Source of the DNA: Diaphorobacter limosus
GTDB lineage: Bacteria > Pseudomonadota > Gammaproteobacteria > Burkholderiales > Burkholderiaceae_C
Length of the DNA stretch: 64,000 nt
NCBI RefSeq assembly: GCF_033100095.1
Contig: NZ_CP136921.1
Coordinates: 2,884,501-2,948,500 of the forward strand
Direction of reading: 5' to 3'
The position numbers and the translations under genes were made by a program. The notes below the pieces were generated by a model. It worked only from the letters and a program-made list of their open reading frames with translations, searched no databases and had not been told where the DNA came from. This document shows, one piece after another, positions 1 to 64,000 of this stretch. Every line of letters starts with the position of its first letter. Position 1 is the first letter of the stretch.

Positions 1-255
1 CATGGTGCGCGTCAGGTCGCCCGTGCTGCGCTCGGCGTCCAGGCGCACGAAGGCCAGCACGCCCAGGCCGATCTTGTGGCGGTCGATCTCGGCGCGGTAG
101 CCGCGGATGAAGCCGGATTCCTCCAGCGCCCGCACACGGCGCCAGCAGGGCGCGGCCGACAGGCCTACTCGCTGCGCCAGCTCGGCATTGGTCAGACGCG
201 CGTCACGCTGCAAGGCGCCCAGTATGGCCAGGTCGTATTTGTCCAGTGTTTCCAT
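1..255 (-). CDS. Lrp/AsnC-family transcriptional regulator, 3' end beyond the window
   Basis: The first 85 codons, starting METLDKYDLAILG at 255, are visible; the rest lies left of base 1. They form the N-terminal winged helix-turn-helix of Lrp/AsnC regulators (LTNAELAQRVGLSAAPCWRRV) and the start of the ligand-binding part (GYRAEIDRHKIGLGVLAFVRL). These proteins bind DNA as dimers or octamers and usually sense amino acids. The gene is divergent from the indolepyruvate ferredoxin oxidoreductase gene at 438, with a 182-bp shared gap, so it is probably the local regulator of that amino-acid-degradation enzyme. The family call is firm; the target is inferred. Confidence 0.85.
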   Translation of the reverse strand, partial: METLDKYDLAILGALQRDARLTNAELAQRVGLSAAPCWRRVRALEESGFIRGYRAEIDRHKIGLGVLAFVRLDAERSTGDLTRTM

Positions 256-269
256 TTTTCGATTATTTA

Positions 270-286
270 AAGAAAGATTCTTTCTT
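270..286. promoter_or_regulatory. Candidate operator in the Lrp / indolepyruvate oxidoreductase divergent gap
   Basis: AAGAAAGA-T-TCTTTCTT is a perfect 8-bp inverted repeat around one central T. It lies 15 bp upstream of the regulator's start and about 150 bp upstream of the oxidoreductase start. The surrounding bases (256-300) are much more AT-rich than the genes on either side, as expected of a promoter. Lrp-type proteins commonly bind imperfect palindromes in such divergent gaps. Function is inferred from position and symmetry only. Confidence 0.4.
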
Positions 287-437
287 GCATTGGGGAAAAC
301 GCGGCAAACAAAGCAAACACATATCAGTAATCAGCGCATACACTGCGCGCCATGGACTGGGCCTGAGCGGCGCCGGTTCGTTTGCCGTGCCCCCGCAACC
401 CGGGGCGCAAGCCCGAAGAACAGCCCGGAGACACCCC

Positions 438-3400
438 ATGAATGCCCCCCTGCCCGACCATGTGCGCCGCGCGCTCGAGTCCGTCACCCTGGATGACAAA
501 TATGCCCTGGGTCAGGGCCGCGCCTTCATGAGCGGCGTGCAGGCCCTGGTGCGCCTGCCCATGCTGCAGCGCCAGCGCGACCAGGCCGCGGGCCTGAACA
601 CGGCGGGCTTCATCAGCGGCTACCGTGGCTCGCCGTTGGGCGGCTACGACCAGGCCCTGCTCGGCGCGCGCAAGCATCTGGCAGAGAGCCATGTCGTGTT
701 CCAGCCCGGCGTGAACGAGGAGCTGGGCGCCACGGCCGTGTGGGGCACGCAGCAGCTCGACATCTACCCCGAGAGCAAAAAGTACGACGGCGTGTTTGGC
801 ATCTGGTATGGCAAGGGGCCGGGCGTGGATCGCTGCTCGGACGTGTTCAAGCATGCCAACATGGCCGGCACCGCCAAACATGGCGGCGTGATCGCCGTGG
901 CCGGCGACGACCACATCAGCAAGAGCAGCACCGCCGCGCACCAGAGCGACCATATCTTCAAGGCCTGCGGCCTGCCGGTGTTCTTTCCGAGCAGCGTGCA
1001 GGACATCCTGGACATGGGTCTGCATGCCTTTGCCATGAGCCGCTTCTCGGGCCTGTGGTCGGGCCTGAAAACGGTGCAGGAGGTGGTCGAGTCGTCGAGC
1101 AGCATCTCGGTCGATCCGGATCGTGTGAACATCATCCTGCCCGAGGACTTTGTGATGCCGCCGGGCGGCCTGCACATACGCTGGCCCGACGCGCCCCTGG
1201 AGCAGGAGGCGCGCCTGATGGACTACAAGTGGTATGCGGCCCTGGCCTATGTGCGCGCCAACAAGCTCAACTACAACGTGGTCGCCACGCCCCGGGATCG
1301 CTTTGGACTCATCGCCAGCGGCAAGGCCTACAACGACATGCGCCAGGCTCTGATCGACCTGGGGCTCGATGACGGCCATTGCCGCCAGCTGGGCATCCGC
1401 GTGCACAAGGTGAACGTGGTCTGGCCGCTGGAGGCCGGCATCACGCGCGACTTTGCCGAGGGGCTGCAGGAGATCCTGGTGGTCGAGGAAAAGCGCCAGG
1501 TCATCGAATACCAGATCAAGGAGCAGCTCTACAACTGGCGCGCCGACGTGCGCCCGGACGTGCTGGGCAAGTTCGACGAGGTCGAGGGCGACCATTCGGG
1601 CGGCGAGTGGGGCATGCCCAACCCCAGCCAGAACTGGCTGCTGCGCCCCCAGGCCGACCTGACGCCGGCCATCATCGCGCGCGCCATCGCCAAGCGGCTG
1701 AAGAAGCTGGGCGTCCCCGCGGACATCGCGGCGCGCATGGACGAGCGCCTGTCGGTGATAGAGGCGCGTGAGCGCGGCATGGCCGAGCAGAAGCTGGACA
1801 CCGGCGAGCGCATGCCCTGGTTCTGCAGCGGCTGCCCGCACAACACCAGCACCCGCGTGCCCGAGGGCAGCCGTGCCGTGGCCGGCATTGGCTGCCACTA
1901 CATGGTCAACTGGATGCCCGACCGCCACACCAGTACCTTCACGCAGATGGGCGGCGAGGGCGTGACCTGGGTGGGCCAGGCGCCGTTTTCCAAGACCCCC
2001 CATGTCTTCGCCAATCTGGGCGACGGCACCTACTTCCACAGCGGCCTGCTGGCGATCCGCCAAGCAATAGCGTCTGGCGCCAACATTACCTACAAGATCC
2101 TCTACAACGACGCCGTGGCCATGACCGGCGGCCAGCAGGTGGGCGAGCGGCCCGAGGGCCATTCGGTCGCGCAGATCGCCCACAGCCTGCGCGCCGAGGG
2201 CGTGGCGCGCCTGGTGGTGGTGACCGACGAGCCCGAGAAGTACCACGGCCGCACGCACAGCCTGGCCGCCAACCCCGCGCGCGCCAAGCACCAGGAGCTG
2301 CTCAACGACCTGCCGCCGGGTGTCGAGGTATTCCACCGCGATGAGCTCGACCGCATCCAGCGCGAGCTGCGCGACATCGCCGGCTGCACGGCGCTGATCT
2401 ACGACCAGACCTGCGCCACCGAAAAGCGCCGGCGCAGGAAGCGCGGCACGCTTGCAGCGCCGACCAAGACGGTCATCATCAACGAGCTGGTCTGCGAGGG
2501 CTGTGGCGACTGCGGGGTGGCGTCCAACTGCCTGTCGGTGGAGCCGGTCGAAACCGAATTCGGCCGCAAGCGCCGCATCAACCAGAGCACCTGCAACAAG
2601 GACTATTCCTGCGTCAAGGGCTTTTGCCCCAGCTTCGTCACCATCGAGGGCGGCCAGCTGAAAAAGCCCAGGAAGGAAAAGAAGGGCGACCTGGCCGCCC
2701 TGCCCCCCATCCCCGATCCGGTGTTGCCGGTGGCTGAAGAGGCCTGGGGCATCATCGTCGCCGGCGTGGGCGGCACGGGGGTGATCACCATAGGCTCGCT
2801 GCTGGGCATGGCCGCGCACCTGGAGGGCAAGGGCGTGGTCACGCAGGACGCGGCCGGCCTGGCGCAAAAGGGTGGCGCCACCTGGAGCCATGTGCAGATT
2901 GCCAACCGCCCCGAGGCCATCTACACCACCAAGGTGGACACGGCCAAGGCCGACCTCATCATCGGCTGCGACCCCATAGTCGCCGCCAACAAGGCCACCC
3001 TGGCCGCCATGCGGCCGGACCGCACCTTCGTCGCGCTGAACACCCATGGCACGCCGGCCGCGGCCTTCGTGCACAACCCCAACTGGCAGTTCCCCGCCGA
3101 GGGCTGCGAGGCAGCGATTGCCGCCGCCGTGGGCCCGGATATGCTGGGCGTGCTCGACGCCGAGCGGGTCGCCACTGAGCTGCTGGGCGACAGTATCTAC
3201 ACCAACCCGCTGATGCTGGGCTACGCCTGGCAAAAGGGCCGCGTGCCGCTGTCGCATGCCGCGCTGATGCGCGCCATGGAGCTCAATGGCGTGCAGGTGG
3301 CCAACAACCAGGTGGCCTTTGAATGGGGCCGGCGCTGTGCCCATGACCCGGCCGCCGTGCGGGCCCTGTTCCAGGCGGCGCAGGTGGTGCAATGGGTGAA

Positions 3401-4061
3401 GAAGCCGGGTCTGGCCGAGCTGCTGGCCAGGCGGGTCGAGTTCCTCACCGGCTACCAGAACGCGGCCTACGCCGCCGAATACAGCGCCTTTGTCGAGAAG
3501 GTGCGCGCGGCAGAGGCAAAGCTGGGCCAGGGCCAGCGGCTGGCCGAGGCCGTGGCGCGTTACCTGTTCAAGCTCATGGCCTACAAGGACGAGTACGAGG
3601 TGGCGCGCCTGCACACCGACGCAGCCTTCACCCGGCGCGTGGAGGGCCTGTTCGAGGGCGACTATCGCATCGTGCACCACCTGGCGCCGCCCAGCCTGGC
3701 CGGCAAGAGCGACCACGGCGAGCCGGTCAAGAAGAGCTACGGGCCCTGGATGCGCCGGGCGATGGGCCTGTTGGCGCAATGCAAGGGCCTGCGCGGCACG
3801 GCGCTCGATCCCTTTGGCAGGACCGAGGAGCGGCGCACCGAGCGTGCCCTGATCCAGGAGTACCGCGCCTGCGTGGACGAGCTGCTGGCCGGCCTCTCGC
3901 CCGAGCGCCTGGCCCTGGCCGTGCAGGTCGCGAGCATTCCCGAGGACATACGCGGCTACGGCCATGTGAAGCAGCGCCACCTGCAGGCGGCGCGCGGAAA
4001 ATGGGCCGAGCTCATGCAGCGCTGGCGCGACCCGCAAGGGGCTGAACGCCGGATGGCCTGA
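438..4061 (+). CDS. Fused indolepyruvate ferredoxin oxidoreductase (alpha/beta/gamma in one chain)
   Basis: This cytoplasmic enzyme oxidatively decarboxylates aryl-pyruvates such as indolepyruvate to the aryl-acetyl-CoA, using thiamine pyrophosphate and Fe-S clusters. The 1207-residue chain joins domains that are separate IorA and IorB subunits in archaea. It has an N-terminal transketolase-like region, a TPP-binding region with GDGTYFHSG at residues 528-536, a cysteine cluster C686/C689/C692 with further cysteines near 700-725, and a C-terminal gamma domain opening with AGVGGTGV near 775. The ATG at 438 has GGAG seven bases upstream; an open frame back to 246 lacks such a site and crosses the promoter. 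The divergent Lrp-type gene fits amino-acid-responsive control. Confidence 0.9.
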   Translation: MNAPLPDHVRRALESVTLDDKYALGQGRAFMSGVQALVRLPMLQRQRDQAAGLNTAGFISGYRGSPLGGYDQALLGARKHLAESHVVFQPGVNEELGATAVWGTQQLDIYPESKKYDGVFGIWYGKGPGVDRCSDVFKHANMAGTAKHGGVIAVAGDDHISKSSTAAHQSDHIFKACGLPVFFPSSVQDILDMGLHAFAMSRFSGLWSGLKTVQEVVESSSSISVDPDRVNIILPEDFVMPPGGLHIRWPDAPLEQEARLMDYKWYAALAYVRANKLNYNVVATPRDRFGLIASGKAYNDMRQALIDLGLDDGHCRQLGIRVHKVNVVWPLEAGITRDFAEGLQEILVVEEKRQVIEYQIKEQLYNWRADVRPDVLGKFDEVEGDHSGGEWGMPNPSQNWLLRPQADLTPAIIARAIAKRLKKLGVPADIAARMDERLSVIEARERGMAEQKLDTGERMPWFCSGCPHNTSTRVPEGSRAVAGIGCHYMVNWMPDRHTSTFTQMGGEGVTWVGQAPFSKTPHVFANLGDGTYFHSGLLAIRQAIASGANITYKILYNDAVAMTGGQQVGERPEGHSVAQIAHSLRAEGVARLVVVTDEPEKYHGRTHSLAANPARAKHQELLNDLPPGVEVFHRDELDRIQRELRDIAGCTALIYDQTCATEKRRRRKRGTLAAPTKTVIINELVCEGCGDCGVASNCLSVEPVETEFGRKRRINQSTCNKDYSCVKGFCPSFVTIEGGQLKKPRKEKKGDLAALPPIPDPVLPVAEEAWGIIVAGVGGTGVITIGSLLGMAAHLEGKGVVTQDAAGLAQKGGATWSHVQIANRPEAIYTTKVDTAKADLIIGCDPIVAANKATLAAMRPDRTFVALNTHGTPAAAFVHNPNWQFPAEGCEAAIAAAVGPDMLGVLDAERVATELLGDSIYTNPLMLGYAWQKGRVPLSHAALMRAMELNGVQVANNQVAFEWGRRCAHDPAAVRALFQAAQVVQWVKKPGLAELLARRVEFLTGYQNAAYAAEYSAFVEKVRAAEAKLGQGQRLAEAVARYLFKLMAYKDEYEVARLHTDAAFTRRVEGLFEGDYRIVHHLAPPSLAGKSDHGEPVKKSYGPWMRRAMGLLAQCKGLRGTALDPFGRTEERRTERALIQEYRACVDELLAGLSPERLALAVQVASIPEDIRGYGHVKQRHLQAARGKWAELMQRWRDPQGAERRMA

Positions 4062-4062
4062 A

Positions 4063-4105
4063 TATTTTCATAGCTGTTGACGCTTGATGGATAAGGCCCA
4101 TAGCC
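4063..4105. repeat. Short interspersed repeat (TAGCTG...GCTTG family), degenerate copy
   Basis: TCATAGCTGTTGACGCTTG followed by ATGGATAAGG matches the family seen also at 9950, 10460, 18259 and 27911, but the last arm (TAAGCG elsewhere) is changed to TAAGGC. It lies just after the stop codon of the oxidoreductase gene, like the other copies, which sit next to gene ends. Confidence 0.6.
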
Positions 4106-4247
4106 CATTTTTGCTCGAAATCTGTCCACGCCGGGGCGCGGCATTCAAGGGTGTAAGGCGCGCCGAATACAATCGCCTGTTGCCCTCATGGCAGGCCCTG
4201 CGGGGCCCGTCAGACCATCCATCCCTTGTTTGAGTGGAGTTTCTCCC

Positions 4248-4580
4248 GTGTTTATTTCTTCCGCCTTTGCCCAAACCGCACCCGCCGCAGCCGCCGAAGG
4301 GGGCCTGATGGGCTCGCTCACCGGCATGTTGCCGCTGGTGCTGATGTTCGTGGTGCTGTACTTCATCATGATCCGGCCCCAGATGAAGCGCCAGAAGGAG
4401 CACCGCGCCATGATCGACGCGTTGGCCAAGGGCGATGAGGTGGTCACGGCCGGCGGCCTGCTGGGCAAGGTCGCGAACCTCTCCGAAGGCTATGTGCAGC
4501 TGGAGATCGCCAGCGGCGTGCAGGTGCAGGTGCAGCGCAGCGCCGTGACCCAGGTGCTGCCCAAGGGCACCGTCAAGTAA
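4248..4580 (+). CDS. yajC: Preprotein translocase subunit YajC
   Basis: Small inner-membrane partner of SecDF in protein export. The 110-residue protein has a short N-terminus, one hydrophobic segment (GMLPLVLMFVVLYFIMIRPQ, about residues 24-43) and the YajC cytoplasmic domain with RPQMKRQKEH and GDEVVTAGGLLGKV. A GTG start at 4248 is chosen because GGAG lies eight bases upstream and the length then fits the family; an upstream ATG at 4188 would add 20 unrelated residues. It is followed by secD and secF, the conserved arrangement. The usual tgt/queA partners are not upstream here; instead there is a metabolic gene. Confidence 0.92.
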   Translation: MFISSAFAQTAPAAAAEGGLMGSLTGMLPLVLMFVVLYFIMIRPQMKRQKEHRAMIDALAKGDEVVTAGGLLGKVANLSEGYVQLEIASGVQVQVQRSAVTQVLPKGTVK

Positions 4581-4590
4581 ACCGGTTGTA

Positions 4591-4602
4591 GGCCCGCGGG
4601 CC
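4591..4602. terminator. Small GC palindrome between yajC and secD
   Basis: GGCCCGCGGGCC is followed by TTTTG, 10 bases after the yajC stop. It could act as a weak attenuator or processing site that separates yajC from secD expression. The stem can only form a very small loop, so a strong terminator is unlikely. Confidence 0.3.
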
Positions 4603-4666
4603 TTTTGTTGGGGTGGCAGGGCGCGTGGCGTGCCCGCTGCCCCGTAGGTATTTGAAGAGCGCGATC

Positions 4667-6568
4667 ATGAACCGTTATCCGGTCTGGAAGTACGCGATCC
4701 TGGTGATCGTGCTGCTGATAGGGGCCTTGTACACCCTGCCCAATTTCTTTGGCGAGGCGCCTGCGGTGCAGGTGTCATCGGCCAAGGCCACCATCAAGGT
4801 CGATGCCGCGCTGCAGCGGCGCGTCGAAGAGGCGCTGCAGGCGGCCGGCGTGAGCCCGGACTCGGTGACGTTCGACGGCAACTCGGTGCGCGCGCGCTTT
4901 GACACGCCGGACAACCAGCTCAAGGCCAAGGATGCGATCCAGAAGGCCCTGGTCAGCGACCCGTCCGACCCGCCCTACATCGTGGCGCTGAACCTGGTGT
5001 CGCGCTCGCCCGACTGGCTCACCGCCATCAATGCCCGCCCCATGTACCTGGGCCTGGACCTTCGCGGCGGCGTGCACTTCATGCTGCAGGTGGACATGCA
5101 GGCAGCGCTCACCAAGAAGGCCGAGTCTTATGCCGGCGACCTGCGCACCACGCTGCGCGAGAAGAGCATCCGCCACGGCGGCATCAGCCGTGACGGCCAG
5201 GCCATAGACATCCGCGTGCGCGACGAGGCCACGCTGACGGCGGCGCGCAACCTGATCGCAGACCAGTTCCCCGACCTGCTGACCACCAGCAGCCCGGATG
5301 GCGAGGGCTTCCAGCTGCGCGCCACCATCAAGCCCGAGGCCCTGCGCAAGGTGCAGGAGCAGGCGCTCAAGCAGAACATGGTCACGCTGCACAACCGTAT
5401 CAACGAGCTGGGCGTGGCCGAGCCGGTGATCCAGCAGCAGGGGCTGGATCGCATCGTGGTGCAGCTGCCCGGCGTGCAGGACACGGCCAAAGCCAAGGAC
5501 ATCCTGGGCCGTACCGCCACCCTGGAGGTGCGCATGGTGGACGAGGGCACCGAGGCGCGCGCCGCCGAGATCGGCAGCGGTCCCGTGCCCTTTGGCGACG
5601 AGAAATACCTGGATCGCAACGGCCAGGCCGTGATCGTGAAGAAGCAGGTCATCCTCACCGGCGAAAACCTGACCGACGCCCAGCCCGGCTTTGACGGCCA
5701 GACCCAGGAGCCCACCGTCAACCTGACGCTGGACGCCAAGGGCTCGCGCATCTTCAAGGACATCACGCGCGAGAACATCGGCAAGCGCATGGCCATCGTG
5801 CTGTTCGAGAAGGGCAAGGGCGAGGTCGTCACGGCGCCGGTGATTCGCAGCGAAATCGGCGGTGGCCGGGTGCAGATCTCGGGCCGCATGACGACGCAGG
5901 AGGCCAACGACACGGCCCTGCTGCTGCGCGCCGGCTCGCTCGCCGCGCCCATGGAAATCATCGAGGAATACACCATTGGCCCCAGCCTGGGCGCCGACAA
6001 CATCGATCGCGGCATCCATTCCGTGGTCTGGGGCATGGTGGCCATTGCCGCCTTCATGTGCGTGTACTACATGCTGTTCGGCGTGTTCTCCACGATTGCG
6101 CTGGGCATGAACGTGCTGCTGCTGATCGCCGTGCTGTCCATGCTGCAGGCCACGCTGACCCTGCCCGGCATTGCCGCCATGGCGCTGGCGCTGGGCGTGG
6201 CCATCGACTCCAACGTGCTGATCAACGAGCGCATCCGCGAGGAGCTGCGCGCCGGCATCGCGCCGCAGGCGGCGATTGCCGCGGGCTACGAGCGCGCCTG
6301 GGCCACCATCCTGGACTCCAACGTGACCACGCTGATCGCCGGTCTGGCGCTGCTGGCCTTTGGCACTGGGCCGGTGCGCGGTTTTGCCGTGGTGCATTGC
6401 ATAGGCATTCTGACCAGCATGTTCTCGGCCGTGTTCTTCTCGCGCGGCCTGGTGAATCTCTGGTATGGACGCCAGAAGAAACTCAAGAGCGTGGCCATCG
6501 GCCAAGTCTGGAAGCCCGAGGGCGAAGACAACCGCTCCGTGGCCGGCCGCAGCGGCAGCACTGATTAA
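4667..6568 (+). CDS. secD: Protein translocase subunit SecD
   Basis: SecD works with SecF and YajC to complete export through SecYEG using the proton gradient. The 633-residue protein has a first transmembrane helix (WKYAILVIVLLIGALYTLP), a large periplasmic P1 region containing the conserved LGLDLRGGVHFMLQVD, and a C-terminal five-helix block with GVAIDSNVLINERIREEL. The ATG at 4667 gives the standard MNRYPVWKY start; the frame is open upstream but without similarity. Stop is 14 bases before secF, so the two are co-transcribed. Confidence 0.95.
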   Translation: MNRYPVWKYAILVIVLLIGALYTLPNFFGEAPAVQVSSAKATIKVDAALQRRVEEALQAAGVSPDSVTFDGNSVRARFDTPDNQLKAKDAIQKALVSDPSDPPYIVALNLVSRSPDWLTAINARPMYLGLDLRGGVHFMLQVDMQAALTKKAESYAGDLRTTLREKSIRHGGISRDGQAIDIRVRDEATLTAARNLIADQFPDLLTTSSPDGEGFQLRATIKPEALRKVQEQALKQNMVTLHNRINELGVAEPVIQQQGLDRIVVQLPGVQDTAKAKDILGRTATLEVRMVDEGTEARAAEIGSGPVPFGDEKYLDRNGQAVIVKKQVILTGENLTDAQPGFDGQTQEPTVNLTLDAKGSRIFKDITRENIGKRMAIVLFEKGKGEVVTAPVIRSEIGGGRVQISGRMTTQEANDTALLLRAGSLAAPMEIIEEYTIGPSLGADNIDRGIHSVVWGMVAIAAFMCVYYMLFGVFSTIALGMNVLLLIAVLSMLQATLTLPGIAAMALALGVAIDSNVLINERIREELRAGIAPQAAIAAGYERAWATILDSNVTTLIAGLALLAFGTGPVRGFAVVHCIGILTSMFSAVFFSRGLVNLWYGRQKKLKSVAIGQVWKPEGEDNRSVAGRSGSTD

Positions 6569-6582
6569 AAGGAGGAAAGACC

Positions 6583-7536
6583 ATGGAGTTTTTCCGCATC
6601 AAAAAAGACATTCCGTTCATGAAGTACGCGTTGGTGCTCAACGCGGTGTCCTTCATCACCTTCGCCCTGGCGGTGTTCTTTCTGGTCACGCGTGGCCTGC
6701 ATCTGTCGGTGGAATTCACCGGCGGCACCGTCATGGAGGTGGCCTACTCGCAGACGGCCGACATCGGCAAGGTGCGCGACAAGGTGGCGGCCCTGGGCTA
6801 CCCCGACGTGGTGGTGCAGAACTTCGGGACGTCCCGCGACGTGATGATCCGCCTGCCGGTGCAAAAGGGCGTGACCTCGGCCCAGCAAAGCGAGCAGGTG
6901 CTGGCGGCGCTGAAGAGCGAGGACGCGGGCGTGACGCTGCGGCGCACGGAGTTCGTCGGCCCGCAGGTGGGCGAGGAGTTGGTGCACGGCGGCCTGATGG
7001 CGCTGGGTATGGTGGTGCTGGGCATCGTCATCTACCTGGCGTTCCGTTTCGAGTGGAAGTTCGGCGTCGCGGCCATCATCGCCAACCTGCACGACGTGGT
7101 CATCATCCTGGGCTTCTTCGCCTTCTTCCAGTGGGAGTTCTCGCTCTCGGTGCTGGCCGGGGTGCTGGCCGTGCTGGGCTATTCGGTGAACGAGTCGGTG
7201 GTGATCTTTGACCGGATTCGCGAGGCCTTCCGGCGCTTTCGCAAGCTCTCCACGCACGAGGTCATAGACCACGCCATCACCTCGACCATGAGCCGCACCA
7301 TCATCACCCACGCCTCGACCGAGGCCATGGTGCTGTCGATGTTCTTCTTCGGCGGCCCCAGCCTGCACTACTTTGCGCTGGCGCTGACCATAGGCATTCT
7401 GTTCGGCATCTACTCCTCGGTGTTCGTGGCGGCGGCGATCGCCATGTGGCTGGGTGTCAAGCGCGAGGATCTGGTGAAGACCTCGGCGCGCAAGGATGGC
7501 GATCCCAACGACCCCAACTCCGGGGCGGTGGTCTAA
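6583..7536 (+). CDS. secF: Protein translocase subunit SecF
   Basis: Partner of SecD in the inner membrane. The 317-residue protein has the N-terminal helix (YALVLNAVSFITFALAVFFL), the periplasmic loop with LSVEFTGGTVMEV, and the C-terminal helical block with YSVNESVVIFDRIREAFRR. The strong Shine-Dalgarno AAAGGAGG lies just before the ATG. It closes the yajC-secD-secF cluster. A short C-terminal tail is rich in Asp and Asn and probably disordered. Confidence 0.95.
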   Translation: MEFFRIKKDIPFMKYALVLNAVSFITFALAVFFLVTRGLHLSVEFTGGTVMEVAYSQTADIGKVRDKVAALGYPDVVVQNFGTSRDVMIRLPVQKGVTSAQQSEQVLAALKSEDAGVTLRRTEFVGPQVGEELVHGGLMALGMVVLGIVIYLAFRFEWKFGVAAIIANLHDVVIILGFFAFFQWEFSLSVLAGVLAVLGYSVNESVVIFDRIREAFRRFRKLSTHEVIDHAITSTMSRTIITHASTEAMVLSMFFFGGPSLHYFALALTIGILFGIYSSVFVAAAIAMWLGVKREDLVKTSARKDGDPNDPNSGAVV

Positions 7537-7627
7537 GCGGGCGCTCGCGCCGGCGCTGTGGCAACGCACTGAAACTGTCTTGGATACGCCACAACAGGGC
7601 GAGGGCAACGGCTAAGATTCAAGGTCT

Positions 7628-9946
7628 ATGGACATCCAGCCCACCTCTGCCGCCGACCGCCGCCTGGCCCAGCTGGCGCGGCAGCGTTTTGTGGAAGGCC
7701 TGTGCGCGGCCTTGCCGGATCTGGACAAGAAGCTGTATGCGTTCCTGACCGATCTGATGGCGCAGACGGCGACGCAGCGCGACATGCAGCTGCGCCGCGA
7801 CGCCTGGATGAACTACCAGGCCCACCGCAAGGCCTGGGTGGAGGATGTGGTGCGCGCCTGGCGCGAGGCTCTGGTGCCGCAGCAGTCGCCCTCCGCCACC
7901 ATGCCCCTGGACGGGGGACTGGAGCTGGTTGGCGACGACGTGATCGAGAACCGGCTGCTGGCCTCGCGCATGGCGCTGACCGTCACCGAGCATGTGGGCG
8001 CGTCCTTTGACGTCGCGCGCCAGCGTACCCAGCACCTGGACGGACGTGAGCTTTCCAGCCGCGACATCCTGCGCCCCGAGACCCTGTGCCTGCGGCTGGT
8101 GGAGTCGTGGCTGGATGCCGGCCTCAAGCGCGAGGAGCTGCAGCTGGCGCTCGATCCGGTGCAGACCACCCTGTCCGAGCTGGCCCAGGCGCAGTACCAG
8201 GCGTTGCTCGGGCTGTATGACCAGCAGGGTGTGATCACGGCCGAGGAGCTGCGCACGCGCCAGGTGCGGGTGGCGAGCGTGGGGGCGAGCCGCTCGGGCG
8301 CCTTGGGCCGCGACAGCGCCGGTGTGGCCCTGGGCCGGGATACACCGTTTCCCGCCACCATGCTGGCAACGCCCGGCGGCATGCAGCCACCCCAGGGCAT
8401 GCCGGTGCCCATGGCTGGCGTACGCCCGGGGATGGGCGGTTTTTCCACCCCCCTGGCCTATGCGCGCCAGCGTGCGCAGGGGGTGATGATGCAGCTGCGG
8501 CGCATGCTGGCGCCGTCGGCCACGGGCCAGGGCGCGGCCCCGGCGCAGCCGGCCTCGTCGGCCCTGATGCATGCATTGGCCGACGAGCGCGTGGAGGCCG
8601 ACCTGTACTACAGCGGCATGGCCACGCTGGTCGAGGACTACAGCCCCCAGGCCGTGGTGCGCGTGGCCCATGTGGTGCGCGAGCGCGCGGACGAATTCAA
8701 GAAAAAGGCCAGCACGGCCAGCGAGAAGGCCGTCATCGAGGTGGTGGCCCTGATGTTCCAGAGCATCCTCAGCGAAGACCGCATACCGCCCGCGGTGCGC
8801 GTGTGGTTTGCACGCCTGCAGGTGCCGGTGCTGCGCGTGGCGCTGGCCGAGCCGGAGTTCTTCAGCGACCTGGCCCATCCGGCGCGCCAGCTCATCGACC
8901 GCATGGGCTCCTGCGTGCTGGGCTTTGACGCCAGCGCCATCAACGGTGGCGCGCTGGAGGCCGAAATCCGCCGCATCGTGCAGGTGATCGAGCAATACCC
9001 CGAGACTGGCAAGCGCGTGTTCGAGCTGGTGTTGGCGGAGTTCGAGAAGTTCCTTGCCAAGTACCTGACCGAAGGCCAGGGCACGGCGCGCATCATCAGC
9101 GTTGCCCAGCAGGTCGAGCAGCGCGAGACGCTGGCGATCCAATACACCATAGAGCTGCGCAACATGCTCAAGGACATGCCGGTGCGCGAGGAAATTCGTG
9201 ATTTCCTGTTCAAGTCCTGGGCCGAGGTGCTGGCCATGTCGGCGGTGCGCAACGGCGCCCAGCATGCCGAAACCACCGCCTTCAAGCGTGCCGCTGCCGA
9301 CCTGGTCTGGGCCGCCAGCGCCAAGCCCAACCGTGCCGACCGCGCACGCGTCATCGCGCAGTTGCCGGCACTGCTGCAGCGGTTGCGTCTGGGGCTGGTT
9401 CTGGTGGGTGTCACCGGCGCGCCGCAGGATGCACAGGTCAAGCTGCTCACCGACACCCTGGCCGAGGCCTTTCTGTCGAAGACGGCCTCCATCCCGCAGG
9501 AGCAGATCGAGGCCATGACCAGGCGCCTGGAAAACCTGGAAGACTTCATCGACGACGAGACCCTGGGCGACATACCGTTGAGCGCGGAAAACATCGAACT
9601 GCTGCTGGGCATGGATGCCTCGTCTATCCATGTGGTTGCCGACGACGGCGCGGCCGTGCAGGAGGACATGGTGGCCTGGGCGCAGGCGCTGCCGCTGGGC
9701 GCCTGGTTCACGATAGAGCACAACGGAGCCTCGGCGCGGGTGCAATATGTGTGGCACAGCCAGCGCAAGCAGCTGCACCTGTTCGCCGCCCTTGGTGGCA
9801 GCAGCTATCTGTTGCAGCTCAAGCCCCTGGCTGGCTATATGCAGGCCGGGCTGCTGCTGGCCCAGGAAGAAGAAAGCCTGACCCTGCGCGCGACGCGCGA
9901 TGCGCTCATCAGGCTGGATGCCAATCCCGAGCGCTTGTCCCAGTAA
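7628..9946 (+). CDS. DUF1631 family protein
   Basis: A 772-residue protein of the DUF1631 family, common in beta- and gammaproteobacteria and sometimes mislabelled thymidine phosphorylase. No catalytic motif is visible. It is largely helical with a Pro/Gly/Met-rich low-complexity stretch around residues 235-285 (ATMLATPGGMQPPQGMPVP) that separates an N-terminal from a C-terminal helical part. There is no signal peptide or membrane segment, so it is probably cytoplasmic. It stands alone between secF and the recX/recA genes. Biochemical function is unknown. Confidence 0.8.
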   Translation: MDIQPTSAADRRLAQLARQRFVEGLCAALPDLDKKLYAFLTDLMAQTATQRDMQLRRDAWMNYQAHRKAWVEDVVRAWREALVPQQSPSATMPLDGGLELVGDDVIENRLLASRMALTVTEHVGASFDVARQRTQHLDGRELSSRDILRPETLCLRLVESWLDAGLKREELQLALDPVQTTLSELAQAQYQALLGLYDQQGVITAEELRTRQVRVASVGASRSGALGRDSAGVALGRDTPFPATMLATPGGMQPPQGMPVPMAGVRPGMGGFSTPLAYARQRAQGVMMQLRRMLAPSATGQGAAPAQPASSALMHALADERVEADLYYSGMATLVEDYSPQAVVRVAHVVRERADEFKKKASTASEKAVIEVVALMFQSILSEDRIPPAVRVWFARLQVPVLRVALAEPEFFSDLAHPARQLIDRMGSCVLGFDASAINGGALEAEIRRIVQVIEQYPETGKRVFELVLAEFEKFLAKYLTEGQGTARIISVAQQVEQRETLAIQYTIELRNMLKDMPVREEIRDFLFKSWAEVLAMSAVRNGAQHAETTAFKRAAADLVWAASAKPNRADRARVIAQLPALLQRLRLGLVLVGVTGAPQDAQVKLLTDTLAEAFLSKTASIPQEQIEAMTRRLENLEDFIDDETLGDIPLSAENIELLLGMDASSIHVVADDGAAVQEDMVAWAQALPLGAWFTIEHNGASARVQYVWHSQRKQLHLFAALGGSSYLLQLKPLAGYMQAGLLLAQEEESLTLRATRDALIRLDANPERLSQ

Positions 9947-9949
9947 GAA

Positions 9950-9995
9950 ATACTAAAAATATAGCTATCAACGCTTGCTAGGTAAGCGCTGCAGC
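9950..9995. repeat. Short interspersed repeat, hairpin copy
   Basis: ATAGCTATCAACGCTTGC followed by TAGGTAAGCGCTG lies between the ends of the DUF1631 gene and recX, which converge here. The arms GCTTG/TAAGC can pair. It matches the copy only about 500 bases away on the other side of recX (10460-10506), so recX is flanked by two direct copies. Confidence 0.75.
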
Positions 9996-9999
9996 CGAT

Positions 10000-10458
10000 T
10001 CAACCACCGTCTTCTCTGGCGTCCAGTACGCGCCGTACAACATCGCCGCCGAAGCCGCGTGCGGCCAGAAAGCGCATCTGGCGCGCCTGCTCCTCGCGCG
10101 TGGCGGGCGCTGGCGCATTGCCGAAGCGCTGGTGCCAAACGGCACGGGCGCGCTCCAGTTCCGTGTCTTTCAGGCGCCCGGCCGCGGCGCGCAGCAAATC
10201 CTCGTCCAGCCCCTTGCGGCGCAGCTCCTGCAGCACGCGCTGTGCCCCAAGACGCGGTGCGCGGCTGTGCAGCACGGATTCGACCACACGCTCCTCGTTG
10301 ATGAAGTCCCGGGCCTGCAGCTGGTCGAGCAGGGTGGCGAGATCATCGCCCTCCTGCACATGGGGCGCGAGCTTGGCCTCCAGCTCGCTGCGCGAATGCT
10401 CGCGCTGGGCCAGCAGGCGCAGCGCGCGTGCCTTCAGAGAGGGCTTGGCAAATCCCAT
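10000..10458 (-). CDS. recX: Regulatory protein RecX
   Basis: RecX modulates RecA filament growth. The 152-residue protein has the three-helix repeats of the family (LRLLAQREHSRSELEAKL, DFINEERVVESVLHSRAPRLG, and a C-terminal repeat with FLAARGFGGDVVRRVLD). It is downstream of recA on the same strand, the normal order. The 71-bp recA-recX gap holds an interspersed repeat that could form an RNA hairpin and lower recX expression relative to recA. Confidence 0.9.
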   Translation of the reverse strand: MGFAKPSLKARALRLLAQREHSRSELEAKLAPHVQEGDDLATLLDQLQARDFINEERVVESVLHSRAPRLGAQRVLQELRRKGLDEDLLRAAAGRLKDTELERARAVWHQRFGNAPAPATREEQARQMRFLAARGFGGDVVRRVLDAREDGG

Positions 10459-10459
10459 G

Positions 10460-10506
10460 ATTACTATTTAAACAATAGCTATCAGCGCTTTGTATATAAG
10501 CGCTGA
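10460..10506. repeat. Short interspersed repeat, hairpin copy between recA and recX
   Basis: AATAGCTATCAGCGCTT followed by TGTATATAAGCGCTGA. The segments CAGCGCTT and AAGCGCTG are a perfect 8-bp inverted repeat. Same family as the copies at 9950, 18259 and 27911. Confidence 0.8.
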
Positions 10507-10529
10507 ATGCCTGTTTGTGTGTTGGTGGA

Positions 10530-11633
<1,104 letters not shown>

Positions 11634-11674
11634 GAAATTGCTCCTCTTGGTGGCCATAGTGCTTTCGGGTAAGA

Positions 11675-11707
11675 CTGTTTCGATCAACAGTCTGTATGCG
11701 TGAACAG
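11675..11707 (-). promoter_or_regulatory. Two tandem LexA (SOS) boxes upstream of recA
   Basis: Box 1 is CTGT-TTCGATCA-ACAG (11675-11690) and box 2 is CTGT-ATGCGTGA-ACAG (11692-11707). Both match CTGT-N8-ACAG exactly and are separated by a single base. This is the consensus bound by LexA of gamma- and betaproteobacteria. recA (minus strand) starts 42 bases away; the MarR gene on the other strand starts 65 bases away and might share the control. The motif match is exact; binding is inferred. Confidence 0.85.
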
Positions 11708-11771
11708 TAGTTTAGGAGGGCTGGATTGTACTTGGAAGATATTTTTGGTCAGTTTGGCTGACAATATCGCC

Positions 11772-12248
11772 ATGCATCTGCCACCCCATGACGATGACTG
11801 GCGCCAGACCCACCTGGGCCGCCTGCTGGGCCATGCCATGCGGCGCTTTGACGCGCGCGTGTTGCAGCTCATGGCGCGCGACGTGCAGGTGCCGCTGGCC
11901 CTGTCGAACCTGGCGGCGCGCGAGCAGGTGAGCGCCGCCCATATCCACATCACGCGCCATTTGTCGCTGCAGGGCGACCGGTTGACGGACCTGGCCGATC
12001 GCGCCGGCATGACCAAGCAGTCCATGGCCAGCCTGGTCGATCAATGCGAGGCCTGGGGCCTGGTGACGCGCGCGGCCGATCCGCATGACGCGCGCGCCCG
12101 GCTGGTGCGCTTCACGCCCACGGGCCTGGCCTGGCTGCAGGGTTTTCGCGCCGCCGTGGCCCAGGCCGAGGCCGAGTTCCGCGAAGAGGTGGGGCCGGAT
12201 GTAGCCACCGTCGTGGCCCTGGGGCTGGAGGCCTATGCGAATGGCTGA
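11772..12248 (+). CDS. MarR-family transcriptional regulator
   Basis: A 158-residue winged-helix regulator. The helix-turn-helix region is LTDLADRAGMTKQSMASLVD and the wing is DPHDARARLVRFTPTGLAW. Start 11772 (MHLPPHDDDW) is chosen over upstream frame because it begins at the family's normal length. Its upstream region has a small inverted repeat, GTCAG-N5-CTGAC at 11748-11762, which could be its own operator. The gene is divergent from recA and converges with the Lrp gene, which ends three bases away. Ligand and targets are unknown. Confidence 0.85.
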   Translation: MHLPPHDDDWRQTHLGRLLGHAMRRFDARVLQLMARDVQVPLALSNLAAREQVSAAHIHITRHLSLQGDRLTDLADRAGMTKQSMASLVDQCEAWGLVTRAADPHDARARLVRFTPTGLAWLQGFRAAVAQAEAEFREEVGPDVATVVALGLEAYANG

Positions 12249-12250
12249 TA

Positions 12251-12724
12251 TCAGGGCCTGCGGCCCAGGGGCACGACAAAGCTCTCCTTGACCTCTTCCA
12301 TCACCACATAGCTGTTGGACTGCGCCGGCACCGGCATCTGCTGCAGGATGGAGCCGAGCAGGCTGCGGTATTCGGACATGCCGGCCAGCCGCGCCTTCAC
12401 CAGGTAGTCAAAGCTGCCCGAGATCAAATGGCATTCCAGCACCTCGGGCATGTTCTGCAGCTCGTCGCGCACCTTCTTGAAGATCTGTTCGGACTTCTGC
12501 GCCAGGGTGATTTCGACGAACACCAGCAGGCTGCGCCCCAGCGCGGCCGGGTTCACGCGCGCGTGGTAGCCGGTGATCACGCCCTGGGCCTCCAGGCGCT
12601 TGACGCGCTGCGAGCAGGGCGAGGTGGACAGGCCCACCTGCTCGCCCAGCTCGGTCATGGTCAGGCGGCCGTTCTGCTGCAAAAGATCGAGGATGCGCCG
12701 GTCTATGGAGTCGAGTTCAGACAT
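12251..12724 (-). CDS. Lrp-family regulator, probable regulator of dadA-alr
   Basis: A 157-residue Lrp protein with the DNA-binding part LTMTELGEQVGLSTSPCSQR and the RAM ligand-binding domain (residues about 65-145, with LECHLISGSFDYLVKARL). It is divergent from dadA and the gap contains a good palindrome, so it probably activates D-amino-acid catabolism in response to alanine or leucine, as Lrp-type regulators do at dad operons in other proteobacteria. The family is certain; the target is inferred from position. Confidence 0.9.
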   Translation of the reverse strand: MSELDSIDRRILDLLQQNGRLTMTELGEQVGLSTSPCSQRVKRLEAQGVITGYHARVNPAALGRSLLVFVEITLAQKSEQIFKKVRDELQNMPEVLECHLISGSFDYLVKARLAGMSEYRSLLGSILQQMPVPAQSNSYVVMEEVKESFVVPLGRRP

Positions 12725-12754
12725 TGCTGTGTGGGTCAGGGTTTGTGGCCGTAA

Positions 12755-12771
12755 ACAGCAAATATTGCTGT
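12755..12771. promoter_or_regulatory. Candidate Lrp operator between lrp and dadA
   Basis: ACAGCAA-ATA-TTGCTGT is a perfect 7-bp inverted repeat, 30 bp upstream of the regulator's start and 80 bp upstream of dadA. It is AT-rich at the centre, as Lrp sites often are. Supported by symmetry and position only. Confidence 0.5.
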
Positions 12772-12850
12772 CATAGAGCAGAATTTTGGCAAAAGATTAG
12801 CATGAAAATCCATATAGTCACGATCATTCATCGAACATCGGAGACAGATC

Positions 12851-14158
12851 ATGAAAGTTGTTGTACTCGGCTCTGGCGTGATCGGCGTGACCACCGCCTA
12901 CTACCTGGCCCGTGCGGGCGCCGAAGTCACCGTCATCGACCGCCAGGATGGCCCGGCGCTCGATACCAGCTTTGCCAATGCCGGTCAGGTCTCGTTCGGC
13001 TACTCCACGCCCTGGGGCGCACCCGGCATCCCGATGAAGGCGCTGAAGTGGATGTTCGAAAAGCATGCGCCTCTGTCCATCCGCCCCGATGGCAGCCTGT
13101 TCCAACTGCGCTGGATGGCGCAGATGCTGCGCAACTGCTCGACCGAGCGCTACGCCGTGAACAAGGAGCGCATGCTGCGCCTGTCCAACTACAGCCGCCA
13201 GTGCATCGCCCAGCTGCGCGCCGATACCGGCATCGAGTACGAGGGCCGTCAGGCAGGCACGCTGCAGCTGTTTCGCTCGCAAAAGCAGGTTGACCAGGCG
13301 CAGCGCGACATTGCCGTGCTGCAGGAGTGCGGCATTGACTATGAGCTGCTCGACCCCCAGGGCGTGGCGCGCGCCGAGCCGGCCCTGGCCCGGGCCGACG
13401 CCACGATCGCCGGTGGCCTGCGCCTGCCCGCGGACGAGACCGGCGACTGCTTCAAGTTCACCAACCAGCTGGCGCAGATGGCCGAGGCCCTGGGCGTGAA
13501 GTTCCGCTTTGGCACCGCAGTGGACTGGTTGCTGTTCGACGGCCAGGGCGCCGTCAATGGCGTGCAGCTGTCCGGCCCGCAGCGCGAGGTGGTCAAGGCC
13601 GACCGCTACGTGCTGGCCATGGGCAGCTATTCGCGCGATCTGCTGCTGTCCTCCGGCCTGGACATCCCGGTGTACCCGGTCAAGGGCTATTCGCTGACCA
13701 TCCCGATCCGCGACGAGGCCCTGGCGCCCGTGTCCACGGTGCTGGACGAGACCTACAAGATCGCCCTGACGCGCTTTGACAACCGCATCCGCGTCGGTGG
13801 CATGGCCGAGCTCTCGGGCTTTGACAAGAACCTGCGCCCGCAGCGCCGCGCCACGCTGGAGATGGTCACCAGCCAGCTGTTCCCCGGCGGCGACCTGGCG
13901 CGCGCCGAATTCTGGACCGGCCTGCGCCCCATGACCCCCGACAGCACGCCCATCGTCGGCCGCACGCCGCACAAGAACCTGTTCCTGAACACCGGCCACG
14001 GCACGCTGGGCTGGACCATGGCCTGCGGCTCGGGCCGGCTGCTGGCCGACATCGTCAGCGGCAAGGCCACGGAGATTTCCACCGAAGGCCTGTCGGTCGA
14101 TCGCTACCTGGGCACGTCACAGAGCACGCACCGCCACGCCGCAGGCCAGGCCGCATGA
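12851..14158 (+). CDS. dadA: D-amino acid dehydrogenase small subunit
   Basis: This membrane-associated flavoprotein oxidises D-alanine and other D-amino acids to 2-oxo acids and ammonia, passing electrons to the respiratory chain. The 435-residue protein starts with the FAD-binding motif [20 protein letters not shown] (G7, G9, G12), followed by [19 protein letters not shown] and, near the C-terminus, [19 protein letters not shown] and [14 protein letters not shown], all typical of DadA. It overlaps the alanine racemase gene by four bases (ATGA), so the two are translationally coupled. Divergent Lrp gene upstream. Confidence 0.95.
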
Positions 14159-15216
14159 GCCGCCCGGCACTGGCGACATTCGATCTAGCCGCGCTGCGCG
14201 CCAACTATGCCCACGCCAGGGCTGTCCATGGCGGCCGGGCCCTCGCCGTCCTCAAGGCCAACGCCTACGGCCATGGCGCGGTGGAATGCGCGCGCGCCCT
14301 GGCGGGCGATGCCGACGCCTTTGCCGTCGCTTTCACCGAGGAAGCGCTGGCGCTGCGCGAGGCCGGCATCCAGCAACCCATCCTGGTGCTCGAAGGCGCC
14401 TTCGGCATGGACGACATGCGGCTGGCCCAGGCGCATGGCCTGTGGCTGGTGGTGCACCAGCAGGAACAGCTGCGCATGCTGGAATCGCTGCGCGCCGGCG
14501 CGCGCGTCAACGCCTGGCTCAAGATCGACACCGGCATGCACCGCGCGGGCCTGGAGCCCGGCGAGGCCCAGGCCTGCTGGCAGCGGCTCAAGGCCTGCGA
14601 GCAGGTGGCCGGCATCACGCTGATGACGCACCTGGCCTCGGCCGACGAGCCGGACAACCCGGTCACCGCCCGGCAGCTGGCCGCCTTCGAGGCCGCCACG
14701 GCGGGCCTGCCCGGGCCGCGCAGCGTGGCCAATTCGGCCGGCGTGCTGGCCTGGCAGGGCGCGCACCGCGACTGGGCGCGGCCCGGCATCATGCTCTACG
14801 GCGCCGACCCGCGCGGCACGCCATCCGATATGTTGCAGCCGGTGATGCAGCTGACCAGCGAAGTCTTCAACCTGCGCACGATTGGCGCTGGCGAGGCCCT
14901 GGGCTACGGCGGCAGCTTCGTTGCCGAGCGCCCCACGCGCGTCGGCCTGGTGGCCATGGGCTACGCCGACGGCTACCCGCGCCGCGCGCACACCGGCACG
15001 CCGGTGGCGGTGGGTGGTCACCTGACGCGCATCATCGGCCGCGTGGCCATGGACATGTTGACCGTTGATCTGACGGATCTGCCAGAGGTCGGCGTGGGCG
15101 CTCCGGTGGAGCTGTGGGGGCGGCAGGTCAGTGTGAACAGCGTTGCGGCGGCGGCGGGGACGATTGCATATGAGCTGCTGTGCAATGTGAAGCGGGTGCG
15201 GCGGGTGTATCGCTAG
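14155..15216 (+). CDS. Alanine racemase, catabolic (DadX type)
   Basis: PLP enzyme that interconverts L- and D-alanine; with DadA it routes L-alanine to pyruvate. The 353-residue chain has the PLP lysine K34 in [11 protein letters not shown] and the second catalytic residue Y270 in [10 protein letters not shown], plus [12 protein letters not shown]. Its ATG overlaps the dadA stop, which argues for the catabolic DadX role, although a biosynthetic Alr role cannot be excluded because no other racemase is visible. Confidence 0.93.
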
Positions 15217-15260
15217 TTTTTTTGAGTGTGGCTGGCCGGGATATGCGCCCGGCGGCGCAC

Positions 15261-15699
15261 CTACTTTCTTTTGCTTCGCCAAAAGAAAGTAGGCAAAGAA
15301 AAGGCGACCCTGCTGTCCGTGACCCCTCCGCTTCGCTACGGGGCAACCTGTGGTGCTCGCGCATGGGGTGCGCCGTGGAACTCATTGCGCGCCTGCGGCG
15401 CTTCGTTCAAACAACCACGGCGAGTCAGTTTAAGAAGCATGGGCGCTTCGACGCCCATGCACACCCCATGCGCTGTGCTCCTCGGCACGGCCAGAAGGGA
15501 GGGGGGACGACACGGGCCATCGCTGCGCTCGGCCTCGTGAGGGGCGCGCCATTTGTCGGGCCGAGCGCAGCGATGGCCCGTGTCGGGCTGTTCACCCCCC
15601 CTGTGGCTGCGCCACAGGTTTGCCCCGTAGCGCAGCGAAGGGGTCGCAGACTTGGGGACGTGTTCTTTGCCTCCTTTCTTGCACGAGCAAGAAAGGAGG
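15261..15699. repeat. Nested palindromic non-coding element
   Basis: The 637-bp gap between the racemase gene and the pseudogene at 15854 holds no convincing gene but strong symmetry. A perfect 13-bp hairpin (CTACTTTCTTTTG, loop CTTCGC) lies at 15261-15292, and a perfect 12-bp hairpin (CCTCCTTTCTTG, loop CACGAG) at 15670-15699. In the centre, 15508-15534 and 15559-15585 form a perfect 27-bp inverted repeat around a 24-base loop. Between them, a left arm near 15322-15353 pairs imperfectly with a right arm near 15614-15650 (GACCCCT...CTACGGGGCA type). The whole is roughly symmetric about 15546. Confidence 0.75.
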
Positions 15700-15813
15700 T
15701 CCCCCGCCGGGGCGAGACCCGGCCAGCGACATCAGCAATGTAAAGAACCACAAGAGCAATCACCGTGCGTCGTGAGTCCTGCCGTTTTCAGGCCGTGCAG
15801 GCCCCTCACCCCT

Positions 15814-15836
15814 CCCTCTCCCCAAAGGGGCGAGGG
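15814..15836. terminator. GC-rich hairpin near the 3' end of the oxidoreductase remnant
   Basis: CCCTCTCCCC-AAA-GGGGCGAGGG is a 10-base stem with one mismatch, 18 bases from the stop of the minus-strand pseudogene. There is no T run on either side, so it is a weak terminator candidate or part of another GC-rich repeat. Confidence 0.35.
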
Positions 15837-15853
15837 CGATCCGTCGCGCAAGA

Positions 15854-16613
15854 TCAGGCCTTGTCCGCCTTGCCTGCCGCATTCGCAAACCGGCTCAGCT
15901 GCCTGTCCAGCCACCAGGGCGCGCGTCCCTCGTCTTCCGCGGCTTCCTTGCGCCGTATGGCGTTGCGCACCACGATGGAGCCCAGGTAGCGGATGGGTTC
16001 GGGCGGAAACAGCCCCAGCGGCCCGCGCGTGAGCGGACTGCGCGTCCAGGCGTTGTCTTCGTCCAGCACCAGGGACGACAGGATTTGCCCGCCCATGTAG
16101 CTCGGGCCCACGCCATTGCCCGAATAGCCGAAGCCGTAGAACATGTTGGCGGCGCCGTTCAGGCGGCCAAAGAAGGGAAAACCGCTGACAGAGCGGTCCG
16201 ACGGTCCGTTCCAGCTGGCAGTGACCGGCACCCCGGCCAGCGACGGGAAGAAACCGTGCAACGCCTGCGTGAGTTGCCCCTCGTACGGCGAGCGCTGATC
16301 GAACACCGGCGCGATGCGTCCGCCGCGGGCAAAGGTGTTGCCGCCCTTGCCCAGCATCAGGCGTCCGTCCTCGGTGCTGCGGTAGTAGTGCACGAAGGTG
16401 CGCGAGTCTAGTACCGATACGCCATCGATCAGGCCCATGGATCGCAGCAGCTCGGGGCAGCGCTCGGTGATGACCATGTCGCTGGAGACGATGGCGATGC
16501 TGCGCTCGAACTGTGGCAATGCCTCGGCCATCCAGGCGTTCAGCGCCAGCACCAGCTTTTTCGCCGTGACGCTGCCGCAGGGCGTGCGCACCCGGACGCT
16601 GGCGCCAGCGTCA
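15854..16613 (-). pseudogene. 5'-truncated DAO-type FAD-dependent oxidoreductase
   Basis: The C-terminal part of a D-amino-acid-oxidase/glycine-oxidase-like flavoprotein (TAKKLVLALNAWMAEALPQF, VSSDMVITERCPELL, FGRLNGAANMFYGFGYSGNG). The N-terminal FAD-binding Rossmann half, which would carry GxGxxG, is missing. About 250 residues remain where relatives have roughly 400 or more. The frame continues to an ATG at 16645, but those first residues are encoded by the opposite strand of phnW and are not native. The gene breaks at about 16605-16622, head to head with a truncated phnW, and FAD enzymes of this type often sit in aminophosphonate clusters. Confidence 0.75.
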
Positions 16614-17510
16614 TGACCCAGCATGGATGTGCTGGTGCCGAACAAAGGGGCCTACTGCGCGCGCCTGGCGCGCATTGTCAAGGTGCTCGGGCGCAAGCTG
16701 ACGACCATCGACTACAGCGAGGCCCAGCAGGTCAGCGCCGCCGACGTGGACAAGGCGCTCGCCGCCGATCCGTCCATCACCCATGTCGCCCTGGTGCACT
16801 GCGAGACCGGCGCCGGCGTGCTCAATCCGCTGCACGAGGTGGCGCAGGTGGTGGCCAGGCATGGCAAGGGCCTGATCGTGGACGCCATGAGCTCGTTCGG
16901 TGCGATCGACATCGGCGCCAGCAAGACCCCGTTTGACGCCGTCATTGCCGCCTCGGGCAAATGCCTGGAAGGCCCGCCGGGCATGGGCTTCGTCATCGTG
17001 CGCAAGAGCGTGCTGGAAAAGTGCGAGGGCAACGCCCATTCGCTGGCGCTGGACCTGTACGACCAGTGGGTCTACATGCAAAAGACCACGCAATGGCGCT
17101 TCACCCCGCCCACGCATATCGTCGCCGCGCTGGACGAGGCCATGACGCAATACCAGGAGGAAGGTGGCCTCGCGGCGCGCGGCGGGCGCTACGCGCGCAA
17201 CTGCAAGGCTCTGCTCGATGGCATGCGCGCCATGGGCTTTCGCAGTTATCTGCCGGACGATCTGCAGGCGCCCATCATCGTCACCTTCCACGCCCCGGCC
17301 GATCCGGCCTATGGGTTCAAGGCCTTCTACCAGGAGGGCAAGAAGCGCGGCTACATCCTCTACCCCGGCAAGCTGACGCAGCTGGAAACCTTCCGCGTGG
17401 GCTGCATAGGCCATTTCGGTGACGCCGGCATCCCCGGCGCCGTGGCGGCGGTGGCCGATGCGCTCCAGGCCATGGGCGTCAAGCAGATCAGCGTCGCCGA
17501 GCCGGCCTGA
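16614..17510 (+). pseudogene. phnW: 5'-truncated 2-aminoethylphosphonate-pyruvate transaminase
   Basis: The remaining 295 codons from the ATG at 16623 match the PhnW fold, with the PLP-lysine region [13 protein letters not shown]...[16 protein letters not shown] and the end [20 protein letters not shown]. PhnW (about 365 residues) converts aminoethylphosphonate and pyruvate to phosphonoacetaldehyde and alanine. About 70-85 N-terminal residues are missing: an in-frame TGA lies three codons upstream of the ATG and the sequence before that belongs to the truncated oxidoreductase on the other strand. Part of the cofactor-binding site is lost, so it is probably inactive. Confidence 0.8.
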
Positions 17511-17585
17511 GGCGCCGCATGCTCCTAGAATCGGCCATGGGCCCGGCGGTGTTGCCGCGGCCCAAGGCCTTCCAGGAGAACACCC

Positions 17586-18260
17586 ATGCGCATCCTCATC
17601 GCCGAAGACGACCAGGTGCTGGCCGACGGCCTGCTGCGCACGCTGCGCGGCTCGGGCGCCGTCGTGGACCATGTGGCCAGCGGCAGCGAGGCCGATACCG
17701 CGCTGCTGACCAATAACGAGTTCGACCTGCTGATCCTGGATCTGGGCCTGCCCAGGCTGCATGGGCTGGAGGTCTTGAAGCGCCTGCGCGGGCGCGGCTC
17801 GGCCCTGCCGGTGCTGATCCTCACCGCGGCCGACAGCATCGAGGAGCGCGTCAAGGGCCTGGATCTGGGCGCCGACGACTACATGGCCAAGCCCTTTGCC
17901 CTGTCGGAGCTGGAGGCGCGCGTGCGCGCCCTCACGCGCCGCGGCATGGGCGGCACCAGCGCCACCATCAAGCATGGCCCCCTGGTGTACGACCAGGCCG
18001 GGCGCGTGGCCACCATTGACGGCAAGATGGTGGAGCTGTCGGCGCGCGAGCTTGGTTTGCTGGAGGTGCTGCTGCAGCGCGCCGGGCGCCTGGTGAGCAA
18101 GGAGCAGCTGGTCGAGCGCCTGTGCGAGTGGGGCGAGGAGGTGAGCAACAACGCCATCGAGGTCTACATCCACCGCCTGCGCAAGAAGATAGAAAAAGGC
18201 CCGATACGCATCGCCACCGTGCGCGGCCTGGGCTACTGCCTGGAAAAGATTGCCGCTTGA
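17586..18260 (+). CDS. OmpR-family response regulator (TctD-like)
   Basis: A 224-residue two-component response regulator. The receiver domain has the acidic pair E7/D8/D9, phospho-acceptor D52 (DLLILDLGLP), T83 region (LILTAADS) and K near 103 (DDYMAKPF). The C-terminal OmpR-type winged helix has LSARELGLLEVLLQRAGR and EVYIHRLRKKIEKG. It is followed by a histidine kinase gene 66 bases downstream, with an interspersed repeat in between. The pair resembles TctD/TctE, which control tricarboxylate uptake, but no tct transporter is present here, so the signal is unknown. Confidence 0.92.
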   Translation: MRILIAEDDQVLADGLLRTLRGSGAVVDHVASGSEADTALLTNNEFDLLILDLGLPRLHGLEVLKRLRGRGSALPVLILTAADSIEERVKGLDLGADDYMAKPFALSELEARVRALTRRGMGGTSATIKHGPLVYDQAGRVATIDGKMVELSARELGLLEVLLQRAGRLVSKEQLVERLCEWGEEVSNNAIEVYIHRLRKKIEKGPIRIATVRGLGYCLEKIAA

Positions 18261-18307
18261 TGCTCTTATGTTGATAGCTGTTTGCGCTTGATATATAAGC
18301 GTTAGCG
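18259..18307. repeat. Short interspersed repeat between response regulator and kinase genes
   Basis: TTGATAGCTGTTTGCGCTTG followed by ATATATAAGCGTTAGC is the clearest copy of the family. GCGCTT and AAGCG form the hairpin arms. It lies inside a probable operon, so it must be transcribed and may shape mRNA stability. Confidence 0.8.
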
Positions 18308-18326
18308 GCATAAAACACTAGAAATC

Positions 18327-19775
18327 GTGAAAATCTTCCAGCGCGAGCAGCGCTCCCTCTTTGGCGAAATCCTGGACTGGATGTTGACGCCACTGCTGCT
18401 CTTGTGGCCGGTCAGCCTGGCGCTGACCTGGCTGGTGGCCCAGGGTCTGGCCAACAAGCCCTTCGACCGCGCGCTCGAATACAACGCCCATGCCCTGGCC
18501 CAGTTGGTCACCGTGCAGAACGGCCGCGTGTTGTTCAACCTGCCCCAGCCGGCCAGCGAGATCCTGCGTGCCGACGAGTCCGACATCATTTACTACCAGG
18601 TGCTCGGGCCCAAGGGCGAGCTGCTCTCGGGCGAGCGCGAGCTGCCGCTGCCGCCGCCGCCCGAGGAGCGCTCCTTCTCGGGCGATGTGCGCCTGCGCGA
18701 TGCCGAGCTGCGCGGCATCGACATCCGCGTGGCCTATATCTGGGTGCGCGTGCCCCTGCCTGGCGCACCCGCGGCCCTGGTGCAGGTGGCCGAGACGCGC
18801 TCCAAGCGCAGCGTGCTGGCCACCGAGATCATCAAGGGTGTGATGCTGCCGCAGTTCGTCATCCTGCCGCTGGCCGTGCTGCTGGTGTGGCTGGCCCTGG
18901 TGCGCGGCATCAAGCCGCTGCGCCAGCTGGAAGAGCGCATACGCGCGCGCAAGAGCGACGACCTCTCGCCGCTGGATCACAAGGCCGTGCCCATGGAGGT
19001 GGCGCCGCTGGTCGATTCGGTGAACGACCTGCTGCAGCGCCTGCAGGAGTCCATGGCCACGCAAAAGCGCTTTCTGGCCGACGCCGCGCACCAGCTGAAA
19101 ACCCCGCTGGCCGGCCTGCGTATGCAGGCCGACCTGGCGCAGCGCGAGGGCACCAGCACCGAGGAGCTGAAAAAATCGCTGCAGCAGATCGGCCGCTCCT
19201 CCATCCGGGCCACGCACACCGTGAACCAGCTGCTGGCCCTGGCGCGCGCCGAGGGCGGGGCCGCCGTGGTGCAGCGCCAGAAGATCGATCTGGCGCGCCT
19301 GGTGATCGATGTGGTGCAGGACAGCGTGCCACGCGCCATGGACAAGCACATCGACCTGGGCTACGACGGCGCCGATCCTGGTACCCCCGGCGTGGGCATG
19401 GAGGGCAACCCCACGCTGCTCAACGAACTGGTGCGCAACCTGGTGGACAACGCCATCAACTACACGCCCTCGGGCGGCGGCCAGCCGGGCATGGTCACGG
19501 TACGTGTGCTGCCCGAGACCTTTGCCCATGTGGTCCTGTTCCAGGTCGAGGACAGCGGCCCGGGTGTGCCCGAGAGCGAGCGCGAGCTGGTGTTCCAGCC
19601 CTTCTACCGCGCCCTGGGCAACGAGGCCGACGGCTCCGGCCTGGGCCTGCCCATCGTGCGTGAGATCGCGCGCCAGCATGGCGCCGATGTCGAGCTGGAG
19701 GACGCGCGCCCCGGCAGCGCCATGCCGGGGGCGCGGTTCACGGTGCGCTTTACGGCCAGCAACGGCGGCGGGTAG
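18327..19775 (+). CDS. Sensor histidine kinase (TctE-like)
   Basis: A 482-residue inner-membrane kinase. Helix 1 (LDWMLTPLLLLWPVSLALTW) and helix 2 (GVMLPQFVILPLAVLLVWLA, near residue 180) flank a periplasmic sensor region of the TctE N-terminal type. The HisKA helix carries H255 (AAHQLKTPLAGLRMQADLA), and the ATPase domain has NLVDNAINYTPSGG, VEDSGPGVPESE and GSGLGLPIVREIA. The start is a GTG at 18327. It is the likely partner of the response regulator just upstream. Stimulus unknown. Confidence 0.92.
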   Translation: MKIFQREQRSLFGEILDWMLTPLLLLWPVSLALTWLVAQGLANKPFDRALEYNAHALAQLVTVQNGRVLFNLPQPASEILRADESDIIYYQVLGPKGELLSGERELPLPPPPEERSFSGDVRLRDAELRGIDIRVAYIWVRVPLPGAPAALVQVAETRSKRSVLATEIIKGVMLPQFVILPLAVLLVWLALVRGIKPLRQLEERIRARKSDDLSPLDHKAVPMEVAPLVDSVNDLLQRLQESMATQKRFLADAAHQLKTPLAGLRMQADLAQREGTSTEELKKSLQQIGRSSIRATHTVNQLLALARAEGGAAVVQRQKIDLARLVIDVVQDSVPRAMDKHIDLGYDGADPGTPGVGMEGNPTLLNELVRNLVDNAINYTPSGGGQPGMVTVRVLPETFAHVVLFQVEDSGPGVPESERELVFQPFYRALGNEADGSGLGLPIVREIARQHGADVELEDARPGSAMPGARFTVRFTASNGGG

Positions 19776-19877
19776 TTCCACCCGCTCTCGTTTTCAGCGT
19801 GCGTTGCCTCGCCCGCGATCCATGAAACTGGCGCGTCCCAGGCCAGGGCCACCGCGCAAGGGTCGCCCCGCAGGGCC

Positions 19878-21506
19878 TCAGGGGGGTGTCGCTTCCCCCA
19901 GCTTGGCCGCCAGGCCGGATCGCTCCAGCAGCGACTGCACCTGGGGCTGGGCGCCGCGGATGCGCAGGCGCCCGCCGCGCTGCTCGGCGGCCTTGAGCAG
20001 CTGCTCCAGCGCGTCCACGCCGGTGGTGTCCAGGCTCAGCAGATCCGACAGGTGGAGCAGCACCTGCACCCCCTGTGGCGCCTGGTTGATGGCGTCCTCC
20101 AGCTCATCGAGCCTGGCCGTGGCGCCAAAGAACAGCACGCCATGCAGGGTCCAGGCCAGTTGCGCGGGGCCGTCCTGGGCCAGGGGTGTGGCGCGAAACA
20201 GCGTCGCCATGCGCCGCACGAACAGCAGGCACGACAGCGCCAGGCCGACCTCCACCGCCACCATCAGATCCAGCACCACGGTCAGCACGAAGGTGCCCAG
20301 CAGCAACAGGCGGTAATGGTTGCTGAACTGGCGCAGGCGCACGAACTCGTGCCACTCGCCCATGTTCCAGGCCACGAACAGCAAGATGCCGGCCAGCACC
20401 GCCAGCGGCACATGCAGGGCCAGCGGCGCGGCCAGCAGCACGATCAGCGCCAGGAACAGCGCATGCACCATGCCCGAGATGGGCGAAGTCGCGCCCGAGC
20501 GGAGATTGGTCACGGTGCGCGCAATCGTGCCCGTGACCGGCATGCCGGCGAAAAACGGTACGAGGAAGTTGGCCGCGCCCTGGGCGATCAGCTCCTGGTT
20601 GGGGTCATGCTTGCGGTGTGCCGGGTGGGTGGCCAGCTGATCTGCCACGCGCGCGCACAGCAGCGACTCGATGGCGCCCAGCGCGGCAATGGTCAGCGTG
20701 GGCATGAACAGCTCGCGCAGCGTCTGCCAAGACAGGTCGGGCAGGGCAAAGCCGGGCAGCTCTTGCGGAATGCCGCCAAAACGCGTGCCTATGGTCTCGA
20801 CCGGCATGCCGGTGACATGCGCCACGGCAGTCAGCAGCACCAGGGCGATGACCGGCGCCGGCAGGCGCGCAAAGGTGCGCACCGTGATGCCATCCAGGCG
20901 CAGCAGCGGCGACTGGTGGTGCATCAGGCGCGGCCAGATCCACAGCAGCAGCATGCAGGCCAGCGCCAGCGCCAGCGCGTAGGGGTTCCACTGCGCCAGA
21001 TGCCCGGCGATGGCCTGCATCTGGCCGAAAAAGTCGCCCGGCATCTTGGCAATCGGCAGGCCCAGCGCGTCTTTGAGCTGCGACAGCGCGATCAGCACCG
21101 CAATGCCGTTGGTGAAGCCGATGATGATGCTCACCGGCACAAAGCGCACCAGCGCGCCCAGGCGCAGAAAACCCATCAACATCAGTAGCACGCCGGCCAG
21201 GCTGGTACTGATCCACAGCCCGGCCACGCCATGCTGCTGCACGATGCCGTAGACAATGACGATGAAGGCACCGGCCGGCCCGGCGATCTGCACGTTGGAG
21301 CCGCCCAGCAGCGCCACCAGCAGACCGCCTATGATGGCTGTCCACAGCCCGGCCTGGGGCGGCAGGCCGCTGGCAATGGCAAACGCCATGGCCAGGGGCA
21401 GGGCCACCACGCCGACGGTGGCGCCGGCGCCCATGTCCGCCACCAGGCGCTGGCGGCTGTAGCCGTGCACGATGTCGAGGATGCGGGGGCGAAAATTCAG
21501 TGGCAT
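19878..21506 (-). CDS. SulP-family anion permease with STAS domain
   Basis: An inner-membrane transporter of the SulP/SLC26 family, which move sulfate, bicarbonate or dicarboxylates. The 542-residue protein from ATG 21506 has the SulP core (ADMGAGATVGVVALPLAMAF, GGSNVQIAGPAGAFIVIVYG) with 10-12 hydrophobic segments, then a C-terminal cytoplasmic STAS domain (DLLSLDTTGVDALEQLLKAA). A TTG start at 21575 would add 23 residues and is less likely. It is divergent from a methyltransferase gene. Substrate cannot be told from sequence, and there are no sulfate assimilation genes nearby. Confidence 0.9.
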   Translation of the reverse strand: MPLNFRPRILDIVHGYSRQRLVADMGAGATVGVVALPLAMAFAIASGLPPQAGLWTAIIGGLLVALLGGSNVQIAGPAGAFIVIVYGIVQQHGVAGLWISTSLAGVLLMLMGFLRLGALVRFVPVSIIIGFTNGIAVLIALSQLKDALGLPIAKMPGDFFGQMQAIAGHLAQWNPYALALALACMLLLWIWPRLMHHQSPLLRLDGITVRTFARLPAPVIALVLLTAVAHVTGMPVETIGTRFGGIPQELPGFALPDLSWQTLRELFMPTLTIAALGAIESLLCARVADQLATHPAHRKHDPNQELIAQGAANFLVPFFAGMPVTGTIARTVTNLRSGATSPISGMVHALFLALIVLLAAPLALHVPLAVLAGILLFVAWNMGEWHEFVRLRQFSNHYRLLLLGTFVLTVVLDLMVAVEVGLALSCLLFVRRMATLFRATPLAQDGPAQLAWTLHGVLFFGATARLDELEDAINQAPQGVQVLLHLSDLLSLDTTGVDALEQLLKAAEQRGGRLRIRGAQPQVQSLLERSGLAAKLGEATPP

Positions 21507-21591
21507 TTGATAACGCGAATGCTGCGGGGCGGTCGTTGAATATAGACCCTGCCACCAGGCGGAGACTTTGCTCAATCATGAAAGGATGTGC

Positions 21592-22434
21592 ATGACCGAC
21601 TCGCCGGAGCCACAGCTGCAAGCGCACCCCAGGCTGTCCGCCGTGCAGCAGACCATGCTGATCCCGCTCGTGGCGCGGGCCCTGGGCGGCGGCCTGTTTC
21701 CTGGCCACGCCTGCGGTGACCAGCAGGCGGCCGAGCTGGTGCGCCGGCTGCAGCTGCCCACCGCGCCCTACCTGGTGGACAGGCCCACGGTGCTCAACAT
21801 CCTGTGGCGCACCAAGGTGATACGCGATACCGGCCTGGCGTTTTTCGCACGCCACCCCGAGGCCTGGGGGGTGAACCTGGGCTGCGGCCTGTCGCAATAT
21901 TTCCAGTGGCTGGACAACGGCCGCAATACCTGGCTCGACACCGACATGCGGCCGTCCATGGAGCTGCGCCGCCGGCTGCTACCACCCGATACCGCGCGCC
22001 AGCGCAGCGCCATCATCGACCTGCGGCGCCCGCAATGGTGGCAGGATCTGAACCTGCCCGCGCAGGCCCTGGGCCAGCCCCTGTTCATGCTCTGCGAGGG
22101 GGTGCTCATGTACCTGCAGCCGCAGCAGGTGCGCCATGTGCTGCACAGCTTTGCCGCCCAGGCGCCGGCAGGTTCGCGCCTGGTGATAGACATCCTGGCC
22201 GGCTGTGCCGTGGGCATGGCCCAGTGGCATGCCAGCGTGGGGCCGACCAAGGCGCAGTTCCACTGGGGCATACGCAGCCTGCAGGAGCTGACCGACTGCC
22301 ACCCGCGCCTGCGCCTGCTGGCCACGCACAGCGTGGCCGCCAGCCACGGCTGGATGGGCATCGCCGCCGAGCGCATGTGGAGCTACTGGAGCAGCACGCC
22401 GCTGTACGGGGTGGTGGAGCTGGGGGTGGATTAA
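21592..22434 (+). CDS. Leucine-carboxyl-methyltransferase-type SAM-dependent methyltransferase
   Basis: A 280-residue class I methyltransferase of the LCM/PPM1 family. The SAM-binding motif is WGVNLGCGLSQYF, with an acidic residue in WLDTDM at the end of strand 2 and FMLCEGVLMYL as the later motif. In bacteria such enzymes methylate small molecules, sometimes polyketides, but many are uncharacterised. ATG 21592 is chosen because GAAAGGA lies six bases upstream; an ATG two codons earlier overlaps that site. The stop codon is at the edge of a MITE-like element. Confidence 0.8.
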   Translation: MTDSPEPQLQAHPRLSAVQQTMLIPLVARALGGGLFPGHACGDQQAAELVRRLQLPTAPYLVDRPTVLNILWRTKVIRDTGLAFFARHPEAWGVNLGCGLSQYFQWLDNGRNTWLDTDMRPSMELRRRLLPPDTARQRSAIIDLRRPQWWQDLNLPAQALGQPLFMLCEGVLMYLQPQQVRHVLHSFAAQAPAGSRLVIDILAGCAVGMAQWHASVGPTKAQFHWGIRSLQELTDCHPRLRLLATHSVAASHGWMGIAAERMWSYWSSTPLYGVVELGVD

Positions 22435-22699
22435 TTCCATTTCTAAATCATCCGTGTCGTTGTTGCTTCGCCTTGTCGTGCTACAGCACTGCCTGCAGCT
22501 TCGCGCCCAGGAGGCTGTCGGACTTGGAGCGTCGAAAGCGAAAATCGGCCCCAGCGAGCACAGTTTTTGCCGGATTTGCAGCCCAATAGCCGAGCTATTG
22601 GGCAAAAAGACGGTGAAATATGGGCCGCTGCGGTCGATTTGCAGCCGACGACTTCCAAGTCCGACAGCCTCCTAGACACGAATGATTTGGAAACGGAAT
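22434..22699. mobile_element. MITE-like element with 25-bp terminal inverted repeats
   Basis: The ends 22434-22458 (ATTCCATTTCTAAATCATCC...) and 22675-22699 are inverted repeats identical at 22 of 25 positions. Inside is a second inverted pair, AGGAGGCTGTCGGACTTGGA near 22508 and its complement ending near 22673, and a central perfect 10-bp hairpin GCCCAATAGC-CGA-GCTATTGGGC (22581-22603). No reading frame for a transposase is present. Small size, nested symmetry and position between two genes fit a miniature inverted-repeat element moved by a transposase encoded elsewhere. No clear target duplication was found. Confidence 0.7.
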
Positions 22700-22713
22700 A
22701 ACACCCCGCGCAA

Positions 22714-23388
22714 TCAGGCGCAGGATCGCAGGGGCTTGCCGGCCAGTGCCGGCTGCAGCGTCTCCAGCTGCGCGCGCAGCGCCTCGTCCACGGCCGGCAG
22801 GCGCAGCGTGAAGCCGGCGGTGTCGCCGCGCTCCTGCACCACGCGCGCCTTGCGCACCCCCTGGGCGCCGAGCTGGCTCAGGGCGCGCAGCGCGCCCTCG
22901 GCGCTGGAATAGCGCCCCAGCGACAGGCCGGGCTCCAGCGCCGCGCCCGGCCTGTCGTAGGCGACGCCGATGGCGCGCAGTTCGTTGCGCCGCTTGGCCA
23001 GGGTGTCCTCGTCGGCAAACGGGCCCATGTAGACCATCCAGCGGCGTGTCGCCTGTACCGGCTCCAGGCTCCAGCTGCCGGCGGGCAGCCGCGTCGCCGC
23101 CTTGCGCAAAAGCTCTGCCTGGCGCGCGTCAAACACGCCGGCCTGCAGGCAGGCGGGTGGTTCGGCTGCGCTGGCGCTGTTGCTGGATTCGGGTTGGGGC
23201 TCGGCAGCGGGTGCCGGTTGGCCCCCCGGCGGCAGCAGGCGCAGGTTCTGCGGGTCAATCTGCTGCTGCAGGCGCTGTGGTTCGGTCGTGGCTGCCGGCG
23301 CCAGGCCCATGCCCTGCAGCAGGCCGTGCGACCAGGCGTAGTAGCCGGCGTTGGCCAGCAGCAAAAGCAGGACGGCAAGGCGCAGCAT
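22714..23388 (-). CDS. SPOR-domain-like membrane-anchored protein
   Basis: A 224-residue protein with an N-terminal membrane anchor (LRLAVLLLLLANAGYYAW), a Pro/Ala/Gln/Glu-rich linker and a C-terminal region with two SPOR-like motifs (CLQAGVFDARQAELLRKAA, WMVYMGPFADEDTLAKRRNEL). SPOR domains bind denuded peptidoglycan, often at the division site. Here the domain would face the periplasm. It is the last gene of a minus-strand operon after the SET and birA genes, 20 bases from birA. Specific role unknown. Confidence 0.75.
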   Translation of the reverse strand: MLRLAVLLLLLANAGYYAWSHGLLQGMGLAPAATTEPQRLQQQIDPQNLRLLPPGGQPAPAAEPQPESSNSASAAEPPACLQAGVFDARQAELLRKAATRLPAGSWSLEPVQATRRWMVYMGPFADEDTLAKRRNELRAIGVAYDRPGAALEPGLSLGRYSSAEGALRALSQLGAQGVRKARVVQERGDTAGFTLRLPAVDEALRAQLETLQPALAGKPLRSCA

Positions 23389-23408
23389 GGGGCGTTCCTC
23401 TCAGCCTC

Positions 23409-24251
23409 TCAGGCCGGCCGCGCTGCGGCGCTGGGGCGCACGCTGATCTCGGCGCTGGTGATGGCCTGCATGCCGCGCGCCGTGTGCACCAGCAGCGTGC
23501 CGTCCTCGGTCACGCCATGGGCCTGGCCCTGGGTGCCGTCGCTGAGCGTCACCGCGCGCCCGGCCAGCAGGTCGCGCTGTGCAAAGCGCGCCTGAAAGGG
23601 CGCAAAACCGGCCTCGGCAAAGCCCAGCAGGGCCTGCACCAGTGGCGCGGCGATGCGCGCCAGGGCCTTGGGGGCGGTCAGCGCGGCATCCACCTCGCGC
23701 AGGCAGGCGGGCGGTGTGCGCAGGCCTTCAGTCAGCACGGGCAGCAGGTTCAGGCCTATGCCCACGACCACATAGCGTGGCTCGCCGGGCGCCGCGGCAA
23801 AGCTGGCGGTCTCCACCAGAATGCCGCCGAGCTTGCGATCGTCCTGCAGCCACAGGTCGTTGGGCCATTTCAGCAGCACGCGCGGCTGGCCGCTGCCCGG
23901 GGCGGGCAGCTTCGGCTGCAGGCTCTCGGCCACGCTTACGCCCACGGCCAGCGACAGGCCCGACCAGTCATGCGGCGCCAGCGGCAGGCCCAGCGAGAAC
24001 GTCAGCGCCGGCAGCAGGCCCGTGCCCTCGTAGGTGCCGGTGTGCCATTCGCGCCCCAGGCGGCCGCGCCCGGCGGTCTGCTGCTCGGCCACGAGCAGCG
24101 TGGGCTCCTGGCGACCGGCGCGCGCGCGGCGCATCAGCTCGCTGCTGGTGGAGTCGATGCTGGGCAGCACCTCGACGGTGAAGCCCGGCAGCAGCGGCTC
24201 AATCGCCTGCCAGATGGCCTCGGCCGGCCATTGCGCGGGTGTGGTGTTCAT
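23409..24251 (-). CDS. birA: Biotin--[acetyl-CoA-carboxylase] ligase
   Basis: Activates biotin as biotinyl-AMP and attaches it to the carboxyl-carrier protein of acetyl-CoA carboxylase. The 280-residue protein has the ligand-binding motif AGRGRLGREWHTG, LKWPNDLWLQDDRKLGGILVE and a C-terminal domain with GTLLVHTARGMQAI. It lacks the N-terminal DNA-binding domain of E. coli BirA, so it is a group I ligase without repressor activity. Its start overlaps the end of the SET gene by four bases. Confidence 0.92.
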   Translation of the reverse strand: MNTTPAQWPAEAIWQAIEPLLPGFTVEVLPSIDSTSSELMRRARAGRQEPTLLVAEQQTAGRGRLGREWHTGTYEGTGLLPALTFSLGLPLAPHDWSGLSLAVGVSVAESLQPKLPAPGSGQPRVLLKWPNDLWLQDDRKLGGILVETASFAAAPGEPRYVVVGIGLNLLPVLTEGLRTPPACLREVDAALTAPKALARIAAPLVQALLGFAEAGFAPFQARFAQRDLLAGRAVTLSDGTQGQAHGVTEDGTLLVHTARGMQAITSAEISVRPSAAARPA

Positions 24252-24769
24252 GCGCGCTGCCCTTTAGGCCCGGGCGGCGCCCAGCCGCGCTTGGGTGCCA
24301 GCAGCGTGCCGCGGCAGTTCGGGCTGCCGCACCAGCAGGGGTACTCCAGCTTGAGCTTCTTGGTGTAGCGCTCCTCGATGATCAGGCCGTAGTCGTAGTT
24401 CAGCTCTTCGCCGGCGGCGATGTTGCGCAGCGCGGTGATGAAGATGCGGCCGTCCTGCTCATCGGCAAAGCAGTTGGGGTTGCAGCTGTGGTTGATCCAG
24501 CGCGCGGAGTTGCCGCCCACCTTGGCGTCTATCACGCGGTCTTCATCGACGTGGAAGTAAAAGGTGTGATTCGGTTGTTTCGGGTCGTGTGGGTGGCGCT
24601 CTTGCGCCTCCTGCCAGCTGATGACCTGGCCGGTGTATTCGATGATGACCTCACCCTCGGCGATATCCTGCAGCGCAAACACGCCCCGGCCATGCACGCC
24701 CGAGCGCCGGGTCTGGATACGCCGCCCTGCGGCTGGCGTGGGTGCTGCGATGGCTTTGCTGCGGGGCAT
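24248..24769 (-). CDS. SET-domain protein with post-SET zinc motif
   Basis: A 173-residue SET-domain protein, a fold that methylates protein lysines with SAM. Visible motifs are GVHGRGVFALQDIAEGEVIIEY at the N-terminus, ARWINHSCNPNCFADE (the NHSCxPN motif), and GEELNYDYGL, then a post-SET cysteine motif CWCGSPNCRG. All catalytic signatures appear intact. Bacterial SET proteins are scattered among proteobacteria and few have known targets. It is the first gene of the SET-birA-SPOR operon and divergent from topB. Confidence 0.88.
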   Translation of the reverse strand: MPRSKAIAAPTPAAGRRIQTRRSGVHGRGVFALQDIAEGEVIIEYTGQVISWQEAQERHPHDPKQPNHTFYFHVDEDRVIDAKVGGNSARWINHSCNPNCFADEQDGRIFITALRNIAAGEELNYDYGLIIEERYTKKLKLEYPCWCGSPNCRGTLLAPKRGWAPPGPKGQRA

Positions 24770-24881
24770 GGAAAAACTCTGTTAACTTGAATGGGCACAC
24801 ATGCGTGCGCGTGCGCGCATGCGAAGGCCGATTGTAGAAGCGCCGCCAAGGCGTGCATGGCACTGATAGAAGACCGACCAA

Positions 24882-27818
<2,937 letters not shown>

Positions 27819-27910
27819 TGCGCACGCCGCCAGGCTGAGCCAGCGCGAGCGCATCGGCTGCGGCGGCCTGGTGGCGTGGTGGAGCAGGCCATCGCGGGCG
27901 CAGCTGCGCA

Positions 27911-27955
27911 ATGCATATTTGATAGCTGATAGCGCTTGCTGGGTAAGCGTTAGGG
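27911..27955. repeat. Short interspersed repeat downstream of topB
   Basis: TTGATAGCTGATAGCGCTTG followed by CTGGGTAAGCGTTAGGG, same family as at 18259. It lies in the 273-base gap before the helicase gene. No gene was recognised in the rest of that gap. Confidence 0.78.
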
Positions 27956-28091
27956 ACTGTTTTGGCTGTCAATCCGCCGAGCCTGTTTCTCCGCACTCGC
28001 CTACGGCGCACCCGGGGTTTACGTCAGTTTGAAATCAGCTTCGCCGCCTATAAGGTGTTTCAAGTCGAAACAAGGGGTAGGCGGGGGTGGG

Positions 28092-29912
28092 ATGGCGACA
28101 TTGATACCGGCCCTGGGGACATGCGTGGCGCGCATGACATCGGGCGAGCGCAGATGGGCCGAGCGCCTGCAAGACAAACTGGAAGACGATTACCTGCTCT
28201 GGTGGGACGTGCCCATCGGCCCCAAGCAGACGCGTCCCGACTTCGTGGTGCTGCACCCGCGCCGGGGCGCGCTGATCCTGGAAGTGAAGGACTGGCGCCT
28301 GGACACCATCCGGCGCGCCACGCGCGAGTATTTCGAGATCGCGCCGGACGGAACGCCCAAGGTCGTCATGAGCCCGCTGCAGCAGGCGCGGCACTGCGCC
28401 ATCCAGGTGGTCAACGCGCTGGAGCGCGACCCGCAACTCGTGCAGGGCGCGGGGCCGTACCAAGGCAAGCTGGCCTTCCCCTGGGGCCACGGCGTGGTCT
28501 TCACCCACATCACGCGCAAGCAGTTCGAGGGCGCGGGCCTGGGCGAGGCCATTCCCGCGCACCTCGCCATCTGCAAGGACGAGATGGTCGAGGACGTGGA
28601 CGCCGAAGCGTTCCAGCAGCGGCTGTGGGCCATGTTCCCCCACACCTTCGGCAGCAAGGGCGCCATCACGCTGCCGCAGCTCGACCGCGTGCGCTGGATC
28701 CTCTTTCCCGAAGTGCGCGTGCCCCAGCAGCAAAGCCTGTTTGGCTCCGGCGCGCAAGGCGACGACGAGGACGCCCGCTTGCCCGACATCATGCGCGTGA
28801 TGGACCTGCAGCAAGAGCAACTGGCCCGCAGCCTGGGCGACGGCCACCGCGTGATCCACGGCGTGGCGGGCTCGGGCAAGACCATGATCCTGGGCTACCG
28901 CGCCGAGCACCTGGCGCAAACGCAAGGCCCGGGCAGCAAGCCCATCCTCATCCTTTGCTACAACGAGCCGCTGGCCGTGAAGCTGGCCGCCACCATGCAG
29001 GCCAAGGGGCTGGATGCGCGCGTGCACGTGCGCCACTTCCACAAATGGTGCCGCGACCAGCTCGTGGCCTACCACCTGCTGCCCGAAGGCACGCAGCGCT
29101 GGCCCGCGGACAGGCTGATGCAGGAGTACGTGCAGCGTGTCATCACCGGCGTGGATGCGGGCCACATCCCCGCCGGCCAGTACCACGCCATCCTCATCGA
29201 CGAGGGCCACGACTTCGCGCCCGAGTGGCTCAAGCTGGTCACGCAGATGGTGGACCCCACCACCAACAGCCTGCTGCTGCTCTACGACGACGCGCAGAGC
29301 ATCTACGACCGCACCAAGAAAAAGACCTTCAGCCTGAAGAGCGTGGGCATCCAGGCCGCTGGCCGCACCACCATCCTGAAGATCAACTACCGCAACACGT
29401 GGCAAATCCTGCAACTGGCCCACCGCATGGCCGGCGACATGCTGAAGCCCGAAGACGCCGAGGGCGGCGACGACGGCATCCCCCTGCTGCAACCCCTGAG
29501 CTGCGGCCGCGAAGGCCCCGAGCCCATCATCATCGACCTGCCCACCCTGCCCGAGCGCGCGGCCCGGGTGGCCGAACTGCTGGCCGACCAGCACGCCCAG
29601 GGCCACGCCTGGGGCGACATGGCCGTGCTGTGCCGGCACCACAAGGAAATGGACGAATGCTCCGCCGCCCTGGCCCGCAAGGGGCTGCCGCACCGGGTGC
29701 GCAAACGTTCAGGCGATTACCGGCCGGAAGAAGACGCCATCAAGGTGATGACGATGCATGCGAGCAAGGGGTTGGAGTGGCCGGTGGTGGCGGTGATGGC
29801 TGAGCGCGGTACGGATAACGCAAAAGGCGTTGAAAACCAGGATGCGATATTGGAGGCGCGGGTGGTTTATGTGGCGACGACGCGGGCTATGCAGAGATTA
29901 TTGGTTTTATGA
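28092..29912 (+). CDS. NERD-domain UvrD/PcrA-like helicase
   Basis: A 606-residue protein from the ATG at 28092 (GTGGG just upstream). The N-terminal NERD nuclease-related domain (residues about 15-130) has RPDFVVLHPRRGALILEVKDW, the D-x-n-ExK arrangement of this family. A superfamily I helicase follows, with Walker A GVAGSGKT (K263), Walker B ILIDEGHDF, NYRNT and a final VMTMHASKGLEWPVV ... VYVATTRAM. These proteins are often linked to DNA repair or defence, but no partner is present. It ends only a few residues after the last motif, 207 bases before the PHA island begins, so a slight 3' truncation is possible. Confidence 0.82.
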   Translation: MATLIPALGTCVARMTSGERRWAERLQDKLEDDYLLWWDVPIGPKQTRPDFVVLHPRRGALILEVKDWRLDTIRRATREYFEIAPDGTPKVVMSPLQQARHCAIQVVNALERDPQLVQGAGPYQGKLAFPWGHGVVFTHITRKQFEGAGLGEAIPAHLAICKDEMVEDVDAEAFQQRLWAMFPHTFGSKGAITLPQLDRVRWILFPEVRVPQQQSLFGSGAQGDDEDARLPDIMRVMDLQQEQLARSLGDGHRVIHGVAGSGKTMILGYRAEHLAQTQGPGSKPILILCYNEPLAVKLAATMQAKGLDARVHVRHFHKWCRDQLVAYHLLPEGTQRWPADRLMQEYVQRVITGVDAGHIPAGQYHAILIDEGHDFAPEWLKLVTQMVDPTTNSLLLLYDDAQSIYDRTKKKTFSLKSVGIQAAGRTTILKINYRNTWQILQLAHRMAGDMLKPEDAEGGDDGIPLLQPLSCGREGPEPIIIDLPTLPERAARVAELLADQHAQGHAWGDMAVLCRHHKEMDECSAALARKGLPHRVRKRSGDYRPEEDAIKVMTMHASKGLEWPVVAVMAERGTDNAKGVENQDAILEARVVYVATTRAMQRLLVL

Positions 29913-30119
29913 GTTTTGAATAAGGATTCTGTGGCTGGTTTCGACCCAATGCAGCCGCTCGGTCGCTCGCCAAGCCGTCGGTCAGGCCTTCGGTAGGTCA
30001 CAAGGCACGACTCGAACCCAGGCCGCTGAACCCGTTGGGGCGAGCCCACCGTGAGCAACAGGTCGACCGGCGCCACTGGGACGGAGAGATTGCTCGCTGA
30101 TTTCTGCGCGCACTGAAGC
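29913..30119. other. Boundary stretch without recognised genes
   Basis: This 207-base stretch between the helicase and the first AraC-type pseudogene has no gene I can support. Minus-strand frames across it encode SVPVAPVDLLLTVGSPQRVQ, which looks like decayed coding sequence. It marks the change from core-type genes to the PHA/alkyl-sulfate region. Confidence 0.5.
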
Positions 30120-31195
30120 TCAGCCGGCGCTCGGCGACGCGGCACCGGCCCGGTACTCGTTGGGGGTGCGGCCTGTCCAGCGCTTGAAGGCATGGCGAAA
30201 GCTCGCGGCGTCGCTGAAACCCAGGGCGGCGGCGATGTCGTCGACCTCGAGGAACGAGGTCGACAGGTAGTCGACAGCCAAGGCCTGGCGCACGCTCGCC
30301 AGCAGTTCCAGATAGGTCGTCCCCTCTTCGTTGAGCCGTCGCCGCAGCGTCCGGGCGTTGATGCACAGCCCCGCCGCGATCTCGTCGATGCTGGGAAAGC
30401 GGCCGGGTGTTCGCGTCAGTTCAGCATACACGCGGCGGCTCATGCCCGAGCTCCACTTGTGGTCCTCCAACAGCTTGGCGCAGGCTGCCGAAACCTGGGT
30501 CGCGGCGATAGGGTTCGCGAATTGGGGTGTCCGGTCCAGCCACTCGGCTGGGTAGTCCACTTGCGTGCGAGGCTGATCGAAGGCGACGGTGCATTCGAGC
30601 ACCCGCTCCAACAGGCCAGCGTATCTCGGACGCGGCAACGCGAAGTTCGCGCGCGCAGGCATGCACCAGGCGCCCATCACGTGCTTGGTCAGACTGACGT
30701 GCGTGCCGAGCTGCATCTCCAGCAGCGCGCGAAACAGATCGGTATCGACGTCGGGCAGCGCGGCTTCGTCGAGCGTCGGTAGAACCCATGAGGCCACGTC
30801 GTGCTCCACCTCGAAGGCAATCCGCATGACCGGTGTGGCAAGTCCGTGATAGCGCACGGCGAGTTCGCAGGCACCGCGCATCGACTCGGCGCACGCCAAC
30901 GCATAGCCGTACATGCCGTAGTCGGTGAGGCGCATTCCGCCCCCCACGAGTGCGGCCCATCCCGCCTCTGGCGACAGCCTGCCGGCGTTGCGGCACACCA
31001 CGATGAACTGGTGGGAACCGAGATCCGAGTCTGGGCATTCGAGGCTTCGGCCGGCGACAGGCCGGAGCCGGCCAGCAGCAGCTTGATGTCCACCCCCAGT
31101 TCACTCAGGGCGCGCATGACGGCGTGCACCTTGAACGGTGCGTACCGCTTTTCGTGCAGCGCAAGCGCCGCGTTCGTTCTCGGTTTTGTACTCAT
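30120..31195 (-). pseudogene. AraC-family regulator of operon A, frameshifted in its N-terminal part
   Basis: Start ATG 31195 (MSTKPRTNAALALHEKRYA) has AGGAGA seven bases upstream. The protein should be about 358 residues: an arabinose-binding-like effector domain (LTDYGMYGYALACAESMRG) and a C-terminal AraC helix-turn-helix (IDEIAAGLCINARTLRRRL; FLEVDDIAAALGFSDAASFR). At about 31013-31016 the sequence reads GGTGGGAACCGAG where the second copy reads GGTGGACCGAG. These two extra bases break the frame after about residue 60. The rest stays open in the shifted frame to the stop at 30120. Divergent from fadD by 194 bases, it is the expected controller of operon A. Confidence 0.85.
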
Positions 31196-32693
31196 GGATT
31201 TCTCCTGGAATCGTGTTGTTGCCTTCTGCATTCTCCACACGGAGACCCTCGGGAAACTCCCTAGCTACTGTCCTCAGCGATGCGCATCTTGTCCTCGCCC
31301 GTCATTTACGCCGAAGCGGCCAGACCCGACATTACTGACCCAGCAAGCAGCCTCACAGAACGCGGTATCAACACAAGCAGGAGACAAGCATGGGCACTCG
31401 CCACTGGACCCAGTCGTACGCCGACATCCCCGCAGAGATCGACGCCGATCGCTATGCGTCAATGGTCGATCTGTTGGACGCCGCGCTCGAGCGCCACGCC
31501 TCGCGTCCGGCGTTCAAGGCGTTCGGCCAGACCTTGAACTACGCCGACGTCGACCGGCTGTCGCGGTCATTCGCGTCCTATCTGCAGAACAAACTGGGCG
31601 TACGCCAGGGCGACCGCGTGGCGGTGATGATGCCGAACCTGCTGGCGTTCCCGGTCACGCTGCTCGGCATCATGCGCGCCGGCGCGGTGCAGGTGAACGT
31701 GAATCCGCTGTACACGCCGCGCGAACTCGAGCACCAGCTCAACGATGCCGGCGTCGAGACGATCGTCGTCTTCAGCGGCTCGACGCCGACGCTGGCAGAG
31801 GTGCGCGCCAATACCGGCCTGAAGACGGTCATCACGGTCGCTGTCGGCGACGCCAGCGGCGCCACGCTGCCGAGCCCGCCGGTCGATGCACTGCTCGGCG
31901 AGTCGGTCTCCTTTGCCGAGGCGCTGGCCCAGGGCGGCGGGCTGCCGCTGCAGCCGGTAGCGCTGACCGGCGACGACCTGCTGTTCCTGCAATACACCGG
32001 CGGCACCACCGGGCTGTCCAAGGGCGCCGCGCTGTCGCACCGCAACCTCGTCGCCAACACCGAGCAGTTCAAGGCCTTCATGCCGGTGGCGGTGAAAGAG
32101 GGCGAGGAAGTGTTGGTGACTGCCATCCCGCTGTACCACATCTTCGCGCTGATGGTGTCGCTGAGCTATCTGTCGGTGGGCGCCGAGAACTGGCTCGTCG
32201 CCAACCCGCGCGACATGGACGGCTTCGTCGGCGTGTTGGCGCAGGCCAGGCCGACGGTTTTCATGGGCGTCAACACGCTGTACGGCGGGCTGGTGCAGCA
32301 CCCCAAGCTTGGCGAAGTGGACTGGTCGCGCCTGAAGATCGCGATCGGCGGTGGCGCTGCCGTGGTCGGGGCGGTGTCCGACCGCTGGAAGGCCATCACC
32401 GGCCACTTCATCCGCGAGGGCTACGGCCTGTCGGAAACCTCGCCGGTGGTGTCGTTCAACCCGGCCTACATCACCGAGTTCACCGGCACGACCGGCCTGC
32501 CGATGCCGTCGACCGACGTCAAGCTGCTCGACGACAAGGACCTCGAAGTGGGGCTGGGGCAGCCGGGAGAGATCTGCGTCAAGGGGCCGCAGGTGATGCG
32601 CGGCTACTGGGAGAAGCCCGACGCGAACGCCACTGCGTTCACAAGCGACGGCTACTTCCGAACGGGCGACATCGGCGTCTTCGACGACAAGGG
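30142..32693. repeat. Large direct repeat, copy 1 (2.55 kb)
   Basis: Nearly identical to 51165-53716 at a constant offset of 21023 bases. It covers the AraC-type gene, the divergent promoter and the first four fifths of the acyl-CoA synthetase gene. Differences seen by eye are two 2-base indels in the regulator, a C/T at 31341/52364 and a G/A near 32552/53575. Beyond the left edge the copies are unrelated; beyond the right edge they drop to ordinary homology. Confidence 0.9.
31196..31389. promoter_or_regulatory. Divergent promoter region araC / fadD, copy 1
   Basis: A 194-bp gap between divergent starts. Shine-Dalgarno sites are visible at both ends (AGGAGA before each ATG). The same gap is kept in copy 2 with one base change. 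No unambiguous -35/-10 pair or AraC half-site could be fixed by eye. Confidence 0.55.
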
Positions 32694-33021
32694 CTACCTG
32701 AAGATCGTCGACCGCAAGAAGGACATGATCATCGTCTCCGGCTTCAACGTCTACCCGAACGAGGTCGAGGCCGTGGTGGCCAATTGCCCCGGCGTGGCCG
32801 AGGCGGCGTGCATCAGCGTGCCGCATGCGAAAACCGGCGAGGCGGTCAAGCTGTTCGTCGTCCGCCTGCCGGGCGCCGGCGTGACGGAGGCCGAGGTGAT
32901 CGCGCATTGCCGCGCCGGCATGACCGGCTACAAGGTGCCGAGCGTCGTGCGTTTCGTCGACGCGCTGCCGAAATCCAATGTCGGCAAGATTCTCCGGCGC
33001 GAGCTGCGCAACGTTGATTGA
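31390..33021 (+). CDS. Long/medium-chain acyl-CoA synthetase, operon A
   Basis: AMP-forming ligase that activates fatty acids to acyl-CoA in the cytoplasm. The 543-residue protein has the ATP/AMP motif YTGGTTGLSKGAALSH (residues 202-217), the acyl-specific motif REGYGLSETSP (Y345), the hinge DRKKDMIIVSGFNVYPNE (from D441) and the catalytic lysine K533 in SNVGKILRREL. It is the first gene of operon A and 10 bases before phaZ. The first 434 residues are almost identical to the paralogue at 52413; the last 109 differ strongly, an abrupt change at the repeat edge. Confidence 0.92.
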   Translation: MGTRHWTQSYADIPAEIDADRYASMVDLLDAALERHASRPAFKAFGQTLNYADVDRLSRSFASYLQNKLGVRQGDRVAVMMPNLLAFPVTLLGIMRAGAVQVNVNPLYTPRELEHQLNDAGVETIVVFSGSTPTLAEVRANTGLKTVITVAVGDASGATLPSPPVDALLGESVSFAEALAQGGGLPLQPVALTGDDLLFLQYTGGTTGLSKGAALSHRNLVANTEQFKAFMPVAVKEGEEVLVTAIPLYHIFALMVSLSYLSVGAENWLVANPRDMDGFVGVLAQARPTVFMGVNTLYGGLVQHPKLGEVDWSRLKIAIGGGAAVVGAVSDRWKAITGHFIREGYGLSETSPVVSFNPAYITEFTGTTGLPMPSTDVKLLDDKDLEVGLGQPGEICVKGPQVMRGYWEKPDANATAFTSDGYFRTGDIGVFDDKGYLKIVDRKKDMIIVSGFNVYPNEVEAVVANCPGVAEAACISVPHAKTGEAVKLFVVRLPGAGVTEAEVIAHCRAGMTGYKVPSVVRFVDALPKSNVGKILRRELRNVD

Positions 33022-33030
33022 GGCGGGCGT

Positions 33031-33939
33031 ATGACCAGCGATGCCATGGGCGCCGTCCCGGCGCCGGGTACCGGCTCTCCCGAATCGCCGGCGGGCCGCA
33101 ACGGAGCCGCCGCCCGCACCGCTGAGGCCGGCGGACATCCGCTCGAGATCCAGATGCTGCAGGTGGGCGGCCAACTGCTGCGCGTCGGCCGCCAGGCGGG
33201 TTCGCAGCGCGGCGCAACGCCGTTGCTGATGTTCAACGGCATCGGCGGCAGCATCGAGCTGCTCGAGCCGCTCGCACGCGCGATGCCCGCGCGCGAGGTC
33301 ATCGTGTTCGATGTCCCGGGCGTCGGCCATTCGCCGATGCCGCGCCGGCCCTACCGGCTGCGCACCCTGGCGCGCTGGGCGCTCGGCGTGCTCGATCACT
33401 TCGGGCATGCGCAGGCGGACGTGCTCGGTGTCTCATGGGGCGGCGTGGCGGCGCAGGAATTCGCACGCACGGCGGGCGAGCGCTGCCGGCGGCTGATTCT
33501 GTGCGCCACCACATCGGGTATGTTCATGCTGCCGGGGCATCCGAAGGCAATCGCGCGCATGGTCACGCCGCGGCGCTACATGAGCAAGGCCTACGCAACC
33601 CAGGTCAGCGGCGACATCTACGGCGGCGACTTTCGCCGCCAGCCCGAGCTGGCGGCCGAGTTCATGAAGCACGTCAAGTGGCAGTCGCGCTGGGGCTACT
33701 ACCTGCAGATCGGCGCCGCGACGGGTTGGACCAGCGTGCATTGGTTGTGCCGCCTGAAGCAGCGCACGCTGGTGATGGCCGGCCGTGACGACCCGCTGAT
33801 CCACACCTTCAATGCCCGGCTGATGCGATCACTCATTCCGAACAGCGAACTCAAGCTGTTCGACTGCGGCCACCTCTTCCTGATGACACGCCAAGAGGAG
33901 TCGGTACGTGCCATCAACGAATTCCTCGACAAAGCCTGA
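33031..33939 (+). CDS. Medium-chain-length PHA depolymerase (PhaZ-like alpha/beta hydrolase), operon A
   Basis: Alpha/beta hydrolase of 302 residues resembling intracellular PhaZ of Pseudomonas: LLMFNGIGGSIELLEPLARA, FDVPGVGHSPMPRRPYRL, GVSWGGVAAQEFA (nucleophile S135), YGGDFRRQPELA, and DCGHLFLMTRQEE (H281). The acid is probably D253 or D254 in GRDDPLI. PhaZ releases hydroxy acids from stored PHA granules. No signal peptide, consistent with an intracellular enzyme. The first 40 residues are Ala/Gly/Pro-rich and poorly conserved with the second copy at 54050. It lies between acyl-CoA synthetase and phaJ/phaC, so a PHA role is favoured over a general esterase. Confidence 0.85.
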   Translation: MTSDAMGAVPAPGTGSPESPAGRNGAAARTAEAGGHPLEIQMLQVGGQLLRVGRQAGSQRGATPLLMFNGIGGSIELLEPLARAMPAREVIVFDVPGVGHSPMPRRPYRLRTLARWALGVLDHFGHAQADVLGVSWGGVAAQEFARTAGERCRRLILCATTSGMFMLPGHPKAIARMVTPRRYMSKAYATQVSGDIYGGDFRRQPELAAEFMKHVKWQSRWGYYLQIGAATGWTSVHWLCRLKQRTLVMAGRDDPLIHTFNARLMRSLIPNSELKLFDCGHLFLMTRQEESVRAINEFLDKA

Positions 33940-33966
33940 ACACCTCTTCGAACCAGGAGACTCAAC

Positions 33967-34431
33967 ATGAGCACTGCACCCATGGGCCCCGCCGAACTGG
34001 CGGACATGACCGGTCAGGAGATCGGCGTTTCATCGTGGATCGAAGTCGGCCAGCGGCGCATCGACGAGTTCGCGCACTGCACCGAAGACCGTCAATGGAT
34101 TCACGTCGATGTCGAACGCGCGGCCAGGGAGAGCCCGGCCGGCGGCACGATCGCGCACGGCTACCTGACCCTCGCGCTGCTGGCGCCCACCGGGATGGAA
34201 ATCCTGGTGCCGCGCGTGCGCGCCAAGCAGATCCTCAACTACGGTTTCGACAAGGTGCGCTTCCTCGCCCCGGTGCTGGCCGGAAAGAGGGTGCGCAACC
34301 GCATCAAGCTCGCGGCTGCCGAGGACAAGGGCGGCGGCCGCTGGCTGCTCTCGCTCGAGAACACGGTCGAGATCGAGGGCAGCGACAAGCCGGCGCTGGT
34401 GGCCACCACGCTCGCGATGGTGTTCGGCTGA
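33967..34431 (+). CDS. MaoC/NodN-type dehydratase, PhaJ-like (R)-enoyl-CoA hydratase, operon A
   Basis: A 154-residue single hotdog-fold protein. It has the MaoC/R-hydratase signature: DRQWIHVDVERA followed by GGTIAHGYLTLALL, giving the Asp/His pair used to hydrate trans-2-enoyl-CoA to (R)-3-hydroxyacyl-CoA. That product is the substrate of PHA synthase, encoded 21 bases downstream, so the gene probably links beta-oxidation to polymer synthesis. NodN-like proteins share the fold, so substrate is inferred from context. AGGAGA lies six bases before the start. Confidence 0.82.
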   Translation: MSTAPMGPAELADMTGQEIGVSSWIEVGQRRIDEFAHCTEDRQWIHVDVERAARESPAGGTIAHGYLTLALLAPTGMEILVPRVRAKQILNYGFDKVRFLAPVLAGKRVRNRIKLAAAEDKGGGRWLLSLENTVEIEGSDKPALVATTLAMVFG

Positions 34432-34452
34432 GCGACGAAGGACGACCAAACC

Positions 34453-36411
34453 ATGGCCACCAAGACCACCTCCGCGGGCAGCGCCCGCACCACCGCCGCG
34501 ACAGGCGCCAAGCGTACCGCCGGCAAGACGGCTGCCGCCACCACCCCGGCCGTCCGCACCACCGCCGCGGCGGGCGCCAAGCGTGTGGTCGGCAAGTCCG
34601 ACGCCGCCACTACCGCCACCGCTGCCACTCGCGTCGCGAAGAAGGCGCGCAGCGCGGCGGATACCGCCGCGAAGCTGTCCGGCAGCGCGAGCAAGGCCGG
34701 CCTGTCTGCGCTCGGCACGGCCAGCGATCTTGGTGGCCTCGTCGCCGAGGCCAGCCGCAACACGCTCGCGATTAACCCGCTGATCGGCTTGAATAAGCGC
34801 GACGTGGCAAGCGCCGCCGGCTCGCTGCTCAAGGCCGTCGCCAGCACGCCGCGGCGCGCCAGCACGCACCTGGGCCGCTACGTGAAGGAACTGGGCCAGG
34901 TCGCGAAAGGGAAGTCCGAGCTCGTGCCCGACCCCAAGGACCGGCGCTTCGCCGATCCGGCGTGGAAGAGCAACGCCCTGTACGCGCGCCTGATGCAGTC
35001 GTACCTGGCGACGCAGAAGGAGCTGTCGCACTTCATCGACCAGTCCGCATTGAACAAGCTCGAGAAGGGTCGCGCGCACTTCTTCGCCTCGCTGATCACC
35101 GACGCGCTCGCCCCGAGCAACTGGCTGTTCGGCAACCCTGCGGCGGTGCGCAAGATCGTCGACACCGGGGGCGACAACCTCGTCAAAGGGCTGAAGAACC
35201 TGATCCACGACGCGCGCCACAACCACATGCTGCCTTCAATGGTCGACGCCACGCCGTTCAAGGTCGGCGAGACCATCGCCACCTCGCCCGGCCAGGTGGT
35301 GCTGCGCCACGAGATGTTCGAGCTGCTGCAGTTCGCTCCGACGACGCCGCAGGTGCACGCCCGCCCACTCGTGATGTCGCCGCCGCAGGTCAACAAGTAC
35401 TACGCCATCGACCTGACGCCGGACAAGAGCCTCGTCAAGTGGGCGACCGACTCGGGCGTGCAGCTGTTCGTCGTCAGCTGGCGCAACCCGACGGTCGAGC
35501 ACCGGCACTGGGGCCTGGACGACTACGTGCGTGCCCTCGATGCGGCGGTCGATGCGACGTGCAAGATCACTGGTAGCACCGACGTCAACATGTGGGGCAG
35601 TTGCTCGGGCGGCATGACGCTGGCTGCCTATCTGGCGTGGCTGGCTGCCACCGGCAAGCCCAAGGTCGCCAACACGACCTGGGCCGTGTGCGTGCTCGAC
35701 ACCGAAGCGGCGATCGAGGATTCGACGCTCGGCCTGTTCAACTCGCCAGCGACGATCCGTGCCGCCAAGGCGCGCTCGCGGCGCAAGGGCTTCGTCGATG
35801 GCGCGGAGATGGCCTCGATGTTCGCCTGGCTGCGTCCGAACGACCTGATCTGGAACTACTGGGTCAACAACTACCTGCTCGGCAACCGCCCGCCGGCCTA
35901 CGACGTGCTGGCCTGGAACGCCGACACCACCCGGCTGCCCGGCCAGTACCACTGCGACCTGCTCGAGCTGGTCGAGAAGAACCCGTACGTCAACGCCGGC
36001 ACGCTCGAAGTGCTCGGCGTGCCGGTCGACATGGGCCAAGTCAAGCTTGGCGCGTACGTGATCGCCGGCATCACCGACCACATCACGCCCTGGCGCGCGT
36101 GTTACGGCACGGCGCGGCTGTTCGGGCCCGAGACGACGTTCGTGCTGGCCAACGCGGGCCACCTGCAAAGCATGATCAACCCGCCGGGCGTGCCCAAGGC
36201 CTTCTTCTTCAGCGGCCCGGCCGCTACGGACGACCCGATGGCCTGGGCCGAGGGCGCCCAGCCGAGCAAGCAGGAAGGCAGCTGGTGGCCGCACTGGCGC
36301 GAGTGGATCAAGGGCAAGTCCGGCGAGCTGAAGCCCGCGCCCGCGAAGCTCGGATCGCGCAAGTACCGGCCCCTGGCGCCAGCACCTGGAACCTACGTGA
36401 TGGAGCGCTGA
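34453..36411 (+). CDS. Poly(3-hydroxyalkanoate) synthase with basic N-terminal tail, operon A
   Basis: Polymerises (R)-3-hydroxyacyl-CoA on the granule surface. The 652-residue protein has the PhaC alpha/beta fold with the triad C384 in MWGSCSGGMTL, D542 in GITDHITPW and H570 in NAGHLQSMI; LVMSPPQVNKYYAIDLTPDKS is also typical. The first 100 residues are an Ala/Lys/Thr/Arg-rich tail (TTAATGAKRTAGKTAAATTP) resembling histone H1-like or PhaM-type tails, absent from standard PhaC. The conserved region starts near SRNTLAINPLIGLNKRD. The upstream neighbours are phaZ and phaJ. The second copy at 55469 has a shorter tail. Confidence 0.92.
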   Translation: MATKTTSAGSARTTAATGAKRTAGKTAAATTPAVRTTAAAGAKRVVGKSDAATTATAATRVAKKARSAADTAAKLSGSASKAGLSALGTASDLGGLVAEASRNTLAINPLIGLNKRDVASAAGSLLKAVASTPRRASTHLGRYVKELGQVAKGKSELVPDPKDRRFADPAWKSNALYARLMQSYLATQKELSHFIDQSALNKLEKGRAHFFASLITDALAPSNWLFGNPAAVRKIVDTGGDNLVKGLKNLIHDARHNHMLPSMVDATPFKVGETIATSPGQVVLRHEMFELLQFAPTTPQVHARPLVMSPPQVNKYYAIDLTPDKSLVKWATDSGVQLFVVSWRNPTVEHRHWGLDDYVRALDAAVDATCKITGSTDVNMWGSCSGGMTLAAYLAWLAATGKPKVANTTWAVCVLDTEAAIEDSTLGLFNSPATIRAAKARSRRKGFVDGAEMASMFAWLRPNDLIWNYWVNNYLLGNRPPAYDVLAWNADTTRLPGQYHCDLLELVEKNPYVNAGTLEVLGVPVDMGQVKLGAYVIAGITDHITPWRACYGTARLFGPETTFVLANAGHLQSMINPPGVPKAFFFSGPAATDDPMAWAEGAQPSKQEGSWWPHWREWIKGKSGELKPAPAKLGSRKYRPLAPAPGTYVMER

Positions 36412-36470
36412 AGCCAGCGCACCCGGCCCACGCACGCGACACGTACACAACACGCAAGGAGACACCCATC

Positions 36471-37484
36471 ATGAGCACCTACACCGCCCCGATGAAGGAC
36501 ATGCAGTTCGTGCTGCACGAACTGGCGGGCCTCGACGCGATTGCCCGGCTGCCCGGCTACGGCGACGTGAGCACCGAACTCGTCGATGCGGTGCTCGAAG
36601 GCGCCGCCACCTTCTCCAGCGAGGTCTGGGGGCCGCTGAACAAGGTCGGAGACCTGCAGGGTCTGAAGCGCCACGACGACGGCCGCGTCACCACGCCCAA
36701 GGGCTTCGTCGAGGCCTATGCCAAGTTCGTCGAGTCGGGCTGGAACGGCCTGCGCTTCGACCCCGCCTTCGGCGGCCAGGGGCTGCCCAAGCTGGTCGAC
36801 ACCGCGGTGATGGAGATGTGGAGCGGCGGCGGCTCGGCGGTGAACAAGTGGCTGGCGATGACGGGCACCTTCATCCGCGAAGGCTACGGCCTGTCGGAGA
36901 CCAGCCCCATCCTGACCTTCAACCCGGCCTCGGTGCAGCAGTTCAGCGGCACCACCGGCCTGCCGCTGCCGTCCACCGACATCAAGCTGCTCGACGACGA
37001 CGGCAACGAAGTCGGCCTCGGCGAATCCGGCGAGATCGTCGCCAAAGGCCCGCAGGTGATGAGCGGCTACTGGGAGAAGCCGGAAGCCAACGCCACCGCC
37101 TTCACTCCCGACGGCTACTTCCGCACCGGCGACATCGGCGTGTTCACGCCCGAAGGCTTCCTGAAGATCGTCGACCGCAAGAAGGACATGATCATCGTGT
37201 CGGGCTTCAACGTGTTCCCGAACGAAATCGAAGCCGTGGCCACCGCTTGCCCCGGCGTCATGGAATGCGCCTGCATCGGCGTGCCGGACGAGAAGACCGG
37301 CGAGGCGGTCAAGCTGTTCATCGTCAAGGCGCAGGGTGCAACGCTCAGCGAAGCCGAGGTGGTGGCGTTCTGCCGCAAGGAGCTGACCGGCTACAAGGTG
37401 CCCAAGCTCGTGCGCTTCGTCGACGCGCTGCCCAAGTCCACCGTCGGCAAGATCCTGCGGCGCGAACTGCGCGACGTGAAATGA
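36471..37484 (+). pseudogene. Chimera of acyl-CoA dehydrogenase N-terminus and acyl-CoA synthetase C-terminus
   Basis: The 337-codon frame is open. Residues 1 to about 117 match the start of the acyl-CoA dehydrogenase at 57397 ([38 protein letters not shown]). From about 36822 the frame becomes the end of a FadD-type ligase (GGGSAVNKWLAMTGTFIREG, YGLSETSP, DRKKDMIIVSGFNV, STVGKILRRELRDVK). The FAD-binding and catalytic parts of the dehydrogenase and the ATP-binding half of the ligase are missing, so neither activity is expected. This ligase tail differs from those of both intact copies, so it comes from a third gene. The frame is preserved, and an AAGGAGA precedes the ATG. Confidence 0.85.
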
Positions 37485-37513
37485 GCGAGAACCCAGTACA
37501 GGAGGGACAAACC

Positions 37514-39556
37514 ATGAACCCGCCCATGGACCCGATCATCCAACGCATGCAGGGCGTGTTCGAGCGCCAGCGCCTGGCGTTCCTGCAGCATCCCTACCCG
37601 ACGCTGGCCGAACGCAAGGCCAAGCTGAAGACGCTGCGCGCACTGCTGCAGCGCTACCAGGACCAGATCGTCACGGCCGTCAGCGCGGACTTCGGTGGCC
37701 GCGCGCCGGCCGAGACCAAGCTCGCCGAAGTGCTGGGCCCGGTGTTCGAGATCAACCATGCGCTGCATGCGCTGGGCGGCTGGATGAAACCGAAGAAGCG
37801 TTCCACCGAACTGCTGTTCCTGGGCAACAGCGTGCGCGTCAACTACCAGCCCAAGGGCGTGGTCGGCGTCATCGGTGCGTGGAACTTCCCGCTGTACCTG
37901 TCGGTGGGTCCGCTGGTCGCGGCACTCGCCGCCGGCAACCGCGTGATGATCAAGATGTCGGAACTGTCGCCGCGCTCGACCGCGCTGCTGGCGCAGATGC
38001 TGGCCGAAGGCTTTGCGGAGGACGAGGTCGCGGTCTTCGGCGGCGAAGTGGCGCAGGCGGAGGCGTTCTCGCACCTGCCGTTCAACCACATCGTCTTCAC
38101 CGGCTCGCCTGCGGTGGGCCACCACATCATGCGTGCGGCGTCGCAGAACCTGACGCCGGTGACGCTGGAGCTGGGCGGCAAGTCGCCGGCCCTGGTCTCG
38201 GCCGAGGGCCCGCTGGCCGCAGCCGCCGAACGCATTGCCCACGGCAAGGCTTTCAACAGCGGGCAGATCTGTGTCTCGCCCGACTACGCGCTGGTGCCGC
38301 GCGGCAAGGTCGAGGAATTCGCCACCGAGGTGCAGGCCTCGTTCCGCAAGTTCTACCCCACGGTGCAGGGCAACCACGAATACACGAGCATCACGTCCGA
38401 GCCGCATGCGCAGCGCATCCGCGACCTGCTGGCCGAGGCGACAGCCAAGGGTGCCAAGGTCACCGCCTGCGGCGACAACGGGCCGGGGCGGCGCATTCCG
38501 CTGCATGTGGTCACCGGCGTGACCGAAGACATGCGCATCGCCAAGGAAGAGCTGTTCGGGCCGATCCTGCCGGTGATCCCCTACGACAACATCGACCAGG
38601 CCATCGCCTACATCGCCGCCCGGCCGCGGCCGTTGGCGATGTACCCCTTCGGCTTCAGCGGTGCCGAGCTGGACAAGCTGATGCGCAAGACGCATTCGGG
38701 CGGCGTCTCGGTCGACGACTGGGGCTGGCATGTGTTCAACCACGACCTGCCGTTCGGCGGCGTGGGCAACTCAGGCATGGGCACGTACCACGGGGAAGAG
38801 GGCTTTCGCGAGTTGTCGCACGCCAAGGGCACCTTCAAGCGCTTCCGCTGGTTCCCGATGGGCCTGTTTTATCCGCCCTACGGCAACCTGGTGCAGCGGC
38901 TCGTGTTCAAGTTCTATCTCGGGAAGTCCGATCCCTCGGTGACCGTGGCCACCGGCGCCGCGGCGGTGAGCCCCATCGTGTCCAGCACCCCGCACCAGGA
39001 CGTGGCCGAGCCGTCGGGCCGGCGCTCGTTCCTGAAGGTCGGCGCGTTGACGGTCGCTGCCATCGGCCTCGGCGGCTGGTTCGCCAGCTACCTCGCCGAC
39101 CGGAATGCGCGTGCCGTGCTCGGCGCCGGCGCGACGCTCGGCGCACAGGCGCAGACCATGCTCGCCAAGCTGGCCGATGCCGTGCTCGACGGCGCGTTGC
39201 CCAGCGATGCGAGCCAGCGCGCACAGGCCATTGCCAAGGTGGTCGACACCGCCGACAAGGCCGTCGCCGGCCTGCCGCTGTATCTGCAGAAGGAAGTGCA
39301 AGAGCTGTTCTCGATGCTCGGCGCCGCGCCGACGCGAGCCCTCCTCATCGGCCAGTGGACGGGCTGGGCCGACGCCACGCGCGAGGACGTGGCAAGCATG
39401 CTCACCGGCCTGCGCCAGTCGTCGGTGGCACTGCGCCGAGTGGTCTACATGAGCCTGCGCGACATGGTCACCGGCAGCTACTACGCAGACACCGGCACCT
39501 GGGAACAGATCGGCTACCCCGGCCCAATGATCAACGGCCCGGGCCCCGAGGTCTGA
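37514..39556 (+). CDS. Aldehyde dehydrogenase fused to a Tat-like / oxidoreductase small-subunit domain
   Basis: Residues 1 to about 475 are an aldehyde dehydrogenase of the coniferyl-aldehyde type: GVIGAWNFPLYLSVGPLV, FTGSPAVGHHIM, E219 in LELGGKSP and catalytic C253 in FNSGQICVSPDY. It would oxidise long-chain aldehydes to acids with NAD(P). From about 503 a twin-arginine-like motif RRSFLKVG begins, followed by a hydrophobic helix (ALTVAAIGLGGWFASYLA) and about 150 helical residues resembling the small subunit that accompanies membrane GMC/gluconate dehydrogenases. Start 37514 has AGGAGGGAC upstream. There is no stop between the parts. The GMC enzyme follows 22 bases downstream. Confidence 0.82.
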   Translation: MNPPMDPIIQRMQGVFERQRLAFLQHPYPTLAERKAKLKTLRALLQRYQDQIVTAVSADFGGRAPAETKLAEVLGPVFEINHALHALGGWMKPKKRSTELLFLGNSVRVNYQPKGVVGVIGAWNFPLYLSVGPLVAALAAGNRVMIKMSELSPRSTALLAQMLAEGFAEDEVAVFGGEVAQAEAFSHLPFNHIVFTGSPAVGHHIMRAASQNLTPVTLELGGKSPALVSAEGPLAAAAERIAHGKAFNSGQICVSPDYALVPRGKVEEFATEVQASFRKFYPTVQGNHEYTSITSEPHAQRIRDLLAEATAKGAKVTACGDNGPGRRIPLHVVTGVTEDMRIAKEELFGPILPVIPYDNIDQAIAYIAARPRPLAMYPFGFSGAELDKLMRKTHSGGVSVDDWGWHVFNHDLPFGGVGNSGMGTYHGEEGFRELSHAKGTFKRFRWFPMGLFYPPYGNLVQRLVFKFYLGKSDPSVTVATGAAAVSPIVSSTPHQDVAEPSGRRSFLKVGALTVAAIGLGGWFASYLADRNARAVLGAGATLGAQAQTMLAKLADAVLDGALPSDASQRAQAIAKVVDTADKAVAGLPLYLQKEVQELFSMLGAAPTRALLIGQWTGWADATREDVASMLTGLRQSSVALRRVVYMSLRDMVTGSYYADTGTWEQIGYPGPMINGPGPEV

Positions 39557-39577
39557 AGCGACAGGAGCACACACATC

Positions 39578-41149
39578 ATGAATGAACGCAAAACCTACAA
39601 CGGCTCGACGCTCGACAACGACCTGACGCTGGAGTGCGACGTGGTCATCGTCGGCACCGGCGCCGGCGGCGGCTACACCGCCGAGATCCTCACCAACGCG
39701 GGGCTGCGCGTGGTGATGCTGGAAAAGGGCGGCCACAACACGCCCAAGACCTTCTCGCAGAACGAGGGCGAGGCCTACCCGATGCTCTACATGGACGGCG
39801 GCCAGCAGCGCACCAAGGACAAGGGCTTCATCGTCTTCCAGGGTCGATCGGTCGGCGGCGGCACCACGGTCAACTGGACCACCAGCTTCCGCACGCCCGA
39901 GCTCACGCTGAAGCACTGGGTCGACAAGTACGGCGTGAAGACCTTTGCGCCCGAGACGATGGCGCCGCACTTCGAGGCGGTGGAGAAGCGCCTGGACATC
40001 CACACCTGGGAGATGCTGCCGCCGAACGCCAACAACCAGGCCATCGCCAAGGGTTGCGAAAAACTCGGCTACGAGTGGCACCTGACCAAGCGCAATGTCA
40101 ACGGCTGCGCCAACACGGGCCTGTGCGGCCTGGGCTGCCCGATCAACGCCAAGAAAGGCATGCTGGTCACGACCATTCCCAGCGCGCTCGACAAGGGCGC
40201 GGTGCTCGTGTCGTGCGCCGAGGCGGTGCAGATCGTGCACGACGGCAAGCGCACCACCGGCGTCGAGGCGTTGGCGATGGACAAGTTCGGCAACACGCCC
40301 ACTGGCCGCCGCATCCGCGTCAACGCGAAGCACGTGGTGGTGTCGGCCGGCGCCATCCGCTCACCGGCGCTGCTGATGCGCTCAAAGGTGCCCGACCCGT
40401 CGGGGATGACCGGCAAGCGCACCTTTCTGCACCCGGTGTCGCTCAGCCTGGCGAAGATGCCCGACGAGGTGGCGGGTTTCCGCGGCGCGCCGCAGAGCGT
40501 GTACTCCGATCACTTCTGGCTGCCCGAAGGCAAGCTCTTCGGCGCCGCACGGCTGGGCTACAAGGTGGAGACGGCGCCGGTGTTCCCGATCTTCACCGCC
40601 GCGCTGGTGGACAAGGGTTTCGGTCCCACCAGCGCTGCGCTGATGAAGCAGTTCCCCTTTCTGCAGATGGCCATCGCGCTGCACCGCGACGGCTACAACG
40701 ACCACGAGAAGTGCGGCACGGTCGAGATCTCGGGCGACATCGGCGCCAGCCTCGACTACCCCATCGACGACTACCTGATGAACAGCCTGGTCAAGAGCAT
40801 GCTCGAGATCATGGAGATCCAGTTCGCAGCCGGGGCCGAGTTCGTGATCCCGATGCACATCGACGGCATGCCCTTGAAGAGCATGGCCGAAGCGAAGACC
40901 TGGATGAGCAGCGCGCCGATGGGCCTGATGCGCATGCTCGCCGGCTCGGCGCACGTGATGGGCGGCTGCCAGATGGGCGGCGACGCCAAGACCTCGGTGG
41001 TCGATGAATGGGGTCGGCACCGTGCGATCGAGAACCTGTCGGTGATCGACGGCTCGGTGTTCCCCACCTCGCTGGGCGTGAATCCGCAGGAAAGCATCTA
41101 CGCCACCGCTTCAAAGAACGGCGCGGCGCTGGCCAAGGCGCTGGCCTGA
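39578..41149 (+). CDS. GMC-family alcohol dehydrogenase/oxidase
   Basis: A 523-residue FAD enzyme of the glucose-methanol-choline family. The FAD motif is VVIVGTGAGGGYTAEILTNA; GRSVGGGTTVNWTTSFRTP, the cysteine-rich GLCGLGCPINAKKGML, and the end HVMGGCQMGG...GVNPQESIYATA are typical of the branch that oxidises long-chain alcohols. It lacks its own signal peptide; related enzymes are exported or membrane-bound through a small Tat subunit, which here is the C-terminal part of the upstream protein. Position between an aldehyde dehydrogenase and an alkylsulfatase supports oxidation of the alcohol released from alkyl sulfates. Substrate is inferred. Confidence 0.87.
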   Translation: MNERKTYNGSTLDNDLTLECDVVIVGTGAGGGYTAEILTNAGLRVVMLEKGGHNTPKTFSQNEGEAYPMLYMDGGQQRTKDKGFIVFQGRSVGGGTTVNWTTSFRTPELTLKHWVDKYGVKTFAPETMAPHFEAVEKRLDIHTWEMLPPNANNQAIAKGCEKLGYEWHLTKRNVNGCANTGLCGLGCPINAKKGMLVTTIPSALDKGAVLVSCAEAVQIVHDGKRTTGVEALAMDKFGNTPTGRRIRVNAKHVVVSAGAIRSPALLMRSKVPDPSGMTGKRTFLHPVSLSLAKMPDEVAGFRGAPQSVYSDHFWLPEGKLFGAARLGYKVETAPVFPIFTAALVDKGFGPTSAALMKQFPFLQMAIALHRDGYNDHEKCGTVEISGDIGASLDYPIDDYLMNSLVKSMLEIMEIQFAAGAEFVIPMHIDGMPLKSMAEAKTWMSSAPMGLMRMLAGSAHVMGGCQMGGDAKTSVVDEWGRHRAIENLSVIDGSVFPTSLGVNPQESIYATASKNGAALAKALA

Positions 41150-41210
41150 AGCACAGCCACAAGACTCCCCAGAAGACCCACAAGAAACCCCTCCACAGGA
41201 GATTGAAATC

Positions 41211-43223
41211 ATGAAGAAGATCGTCCCGACCTTGACCGCGTTGCTCGCGGCTTCCCTGTTCGCAGGTTGCGCCCAGCAGCCCGCGGCGCCCGCCGCCCAG
41301 GCCGCGGCCACGCCGACCGCGTCCAAGGACGCGACCGAAGCGACACGCGCCGCGAACCGCACCGTGGCGACCCAGCTGCCACTGGCCAACACGCAGTCCT
41401 TCGACGACGCGAAGCGCGGCCTGATCGAGGCCTTCGGCGACCAGGTCATCATGGGCCCCAGCGGCCGTCCGGCCTGGTCACTGAAGCCCTTCGAGTTTCT
41501 GGCCAAGGAGCAGGCGCCCGACAGCGTCAACCCGGCGCTTTGGCGCCACGCCCGCGTGAACATGGTCAATGGCCTGTTCAAGGTCACCGACCGCATGTAC
41601 CAGCTGCGCGGCCTCGACCTGTCGAACATGACGATCATCGAAGGCGATACCGGCCTCATCGTCATCGACCCGATGACGGCGGTGGAAACCGCCAAGGCCG
41701 GCATGGACCTGTACTTCAAGCACCGGCCGAAGAAGCCGGTGGTGGCGGTGATCTACACGCACAGCCACGCCGACCACTTTGGCGGCGTGCGCGGCGTGGT
41801 CACCGATGCGGACGTGGCTTCGGGGCGCGTCAAGGTCATCGCCCCGAAAGGCTTCATGGAAGAAGCGGTCGGCGAGAACGTGATCGCCGGCAATGCCATG
41901 TCACGCCGTGCGCTGTACCAGTTCGGCATGCTGCTGCCGCGCGGCGAGAAGGGCCAGGTCGATGCCGGCCTCGGCAAGTCCGTGCCGCTGGGAACGATCT
42001 CGCTGATCCCGCCGACGATGCTGATCGAAAAGCCGGTCGAGACGCATCGCATCGATGGCATCGACATCGTGTTCGAGAACACGCCGGGCGCCGAAGCGCC
42101 GGCCGAGTTCATCATGTTCTATCCGCAGTTCAAGGTGCTGAACATGGCGGAGATCGGCACGCAGAACTTCCACAACCTGCTGCCGATGCGCGGTGCGCAG
42201 GTGCGCGACGCGCTGGCCTGGTCGAAGTACCTCGGCGGCGCGCTGCAGCGCTACGGTGCTGGCGCCGAGATCATGATTGCCCAGCACCACTGGCCGGTGT
42301 GGACGGCCCCCCGCGTGCAGAACTACCTGAAGATCCAGCGCGACAGCTACAAGTACCTGCACGACCAGACGCTGCGCCTGATGAACCAGGGCTACGTCGG
42401 CGCCGAGATCGCCGAGACGATGAAGATGCCGCCCAGCCTGCGCCAGGACTGGTCGACCTACAGCTTCTACGGCGACCTGAAGCACAACGTCAAGGCCATC
42501 TACCAGCGCTACCTCGGCTACTACGACGCCAACCCCGCCAATCTGCACGCGCTGCCGCCGGTGGACGCCGGGCGCAAGGCCGTCGAGTACATGGGCGGTG
42601 CCGATGCCGTGATGAAGCGCGCCCGCGAGGACTTCGCGAAGGGCGAGTACCGCTGGGTCGCGCAGGTGATGTCGCAGCTGGTGTTCGCCGACCCGACCAA
42701 CAAGCAGGCCCGCGAGCTCGGCGCCGATGCGCTGGAACAGATGGGCTACCAGGTGGAGTCGGCGACGGCACGCAATGCGTACCTGCAAGGCGCGTGGGAG
42801 CTGCGCAACGGTGTGCCCAAGCTGCCTTCGATCAGCACCGCCGCGCCGGACGTGATCCGCGCCGTGCCGCTGGACATGTTCTTCGACTACCTGGGCGTGC
42901 GCCTGAACGGCGACAAGGCGCAGGGCAAGACCATCGTGCTGAACTGGCAGTTCACGGACACCAAGCAGAACTTCGTGCTGAACCTGGAGAACAGCGCGCT
43001 GACCTATGCTGAGGGCACGCAGGCCCCGAACGCCGACGCGACGCTGACGCTGACGCGCGCCACGCTGGACACCATCTCGCTGCAGCAGACCACCTTCCCG
43101 GCGGCGATGCAGGCCGGGCAGATCAAGGTGACGGGCAACCCGGCGAAGGTCGGCGAGATGCTCGGCCTGTTCGAGACTTTCCCGAACATGTTCCCGATCG
43201 TCGAGCCGCGGCCGGCGCGCTGA
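41211..43223 (+). CDS. SdsA-type alkylsulfatase, predicted lipoprotein
   Basis: Metallo-beta-lactamase-fold enzyme that hydrolyses alkyl sulfates such as dodecyl sulfate to alcohol and sulfate. The 670-residue precursor has a lipoprotein signal (KKIVPTLTALLAASLFAGC, lipid site C20), the zinc motif THSHADHFGG (H184, H186, D188, H189), IMFYPQFKVLNMAEIGTQN, a central dimerisation region and a C-terminal SCP2-like domain (GKTIVLNWQFTDTKQNFVLN). The length fits SdsA1/Pisa1 relatives. An outer- or inner-membrane periplasmic location follows from the lipobox. It ends operon A, just before a terminator on the opposite strand. Confidence 0.92.
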   Translation: MKKIVPTLTALLAASLFAGCAQQPAAPAAQAAATPTASKDATEATRAANRTVATQLPLANTQSFDDAKRGLIEAFGDQVIMGPSGRPAWSLKPFEFLAKEQAPDSVNPALWRHARVNMVNGLFKVTDRMYQLRGLDLSNMTIIEGDTGLIVIDPMTAVETAKAGMDLYFKHRPKKPVVAVIYTHSHADHFGGVRGVVTDADVASGRVKVIAPKGFMEEAVGENVIAGNAMSRRALYQFGMLLPRGEKGQVDAGLGKSVPLGTISLIPPTMLIEKPVETHRIDGIDIVFENTPGAEAPAEFIMFYPQFKVLNMAEIGTQNFHNLLPMRGAQVRDALAWSKYLGGALQRYGAGAEIMIAQHHWPVWTAPRVQNYLKIQRDSYKYLHDQTLRLMNQGYVGAEIAETMKMPPSLRQDWSTYSFYGDLKHNVKAIYQRYLGYYDANPANLHALPPVDAGRKAVEYMGGADAVMKRAREDFAKGEYRWVAQVMSQLVFADPTNKQARELGADALEQMGYQVESATARNAYLQGAWELRNGVPKLPSISTAAPDVIRAVPLDMFFDYLGVRLNGDKAQGKTIVLNWQFTDTKQNFVLNLENSALTYAEGTQAPNADATLTLTRATLDTISLQQTTFPAAMQAGQIKVTGNPAKVGEMLGLFETFPNMFPIVEPRPAR

Positions 43224-43290
43224 GCCGGCCTGAGCTGAATCTCGGATCGGATCGCTGAACTGGCACCAGAAAGGCACCAGCCAAGCCCAG

Positions 43291-43326
43291 AAAACAAAAA
43301 AGTCGGCAGGCGCAAACCTGCTGACT
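43291..43326 (-). terminator. Rho-independent terminator of the tRNA-Asn remnant
   Basis: AGTCGGCAGG-CGCAAA-CCTGCTGACT forms a 10-bp stem with one wobble. On the minus strand it is followed by TTTTTTGTTTT. It lies 12 bases downstream of the tRNA remnant's 3' end, in the place of a native tRNA terminator. It could also slow transcription arriving from the alkylsulfatase gene. Confidence 0.8.
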
Positions 43327-43337
43327 TCGGTGTTTAT

Positions 43338-43384
43338 TGGCTCCCCGACCTGGGCTCGAACCAGGGACCTACGGATTAACAGTC
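43338..43384 (-). tRNA. 3' part of tRNA-Asn(GTT), probable attachment-site remnant
   Basis: Read on the minus strand, GACTGTTAATCCGTAGG and the following TCCCTGGTTCGAGCCCAGGTC ending GGGGAGCCA are positions 30 to the CCA end of a tRNA-Asn. They include the GTT anticodon, the T arm and the acceptor 3' strand. The D arm, the 5' acceptor strand and most of the 5' anticodon stem are absent: upstream sequence reads AGTAACGC instead. Tyrosine recombinases commonly use tRNA 3' ends as attachment sites, and a truncated integrase gene begins 160 bases away. Confidence 0.88.
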
Positions 43385-43544
43385 GCGTTACTCGGTGTTT
43401 TGCGGGACTTTCTGGGATTTCTTGGGACTGACTAAAACCCTTGTAAATCAATAGGTTACGCATCATTCTTTGTGTCAGAGGGTCCCGATCGATAGCATCC
43501 GAGCTCAAGATTTTTCGGACACCAGTCGGACACGGAACCCGTAG

Positions 43545-44226
43545 ATGCCGCTCCTGACAGTCAGGGCAATCGACGCGCAGAAGCCTCGCGCGCGGCCCTA
43601 CAAGCTCACGATCGATCGCGGCCTTCAACTGCGCATCGCTCCGGATGGCGTCCGCACGCTGCTCGTCCGCTACACCGTGAAGGGCTCTGAGGTCGAGCGC
43701 CAGTACCGGTTGTCGCAGGAGTACGGTGAAGGTCCAGGCCAGCTAAAGCTGGCAGCAGCCTGCGCTGAGGCTGCGCGCATCCGAGCGCTTGCGCGCGATG
43801 GAGTGGACTGGCCAGCGCAGGAGGAAGCAAGACTCTGGGCTGAGGCGACAGCACGCGAGCAGGCGGATCGGCAAGACGGGCTGACCGTGGCGAAGGCACT
43901 TCGAGAGTACGTCGAGAAGAAGCGGCGCGCGAAAGATGGCCTGAAAGCGCGCACAAAGGCGGACTATCTCGCCATGATTGAGCCGGGCCGAAGATCCAAG
44001 ACCGGCAAGCAGTTCGCCGACGGCGAGCTATACCCGATCGCTGAGAAGCTGCTGTCGAAGCTCACAGCCGATGACATTCGGGGCGTCCACACCGCGCTGA
44101 TGAAAATTTCGCAGCGGCAGGCCGTCTATGCGATGCAAGTGCTGCGAGCGATGCTTCGCTGGCATGGTGTCGTGGTCCCTGGCAACCCATTGGGGCGAGA
44201 CACTGCGGGCCGTGATCGCATCGTTC
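43545..44226 (+). pseudogene. Tyrosine-recombinase integrase, 3' truncated
   Basis: About 227 native codons remain of a P4-type integrase normally about 400 residues long. Visible are the arm-binding N-terminus (RPYKLTIDRGLQLRIAPDGV; LLVRYTVKGSEVERQYRL) and the core-binding helical domain (LTVAKALREYVEKKRRAKDG). The catalytic domain with R-H-R-Y is missing. The sequence stops being integrase-like at GTTC (44223-44226), where the IS91-like element begins; the frame then runs only eight codons more. The element therefore inserted into, and broke, the integrase of an island at tRNA-Asn. Confidence 0.8.
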
Positions 44227-44248
44227 TACGGATAGGCGTTTTAACCGC
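44227..44248 (-). other. Candidate oriIS of the IS91/ISCR-like element
   Basis: On the minus strand the sequence reads GCGGTTAAAACGCCTATCCG, then TA, then GAAC of the flank. From memory, ISCR oriIS sequences look like GCGTTTGAACTTCCTATACGG. About 14 of 21 positions agree, including the terminal CCTATnCG. Its position downstream of the transposase 3' end is the correct side for oriIS. Confidence 0.6.
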
Positions 44249-44425
44249 ATGAGGCCAAGTATCGCACCGCGGAAGCGCCATCAAGCCGGCTGAGACACTC
44301 GATTTTCCCGCCCAGGTGTCAGGTTCACCACCAGGCTTTGGCGTTCAGGAGAGTGATTTGCGGCGCTCGGCGTGTACCGGGCGCAGAGCCAGTTCGCGGC
44401 AAGTCAAAATCGCCGCTTTGTTCAT

Positions 44426-45985
44426 TCACCAACTGATGCGCTGATCGACCTCAAAGTCCGGTGCCGGTTGCGCCGCCAGGTCCCAGTCTGCTGGCTCGGT
44501 TTGCGCCCCGTCATCCATCTGCGCATCACTACAGTCATCCCACAGCGGTGGCCCGCGCGCCGGGGAGATGCGGGGTGGCTCTGAATCTGCCCCGATGTGG
44601 TCCAGGATGTGCCGGATGTCAGCGCTGTGCGTAATGAACGCGATGATGCGCATCTGCCCGCCACACAGCGGACACAAGAGGGGGAACACCTCGTAGATGC
44701 GGGCGATCAGCACCGCCCACAGGTAGTGCGCTGCACGCTTGGGCAGCACCGGCTCGCTCTGGGATGGCAGCGCGCTGCTCATCGGTACCACACCAGGCGC
44801 GCACTCCCCCGTGCTGATCGACGCGCCCAGCACGGGAGCGGCTTGCGCCGGTGTCGCCAGCGCCGTCACCGCAGCCCTGAGCGGCGAGTTGGGTGCCAAC
44901 ACGCCAAAATAGCGGTGCCGGTGGGTGCGTGGCGGGGGAACCAGCGCGGCAATGCGGTCGATCAGCTCCAGCGGTGTGAGGTGCAGCTCATCAACCTTGG
45001 CACCGCGCTTGTCGCTGGTGGGTTCGCTGCGCTGCTTGCCGCAGCGGTACACCAGTTTGCTTCCCTCTTTGCGTAGGCGCTCCATGGAAAACGGTGGACG
45101 CGCGCAATAGCGCAGCAGCCGCTCCAGCGCAGCGCGGTCGTGGGCTTCGATGCACACCCCCGCATCCACCGAGAAGCCGCTGTGTTTGTAGCCCAGCATG
45201 TCTTTGGCGTCACAGTTCTCCAGCGGGCCCCGAGCAACGAAGGCGCGCAGGATGCGTTTTTGCAGTGTGGTCTGCACTGGGGCCACGGTAGCCGCATCGA
45301 TGCCGGTGGCCGCGTGAAAGATGACACCCGGCGATGAGATTCGAGGGGTCGCATCAGCATCGCCCTCGCCCTCCACTTCCTCAAACACCCCGTCCACCAC
45401 ACAAACGTGGAAGTGGACGTGTTCATTGAGGCTGGAGCCGAATCGGTGAATGAAGGCGATGGCACCGATGTGCAGGCCTGCCTTGTCCATATGGGCCGCA
45501 CCGGGGCTGTGGGTCTGCAGAGTTTGTGCGATCACCCGCAGAAAGATGCGCAGCACCATGCTCAGCACCGCTCCGTCGCGTTGCATGAAGTACCGCAACC
45601 TCTTGGGCACGGAGAGCACCCACTGGCGCACCGGCAGGCGGGGGAAAACGTGGTCGCTCAGGTGTGCCGCCGTCTCCACCATCCGCCGCGTGGTGCACGA
45701 GGGGCAGACTCCCCGGCCTTTGCAGGAGAAGGCTACAAAGTAGTCGTGCCCACAGTCGCCGCAGCGAGCGCGGGCAAAGCCATGGGCAAAGATGCCGCAC
45801 TCAAGATACTTGGCAAACGCTTTGCGCACGAAGGGCTTGGGGGTGTGGTGGTCGCCCTGGCCGTCGAACTGACCCGCGCTGGCCAACTCTAGCCAGGTCT
45901 CGTAGTGCTCGGCTACCGTTTGGTAGAGCAGCGTGCGTTCGGGGTGGCGTGGGTTGTAGAGCTTGGGCTTGGAAGTGGCTGACAT
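44426..45985 (-). CDS. IS91-family (ISCR-like) HUH transposase
   Basis: A 519-residue transposase from ATG 45985 (MSATSKPKLYNPRHPERTL). The N-terminal zinc-binding region is CGDCGHDYFVAFSCKGRGVCPSCTTRR (cysteine pairs at about residues 77-100). The HUH motif is EHVHFHVCVVDGV, and YKHSGFSVDAG follows with a candidate catalytic tyrosine. C-terminal CPLCGGQMRIIAFI may bind zinc. Such enzymes nick one strand and move DNA by rolling-circle replication. An in-frame ATG at 46042 would start inside the lpdA terminator and include a LexA-type box in coding sequence, so 45985 is preferred. It appears intact. Confidence 0.88.
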   Translation of the reverse strand: MSATSKPKLYNPRHPERTLLYQTVAEHYETWLELASAGQFDGQGDHHTPKPFVRKAFAKYLECGIFAHGFARARCGDCGHDYFVAFSCKGRGVCPSCTTRRMVETAAHLSDHVFPRLPVRQWVLSVPKRLRYFMQRDGAVLSMVLRIFLRVIAQTLQTHSPGAAHMDKAGLHIGAIAFIHRFGSSLNEHVHFHVCVVDGVFEEVEGEGDADATPRISSPGVIFHAATGIDAATVAPVQTTLQKRILRAFVARGPLENCDAKDMLGYKHSGFSVDAGVCIEAHDRAALERLLRYCARPPFSMERLRKEGSKLVYRCGKQRSEPTSDKRGAKVDELHLTPLELIDRIAALVPPPRTHRHRYFGVLAPNSPLRAAVTALATPAQAAPVLGASISTGECAPGVVPMSSALPSQSEPVLPKRAAHYLWAVLIARIYEVFPLLCPLCGGQMRIIAFITHSADIRHILDHIGADSEPPRISPARGPPLWDDCSDAQMDDGAQTEPADWDLAAQPAPDFEVDQRISW

Positions 45986-45986
45986 G

Positions 45987-46010
45987 AATACTGTACAAAT
46001 GCACAGTATT
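45987..46010 (-). promoter_or_regulatory. LexA-type (SOS) box next to the transposase start
   Basis: TACTGT-ACAAATGC-ACAGTA lies within a perfect 8-bp inverted repeat (AATACTGT / ACAGTATT). It contains an exact CTGT-N8-ACAG (45991-46006) and extends the match to the full TACTGT/ACAGTA form. It ends one base before the transposase ATG. It is a better palindrome than either recA box in this window. LexA bound here would block transcription or initiation of the transposase gene. Binding itself is inferred. Confidence 0.7.
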
Positions 46011-46040
46011 CTGCGGCGATTGTTTGGGTACGCAAAGCAC

Positions 46041-46070
46041 AAGGCCCGAACCGTCGCCAGTTCGGGCCTT
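46041..46070 (-). terminator. Terminator downstream of lpdA
   Basis: AAGGCCCGAA-N10-TTCGGGCCTT is a perfect 10-bp stem, 24 bases after the lpdA stop. The run of T on the minus strand is weak (GTGCTTTG), so termination may be partial. It separates lpdA from the IS91-like element. Confidence 0.6.
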
Positions 46071-46093
46071 GGCAGGGTAGCTTGGCTGCGGAC

Positions 46094-47968
46094 TTACTTG
46101 CGCGCAGGCGGCACATCCGTGCAGCTGCCATGCGCCACTTCCGCCGCCATGCCAATGGATTCGCCAAGGGTTGGATGCGGGTGGATGGTCTTGCCGATGT
46201 CCACTGCGTCGGCACCCATCTCGATAGCCAGCGCGATCTCTCCGATCATGTCGCCCGCGTGGGTGCCGACCATGCCACCGCCCAAGATCTTGCCGTGGCC
46301 CCGGCCAGCATGGCCGTCTCCTGATCCTGCTTCGGGGCTGTCGTCGAACAGCAGCTTGGTGACGCCTTCGTCGCGGCCGTTGGCAATGGCGCGGCCGGAG
46401 GCCGTCCAGGGGAACAGGCCCTTTTTGACCTTGATGCCCTGCTGCTTGGCCTGGTCTTCGGTGAGGCCCACCCAGGCCACTTCAGGGTCGGTGTACGCCA
46501 CGCTGGGGATCACGCGGGCGTTGAAAGCGGCGCTGGCCAGCTCCTTGTTTCCCTGCAGTTCCCCGGCGATGACCTCGGCCGCCACATGCGCTTCGTGCAC
46601 CGCCTTGTGCGCCAGCATGGGCTGCCCGACGATGTCGCCAATGGCGAAGATGTGGGGCACGTTGGTGCGCATCTGGATGTCGACGTTGATGAAGCCACGG
46701 TCTGTAACAGCCACGCCGGCCTTGTCAGCGGCAATCTTCTTGCCGTTGGGCGTGCGGCCCACGGCTTGCAGCACCAGGTCGTACACCTGCGGCGCGGGGG
46801 CGGTGCCGCCCTCTTCCGCTGCGGCAAATGTCACCTCGATGCCTTCGGGTGTGGCCTTGGCGCCCACCGTCTTGGTCTTGAGCATGATGTTGTCGAAGCG
46901 CTTGGCGTTCATCTTTTGCCAGATTTTGACCAGGTCGCGGTCGGCGCCCTGCATCAGGCCGTCCATCATCTCGACCACGTCCAGGCGCGCGCCCAGCGTG
47001 CTGTACACGGTGCCCATTTCCAGGCCGATGATGCCGCCGCCCAGGATCAGCATGCGTTTGGGCACTTCCTTGAGCGCCAGGGCGCCGGTGGAGTCGACCA
47101 CGCGCGGGTCGTTGGGCATGAAGGGCAGGCGCACGGCCTGGCTGCCGGCGGCGATGATGGCTTTCTGGAAGGCGATGACCTTCTTGGTGCCGGTTTTCTC
47201 CTGGCCCGATCCGGTGGTTTCTTCCACTTCGACGTGGTTGGCACCGACGAAGGCGCCGTAGCCGCGCACCGTGGTCACCTTGCGCATCTTGGCCATGGCG
47301 GCCAGACCGCCGGTGAGCTTGCCGATAACCTTTTCTTTGTGGCCGCGCAGCTTGTCGATGTTGACGGCGGGCGCGCCAAAGTCCACGCCCAGGTCAGCCA
47401 TGTGGCTGACTTCGTCCATGACGGCGGCCACGTGCAGCAATGCCTTGGAGGGGATGCAGCCCACGTTCAGGCAGACGCCGCCGAGGGTGGCATAGCGCTC
47501 GACGATGACGACCTTGAGGCCCAGGTCGGCCGCGCGGAAGGCGGCGCTGTAGCCACCGGGGCCGCCACCAAGCACGAGCACGTCGCAGTCCAGATCGGCC
47601 GATCCCGCAAAGCTAGATGCTACTGGATTGATAGCTGCTTGCGCTTTCGGGGCGGGCGCTGGAGCCGCTTTTGGCTCAGAAGCTGCGGGCGCCGGGGCGG
47701 CAGCAGGCGCTGTAGCTGCCGCGCCCGCGCCCTGCACTTCCAGCGTCAGCACCACCGAGCCTTCGGCGATCTTGTCGCCAAGCTTCACTTTCAACTCCTT
47801 GACCACGCCAGCGTGGCTGGAGGGGATTTCCATGGAGGCCTTGTCGGACTCCACGGTGATCAGGCTTTGCTCGGCCTTGATGGTGTCGCCGGGTTGGACC
47901 AGCACTTCGATGATGGCCACTTCGGCGAAGTCGCCGATGTCGGGCACTTTGATGTCGATGATTGCCAT
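46094..47968 (-). CDS. lpdA: Dihydrolipoamide dehydrogenase with N-terminal lipoyl domain
   Basis: E3 subunit of 2-oxoacid dehydrogenase complexes. The 624-residue protein has an N-terminal lipoyl domain (lipoyl lysine in VESDKASMEIPS), an Ala/Pro linker, then the flavoprotein: DVLVLGGGPGGYSAAFRAAD, the redox disulfide GGVCLNVGCIPSKALLH and the active-site HPHPTLGES near the end. Lipoyl-E3 fusions are typical for the pyruvate dehydrogenase of betaproteobacteria. No aceE/aceF genes are nearby, so this copy has been moved or is an extra one. A short insertion, EAGSGDGHAGRGHGKIL, precedes the interface region. An interspersed repeat encodes part of the linker. Start ATG 47968 has GAGGG upstream. 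Confidence 0.92.
   Translation of the reverse strand: MAIIDIKVPDIGDFAEVAIIEVLVQPGDTIKAEQSLITVESDKASMEIPSSHAGVVKELKVKLGDKIAEGSVVLTLEVQGAGAAATAPAAAPAPAASEPKAAPAPAPKAQAAINPVASSFAGSADLDCDVLVLGGGPGGYSAAFRAADLGLKVVIVERYATLGGVCLNVGCIPSKALLHVAAVMDEVSHMADLGVDFGAPAVNIDKLRGHKEKVIGKLTGGLAAMAKMRKVTTVRGYGAFVGANHVEVEETTGSGQEKTGTKKVIAFQKAIIAAGSQAVRLPFMPNDPRVVDSTGALALKEVPKRMLILGGGIIGLEMGTVYSTLGARLDVVEMMDGLMQGADRDLVKIWQKMNAKRFDNIMLKTKTVGAKATPEGIEVTFAAAEEGGTAPAPQVYDLVLQAVGRTPNGKKIAADKAGVAVTDRGFINVDIQMRTNVPHIFAIGDIVGQPMLAHKAVHEAHVAAEVIAGELQGNKELASAAFNARVIPSVAYTDPEVAWVGLTEDQAKQQGIKVKKGLFPWTASGRAIANGRDEGVTKLLFDDSPEAGSGDGHAGRGHGKILGGGMVGTHAGDMIGEIALAIEMGADAVDIGKTIHPHPTLGESIGMAAEVAHGSCTDVPPARK
47613..47672. repeat. 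Interspersed repeat carried inside the lpdA interdomain linker
   Basis: TTGATAGCTGCTTGCGCTTT followed by CGGGGCGGGCGCTGGAGCC combines the TAGCTG...GCGCTT family seen between genes with the GGGGCGGGCGCTGGAGCC string also inside topB. On the gene's strand it encodes AQAAINPVASS of the linker joining lipoyl and flavoprotein domains. Confidence 0.7.
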
Positions 47969-47984
47969 GGGTGTTGCCCTCGCG

Positions 47985-49115
47985 TTACATCACGATGCGG
48001 CGGAAGTCCGCCAGCAGCTCGAAGCCAACGGCTTTCAGATCAAGAACCAGTTCTCGGTGCTGCAAGACGCCGTGTCGCAGCAGCTCACCGGCATGGTGCA
48101 GGGCAGCCAGCACAACGCTGAGCAGCTGCGCAACGCGCTCAACGAACGCCTGGCCGCCATACAGGCCGACAACGCCACCAAACTCGAAGAAATGCGCCGC
48201 ACGGTGGACGAAAAGCTCCACGCCACGCTGGAGCAGCGCCTGGGCGAGTCCTTCAAGCTCGTCAGCGACCGTCTCGAACAGGTGCATAAGGGTCTGGGTG
48301 AGATGCAGACCCTGGCGGGCAGCGTGGGCGACTTGAAGCGCGTGATGACCAACGTGAAGACGCGTGGCACCTGGGGCGAAATGCAGCTGGGCGCCATCAT
48401 CGACAATGTGCTCACGCCCGACCAGTTCGCGCGCAACGTCAAGACCGTGCCGGGCAGTGACGAGCTGGTGGAGTTTGCGATCCGCCTGCCTGGCAAGAGC
48501 GACGAGCACCCGGTGTGGCTGCCCATCGACTCCAAGTACCCCGTGGAGCAGTACCAGCGCCTGCTGGACGCGCAGGACGCGGCCGACAAGGCGGCCATCC
48601 AGTCGGCGGGCAATGCGTTCGAGACCTCGATCAAGCTCGAAGCCAAGAAGATCTTCGCCAAGTACGTGTCTCCCCCGCACACCACCGACTTTGCCGTGCT
48701 CTACCTGCCTACCGAAGGCCTGTTCGCCGAAGTCATGCGCCGCCCCGGCCTGGTCGAAGCCGTGCAGAACGAATGCCGCGTGATGATCACCGGCCCCGCC
48801 AACCTGGCCGCCATGCTCAACAGCCTGCAGATGGGCTTCAAGACGCTGGCGATTGAAAAGCGTTCATCCGAGGTCTGGAGCCTCTTAGGTATGGTCAAAA
48901 CCGAGTTCGCCAAGTTTGGCGATGTGGTGGAGGCCACCAAAAAGTCCATCGACGCCGCCGCCAAGAAGTTTGACGAGGTGGGCGTGCGCACCCGCGCCAT
49001 CCAGCGCAAGCTGCGTGATGTGCAGGAACTGCCCGCGCCTGGCGCGGCCGGTCCGCTGGTGGGCGGGAGCACCCCGGCATTGCCCGGTCTGGACCCCGAG
49101 GAAGACCTGCAGTGA
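47985..49115 (+). pseudogene. rmuC: 5'-truncated rmuC (DNA recombination protein)
   Basis: About 375 codons remain, from HDAAEVRQQLEANGFQIKN through the coiled coil (LEEMRRTVDEKLHATLEQRL) and the RmuC nuclease-like core (GTWGEMQLGAIIDNVLTPDQ, VWLPIDSKYPVEQYQRLLDA, TDFAVLYLPTEGLFAEVMRR). The N-terminal membrane helix and first part of the coiled coil are gone. The native sequence begins about 15-20 bases from the divergent lpdA start, at about 47985, leaving no promoter space. Upstream open frame is antisense to lpdA. Translation could restart at ATG 48093, giving 340 residues without the anchor. Confidence 0.82.
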
Positions 49116-49652
49116 ACTGGGCTCTGGCGCGCCTGATTGCGGGCCAGATCTGCGTGCACGCCTGCATGGCGGGCATGCGTCTGGCCGCTCCGCTGCTCGC
49201 CCTGCGCGAGGGCCACAGTGCTGCGGCCGTTGGGGTGTTGCTGGCACTGTTTGCCCTCACGCAGGTCTTTCTGGCCCTGCCGGCAGGTCGCTATGCAGAC
49301 CGGCACGGCCTCAAGCGCCCCGTGGGCTACGCGGTGGCGGTGGCATCGGCCGGGGCGGCGCTGGCGCTGGTGTTCCCGGTCTTCCCAGTGTTGTGTCTGG
49401 CGGCGTTGATGACCGGCGGCGCCAGCGGCGCGGCAATCATTGCGCTGCAGCGCCACGTGGGGCGCGCCGCGCACGACGCCACGCAGCTCAAGCAAGTGTT
49501 CAGCTGGCTGGCCATCGGGCCTGCGGTGTCCAACTTCATCGGGCCCTTCTGTGCGGGGCTCATGATCGACAACGCGGGCAGCGCGGCGGGCAGCACCGAA
49601 GGCTACCGCGCCGCCTTTGCCCTGATGGCCGTGCTGCCCCTGCTTATTGATC
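49112..49652 (+). pseudogene. MFS transporter gene cut by an IS630-family element
   Basis: About 180 codons of a major facilitator: the GTG start overlaps the rmuC stop (GTGA), and the protein shows the first half of a 12-helix carrier (LALFALTQVFLALPAGRYAD, the loop-2/3 motif RYADRHGLKRP, and five hydrophobic segments). At about 49650 the frame enters the inverted repeat of the IS630-type element and stops at 49681. The remaining half is not found on the other side of the element. The substrate is unknown and the product cannot be a complete carrier. Confidence 0.82.
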
Positions 49653-50758
49653 CGGCGGGAATTATTCATGAGGCTGCATAGGCGACATGCTTGTCGCCAA
49701 AGTACTTCTTGACCCGCTCTGGCGTGTTCTCCAGCATTGTCATGTGTTCAGTGGCTGCAGCGCGCAGCTTGGCTTTGGTTCTCACTGGGACTTTGCTGCC
49801 AATCGCGAGCTTCAGATCTGCGTTCAGCCGCTCCTCTGGGTTGAGCTCGGGGCTGTAGCTCGGCAGGTAAAACAACTCAATGTCCTCTTTGTGCAATGCC
49901 GCCCACTCTTTGACCGGCTTGCTGTGGTGCACCCTCAGGTTGTCAAGAATCAGGAAGATCTTCTTGCCCTGCGCGTCCTTGATCAAGGCCTGCATAAACT
50001 CGATCAGCTTGTCGGCATTGAACGCCTCATCAATGATCATCCAGCGCGTCTTGCCCTGGTTCGTGACGGTGGCAATCATCGAAAGCTTTTGCCGTGTTCC
50101 ACCCACTGCCCGCGTCACCGGTGTTTGACCGGCGGGCGCGTAACTTCTGCCACGCACATCCGTGTTGACCAGGGCTGTTTCATCGCCCCAATGGATCTCT
50201 GCGCCTTCACGCTTGGCCCTGGCTTCAATGGCAGGGTATTCATCTTCGAGCCAGGCCTGCACGGCCTCAGGTCGCTGTTCGTAAGCTTTCTTGATCGGCT
50301 TTTGCGGCGTAAAACCCCAGCGCGCCAGATAGTCGCCCACTGAACGCACAGATAGTTTCAGCCCCAGGTCGCGTTCGATGAGTTCGCGCACGGCGGGCCG
50401 GCTCCAAAGCGCAAACTCCATCTTGATCTGCTCGGGGCGTTTGTCGATGATGGTCATTCGAATAGCGCGTTCTTGCTCAGGAGTCAGGCTGCGTCCACTA
50501 CCGGGCTTCTTGCCCCTGGCGTGGGGTTTGAGTGCAGCCGCCCCACCTTGCTCGAACAGGCGCAGTGCAGCGTTGACACCAGACCAACTGAGCCCGGTTT
50601 GCTCCACGATCTGCATCACGCCGACTCCTTTTCGATGCAAACGGATAACTTGCTTGCGCCGTTCTTGCAGCACTTCCCGCGACTGCTTGCGTGCATCTTC
50701 TTTTTCCATGAACTTTGGAGTCAGGTCATCAACAAAAGCTCATGAATAAATTATGCCG
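49653..50758 (-). mobile_element. IS630-family insertion sequence
   Basis: About 1.1 kb. The ends 49653-49672 and 50739-50758 are inverted repeats identical at about 16 of 20 positions, sharing CGGC at the tips and TTATTCATGAG inside. The single transposase gene fills the element, and its stop codon lies within the left repeat. The left end interrupts the MFS gene; the right end abuts the remains of a second IS630-type transposase. Confidence 0.8.
49666..50709 (-). CDS. IS630-family transposase
   Basis: A 347-residue DDE transposase, apparently intact. It has an N-terminal helix-turn-helix (RKGVGVMQIVEQTGLSWSGV), the HTH-Tnp winged region (GKKPGSGRSLTPEQERAIR), and the catalytic triad: D in IHWGDETALVN, D in FLILDNLRVHHSK, and E in YSPELNPEERLNADLK. 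Start ATG 50709. Members insert at TA dinucleotides. Likely able to move its own element. Confidence 0.9.
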   Translation of the reverse strand: MEKEDARKQSREVLQERRKQVIRLHRKGVGVMQIVEQTGLSWSGVNAALRLFEQGGAAALKPHARGKKPGSGRSLTPEQERAIRMTIIDKRPEQIKMEFALWSRPAVRELIERDLGLKLSVRSVGDYLARWGFTPQKPIKKAYEQRPEAVQAWLEDEYPAIEARAKREGAEIHWGDETALVNTDVRGRSYAPAGQTPVTRAVGGTRQKLSMIATVTNQGKTRWMIIDEAFNADKLIEFMQALIKDAQGKKIFLILDNLRVHHSKPVKEWAALHKEDIELFYLPSYSPELNPEERLNADLKLAIGSKVPVRTKAKLRAAATEHMTMLENTPERVKKYFGDKHVAYAAS

Positions 50759-50761
50759 AGT

Positions 50762-51065
50762 CTATAGATAAATTTTTTTGAGCATGCGCCGCACAGTTTC
50801 TCGACTCACCTTGGCCATACCAGGCTCCTGGCGTGCGGCTCGTTCGAGTTCCATCATCGTCCAGCGCTGTCGGCCCGCAGGTGGCGTCGAACACGCCAGC
50901 GCTGTCACTCGTGCTTCGTCGCCCTTGTCGTACTGGCACACCACGGTCCAATGAGGACAGGACATGAGCCCGATTGACCTCTCGCGCTTGATGCAGCCCT
51001 TTGCTGCGAATCTCGTCCACGAGCGCTCGATCCGCATCGGTCAAATGCAATTCCGTCTGGCGCAT
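50762..51065 (-). pseudogene. Remnant of a second IS630-type transposase
   Basis: From ATG 51065, MRQTELHLTDADRALVDEIR opens a typical IS630-type N-terminus (HTH region). After about 35 residues the similarity continues in another frame (DKGDEARVTALACSTPPAGR; MAKVSRETVRRMLKKIYL), so at least one frameshift is present. The DDE domain is absent: the sequence ends at the complete IS630 element. It separates that element from the second AraC-type pseudogene. Confidence 0.7.
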
Positions 51066-51136
51066 GACAACACCTCCAAGCATCAAGTAGTGATGACGGG
51101 ATTGCATTCATGTTCCGTTATTTCTGTGTCAATGTA

Positions 51137-52218
51137 CTAGCCAGTGCCGGCGCCTGCCGTGCCAGCACCGGCCCGGTACTCGTTGGGGGTGCGGCCTGTC
51201 CAGCGCTTGAAGGCATGGCGAAAGCTCGCGGCGTCGCTGAAACCCAGGGCGGCGGCGATGTCGTCGACCTCGAGGAACGAGGTCGACAGGTAGTCGACAG
51301 CCAAGGCCTGGCGCACGCTCGCCAGCAGTTCCAGATAGGTCGTCCCCTCTTCGTTGAGCCGTCGCCGCAGCGTCCGGGCGTTGATGCACAGCCCCGCCGC
51401 GATCTCGTCGATGCTGGGAAAGCGGCCGGGTGTTCGCGTCAGTTCAGCATACACGCGGCGGCTCATGCCCGAGCTCCACTTGTGGCATCCTCCAACAGCT
51501 TGGCGCAGGCTGCCGAAACCTGGGTCGCGGCGATAGGGTTCGCGAATTGGGGTGTCCGGTCCAGCCACTCGGCTGGGTAGTCCACTTGCGTGCGAGGCTG
51601 ATCGAAGGCGACGGTGCATTCGAGCACCCGCTCCAACAGGCCAGCGTATCTCGGACGCGGCAACGCGAAGTTCGCGCGCGCAGGCATGCACCAGGCGCCC
51701 ATCACGTGCTTGGTCAGACTGACGTGCGTGCCGAGCTGCATCTCCAGCAGCGCGCGAAACAGATCGGTATCGACGTCGGGCAGCGCGGCTTCGTCGAGCG
51801 TCGGTAGAACCCATGAGGCCACGTCGTGCTCCACCTCGAAGGCAATCCGCATGACCGGTGTGGCAAGTCCGTGATAGCGCACGGCGAGTTCGCAGGCACC
51901 GCGCATCGACTCGGCGCACGCCAACGCATAGCCGTACATGCCGTAGTCGGTGAGGCGCATTCCGCCCCCCACGAGTGCGGCCCATCCCGCCTCTGGCGAC
52001 AGCCTGCCGGCGTTGCGGCACACCACGATGAACTGGTGGACCGAGATCCGAGTCTGGGCATTCGAGGCTTCGGCCGGCGACAGGCCGGAGCCGGCCAGCA
52101 GCAGCTTGATGTCCACCCCCAGTTCACTCAGGGCGCGCATGACGGCGTGCACCTTGAACGGTGCGTACCGCTTTTCGTGCAGCGCAAGCGCCGCGTTCGT
52201 TCTCGGTTTTGTACTCAT
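51137..52218 (-). pseudogene. AraC-family regulator of operon B, frameshifted in the middle
   Basis: Second copy of the regulator, start ATG 52218. Here the N-terminal effector domain is in frame (QTRISVHQFIVVCRNAGRL), but at about 51485 the sequence reads TTGTGGCATCCTCC where copy 1 reads TTGTGGTCCTCC. Those two extra bases throw the frame off just before the AraC helix-turn-helix, so the first frame ends about 10 residues later without a DNA-binding domain. The C-terminus also differs (RAGAGTAGAGTG instead of RAGAASPSAG), because the repeat boundary falls there. Confidence 0.85.
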
Positions 52219-53716
52219 GGATTTCTCCTGGAATCGTGTTGTTGCCTTCTGCATTCTCCACACGGAGACCCTCGGGAAACTCCCTAGCTACTGTCCTCAG
52301 CGATGCGCATCTTGTCCTCGCCCGTCATTTACGCCGAAGCGGCCAGACCCGACATTACTGATCCAGCAAGCAGCCTCACAGAACGCGGTATCAACACAAG
52401 CAGGAGACAAGCATGGGCACTCGCCACTGGACCCAGTCGTACGCCGACATCCCCGCAGAGATCGACGCCGATCGCTATGCGTCAATGGTCGATCTGTTGG
52501 ACGCCGCGCTCGAGCGCCACGCCTCGCGTCCGGCGTTCAAGGCGTTCGGCCAGACCTTGAACTACGCCGACGTCGACCGGCTGTCGCGGTCATTCGCGTC
52601 CTATCTGCAGAACAAACTGGGCGTACGCCAGGGCGACCGCGTGGCGGTGATGATGCCGAACCTGCTGGCGTTCCCGGTCACGCTGCTCGGCATCATGCGC
52701 GCCGGCGCGGTGCAGGTGAACGTGAATCCGCTGTACACGCCGCGCGAACTCGAGCACCAGCTCAACGATGCCGGCGTCGAGACGATCGTCGTCTTCAGCG
52801 GCTCGACGCCGACGCTGGCAGAGGTGCGCGCCAATACCGGCCTGAAGACGGTCATCACGGTCGCTGTCGGCGACGCCAGCGGCGCCACGCTGCCGAGCCC
52901 GCCGGTCGATGCACTGCTCGGCGAGTCGGTCTCCTTTGCCGAGGCGCTGGCCCAGGGCGGCGGGCTGCCGCTGCAGCCGGTAGCGCTGACCGGCGACGAC
53001 CTGCTGTTCCTGCAATACACCGGCGGCACCACCGGGCTGTCCAAGGGCGCCGCGCTGTCGCACCGCAACCTCGTCGCCAACACCGAGCAGTTCAAGGCCT
53101 TCATGCCGGTGGCGGTGAAAGAGGGCGAGGAAGTGTTGGTGACTGCCATCCCGCTGTACCACATCTTCGCGCTGATGGTGTCGCTGAGCTATCTGTCGGT
53201 GGGCGCCGAGAACTGGCTCGTCGCCAACCCGCGCGACATGGACGGCTTCGTCGGCGTGTTGGCGCAGGCCAGGCCGACGGTTTTCATGGGCGTCAACACG
53301 CTGTACGGCGGGCTGGTGCAGCACCCCAAGCTTGGCGAAGTGGACTGGTCGCGCCTGAAGATCGCGATCGGCGGTGGCGCTGCCGTGGTCGGGGCGGTGT
53401 CCGACCGCTGGAAGGCCATCACCGGCCACTTCATCCGCGAGGGCTACGGCCTGTCGGAAACCTCGCCGGTGGTGTCGTTCAACCCGGCCTACATCACCGA
53501 GTTCACCGGCACGACCGGCCTGCCGATGCCGTCGACCGACGTCAAGCTGCTCGACGACAAGGACCTCGAAGTGGAGCTGGGGCAGCCGGGAGAGATCTGC
53601 GTCAAGGGGCCGCAGGTGATGCGCGGCTACTGGGAGAAGCCCGACGCGAACGCCACTGCGTTCACAAGCGACGGCTACTTCCGAACGGGCGACATCGGCG
53701 TCTTCGACGACAAGGG
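51165..53716. repeat. Large direct repeat, copy 2 (2.55 kb)
   Basis: Partner of 30142-32693. The identity starts at GCACCGGCCCGGTACTCG and runs to about the codon for the Tyr/Phe difference in DDKGYLKIVD / DDKGFLKIVD. The left neighbour is mobile-element debris. The right neighbour is the paralogous 3' end of the acyl-CoA synthetase gene. Confidence 0.9.
52219..52412. promoter_or_regulatory. Divergent promoter region araC / fadD, copy 2
   Basis: The 194-bp gap is the same as at 31196-31389 except for one C-to-T change at 52364. Both operons therefore have the same promoter region and should respond to the same regulator, if one is functional. Confidence 0.55.
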
Positions 53717-54044
53717 CTTCCTGAAGATCGTCGACCGCAAGAAGGACATGATCATCGTCTCGGGTTTCAACGTCTATCCGAACGAGATCGAGGCAATCGC
53801 AGCCGCCTGTCCGGGCGTTGCGGAGTGCGCCTGCGTCGGCGTTGCGGACGAGAAGACGGGCGAAGCAGTGAAGCTCTTCGTCGTCAAGCTGCCGGGGGCC
53901 TCTCTCAGCGAGGCCGACGTCATCGCCCACTGCCGCGGGGGCATGACCGGCTACAAGGTGCCCAAGATCGTGCGTTTCCTGGAGTCGCTGCCGAAGTCCA
54001 ACGTCGGAAAAATCCTCCGGCGCGAACTCCGCGATGTGGCCTGA
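52413..54044 (+). CDS. Long/medium-chain acyl-CoA synthetase, operon B
   Basis: A 543-residue AMP-forming ligase with all motifs present: YTGGTTGLSKGAALSH, REGYGLSETSP, DRKKDMIIVSGFNVYPNEIE and SNVGKILRREL. Residues 1-434 are almost the same as in the paralogue at 31390 (one G-to-E change in LEVELGQPGE), but the final 109 residues diverge (AAACPGVAECACVGVADEKT against VANCPGVAEAACISVPHAKT). This looks like recombination that replaced the 5' part. It precedes phaZ by five bases. Confidence 0.92.
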   Translation: MGTRHWTQSYADIPAEIDADRYASMVDLLDAALERHASRPAFKAFGQTLNYADVDRLSRSFASYLQNKLGVRQGDRVAVMMPNLLAFPVTLLGIMRAGAVQVNVNPLYTPRELEHQLNDAGVETIVVFSGSTPTLAEVRANTGLKTVITVAVGDASGATLPSPPVDALLGESVSFAEALAQGGGLPLQPVALTGDDLLFLQYTGGTTGLSKGAALSHRNLVANTEQFKAFMPVAVKEGEEVLVTAIPLYHIFALMVSLSYLSVGAENWLVANPRDMDGFVGVLAQARPTVFMGVNTLYGGLVQHPKLGEVDWSRLKIAIGGGAAVVGAVSDRWKAITGHFIREGYGLSETSPVVSFNPAYITEFTGTTGLPMPSTDVKLLDDKDLEVELGQPGEICVKGPQVMRGYWEKPDANATAFTSDGYFRTGDIGVFDDKGFLKIVDRKKDMIIVSGFNVYPNEIEAIAAACPGVAECACVGVADEKTGEAVKLFVVKLPGASLSEADVIAHCRGGMTGYKVPKIVRFLESLPKSNVGKILRRELRDVA

Positions 54045-54049
54045 CGGAC

Positions 54050-54943
54050 ATGTCGATGATGCCGATCGATCCGCCCCTCGGGGACATGACCGGAAAGCCT
54101 TCCGTCAAGGTCAAGGCGTCCGCGCACTCGCATGCGGAGGAGCAGTCCTTCGAAACGGAAATTCTGGAGATCCACGGACAGCCGCTTTGCGTGGGCCGCC
54201 GCACTGGCAACGGGAGCAGCCCACCGCTGCTGCTGTTCAACGGCATCGGCGGAAATATCGAACTACTGGGGCCGATAGCGCGGTGGATGCCGGGGCGTGA
54301 ACTGATCATCTTCGATGTTCCAGGCGTAGGTCGTTCGCCGCTGCCCGTGCTCCCTTACCGCCTGAGGACCATTGCGTCGCTGGGCGCCGGGGTGCTCGAT
54401 CACTACGGACACCAACAAGCGGACGTGCTGGGTGTCTCGTGGGGCGGCGGCGCCGCGCAGCAGTTTGCGCGCAGCCAGGCCAATCGTTGTCGTCGGCTGA
54501 TCCTGTGCGCAACGGCGCCAGGCGTGCTCATGGTGCCCGGACATCCGGGGGTGATCCTCAAGATGGCCACCCCCCGGCGCTACGCCAACAAGCGCTACGC
54601 AAAGAGCATCAGCGGTGACATCTACGGCGGTGACTTTCGCCGTGACCCGGGGCTCGCGGACGAGCATTTCAAGCATGTGAAATGGCAGTCGCGCCTGGGG
54701 TACTACCTGCAGCTCGCGGCCATGGCGGGGTGGACCAGCCTGCACTGGCTGTACCAGCTCCGGCAGCCCACCCTGGTGATGGCGGGCAGCGACGATCCGA
54801 TCGTCCCGCTGACCAATGCACAGGTGATGGCCTGGCTCATCCCCCACAGCGAGCTCAAGGTGTTCGATTGCGGTCATCTGTTCCTGCTGACACGGGCCGA
54901 GGAAGCCTGCGGCGCCATTACCGAATTTCTGGACAAGCCCTGA
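54050..54943 (+). CDS. Medium-chain-length PHA depolymerase (PhaZ-like), operon B
   Basis: A 297-residue alpha/beta hydrolase homologous to the one at 33031 and to Pseudomonas PhaZ: LLLFNGIGGNIELLGPIARW, FDVPGVGRSPLPVLPYRL, GVSWGGGAAQQFARS (nucleophile Ser), YGGDFRRDPGLADEHFKHVK, GSDDPIVP and DCGHLFLLTRAEE. The catalytic Ser/Asp/His are present. ATG 54050 is five bases after the ligase stop. Substrate call rests on similarity and its place beside phaJ and phaC. Confidence 0.86.
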   Translation: MSMMPIDPPLGDMTGKPSVKVKASAHSHAEEQSFETEILEIHGQPLCVGRRTGNGSSPPLLLFNGIGGNIELLGPIARWMPGRELIIFDVPGVGRSPLPVLPYRLRTIASLGAGVLDHYGHQQADVLGVSWGGGAAQQFARSQANRCRRLILCATAPGVLMVPGHPGVILKMATPRRYANKRYAKSISGDIYGGDFRRDPGLADEHFKHVKWQSRLGYYLQLAAMAGWTSLHWLYQLRQPTLVMAGSDDPIVPLTNAQVMAWLIPHSELKVFDCGHLFLLTRAEEACGAITEFLDKP

Positions 54944-54985
54944 GGCCCGCCCGGTCTCGGCATATCGAAAAAAGGAGACATGGAG

Positions 54986-55450
54986 ATGAGTACACAACGC
55001 ATGAGCGCGGCCGACCTGACCGCCAAGGTGGGGCAGGAGATCGGCGTTTCTTCCTGGCTGGCAGTCGATCAAACGCGCATCAACGAATTCGCGCACTGCA
55101 CCGAAGACCACCAATGGATCCATGTCGACATCGAGCGCGCCCGAAAGGAAAGCCCGGCCCGCTCCACGATCGCTCATGGCTACCTCACGCTGTCGCTGCT
55201 GGCACCAACGAGTTTCGAGATCCTGTCGCCGATCGTCGAAGCGAAGCAGCTCATGAACTACGGCCTCGACAAGGTGCGATTCCTGACGCCGGTCGTGGCT
55301 GGAAAACGGGTTCGCAACCACATCAAGCTGCTCGCCGTGGAAAGCAAGGGCAGCGAGCGCTGGCTGCTGACGCTCGAGAACTCGGTTGAGATCGAGGGTG
55401 TGGACAAGCCCGCGCTGGTTGCCGCTTCACTCGTCATGCTCGTCAACTGA
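54986..55450 (+). CDS. MaoC/NodN-type dehydratase, PhaJ-like, operon B
   Basis: A 154-residue hotdog protein, same length as the copy at 33967. It has the hydratase signature DHQWIHVDIERA and STIAHGYLTLSLL. Start 54986 (MSTQRMSAADLTAKVG) is chosen because AAAGGAGA is then about eight bases upstream; the ATG six bases earlier would sit on the ribosome site. Predicted to supply (R)-3-hydroxyacyl-CoA to the PHA synthase 18 bases downstream. Confidence 0.82.
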   Translation: MSTQRMSAADLTAKVGQEIGVSSWLAVDQTRINEFAHCTEDHQWIHVDIERARKESPARSTIAHGYLTLSLLAPTSFEILSPIVEAKQLMNYGLDKVRFLTPVVAGKRVRNHIKLLAVESKGSERWLLTLENSVEIEGVDKPALVAASLVMLVN

Positions 55451-55468
55451 GCCGCAGGAGAGATATCC

Positions 55469-57343
55469 ATGGCAACCCGCAAGTCCCCGCGCTCCCAGGA
55501 TGGCGCTGCGCCCACCTCTACACGACCACCGGCTCGAAAGACCGCACTCCCTGAAGATCGTCCGGCTCGAACCACGCCGACGGCACGAAGCAAGAAAGCC
55601 ACTACCGCGATGCCGGAGGCGTCGGCGGCCGACAGCAAGGCGATGGTGCCGACGGCCGAAACGGCCGAGCTGGTCGCCACGGCCAGCCGCAACACCCTGG
55701 CGATCAATCCCTTGATCGGGCTGAACCAACGGGACATCGCCACATCCGCCAGTGCGCTGCTCAAGGCCGTTGTGGAGAGCCCTCACAAGGCGACGACGCA
55801 CTATGCCAGCTTCCTGAAGGAACTGTCCCAGATCGTCCTGGGCAAATCGGAGCTGGCACCCGATCCGAAGGACCGGCGATTTGCCGACGCTGCCTGGAAG
55901 GACAACGCGCTGTACGCGCGGCTGCTGCAGTCCTATCTGGCCACCCAGAAGGAGCTGACACAGTTCATCGATGGATCAGAGCTCACGGGGATCGAGAAGG
56001 GGCGTGCGCGCTTCTTCGCTTCACTCGTCACCGACGCGCTGGCGCCTAGCAATTGGCTGTTCGGCAATCCAGTGGCCGTGCGCAAGATCATCGACACCGG
56101 GGGCGCCAACCTGGTCAAGGGCCTGAAGAACATGGCCCACGATATGCGGCACAACCACATGATGCCCTCGATGGTCGACACCACGCCTTTCAAGGTCGGT
56201 GAAAACATTGCTACCTCTGCCGGTCAAGTGGTCTGCCGGCACGAGATGTTCGAGCTGCTGCAGTTCACGCCGACCACTCCCCAGGTGCATGCACGGCCCC
56301 TGGTGATGTCGCCGCCGCAGGTCAACAAGTACTACGCCATCGACCTGACGCCCGACAAGAGCCTGGTGAAATGGGCGACCGACTCGGGCATCCAGCTGTT
56401 CATCGTGAGCTGGCGCAACCCCACTGTGGAGCATCGCGACTGGGGTCTGGAGGACTATGTGCGGGCGCTGGACCATGCCGTGGACGTTGCGCGCGAAATC
56501 ACGGGAAGCCCGGACGTCAACATGTGGGGCTCCTGTTCGGGTGGCATGTGCCTGGCGGCCTATCTCGGCTGGCTTGCCGCCAAGGGCGACCGCAAGGTGG
56601 TCAACACCAGTTGGGCCGTGTGCGTGCTCGACACCCAGGCGGCCGTGGAGGATTCGACGCTCGGTCTCTTCAATTCACCAGCGACGATCCGCGCCGCCAA
56701 GGCGCGCTCGAGCCGCAAGGGCTTCGTCAGCGGCGAGGAGATGGCGTCAATGTTCGCCTGGCTGCGCCCGAACGACCTGATCTGGAATTACTGGGTCAAC
56801 AACTACCTGCTGGGCAACAGTCCCCCGGCCTACGACGTGCTGGCCTGGAACGCCGACACCACCCGCCTGCCGGGCCGCTACCACTGCGACCTGCTCGACA
56901 TGTTTGCGCTGAACCCCTATGTGAACGCGGGCACCCTCGAGATCGAGGGGCTGCCGATCGACATGGGGCAGGTCGATCTGGGCGCCTATGTGATCGCCGG
57001 CATCACCGACCACATCACGCCCTGGCGCGCGTGCTACGGAACGGCGCGCATGTTCGGCCCCGACACCACATTCGTTCTGGCCAACGCAGGTCATCTGCAA
57101 AGCCTGATCAACCCGCCGGGCGCGCCAAAGTCCTTTTTCTTCGCGGCGCCGGCCACCTTCGAAGACCCCGGGGCATGGGCCGATGCGGCCCAGTCCGCAC
57201 GCCAGGAAGGCAGCTGGTGGCCGCACTGGCGCGCGTGGATCCAGGGCCGCTCGGGTGAGCTGATCCCGGCACCGGCCCAGCTCGGCTCGCGCCAGCACAA
57301 GCCCCTGGGACCTGCGCCCGGCACCTACGTGCTGGAGCGCTGA
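55469..57343 (+). CDS. Poly(3-hydroxyalkanoate) synthase, operon B
   Basis: A 624-residue PHA synthase with C356 in MWGSCSGGMCL and the Asp and His motifs GITDHITPW and NAGHLQSLI. The core from SRNTLAINPLIGLNQRD onward is highly similar to the copy at 34453, but the first 70 residues are a different, shorter basic tail (Arg/Lys/Pro/Thr-rich, RKSPRSQDGAAPTSTRPPAR). Two divergent synthases in one locus could form mixed granules or differ in chain-length preference. Confidence 0.92.
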   Translation: MATRKSPRSQDGAAPTSTRPPARKTALPEDRPARTTPTARSKKATTAMPEASAADSKAMVPTAETAELVATASRNTLAINPLIGLNQRDIATSASALLKAVVESPHKATTHYASFLKELSQIVLGKSELAPDPKDRRFADAAWKDNALYARLLQSYLATQKELTQFIDGSELTGIEKGRARFFASLVTDALAPSNWLFGNPVAVRKIIDTGGANLVKGLKNMAHDMRHNHMMPSMVDTTPFKVGENIATSAGQVVCRHEMFELLQFTPTTPQVHARPLVMSPPQVNKYYAIDLTPDKSLVKWATDSGIQLFIVSWRNPTVEHRDWGLEDYVRALDHAVDVAREITGSPDVNMWGSCSGGMCLAAYLGWLAAKGDRKVVNTSWAVCVLDTQAAVEDSTLGLFNSPATIRAAKARSSRKGFVSGEEMASMFAWLRPNDLIWNYWVNNYLLGNSPPAYDVLAWNADTTRLPGRYHCDLLDMFALNPYVNAGTLEIEGLPIDMGQVDLGAYVIAGITDHITPWRACYGTARMFGPDTTFVLANAGHLQSLINPPGAPKSFFFAAPATFEDPGAWADAAQSARQEGSWWPHWRAWIQGRSGELIPAPAQLGSRQHKPLGPAPGTYVLER

Positions 57344-57396
57344 GTCCATCCATCGATTCCCCGACATTCCCAGAAACACTCCAGGAGCCCACTGCC

Positions 57397-59193
57397 ATGA
57401 CCAACTATTCCGCCCCGATCCGGGACATGAAATTCGCGATGCAGGAGCTCGCAGGCATGGAGGAGGTGATACGCCTGCCGGGCTATGAAGAAGTATCGAA
57501 TGAGCTGGTGGATCAGGTGCTGGAAGGCGCGGGCACCTTCGCCGCCGAAGTCTGGGGCCCGTTGAACGTTCCGGGCGACACCGAGGGCCTGAAGTGGCAC
57601 GAAGATGGCAGTGTCACGACCCCGAAGGGCTTCATCGAGGCCTATGGCAAGTTCGTCGAGTCGGGATGGAACGGTCTGCGCTTCGACCCTGAGTACGGCG
57701 GGCAGGGTCTGCCCAAGCTGGTCGACACCGCGGTGATGGAGATGTGGAACGCGTCGAACATGGCGTTCTCGATGGCGCCGCTGCTGACCCAGGGGGCGAT
57801 CGAAGCGGTGTTCCTGCGCGGCAGCGACGAGCAGAAGCAGCGCTTCCTGCACAAGATGGTCTCGGGCGAATGGACTGGCACGATGAACCTGACCGAGCCG
57901 CAGGCCGGCTCGGACCTGGGGCTGATCCGCACCAAGGCCGTGCCCGAAGGCGAGCACTTCCGCATCCATGGGCAGAAGATCTTCATCAGCTTTGGCGAAC
58001 ACGACCTGACCGAGAACATCGTGCACCTGGTGCTGGCGCGCACGCCCACCGCACCCGAGGGGGTGCGGGGCATCTCGCTGTTTGTGGTGCCGAAGTTCCT
58101 GGTCAACGACGACGGCAGCCTGGGTGCGCGCAACGATGTGCGCTGCGTGTCGATCGAGCACAAGATGGGCATCCACGCGAGCCCGACGGCGGTGCTCGCC
58201 TTCGGCGACGGGCCGGGCGCGATCGGCTACCTCATCGGCGAGGAGAACCGCGGTCTCGAATATATGTTCATCATGATGAACGAGGCGCGCTTCGGCGTCG
58301 GCGTGCAGGGGCTGGGCGTGGCCGAGCGCGCCTACCAGCAGGCCCTGGCCAACGCCAAGGAGCGCGTGCAAGGCAAGGACGCCACCGCGCCCAAGGGCCC
58401 GAGCGTGCCGATCATCCGGCATCCGGACGTGCGGCGCATGCTGATGAGCATGAAGTCGCGCGTCGAGGCGATGCGCGCGCTGGCCTACGTGGTCGCGGCG
58501 ATGTTCGACCAAGCCCATCGTGCGGGCGACGAGGCGGCGCGCAGTGCGGCGCACGCCGGCGTCGACCTGCTGATCCCGATCCTCAAGGGCTGGTGCACCG
58601 AGACCGGCATCGAGGTGGCCTCCACCGGCATCCAGGTGCACGGCGGCATGGGTTTCATCGAGGAGACCGGTGCCGCGCAGCACCTGCGCGACGCGCGCAT
58701 CACCACGATCTACGAGGGCACGACCGGCATCCAGGCCAACGACCTGATCGGGCGCAAGGTGCTGCGCGACGGCGGGCGCTCGATGCAGGCGCTGCTGGCG
58801 CAGATCGACGGCGTGTGCGCGCAGCTCGAGGCCGGCGACGACGCACAGCTACACGCGATCGGCGCGCGCCTGCGCGAGGGCTCGAAGAGCCTCGCCGACA
58901 GCATGCGCTGGATCCTCGCCACCGGTGGGCAGGATCTCAACGCGGTGTTGGCCGGCGCGGTGCCGTTCCTGCACCTTTGCGGCGTGGTGTGCGGCGGCTG
59001 GCAGATGGCCCGTGCCGCGCTGGCGGCGCAGCGCAAGCTCGCAGCCGACTCCGGCGATGCGGACTTCTACCGCGCCAAGATCGCGACCGCGCGCTTCTTC
59101 GCCGACCAGGATCTGTCTCGCGCACGCGGGCTCGCCGAAGCGACCATGCACGCCGGCGCCAGCACGATGGCGCTCGGCGAAGACCAGTTCTGA
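57397..59193 (+). CDS. Acyl-CoA dehydrogenase (with C-terminal extension), operon B
   Basis: A 598-residue flavoenzyme that makes trans-2-enoyl-CoA. It has the acyl-CoA dehydrogenase fold: [37 protein letters not shown] (FAD and substrate contacts), [19 protein letters not shown] and [20 protein letters not shown], followed by an about 130-residue C-terminal domain found in the longer branch of the family. It is the first full-length relative of the fragment at 36471. Stop is 14 bases before etfB, so it probably donates electrons to the ETF encoded next. Confidence 0.92.
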
Positions 59194-59207
59194 TCGAGAG
59201 CCGCGCC

Positions 59208-59957
59208 ATGAAGATCCTCGTCGCCGTGAAGCGGGTGGTGGACTACAACGTCAAGGTGCGCGTCAAGGCCGATGGCACCGGCGTGGACATCGCCAACGTC
59301 AAGATGAGCATGAACCCCTTCGACGAGATCGCCGTCGAGGAGGCGGTGCGGTTGAAGGAGAAAGGCGTGGCGAGCGAGATCGTCGCCGTCTCGTGTGGCG
59401 TGGCGCAATGCCAGGAGACGCTGCGCACCGCGATGGCGATCGGCGCCGACCGCGGCATCCTGGTCGAGACCGGCGAAGAACTGCAGCCGTTGGCGGTGGC
59501 CAAGCTGTTGAAGGCACTGGTGGAGCAGGAGAAGCCCGCGCTGGTGATTCTCGGCAAGCAGGCGATCGACGACGACTGCAACCAGACCGGCCAGATGCTC
59601 GCCGCGCTGCTGGGTCGGCCGCAGGGGACCTTCGCGAGCAAGGTCGAGGTCGAGGACGGTCGTGTGCGCGTCACGCGCGAAGTCGACGGCGGGCTGGAAA
59701 CAGTGAGCCTCGCCACGCCGGCGGTCGTGACCACCGACCTGCGCCTGAACGAACCGCGCTACGTCACCCTGCCCAACATCATGAAGGCGAAGAAGAAACC
59801 GCTGGCCGTACTCAAGCCCGCCGACCTCGGCGTCGATGTGGCACCTCGCCTGGAGACGCTGTCGGTGCGCGAACCGTCGGGGCGCAAGGCCGGCGTCAAG
59901 GTCGCCGACGTCGCGGCTCTGGTCGACAAGCTGAAGAATGAAGCGAAGGTGGTCTGA
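59208..59957 (+). CDS. etfB: Electron transfer flavoprotein beta subunit
   Basis: A 249-residue ETF beta subunit, starting [20 protein letters not shown] and containing [19 protein letters not shown], the AMP-binding region ([19 protein letters not shown]) and the recognition loop signature [22 protein letters not shown] near residues 180-200. With EtfA it carries electrons from acyl-CoA dehydrogenase to ETF-quinone oxidoreductase. Here etfB and etfA are separated by the quinone oxidoreductase gene, an uncommon order, all on one strand. Confidence 0.95.
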
Positions 59958-59973
59958 GCCTCGACAGGACCGG

Positions 59974-61656
59974 ATGGACATGATGAACACGCAGGAACTC
60001 ATCGCCACCCACGGCCCGCGCGAGGCCATGGACTACGACGTCGTCGTGGTCGGCGCCGGGCCGGCCGGGCTCGCCACCGCGATCCGGTTGAAGCAGCTTG
60101 CGCCGGACGCGAGCGTCGTTGTGCTCGAAAAGGGCTCGGAGCCCGGCGCGCACATCCTCTCGGGCGCCGTGATGGACCCGCGCGCGATGGACGAGCTGTT
60201 CCCGGACTGGAAGAATCGGGGTGCCCCGCTGGACCAGGCGGTCACCGGCGACGACGTGCTGTTCCTCAGCGAAACCGGCAGCACGCGCACCCCCGACTGG
60301 CTGGTGCCGCGCAATCTGCACAACGACGGTTGCTACGTCGTCAGCCTGTCGAACGTCGTCAAGTGGATGGCACAGCAGGCTGAAGCTCTCGGCGTCGAAA
60401 TCTTCCCGGGCTTTGCCGCGGCCGAGGTGCTCTTCGACGTGCAGGGATGCGTCGCGGGCGTGGCGACCGGCAACATGGGCATCACGAAGGAAGGCGAGCC
60501 CGGCGAGAACTTCCAGCTCGGCATGGAACTGCGCGGCAAGTACACGGTCTTCGCCGAGGGCGCGCGCGGCCACCTGGGCAAGCAGTTGCTCGCCAGGTAC
60601 AAGCTGACAGAAGGACGCGACACCCAGACCTTCGCGATCGGCATCAAGGAGCTGTGGGAGGTGCCCGCCGAGAAGGCGCAGCCGGGCCGCGTGGTGCACA
60701 CCGCCGGCTGGCCGATGGCGGGCGACACCTTCGGCGGCGGCTTTCTCTACCACCTGGCGGACAACCAGGTCACGCTCGGTTTCGTGATCGGTCTCGACTA
60801 TGCCAACCCGTACCTGAGCCCGTTCGAGGAGATGCAGCGCTGGAAGACGCACCCGGCGATCCGCGCGCACATCGAAGGCGGCAAGCGCATCGGCTACGGC
60901 GCGCGGGCGATCAACAACGGCACGCCGCAGGCGCTGCCGAAGACGGTGTTCCCGGGCGGCGCGCTGATCGGCTGCGACGCCGGCTACCTGAACGCAGCGC
61001 GCATCAAGGGCAGCCACGCGGCGATCAAGTCCGGCATGCTCTGCGCCGAAGCGATGGCGCCAGCGCTCGCCGCGGGCCGCGCCCAGGATGAGCTCACTGC
61101 CTACCCCGAGGCGTTCGAGAAGAGCTGGCTCAACGCGGAGTTGCTGCAGACGCGCAACTTCAAGCTCTGGTTCAAGAAGGGCAAGACGGTGGGTCAGGTG
61201 ATGACCGGCGTCGAGCAGTGGCTGCTGCCCAAGCTCGGCGTGACCAGCCCGCCCTGGACGCTGCACAACCACAAGGCCGATCACGAGGCATTGCAGCCGG
61301 CCAGCGGCTTCCAGCCCATCGCGTACCCGAAGCCCGATGGCCGGCTGAGCTTCGACCGCCTGTCGTCGGTTTTCGTCAGCAACACCAACCACGAAGAGAA
61401 CCAGCCGGCGCACCTGACTTTGAAGGATGCCACGGTTCCGGTGCGGATCAACCTCTCGCAGTTCGGCGGGCCCGAGAGCCGCTACTGCCCCGCGGGCGTG
61501 TACGAATTCGTGCAGAACGCCGACGGCGGCGACCGGCTGCAGATCAACGCGCAGAACTGCGTGCACTGCAAGACCTGCGACATCAAGGACCCGACGCAGA
61601 ACATCGTCTGGGTGACGCCCGAAGGCGGCGGCGGACCGAACTACGCCGGCATGTGA
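59974..61656 (+). CDS. Electron transfer flavoprotein-ubiquinone oxidoreductase
   Basis: A 560-residue membrane-associated enzyme that passes electrons from reduced ETF to the quinone pool. It has the FAD motif YDVVVVGAGPAGLATAIRLK, the membrane/quinone-binding region (GDTFGGGFLYHLADNQVTLG) and a C-terminal 4Fe-4S site with CVHCKTCDIKDPTQNI (C529, C532, C535) and the earlier cysteine in RYCPAGVYEF. ATG 59974 has GACAGGA upstream; two ATGs follow within nine bases. Its place between etfB and etfA ties this operon directly to respiration. Confidence 0.93.
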   Translation: MDMMNTQELIATHGPREAMDYDVVVVGAGPAGLATAIRLKQLAPDASVVVLEKGSEPGAHILSGAVMDPRAMDELFPDWKNRGAPLDQAVTGDDVLFLSETGSTRTPDWLVPRNLHNDGCYVVSLSNVVKWMAQQAEALGVEIFPGFAAAEVLFDVQGCVAGVATGNMGITKEGEPGENFQLGMELRGKYTVFAEGARGHLGKQLLARYKLTEGRDTQTFAIGIKELWEVPAEKAQPGRVVHTAGWPMAGDTFGGGFLYHLADNQVTLGFVIGLDYANPYLSPFEEMQRWKTHPAIRAHIEGGKRIGYGARAINNGTPQALPKTVFPGGALIGCDAGYLNAARIKGSHAAIKSGMLCAEAMAPALAAGRAQDELTAYPEAFEKSWLNAELLQTRNFKLWFKKGKTVGQVMTGVEQWLLPKLGVTSPPWTLHNHKADHEALQPASGFQPIAYPKPDGRLSFDRLSSVFVSNTNHEENQPAHLTLKDATVPVRINLSQFGGPESRYCPAGVYEFVQNADGGDRLQINAQNCVHCKTCDIKDPTQNIVWVTPEGGGGPNYAGM

Positions 61657-61699
61657 CGCGCTCGCTATCACCCTCGACACACTCAGGAGCAAACCTGCC

Positions 61700-62638
61700 A
61701 TGGCCGTCCTCGTCATCGCGGAACACGACAACCGGTCGCTGAAGGTGGCCACGCTCAATGCCGTCACGGCCGCCGCCGCGTTCGGCGTTTCGGTGGATGT
61801 GCTGGTGGCGGGGCACCAAGCCGCCGCGGTCGCCCAGGCCGCCGCCGCCGTGCCAGGCGTCGCGCGCGTTGTGCATGCCGATGCGGCGGCACTGGAGGGA
61901 CAGCTGGCCGAGAACATCGCCGCCCAGGTGCTCGCCGTGGCCGGCGAGTACGAGACCATCGTCTTTCCGGCAACGGCCCATGGCAAGAACGTGGCGCCGC
62001 GCGTGGCAGCCGGGCTCGACGTGGCCCAGATCAGCGACGTGACCCGAGTCGTGTCGCTGAACACCTTCGAGCGGCCGATCTACGCCGGAAATGCCATCGC
62101 CACCGTGCGCAGCAAGGACCGCATCAAGGTTCTCACGGTACGCACCACGGCCTTCGACGCCGCGCCCGTGGATGGAGGCGATGCACGTCTGGTGCTCACG
62201 CCGGCGGTGCAGGACGCGGGCACCTCGCTCTTCGTCGGCGCCGAGATCGCCAAGCTCGACCGCCCGGAACTCACGGCGGCCAAGATCATCGTCAGCGGCG
62301 GACGCGGCCTCGGTTCGGCGGAGAAGTTCGGCGAAGTGCTGACGCCTCTGGCCGACGCGTTGGGCGCCGCGCTCGGCGCGAGCCGGGCCGCGGTCGATGC
62401 AGGCTATGCGCCCAACGACTGGCAGGTCGGGCAGACGGGCAAGATCGTCGCGCCGCAGCTGTACGTGGCCTGCGGCATCTCCGGTGCCATCCAGCACCTG
62501 GCAGGCATGAAGGACTCGAAGGTGATCGTCGCGATCAACAAGGATCCCGAGGCACCGATCTTCAGCGTCGCCGACTACGGGCTCGAGGCCGACCTGTTTG
62601 CTGCGGTGCCCGAACTGACCGCCGCACTGCGCACCTGA
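61700..62638 (+). CDS. etfA: Electron transfer flavoprotein alpha subunit
   Basis: A 312-residue ETF alpha subunit. The N-terminal domain begins [20 protein letters not shown] and the C-terminal FAD domain has [40 protein letters not shown] and [20 protein letters not shown], all family signatures. AGGAG lies upstream of ATG 61700. Forms the heterodimer with EtfB. It is the last clearly metabolic gene of operon B. Confidence 0.95.
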
Positions 62639-62653
62639 GGGAGGGACCACGAC

Positions 62654-63289
62654 GTGCCACGCAAGACCGTCGCTCCCCCGCGAAGCCGGCAGCGCGCCGC
62701 CAGCGCGAAGACCGCCACGCCCGACCTGCCGCTGTTCGCACTGGCGCGCCAGGTGCGTTCGTGGGCCGACACGCTGCTGAGCGTGACCGGCAGCGCCGCG
62801 GACATCGGTCTCAGTCTCGCGCAGGCGCGCGTCAAGGACCCCAAGCGAAAGCAGGCGGTCGCCAAAGCCGGCACCCAGTTGCGGCGCTGGCGCGAGGCGG
62901 CCGGCTTGACGGCGCGCGAACTGAGCGAGGCGGTCGGACTGGGCGATGCCAAGCTGCTCGAGGAGGCCGAAGGCGGTGTGGCAACCCTGCCGTTCGAGAT
63001 CGTGCTGCGCCTGGCCGGCGTGCTGGGTCGCAACGATCCGATCCCGGTGGCGATGTCGCTCACGCGCCAATACAACCCGGAGCTGTGGAAGACCTTGGAG
63101 TCGCTGGGCGTCGGCAAGCTGGCGGTGCAGGGCGCGCGCGAGCGCGAGCTCGCCAACATCTACCGCGGCAACGATGCCGCGCGCAAGCCCGACGACGAGG
63201 ACTTCGCGGAGGTGCTGTCGTTCACGCGCCGGGCGTTCGAGATGGCGGTCGGCTTCCGCGGTGCGGCTGGCAACAGGCGGCCTCGATGA
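62654..63289 (+). CDS. HTH (XRE-like) domain protein
   Basis: A 211-residue cytoplasmic protein with GTG start 62654 (GGGAGGG eight bases upstream). The N-terminus is short and basic. The middle has a helix-turn-helix like those of the XRE family (QLRRWREAAGLTARELSEAVGLGDAKLLEEAE). The rest is helical without recognised features. It overlaps the phasin-like gene by four bases (ATGA), so the two are coupled, and it may be a transcription factor for this PHA/ETF operon. This role is inferred from position only. Confidence 0.7.
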   Translation: MPRKTVAPPRSRQRAASAKTATPDLPLFALARQVRSWADTLLSVTGSAADIGLSLAQARVKDPKRKQAVAKAGTQLRRWREAAGLTARELSEAVGLGDAKLLEEAEGGVATLPFEIVLRLAGVLGRNDPIPVAMSLTRQYNPELWKTLESLGVGKLAVQGARERELANIYRGNDAARKPDDEDFAEVLSFTRRAFEMAVGFRGAAGNRRPR

Positions 63290-63849
63290 GTCGCGGCAAG
63301 GCCTCCATCGGCACGCCCGATCGCGAGAAGGCGGGCACGCCAAAGCCGGCAAAGGCACGCGCTTCGACGCCGGCCCAGCAGCGCCGCACCGCTGCGAAGG
63401 CTCCACCCGCCAGCAAGCGCAGCCCGCAAAGGACGGTGGCGAGCGCAGCCGAGCCCCAGGCCGGACCTGCCACGCTCAAGCAAGTGGCCGCGGCCCTGGC
63501 CCGGTCGCGACGCGAGGACGCGCACGCGCTGATCGAAGCGGGCCGCATGTCGGTCGCCGGCGTGCAGGCGCTGCTGGAGCGCCGCATCGACACGTTGCGC
63601 GAAGCCCTCTCCGAGCTGCGCGCGGTCGGCAAGCTGATGAGCCACGCAGGCGCGCGCGAGACCGTCGCGCACGTTGACGAATTGGCGCGCGGCGCGGTGG
63701 AGTTGACGCTGGCCAGCGTGCGCGAAATGATGGCCCTGGCCAGCTCGACCCAACGGGAAGCGCTCGCCGTCCTGGCTCGGCGTCTGCAAGCAGATCTTCT
63801 GGAATTCAGGCAACTGCAGTCCGCCCTGCGCCAACGGCCCCCCAATTGA
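63286..63849 (+). CDS. Phasin-like protein with basic N-terminal tail
   Basis: A 187-residue protein with a 70-residue Ala/Lys/Arg/Pro-rich N-terminus ([20 protein letters not shown]) and a long helical C-terminus (about residues 75-185; [40 protein letters not shown]). Phasins coat PHA granules as amphipathic helices, and PhaF/PhaM-type ones carry basic Ala/Lys tails that hold granules to the nucleoid; here the tail is at the opposite end. Function is inferred from composition and from the two PHA operons. Translationally coupled to the HTH gene. Confidence 0.6.
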
Positions 63850-63883
63850 TCGCGCCAATGTCCCCAGTCGAAAGGCTCGCCAA

Positions 63884-64000
63884 ATGCACCTTGACCATCT
63901 GCCGATCGGCAGCGATCCACCGAATGAAGTGAATGCCGTCATCGAGGTGCCGGTTGGCGGCGAGCCGATCAAGTACGAGACGGACAAGGCAGCGGGCATG
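63884..64000 (+). CDS. ppa: Inorganic pyrophosphatase, 5' end only
   Basis: The first 39 codons, [39 protein letters not shown], match the start of the soluble family I pyrophosphatase; the conserved IKYE (Lys/Glu of the active site) is visible. The rest is right of the window. In context it may remove the pyrophosphate made by the acyl-CoA synthetases of the two operons, though most bacteria need one general copy. It starts 34 bases after the phasin-like gene. Confidence 0.88.

Follow-up and report, generated by a model that had tools for sequence, protein, structure and literature searches.

The window, a 64,000-nucleotide stretch of the Diaphorobacter limosus genome (contig NZ_CP136921.1), harbors two gene clusters separated by approximately 8 kb that contains an IS91 element, lpdA, rmuC, a truncated MFS gene and a DDE transposase. 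An earlier note on this DNA had assigned to the first cluster (operon A) an alkylsulfatase, a GMC alcohol oxidoreductase, an aldehyde dehydrogenase (ALDH), FadD, PhaZ, PhaJ and PhaC, and to the second (operon B) a further FadD-PhaZ-PhaJ-PhaC set accompanied by an acyl-CoA dehydrogenase, EtfB, ETF-QO, EtfA and a phasin-like protein. A profile search bore out both gene sets, with all of the named genes passing their family models and lying on the forward strand where that note had placed them; the insertion-sequence region between the clusters had gone unremarked. The features are:

30120..31001, minus strand: AraC-type regulator, copy A, broken (PF12625 and PF12833; N-terminal part out of frame, 2-nt insertion near 31015)
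31390..33021, plus strand: fadD, acyl-CoA synthetase, operon A (PF00501/PF13193; AMP-binding motif intact)
33031..33939, plus strand: phaZ, poly(3-hydroxyalkanoate) depolymerase, operon A (TIGR02240, 271.6 bits; cut-off 250.6)
33967..34431, plus strand: phaJ-like MaoC (R)-enoyl-CoA hydratase, predicted, operon A (PF01575; D-x4-H present)
34453..36411, plus strand: phaC, class II-like PHA synthase, operon A (PF07167; TIGR01839, 688.8 bits, below the cut-off of 855.4)
36471..37484, plus strand: chimeric ORF, acyl-CoA dehydrogenase N-terminus and FadD C-half (blastp; C-half of AMP-binding domain only)
37481..39556, plus strand: laoC-like aldehyde dehydrogenase fused to a laoB-like Tat-motif small subunit (PF00171; likely start 37514, LaoB part from about 38987)
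39578..41149, plus strand: laoA-like GMC alcohol dehydrogenase (PF00732/PF05199)
41211..43223, plus strand: sdsA-like zinc alkylsulfatase, predicted, with a lipoprotein-type signal read by eye (PF14863/PF14864/PF00753, above cut-off)
43337..43384, minus strand: 48-bp sequence repeating the 3' portion of a tRNA-Asn gene (exact match to G000:C1:1133045-1133092)
43545..44252, plus strand: integrase N-terminal fragment (PF13356)
44426..46042, minus strand: IS91-family transposase (PF04986/PF14319)
49666..50709, minus strand: DDE transposase, probably of IS630 type (PF13358, PF13592)
51463..52263, minus strand: AraC-type regulator, copy B, broken (PF12625 only; C-terminal part out of frame, 2-nt insertion near 51486)
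52413..54044, plus strand: fadD, operon B (PF00501/PF13193)
54050..54943, plus strand: phaZ, operon B (TIGR02240, 293.0 bits; cut-off as above)
54980..55450, plus strand: phaJ-like MaoC hydratase, predicted, operon B (PF01575)
55469..57343, plus strand: phaC, class II-like, operon B (PF07167; TIGR01839, 696.7 bits, below the same cut-off)
57397..59193, plus strand: acyl-CoA dehydrogenase, operon B (PF12806, PF00441, PF02770, PF02771)
59208..59957, plus strand: etfB (PF01012)
59983..61656, plus strand: etfQO, ETF-quinone oxidoreductase, accessory copy (PF05187, PF21162; scanned as 59938-61656)
61700..62638, plus strand: etfA (PF01012/PF00766)
62654..63289, plus strand: XRE-type helix-turn-helix regulator (PF13560)
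63286..63849, plus strand: phasin-like protein (PF09361, 34.9 bits; cut-off 24.9)

The gaps between neighboring genes (-4 to 61 nt in operon A, -4 to 53 nt in operon B) fit the expectation for operons, and the genes of each may be co-transcribed. Both PhaZ copies exceed the cut-off of their class model; neither PhaC reaches that of TIGR01839, which is still its best class model, and both PhaC copies display the Cys-Asp-His motifs and a lipase-like box (in operon A, GSCSGG at 382 with Cys384, TDH at 541 and AGH at 568), with the operon A product bearing an N-terminal tail rich in Lys, Ala and Thr. The MaoC proteins carry the D-x4-H motif (DRQWIH in one copy, DHQWIH in the other), which we take to be catalytic, and are predicted from such features to act as PhaJ-like (R)-specific enoyl-CoA hydratases. 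The ETF-QO of operon B is not the only one in the genome, as a second copy (70% identical) lies at 1.168 Mb.

The two operons are old paralogues that hold in common a near-identical tract of 2.5 kb, spanning araC and fadD (the initial 1.3 kb or so of the operon A fadD is near-identical to its operon B counterpart in the identity profile). Outside of that tract the identity is mostly 60-90% per 100 bp, falling lower in a few gapped stretches, and the two PhaC proteins are 75-77% identical; operon A is therefore not a recent copy of operon B. In a tree of PhaC proteins the two were placed as sisters (support 0.899), with that of genome G050 next.

The detergent half of operon A ends in the putative alkylsulfatase, whose best solved relatives are PSdsA (4nur), the sec-alkylsulfatase 4av7 and SdsA1 (2cfu). 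The protein displays the domain set of SdsA-type (class III) enzymes (MBL, dimerisation and SCP2-like C-terminal domains), and THSHADHFGG at residue 183 corresponds to their THxHxDHxGG motif, with the H, H, D and H columns in agreement with SlfS; for the other zinc ligands, the strict published pattern (x102 E x18 AE x44 H) gave no match, and the alignment shows E, AE and HH stretches. These features make it a predicted alkylsulfatase, which may act on primary alkyl sulfates. Upstream of it, laoC, laoB and laoA lie adjacent and in that order (37481-41149), with the GMC protein 50% identical to one from Pseudomonas aeruginosa and 45% to the LaoA of locus L036. The ALDH reading frame runs on into the LaoB-type subunit, a feature not previously noticed, and this tail is 30% identical to the separate LaoB of L036. 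As a result of the fusion, the twin-arginine stretch RRSFLK is internal (residue 503, counted from 37514) rather than N-terminal; a rough scan of 80 LaoA loci showed the ORF upstream of LaoA to contain an RR motif at 61 of them. The same fusion was present in 17 of 17 proteins of 97-99% identity (676-680 residues) among the matches listed, ten with ENA as source and seven marked as encoded by the window itself, which rules out a sequencing slip; it was absent from the next 11 matches listed (88-91% identity).

The detergent and PHA halves of operon A sit on the same strand, each being a known kind of gene set, and their linkage looks unusual. Of the 80 LaoA loci compared, 62 have an ALDH close to LaoA and one has an SdsA-type sulfatase there, and none has this PHA cassette (one lone PhaC match of 26% was seen, at L121). 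Conversely, no LaoA match was found in 11 PHA loci, where phaZ accompanies class II-like phaC in ten and phaJ in nine, and neither a LaoA-type GMC nor a PhaC match was found in 20 other sulfatase loci. From the first two of these null counts, evolution does not show that the halves are usually coupled. The earlier note had named, as grounds for rejecting its reading, a wide occurrence of the same cluster without the alkylsulfatase and GMC genes; the PHA half does recur alone in other bacteria, without LaoA or a sulfatase of this type, and for that half this goes some way toward such a rejection. A second laoC-sdsA-laoB-laoA module, overlooked before, lies at 2.50 Mb in the same genome. Its gene order differs from that of operon A and its identities are 30-58%, so that recent copying does not account for the set of ALDH, sulfatase, LaoB and GMC; the presence of this module supports the link of sulfatase with alcohol and aldehyde oxidation. 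The operon A order laoC-laoB-laoA-sdsA is also seen in Halopseudomonas xiamenensis (L099).

We favor, with moderate confidence, the reading that this is a composite catabolic and storage locus, in which one of two paralogous PHA operons (copy A) was fused to a lao-alkylsulfatase module. Two old fadD-phaZ-phaJ-phaC-acyl-CoA dehydrogenase operons would each have converted fatty acids to medium-chain-length PHA, with copy B passing electrons to quinone through its own ETF and ETF-quinone oxidoreductase; copy A would have lost its downstream part and been joined to a long-chain-alcohol oxidation module ending in the sulfatase. The lipoprotein SdsA-like enzyme would release long-chain alcohol and sulfate from an alkyl sulfate, LaoA with LaoB would oxidize the alcohol to the aldehyde, LaoC would oxidize the aldehyde, and FadD would activate the acid to acyl-CoA. 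The acyl-CoA dehydrogenase of operon B with ETF and ETF-QO would then form enoyl-CoA, PhaJ the (R)-3-hydroxyacyl-CoA and PhaC the polymer, which PhaZ would mobilize. The chemistry of such a pathway, as earlier proposed, is consistent with the families, and between them the two operons supply a gene for each step. A flow of alkyl sulfate carbon into PHA is plausible. Operon A by itself retains only a chimeric remnant of an acyl-CoA dehydrogenase, which counts against this reading; dehydrogenation would have to be carried out by operon B or by some other gene product. In favor of the reading, the available text of a study of a Pseudomonas SDS degrader has a PHA-production gene rising 30 min after SDS; against it, the sulfatase and lao genes themselves are described there as unregulated (PMC6107682). 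A C12-C24 alcohol dehydrogenase of P. aeruginosa is reported to have LaoA and LaoB as its subunits; also against the reading, the same source, in the part available, gives growth of P. putida on C16 or C20 alcohol as unaffected by deletion of the LaoAB homologues (PMC13291428).

It is possible, though not likely, that the locus serves mainly to convert long-chain alcohols or alkane-derived alcohols to PHA, with the sulfatase acting on a different type of ester (secondary alkyl sulfates or sulfated lipids) or being a passenger. The single sulfatase among the 80 LaoA loci shows that lao modules are common without one, the closest LaoA neighborhood found (laoB-laoA-fadD in Ideonella MAG2, L053) has no sulfatase match, and the enzyme is related to SdsA-type and sec-alkylsulfatases alike; against this stand the pairing of sulfatase and lao genes twice in this genome and again in Halopseudomonas, and the slf operon, which pairs a sulfatase with a different GMC.

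The composite reading draws on the extra ETF-QO and on the chimeric ORF between phaC and the ALDH gene, the latter missed by the earlier note. In this ORF, approximately 119 residues of a dehydrogenase N-terminus are joined in frame, near 36830, to the C-terminal half of a FadD: residues 1-125 are 68.8% identical to the operon B acyl-CoA dehydrogenase and residues 109-337 are 93.6% identical to the FadD of P0241/P0242 (blastp), and a motif scan found no TGG[ST]TG. This structure, as it stands in one assembly, is suggestive of two operons brought together by a deletion. It is rather unlikely that the junction, and perhaps the 2-nt shifts in the regulators, instead reflect misassembly involving the three similar fadD copies, in which case phaC and laoC may in the true genome be separated by a complete acyl-CoA dehydrogenase gene and a complete third fadD. 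Such an error would agree with the existence in public data of complete FadD proteins that share this C-half (P0242, P0243) and of a 252-residue form on 58 contigs, with the fact that none of 120 homologues listed spans the junction, and with araC copies that differ from each other by small indels only. The genome is, however, a single contig of 100% estimated completeness, the chimera is in frame, and the minor departures from P0241 seen there resemble a genuine breakpoint more than a clean switch.

Both divergent araC copies are frameshifted by 2 nt at different places in this assembly (copy A as seen against copy B), which had also escaped attention and weighs against the composite reading. 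The 48-bp match in G000 falls inside a tRNA-Asn gene (ARAGORN), and the copy near the sulfatase gene is probably a remnant attachment site. A reading of operon A as a decaying patchwork, an accident of no joint function, is very unlikely: the chimera, both araC frameshifts, the two transposases, integrase fragment and tRNA remnant, and the fused laoC-laoB with its now internal Tat motif would suit it, but the other operon A frames are open with normal codon-position GC, the checked motifs are intact, and ten outside sources for the fusion show that it is no one-off error.

An extension of the composite reading, which we regard as doubtful, is that one transcript from fadD would join detergent-alcohol oxidation to PHA synthesis, so that alkyl-sulfate carbon would be activated and banked at once as medium-chain-length PHA; the fusion would keep the ALDH next to LaoA, and the deletion would have been selected for bringing the detergent module under PHA-operon control. 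Were the pathway to work as predicted, breakdown of a common class of pollutants would be coupled to bioplastic storage by physical gene linkage, in a ready-made cassette from surfactant waste to PHA. The locus is also a readable case of operon assembly, with two known modules, a chimeric scar ORF, a gene fusion and tracts that are near-identical in the two paralogous operons.

Comparison with known systems qualifies the earlier statement that no described operon joins these functions, since the surfactant part, in the portions of the sources available, is already described as slf (PMC3346939, PMC10779009) and lao (PMC13291428), and detergent steps lacking any described operon are thereby ruled out. 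The slfRCHSL operon of Psychrobacter plasmid pP62BP1 (an AraC-type regulator, coniferyl-type ALDH, GMC, alkylsulfatase and acyl-CoA ligase) is reported to enable SDS breakdown, leading from alkyl sulfate to acyl-CoA (PMC3346939, PMC10779009). The five gene types occur together here as well, but in a different order and with a broken regulator. SlfS and SlfC are 44% and 39% identical to their counterparts at this locus and SlfL only 25% to FadD, while SlfH is a distant, non-orthologous GMC (about 22% over part of its length, 49% over a stretch of 55 residues); unlike the present locus, slf has neither LaoB nor a PHA gene among its annotated neighbors.

The Pseudomonas LaoABC(R) system shares the ALDH, small subunit (its Tat motif internal here) and GMC in the order laoC-laoB-laoA, but here laoC-laoB is one ORF, a sulfatase follows directly 3' and a PHA operon is attached. 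No TetR family gene (the type to which LaoR presumably belongs) was found among the scanned neighbors, the regulators at the operon ends being of AraC type. The PHA half is of a type published for Burkholderia sensu lato (phaC with phaZ and maoC), where 'group C' combines these three genes, the phaC being class II-like, and in many cases fadD and an acyl-CoA dehydrogenase as well, as in Caballeronia grimmiae (fadD-maoC-phaC-phaZ-ACAD); in contrast, the order here is fadD-phaZ-phaJ-phaC, in two copies, one with an ETF set and the other with lao-sdsA, and the PhaC proteins are 39-56% identical to those of the compared loci outside G050. Finally, the alkBFGHJKL alkane operon likewise unites an alcohol and an aldehyde dehydrogenase with an acyl-CoA synthetase, and its host is known to produce PHA from alkanes, but the entry step is an alkane hydroxylase rather than a sulfatase, and the PHA genes of that host lie outside the operon.

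The gene list of the earlier note was borne out by Pfam and NCBIfam models, in a genome consisting of a single contig of 4.10 Mb with an estimated completeness of 100%; the window covers 2884501-2948500 of that contig. The taxon names of similar proteins (Burkholderiaceae, Ideonella, Ottowia, Variovorax, Rivibacter) indicate Burkholderiales. The genes lie in two operons, A and B, within which neighboring genes are spaced by -4 to 61 nt and -4 to 53 nt, respectively:

31390-33021, plus strand, fadD of operon A (Pfam/NCBIfam)
33031-33939, plus strand, phaZ of operon A (Pfam/NCBIfam)
33967-34431, plus strand, phaJ of operon A (Pfam/NCBIfam)
34453-36411, plus strand, phaC of operon A (Pfam/NCBIfam)
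36471-37484, plus strand, chimeric reading frame of operon A
37481-39556, plus strand, aldehyde dehydrogenase (ALDH)-LaoB fusion of operon A
39578-41149, plus strand, GMC dehydrogenase of operon A
41211-43223, plus strand, alkylsulfatase of operon A
52413-63849, plus strand, operon B, in the order fadD, phaZ, phaJ, phaC, acyl-CoA dehydrogenase, etfB, etfQO, etfA, XRE regulator, phasin

The shared part of the two operons is nearly identical over one tract (approximately 30160-32700 in A and 51180-53720 in B, set apart by two substitutions and two indels of 2 nt each), and outside it mostly displays 60-90% identity per 100 bp. In a FastTree analysis of 12 PhaC sequences, the A and B proteins were sisters (support 0.899), joined next by that of G050, the nearest other relative of the PHA operon. 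The simplest reading is that an old duplication was followed by gene conversion spanning araC and the beginning of fadD. The near-identical araC copies (30120-31104 and 51137-52263) each carry one 2-nt insertion, at different sites, and both are frameshifted in this assembly, which may reflect either real decay or sequencing error.

PhaZ scored above the TIGR02240 cut-off; for PhaC the class II model scored best, yet under its own cut-off. The operon A PhaC also bears an N-terminal Lys/Ala/Thr-rich tail (34453-34680), holding a 69-nt tandem duplication, which we take to be reminiscent of the histone-like tails of PHA granule proteins. Four PhaC_N proteins are encoded in the genome, and the present type is patchily distributed (2 of 118 other relatives, and 0 of 299 others in an order-level sample). 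Among 11 other PHA loci (nine from a set of 22 plasmid records, plus G050 and a second genome, G016), phaC was accompanied by phaZ in ten, by phaJ in nine and by an acyl-CoA dehydrogenase match in four by tblastn, with a fifth, from Bradyrhizobium, carrying annotated ones; a LaoA-type GMC was found in none of the 11. The G050 stretch encodes a sulfatase-like protein of 26% identity (L050:8690-10435), about 3.3 kb past its acyl-CoA dehydrogenase gene. The ETF set of operon B looks dedicated, because its ETF-QO is a second copy, with 70% identity to one at 1.168 Mb; five ETF-QO stretches (four from relatives, and that of the other copy) contained no etfA, etfB, dehydrogenase or PHA matches at E <= 1e-5, and the one from G009 contained a ligase match of 26%.

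In the alkylsulfatase, all three SdsA-type domains were found, the closest solved structures were alkylsulfatases, and the THSHADHFGG motif is kept, with the strict published spacing of further ligands unmatched by a pattern search. Sulfatase matches at E <= 0.001 were present in 22 of 118 other genomes of relatives, 13 of which gave long matches of 43-59% identity. Fourteen stretches from those 13 and six plasmid stretches provided 20 other sulfatase loci, one being the slf locus itself (L165). Close to the sulfatase were LaoC-type ALDH matches in L199 (56%), L042 (39%) and, weakly, L041 (25%), FadD matches in L034 (27%) and L044 (53%, a locus ending at a contig end), and an acyl-CoA dehydrogenase match in L045 (27%). 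By tblastn, none of the 20 contained a LaoA-type GMC or PhaC match, a search that missed an annotated GMC adjoining the sulfatase in L202.

The GMC and ALDH belong with the Lao type. LaoA-type GMC proteins (E <= 1e-100) were found in 98 of 397 other genomes of the same-family sample, at 48% identity at most. Across 80 LaoA loci from named genomes, some ending at contig ends, LaoA was close to an ALDH in 62, a LaoB-type small subunit in 36 (by tblastn), FadD in two, and a sulfatase in one, from Halopseudomonas xiamenensis (laoC-laoB-laoA-sdsA); none had a PHA cassette, although one held a 26% PhaC match. In a looser, rough scan, with some reading frames wrong, laoA was preceded by an ORF at 72 of the 80 loci, and an RR motif was seen at 61. 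An Ideonella locus (L053) reads laoB-laoA-fadD, and its opposite strand carries an AraC gene. The genome that holds the window has a second module of its own, on the minus strand of stretch L036, which reads laoC-sdsA-laoB-laoA, at 30-58% identity gene by gene.

The ALDH frame of operon A continues into LaoB, a fusion common to 17 proteins at 97-99% identity among the matches listed (ten with ENA as source, seven marked as window-encoded); the next 11 listed (88-91%) stop after the ALDH, some having N-terminal extensions instead. The twin-arginine motif is internal to the fused protein (residue 503, counting from 37514), so that LaoB export would require an internal start, or would otherwise be absent. 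A different fusion at the same pathway step, to an N-terminal alpha/beta hydrolase (PF07859), was seen in ALDH relatives P0138, P0142, P0143, P0145-P0147 and P0151.

The chimeric frame lies where the two halves meet, and neither of its parts is a full enzyme. Its residues 1-125 match the operon B acyl-CoA dehydrogenase at 68.8% identity, and residues 109-337 match the public FadD proteins P0241/P0242 at 93.6%, whereas identity to the operon A and B FadDs is only 74-76%; the FadD part therefore belongs to a third fadD, which may formerly have served the lao module as its ligase. We infer that a deletion took the remainder of the dehydrogenase gene together with the beginning of this fadD, so joining two operons; against this counts that none of the best 120 of 7994 homologues passing the E-value spanned the junction. 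Downstream of sdsA lies a 48-bp exact copy of the 3' part of a tRNA-Asn gene (43337-43384; the genuine tandem genes occur at 1.133 Mb). It adjoins a fragment encoding an integrase N-terminus (43545-44252), the two probably being what is left of an integrative element, with an IS91 next. An IS91-type copy with the 3' part of lpdA (44426-46414) recurs beside the second lao-sdsA module (L036:13500-15476, 91.7%), and a 352-bp stretch about the other IS91 end (44228-44579) recurs on that module's opposite side (L036:6311-6662, 99.4%). Mobile elements have worked near both modules.

The earlier note had proposed a route from alkyl sulfate through alcohol, aldehyde, acid and acyl-CoA to PHA. Its gene observation was right and its chemistry is plausible, and this reading is somewhat favored; the stronger one, in which the detergent and PHA genes share a single transcript, appears unlikely. 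It knew of no described operon joining these functions; each half taken singly is known, and what is new is their linkage, and the apparent route of its origin. For the PHA half, 'group C' phaC genes, near class II and accompanied by phaZ, phaP and maoC, are described in excerpts of PMC8231600, and Caballeronia grimmiae has the order fadD-maoC-phaC-phaZ-acyl-CoA dehydrogenase. In a Pseudomonas, 30 min after SDS, a PHA-production gene was upregulated, and the sulfatase and lao genes of the same strain were not regulated (extracts of PMC6107682). In P. aeruginosa, LaoA and LaoB are described as subunits of an alcohol dehydrogenase for C12-C24 substrates in portions of PMC13291428. Deletion of LaoAB homologues left growth of P. 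putida on C16 and C20 alcohol unaffected, according to the same paper, a caution that homology does not establish essentiality. The slf genes of pP62BP1 are annotated as AraC, ALDH, GMC, sulfatase and ligase; as partially excerpted, PMC10779009 describes slfCHSL as an operon that is repressed by SlfR, induced by lauryl aldehyde, and able to make E. coli decompose SDS. SlfS and SlfC resemble the present proteins (44% and 39% identity), whereas SlfH and SlfL are more distant, at only about 22% and 25%.

Follow-up and report, generated by a model that had tools for sequence, protein, structure and literature searches.

An alkyl-sulfate cassette probably joined by recombination to one of two paralogous PHA operons in Diaphorobacter limosus

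Introduction

When genes for alkyl-sulfate degradation and genes for PHA storage lie side by side, do they form one pathway or have they become neighbors by accident? This question is raised by a locus of Diaphorobacter limosus (contig NZ_CP136921.1) located in a stretch of 64,000 nucleotides, referred to here as the window. The initial annotation described two operons, A and B, in which each step from alkyl sulfate to PHA has a gene. In the region 31390-43223, which holds operon A, two known modules are fused. The first is a fatty-acid-to-PHA cluster of acyl-CoA synthetase (ACS), PhaZ, PhaJ and PhaC, which resembles the phaC2 cluster of Cupriavidus pinatubonensis. The second is an alkyl-sulfate cassette of synthetase, aldehyde dehydrogenase (ALDH), LaoB-like subunit, LaoA-like GMC dehydrogenase and SdsA-type alkylsulfatase (SULF). 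Operon B is an intact PHA paralogue with ETF genes. The fatty-acid-to-PHA operons of the locus are two paralogues, and the origin of operon A that we favor is that recombination probably placed an slf/Lao-type alkyl-sulfate cassette behind one of them.

Organization of the locus

The named families were all found, and their genes form two compact runs on the + strand; no gap is longer than 61 bp in operon A or 53 bp in operon B (Table 1). The family calls made earlier hold for both operons, including the phasin-like gene of operon B. The NCBIfam scan covered ten proteins, of which PhaZ A alone scored above its curated cut-off; the remaining family calls are from Pfam. PhaC A, one of the proteins scanned, scored 688.8 bits against the class II model TIGR01839, short of the cut-off of 855.4, and lower (502.9) for class I.

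Operon A has the order ACS-PhaZ-PhaJ-PhaC-chimera-ALDH/LaoB-GMC-SULF and carries neither a complete acyl-CoA dehydrogenase (ACAD) of its own nor a phasin. The proposal of a gene for each step therefore holds for operons A and B together and not for operon A alone. Operon B has the make-up of group C or phaC2-type clusters (phaC with phaJ, phaZ, phasin and ACAD). Three features add to the initial annotation: the chimeric ORF, the shared ALDH-LaoB frame and the divergent AraC genes heading both operons. A promoter and terminator scan returned no promoters and eight terminator-like sites against 7.6 expected, the strongest at 43300-43327, after the sulfatase gene.

Table 1. Coordinates of the features of the locus within the window.
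Feature	Position	Strand	Remarks
AraC-type regulator, copy A	30120..31195	-	PF12625 + HTH_18; N-terminal part out of frame, 2-bp insertion
Divergent intergenic (promoter) region, operon A	31196..31389	.	practically identical to operon B counterpart
Acyl-CoA synthetase A (ACS)	31390..33021	+	Pfam AMP-binding; best NCBIfam matches are long-chain ligases, under their cut-offs
PhaZ A, intracellular PHA depolymerase	33031..33939	+	TIGR02240 271.6 bits, cut-off 250.6
PhaJ A, MaoC-type enoyl-CoA hydratase	33967..34431	+	
PhaC A, class II-like PHA synthase	34453..36411	+	under class II cut-off
In-frame chimera, ACAD N-terminus + ACS C-terminus	36468..37484	+	first 118 aa ACAD-like, other 220 aa ACS-like
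Fatty aldehyde dehydrogenase + LaoB-like domain, one frame	37514..39556	+	LaoB-like part from about 39008, twin-arginine motif
GMC alcohol dehydrogenase, LaoA-like	39578..41149	+	
SdsA-type alkylsulfatase	41211..43223	+	lipoprotein-type signal, LFAGC, by reading sequence
Integrase fragment	43545..44252	+	runs into IS91 end
IS91-family element, ISPps1-like	44228..46090	-	transposase 44426-46042; right-hand end approximate
lpdA, full-length	46094..47968	-	
MFS-like ORF	49112-49681		189 aa
IS630-type transposase	49666..50709	-	adjoins operon B; end overlaps end of MFS-like ORF
AraC-type regulator, copy B	51137..52218	-	C-terminal part out of frame, different 2-bp insertion
Acyl-CoA synthetase B	52413..54044	+	
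PhaZ B	54047..54943	+	Pfam alpha/beta hydrolase; matches PhaZ A at 182/296 residues (identity)
PhaJ B	54980..55450	+	
PhaC B	55469..57343	+	
Acyl-CoA dehydrogenase (ACAD)	57397..59193	+	full length
EtfB	59208..59957	+	
ETF-quinone oxidoreductase (ETF-QO)	59977..61656	+	
EtfA	61700..62638	+	
HTH protein	62654..63289	+	
Phasin	63286..63849	+	Phasin_2

Within the cassette, the ALDH frame enters the LaoB-like domain without a stop codon. The Tat motif of this domain, RRSFLKVG, lies inside the ALDH frame and scores 15.5 bits as TAT_signal, below the cut-off of 22.7. The LaoB-like part is 31% identical (E 1e-16) to the free-standing LaoB-like protein of a second sulfatase locus in the same genome (L026), and its structure model has a mean pLDDT of 42.8 with no confident fold. 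We take LaoA to be a GMC enzyme and PA0365 to be LaoB. The window GMC protein matches a GMC protein of Pseudomonas aeruginosa (P0121, 531 aa) at 50% over 519 residues. The alkylsulfatase carries MBL, Alkyl_sulf_dimr and Alkyl_sulf_C domains, keeps the metal motif THSHADH and aligns over its full length with the solved SdsA1, PSdsA and Pisa1 (PDB 2cfu, 4nur, 2yhe). At the two positions that separate 2yhe and 4av7 (S/F versus Y/G) it has F and G, a combination nearer SdsA1 (Y/G).

A recombination scar in operon A

The junction of the chimera was located within 36822-36844, and the reading frame is kept across it. A separately assembled locus, L005, matches the window at 98.7% identity over a gap-free span of 6,542 bp, which begins at 36844, immediately past the junction, and ends at 43385. 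Upstream of the point equivalent to the junction, L005 continues as synthetase and not as ACAD. As judged from this alignment, operon A is evidently cut inside its ACAD gene and joined to the sulfatase cassette by recombination. The cassette's own ligase is left only as the chimera, and synthetase A takes its place. Change in the cassette is mostly synonymous, with pN/pS between L005 and the window of about 0.05-0.23 in ALDH, LaoB, GMC and SULF. The synthetase remnant differs from L005 by three synonymous changes and one other, which are too few to separate decay from constraint. An odd synthetase join is likewise borne by the 5' end of L005, and the scarred fusion in operon A could be a recent accident.

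Mobile elements between the operons

The spacer between operons A and B holds the integrase fragment, IS91, lpdA, rmuC, the short MFS-like ORF and IS630. Part of the lpdA 3' end is duplicated together with IS91 at L026. At all three loci (the window, L005 and L026) an IS91 end is found no more than about 1 kb from the cassette. Carriage of the whole cassette by one-ended IS91 transposition was considered and dropped. The bases beside the IS91 end, presumably IS91 target sequences, differ between loci (GAAC at L005, CAAG at L026), so separate insertions fit equally well. Plasmid origin was also dropped, as none of the 34 matching plasmid records covers 80% of 30000-44500. The GMC gene has a single, weak plasmid match (E 1e-60), and the plasmid relatives of the alkylsulfatase (135 records at E 1e-80) are all below 60% identity.

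Recurrence of the two modules

The alkyl-sulfate enzymes recur in several arrangements. The second sulfatase locus of this genome, L026, reads ALDH-SULF-LaoB-GMC, and Variovorax ginsengisoli has ACS-SULF-GMC-ALDH with a GMC protein of another subfamily. Genome G116 has AraC / ALDH-GMC-ligase-SULF, and a Paraburkholderia plasmid carries GMC-SULF. In genome G197 (locus L052), a phasin gene heads the module phasin-ACS-SULF-GMC-ALDH. Genome G108 combines both modules as AraC(-) / ALDH-GMC-SULF-ACS-PhaJ-PhaC-PhaZ-ACAD, a run of nine genes whose subfamilies differ from those of the window; the annotation of two plasmid loci with a G108-like GMC gene shows no sulfatase. In genome G046 (locus L048), a distant alkylsulfatase-family ORF lies about 5 kb from PhaC in a PHA cluster. 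The G197 phasin and the G046 ORF are weaker further links of the two modules. The proposed path from alkyl sulfate through alcohol, aldehyde and acid to acyl-CoA is well supported by this recurrence (L026, Variovorax, G197, G116 and G108) and fits the slf operon.

The step from this path to PHA is less common. Of the 62 sampled alkylsulfatase-bearing genomes, two (the window's own and G108) have an alkylsulfatase no more than 20 kb from PhaC on one contig. By a rough estimate about one such pair is expected by chance, so chiefly the tight same-strand run of G108 weighs as evidence. The surroundings of nine other PhaC loci were read, and in seven of them (L045, L046, L047, L049, L050, L051 and L062) the 20-kb stretch is free of any alkylsulfatase relative. 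In a 200-genome family sample, alkylsulfatase is present in 5/9 genomes with the window-type PhaC versus 35/200 overall (P 0.009). Order-wide, this PhaC type was found in 1/399 genomes, which is the window's own (E 1e-150; at most three candidates per genome scored). A cluster widespread without the alkylsulfatase and GMC genes had been named in the initial annotation as an argument against its pathway. The counts for PhaC loci and paired genomes go partly in that direction. The G108 join, in another architecture, suggests that the pathway idea is still alive.

Are the two modules then merely accidental neighbors? According to this explanation, the region was rearranged by insertion sequences and by recombination between synthetase paralogues, and the cassette feeds ordinary beta-oxidation with no special role for PHA. 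The fusion scar, the IS91 and IS630 elements, the IS91 ends near the cassette at L005 and L026 as well, the odd synthetase join of L005 and the rarity of pairing all speak for it. We nevertheless find it doubtful in view of the G108 pairing from different subfamilies, the G197 phasin, the G046 ORF, the short gaps and kept frame of operon A, and the frequency of alkylsulfatase in genomes with this PhaC type. The join of sulfatase and PHA genes is real in sequence and, in this genome, a fusion made by recombination; the pairing may still be more than an accident.

A shared control tract

The regulator-promoter-synthetase tract that heads both operons is 99.9% identical: across 30142-32738 the copies differ by three mismatches and two indels of 2 bp each; the first about 1,350 bp of synthetase A are likewise 99.9% identical to copy B. 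Given this near-identity, joint control by an AraC-type, SlfR-like regulator is expected, and operons A and B should share it. As assembled, neither AraC copy reads in frame throughout; each is broken by a 2-bp indel, and the two sites differ. Intact AraC genes in the database are of two distinct types, P0138 (176 members), whose end resembles that of copy B, and P0139 (121 members), whose end resembles that of copy A, yet both window copies have a B-type body. This would be accounted for by a partial assembly artifact, a collapse or swap of the near-identical AraC-synthetase tracts that yielded both the identity tract and the two frameshifts. Such an artifact seems unlikely to us, since the gap-free match of the cassette to the separately assembled L005 points to good quality there and gene conversion accounts equally well for the identity tract.

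A proposed route from alkyl sulfate to PHA

From the gene content we infer flux from alkyl sulfate to PHA, together with its substrates, co-transcription and regulation. The lipoprotein alkylsulfatase would cleave a primary alkyl sulfate outside the cytoplasm, and the released alcohol would be oxidized by the membrane-linked LaoA-like GMC enzyme with its Tat-motif LaoB-like partner. ALDH would oxidize the aldehyde, and acyl-CoA synthetase A or B would activate the acid. The acyl-CoA would then be dehydrogenated by the ACAD of operon B, with electrons passing via ETF and ETF-QO to quinone. PhaJ would convert enoyl-CoA to (R)-3-hydroxyacyl-CoA, PhaC would store the product, and PhaZ and phasin would handle the granule.

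That the cassette instead serves alkyl ether sulfates, other sulfate esters or natural sulfolipids, with the GMC enzyme acting on a related alcohol, is rather improbable: the substrate of SdsA homologues is described as uncertain (Hagelueken et al., as reported in PMC3346939) and chain length cannot be read from sequence families alone, but GMC, LaoB and ALDH make up the Lao set, LaoAB is described as needed for C12-C24 alcohols (Panasia and Philipp 2018, as cited in PMC13291428), and the PHA and acyl-CoA genes indicate fatty acyl chains.

Tentatively, alkyl-sulfate catabolism and PHA synthesis could form one regulon, built at least twice in the family from non-orthologous parts, that takes detergent carbon directly to polyester and in which aldehyde oxidation is anchored to the membrane alcohol dehydrogenase through the ALDH-LaoB fusion. 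If true, this would be a genetically encoded path by which a common anionic surfactant becomes stored polyester, and a natural example of fused catabolic and storage operons. Because G108 and the window pair the modules differently, the two genomes are well suited to testing whether such pairing reflects function.

Comparison with known systems

A path from alkyl sulfate to acyl-CoA has been proposed for the slfRCHSL operon of the Psychrobacter plasmid pP62BP1 (PMC3346939, PMC10779009). The earlier statement that an operon with these joined functions had not been described is thus wrong for sulfatase, GMC, ALDH and synthetase. For the step on to PHA, searches of the open-licence literature turned up no report that combines an alkyl-sulfate cassette with PHA synthesis. 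Compared by described gene content, the window run resembles slfRCHSL in its alkylsulfatase, GMC, ALDH, acyl-CoA ligase and divergent PF12625 AraC gene. It differs in that its order is not C-H-S-L behind the divergent AraC regulator, a LaoB-like domain is present and fused to ALDH, the GMC protein is LaoA-like, and the cassette is preceded by PHA genes. A further mark of the slf operon is repression by its regulator, with long-chain aldehyde as inducer. G108 keeps the slf order, R/C-H-S-L, with PHA genes behind.

The LaoABCR system of P. aeruginosa is described as an alcohol dehydrogenase system with an aldehyde dehydrogenase (PMC13291428, PMC6107682), and PA0365 is reported to have a Tat signal (PMC6085387). 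The window likewise has a GMC alcohol dehydrogenase and an aldehyde dehydrogenase, with a putative Tat-motif partner. Sulfatase genes of Pseudomonas are described as tending to sit elsewhere (PMC10779009), whereas in the window sulfatase and synthetase share the run and LaoB is fused to ALDH. For Pseudomonas putida KT2440, LaoAB homologues are reported to be dispensable for alcohol use (PMC13291428). The window sulfatase shares with SdsA1, PSdsA and Pisa1 full-length MBL-fold, dimerization and C-terminal SCP2-like domains and the metal motif, and differs from them in its predicted lipoprotein-type N-terminus.

The phaC2 cluster of Cupriavidus pinatubonensis JMP134 is described as co-transcribed, as including fadE and as expressed on octanoate about 240-fold above phaC1 (PMC4636328). 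The class II-like PhaC2 of Cupriavidus is reported to have class I substrate preference (PMC4636328), so the stored polymer may not consist of C12-derived monomers. Operon B shares with the described phaC2 and Burkholderia s.l. group C clusters a single class II-like phaC, phaJ/maoC, phaZ and phasin (PMC4636328, PMC8231600). To this make-up it adds an acyl-CoA synthetase, EtfB/ETF-QO/EtfA and a divergent AraC gene.

Gene content and operon layout

The window (positions 2884501-2948500) lies in a genome of 4.10 Mb assembled as a single contig. Gene identities were taken from Pfam and NCBIfam scans of translated ORFs and from direct reading of the frames, which bore out the gene families that the initial annotation had named in operons A and B. 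A curated NCBIfam cut-off was passed only by PhaZ of operon A among the ten proteins scanned. Operon A encodes an acyl-CoA synthetase (ACS), PhaZ, PhaJ, PhaC, a chimeric ORF, an aldehyde dehydrogenase (ALDH) with a LaoB-like domain (LaoB below), a GMC alcohol dehydrogenase and an SdsA-type alkylsulfatase (SULF). Judged by sequence, ACS, PhaZ, PhaJ and PhaC occur as paralogous pairs in the two operons, with 182/296, 108/154 and 479/624 identical residues for PhaZ, PhaJ and PhaC, respectively, and dN well below dS for each of these three pairs. Operon B adds an acyl-CoA dehydrogenase (ACAD), EtfB, ETF-QO, EtfA and a phasin. PHA clusters resembling operon B are present in relatives (L045-L048), and in genome G098 (L045) EtfB, ETF-QO and EtfA belong to the same run.

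Features of the window and of loci in other parts of the genome or in other genomes
Feature	Source	Positions	Remarks
SulP-type sulfate permease with STAS domain	window	19881-21575	minus strand; about 10 kb from operon A start
NERD and UvrD-helicase protein	window	28029-29912	immediately adjoins operon A
AraC gene, copy A	window	30120-31195	
Near-identical tract, copy A	window	30142-32738	
Operon A	window	31390-43223	intergenic gaps 9, 27, 21, 56, 29, 21, 61 bp
Chimeric ORF	window	36468-37484	338 aa; after PhaC of operon A; frame intact
ALDH-LaoB frame	window	37514-39556	
AraC gene, copy B	window	51137-52218	
Near-identical tract, copy B	window	51165-53760	
Operon B	window	52413-63849	gaps at most 53 bp
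Second alkylsulfatase locus	L026	6311-15476	ALDH-SULF-LaoB-GMC
ALDH	G108	27564-29078	behind AraC (minus strand)
GMC	G108	29099-30763	same strand as ALDH
SULF	G108	30760-32739	same strand
ACS	G108	32785-34425	same strand
PhaJ	G108	34442-34921	same strand
PhaC	G108	35319-37121	same strand
PhaZ	G108	37131-38054	same strand
ACAD	G108	38051-39193	same strand
Phasin-ACS-SULF-GMC-ALDH	G197 (L052)	6285-14105	one strand
Sulfatase-like ORF	G046 (L048)	1675-4827	

Control regions of the two operons

A near-identical tract opens both operons; it takes in the AraC gene, the 194 bp between the divergent genes and roughly 1,350 bp of synthetase. The copies differ by three mismatches and two 2-bp indels (99.9% identity), and identity falls to about 77% past the tract. 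Each AraC copy bears one of two frameshifts, each a single 2-bp insertion; both insertion sites have a similar GG/CC context, and a sequencing artefact at a modified motif may be behind them. Intact database proteins P0138 and P0139 are 98 and 95% identical to the AraC ORF of copy A. At both operons the AraC body is B-type, although A-type ends do occur among database proteins. P0138 has an end like that of copy B and P0139 one like that of copy A; the sequence of copy B thus seems to have replaced that of copy A, via gene conversion or mis-assembly. If the tract is real, near-identical promoters would couple operons A and B.

A fusion scar within operon A

Residues 1-118 of the chimeric ORF match the start of the operon B acyl-CoA dehydrogenase (84/116 aligned), and from there on the ORF matches the C-terminal portion of another acyl-CoA synthetase, the third in the set. 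A contig of a metagenome-assembled genome (L005, uncultured Comamonadaceae) is 98.7% identical, without gaps, to window positions 36844-43385. The match sets in just past the junction (36822-36844); on the upstream side, L005 reads on as synthetase rather than dehydrogenase. On these comparisons, the window holds a PHA operon cut within its dehydrogenase gene and fused to a synthetase-ALDH-LaoB-GMC-sulfatase cassette cut within its synthetase gene. Since the first 55 bp of L005 match synthetase A (32750-32804) before jumping to a position further forward in a different synthetase, the upstream end of L005 is itself either rearranged, by another recombination between synthetase copies, or misassembled at an assembly join. 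In ALDH, LaoB, GMC and SULF, most of the differences between L005 and the window are synonymous (pN/pS 0.05-0.23). Four fall in the synthetase remnant, three of them synonymous, which is too few to judge.

The ALDH frame runs on, uninterrupted by a stop codon, into a domain that opens with a twin-arginine motif and is homologous to a free-standing protein adjoining the GMC gene in L026, the second alkylsulfatase locus of this genome (31%, E 1e-16). Its layout resembles that of LaoB. We take PA0365 to be the counterpart of LaoB in Pseudomonas aeruginosa. A published listing assigns PA0365 a Tat signal (PMC6085387). A domain-restricted search among 7,994 candidates sharing most words gave 17 proteins of 676-680 aa, all 94-99% identical and all keeping the ALDH-LaoB frame, so an error of this assembly is unlikely. 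Among the candidates scored, the fused frame is confined to one clade. The predicted product is one fused ALDH-LaoB protein or a LaoB started internally.

Recurrence of the alkyl-sulfate module

L026 shares 58% (ALDH), 45-46% (SULF and GMC) and 31% (LaoB) identity with the first locus, and is flanked on one side by a 352-bp IS91 end and on the other by an IS91 copy carrying part of the 3' end of lpdA. Related arrangements are ACS-SULF-GMC-ALDH in Variovorax ginsengisoli (L007, with GMC from another subfamily), ACS-SULF-GMC in L006, AraC | ALDH-GMC-ligase-SULF in G116 (L060, the ligase a distant one), GMC-SULF on a Paraburkholderia plasmid, and the phasin-headed run of G197. ALDH and GMC relatives of the reference set were absent from the fetched stretch at eight of ten annotated family sulfatase loci (L053-L059, L061) and likewise at L009, L010 and L012; L011 had a distant ALDH only. 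Since the synthetase-ALDH-GMC-sulfatase module recurs at several loci yet ALDH and GMC are missing at many others, it is, on gene order, one context of this sulfatase family and not the sole one.

Recurrence of the link to PHA

In the family sample of 200 genomes, 35 have an alkylsulfatase match (E 1e-60), nine have this PhaC type (E 1e-150) and five have both (hypergeometric P 0.009, a guide only since the genomes are related). Proximity was counted in the 62 genomes that gave an alkylsulfatase match in either sample, family or order, with 74 sulfatase and 113 PhaC places. The two genes lie within 20 kb in at least two, the window's genome and G108, a lower bound because many assemblies are in pieces and, for the order sample, scoring took no more than three candidates from each genome. 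By rough arithmetic, chance alone would give about one such case, but the G108 run is much tighter, its largest gap being 397 bp, ahead of PhaC.

The G108 run differs from operon A and is no copy of it: its sulfatase is 72% identical to that of L026 versus 46% to the window's, and its GMC is of the Variovorax subfamily (67%). G108 offers the best evidence that the sulfatase-PHA pairing has meaning. Weaker links may be seen in the phasin of G197 (36% identical to that of the window; Phasin_2 29.8 bits, cut-off 24.9) and in the G046 ORF with alkylsulfatase domains, 26-28% identical to the query sulfatases and below the search threshold. The latter shares a strand with an ACS-PhaZ-PhaJ-PhaC-ACAD run and lies about 5 kb beyond its PhaC, from which an opposite-strand ORF separates it.

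Could the pairing in the window's genome be accidental, and its likeness to G108 a coincidence? It could, since the fusion is scarred and most other PhaC loci stand apart from sulfatases. By the initial annotation's own reasoning, a cluster widespread without the alkylsulfatase and GMC genes would count against its reading, and this is partly so: at seven of nine other PhaC loci (L045, L046, L047, L049, L050, L051, L062) the 20-kb stretch held no sulfatase relative. Against an accident stands the recurrence of the pairing in G108, in a tight one-strand run of separate make-up.

Comparison with known systems

The proposed mechanism is the expected pathway. Its first half, alkyl sulfate to acyl-CoA, is well supported by the recurrence of the enzyme set at other loci; onward flux to polymer is predicted. 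The initial annotation knew of no described operon joining these functions. Each half proves to be published, and only the join would be new: in open-licence titles, abstracts and cited passages, we found no operon uniting alkylsulfatase, alkyl-sulfate or SDS degradation with PHA synthesis. The phaC2 cluster of Cupriavidus pinatubonensis is described as co-transcribed, with phaC2 transcription about 240-fold above phaC1 on octanoate, and its PhaC2 as having a class I substrate preference (PMC4636328), a warning on monomer length for the window's PhaC. In the transcriptome of an SDS-degrading Pseudomonas, one PHA gene is reported as up 30 min after SDS, with sulfatase genes unchanged (PMC6107682). 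LaoABC is known from Pseudomonas (PMC13291428; PMC6107682), and LaoAB homologues are reported as dispensable in P. putida KT2440 (PMC13291428). The slf genes of Psychrobacter have been shown to form an operon; SlfR represses it and lauryl aldehyde induces it, and the authors note that Pseudomonas sulfatase genes tend to scatter across the genome (PMC10779009). The slf order, R|C-H-S-L, is the order found in G108, where the PHA genes then follow.
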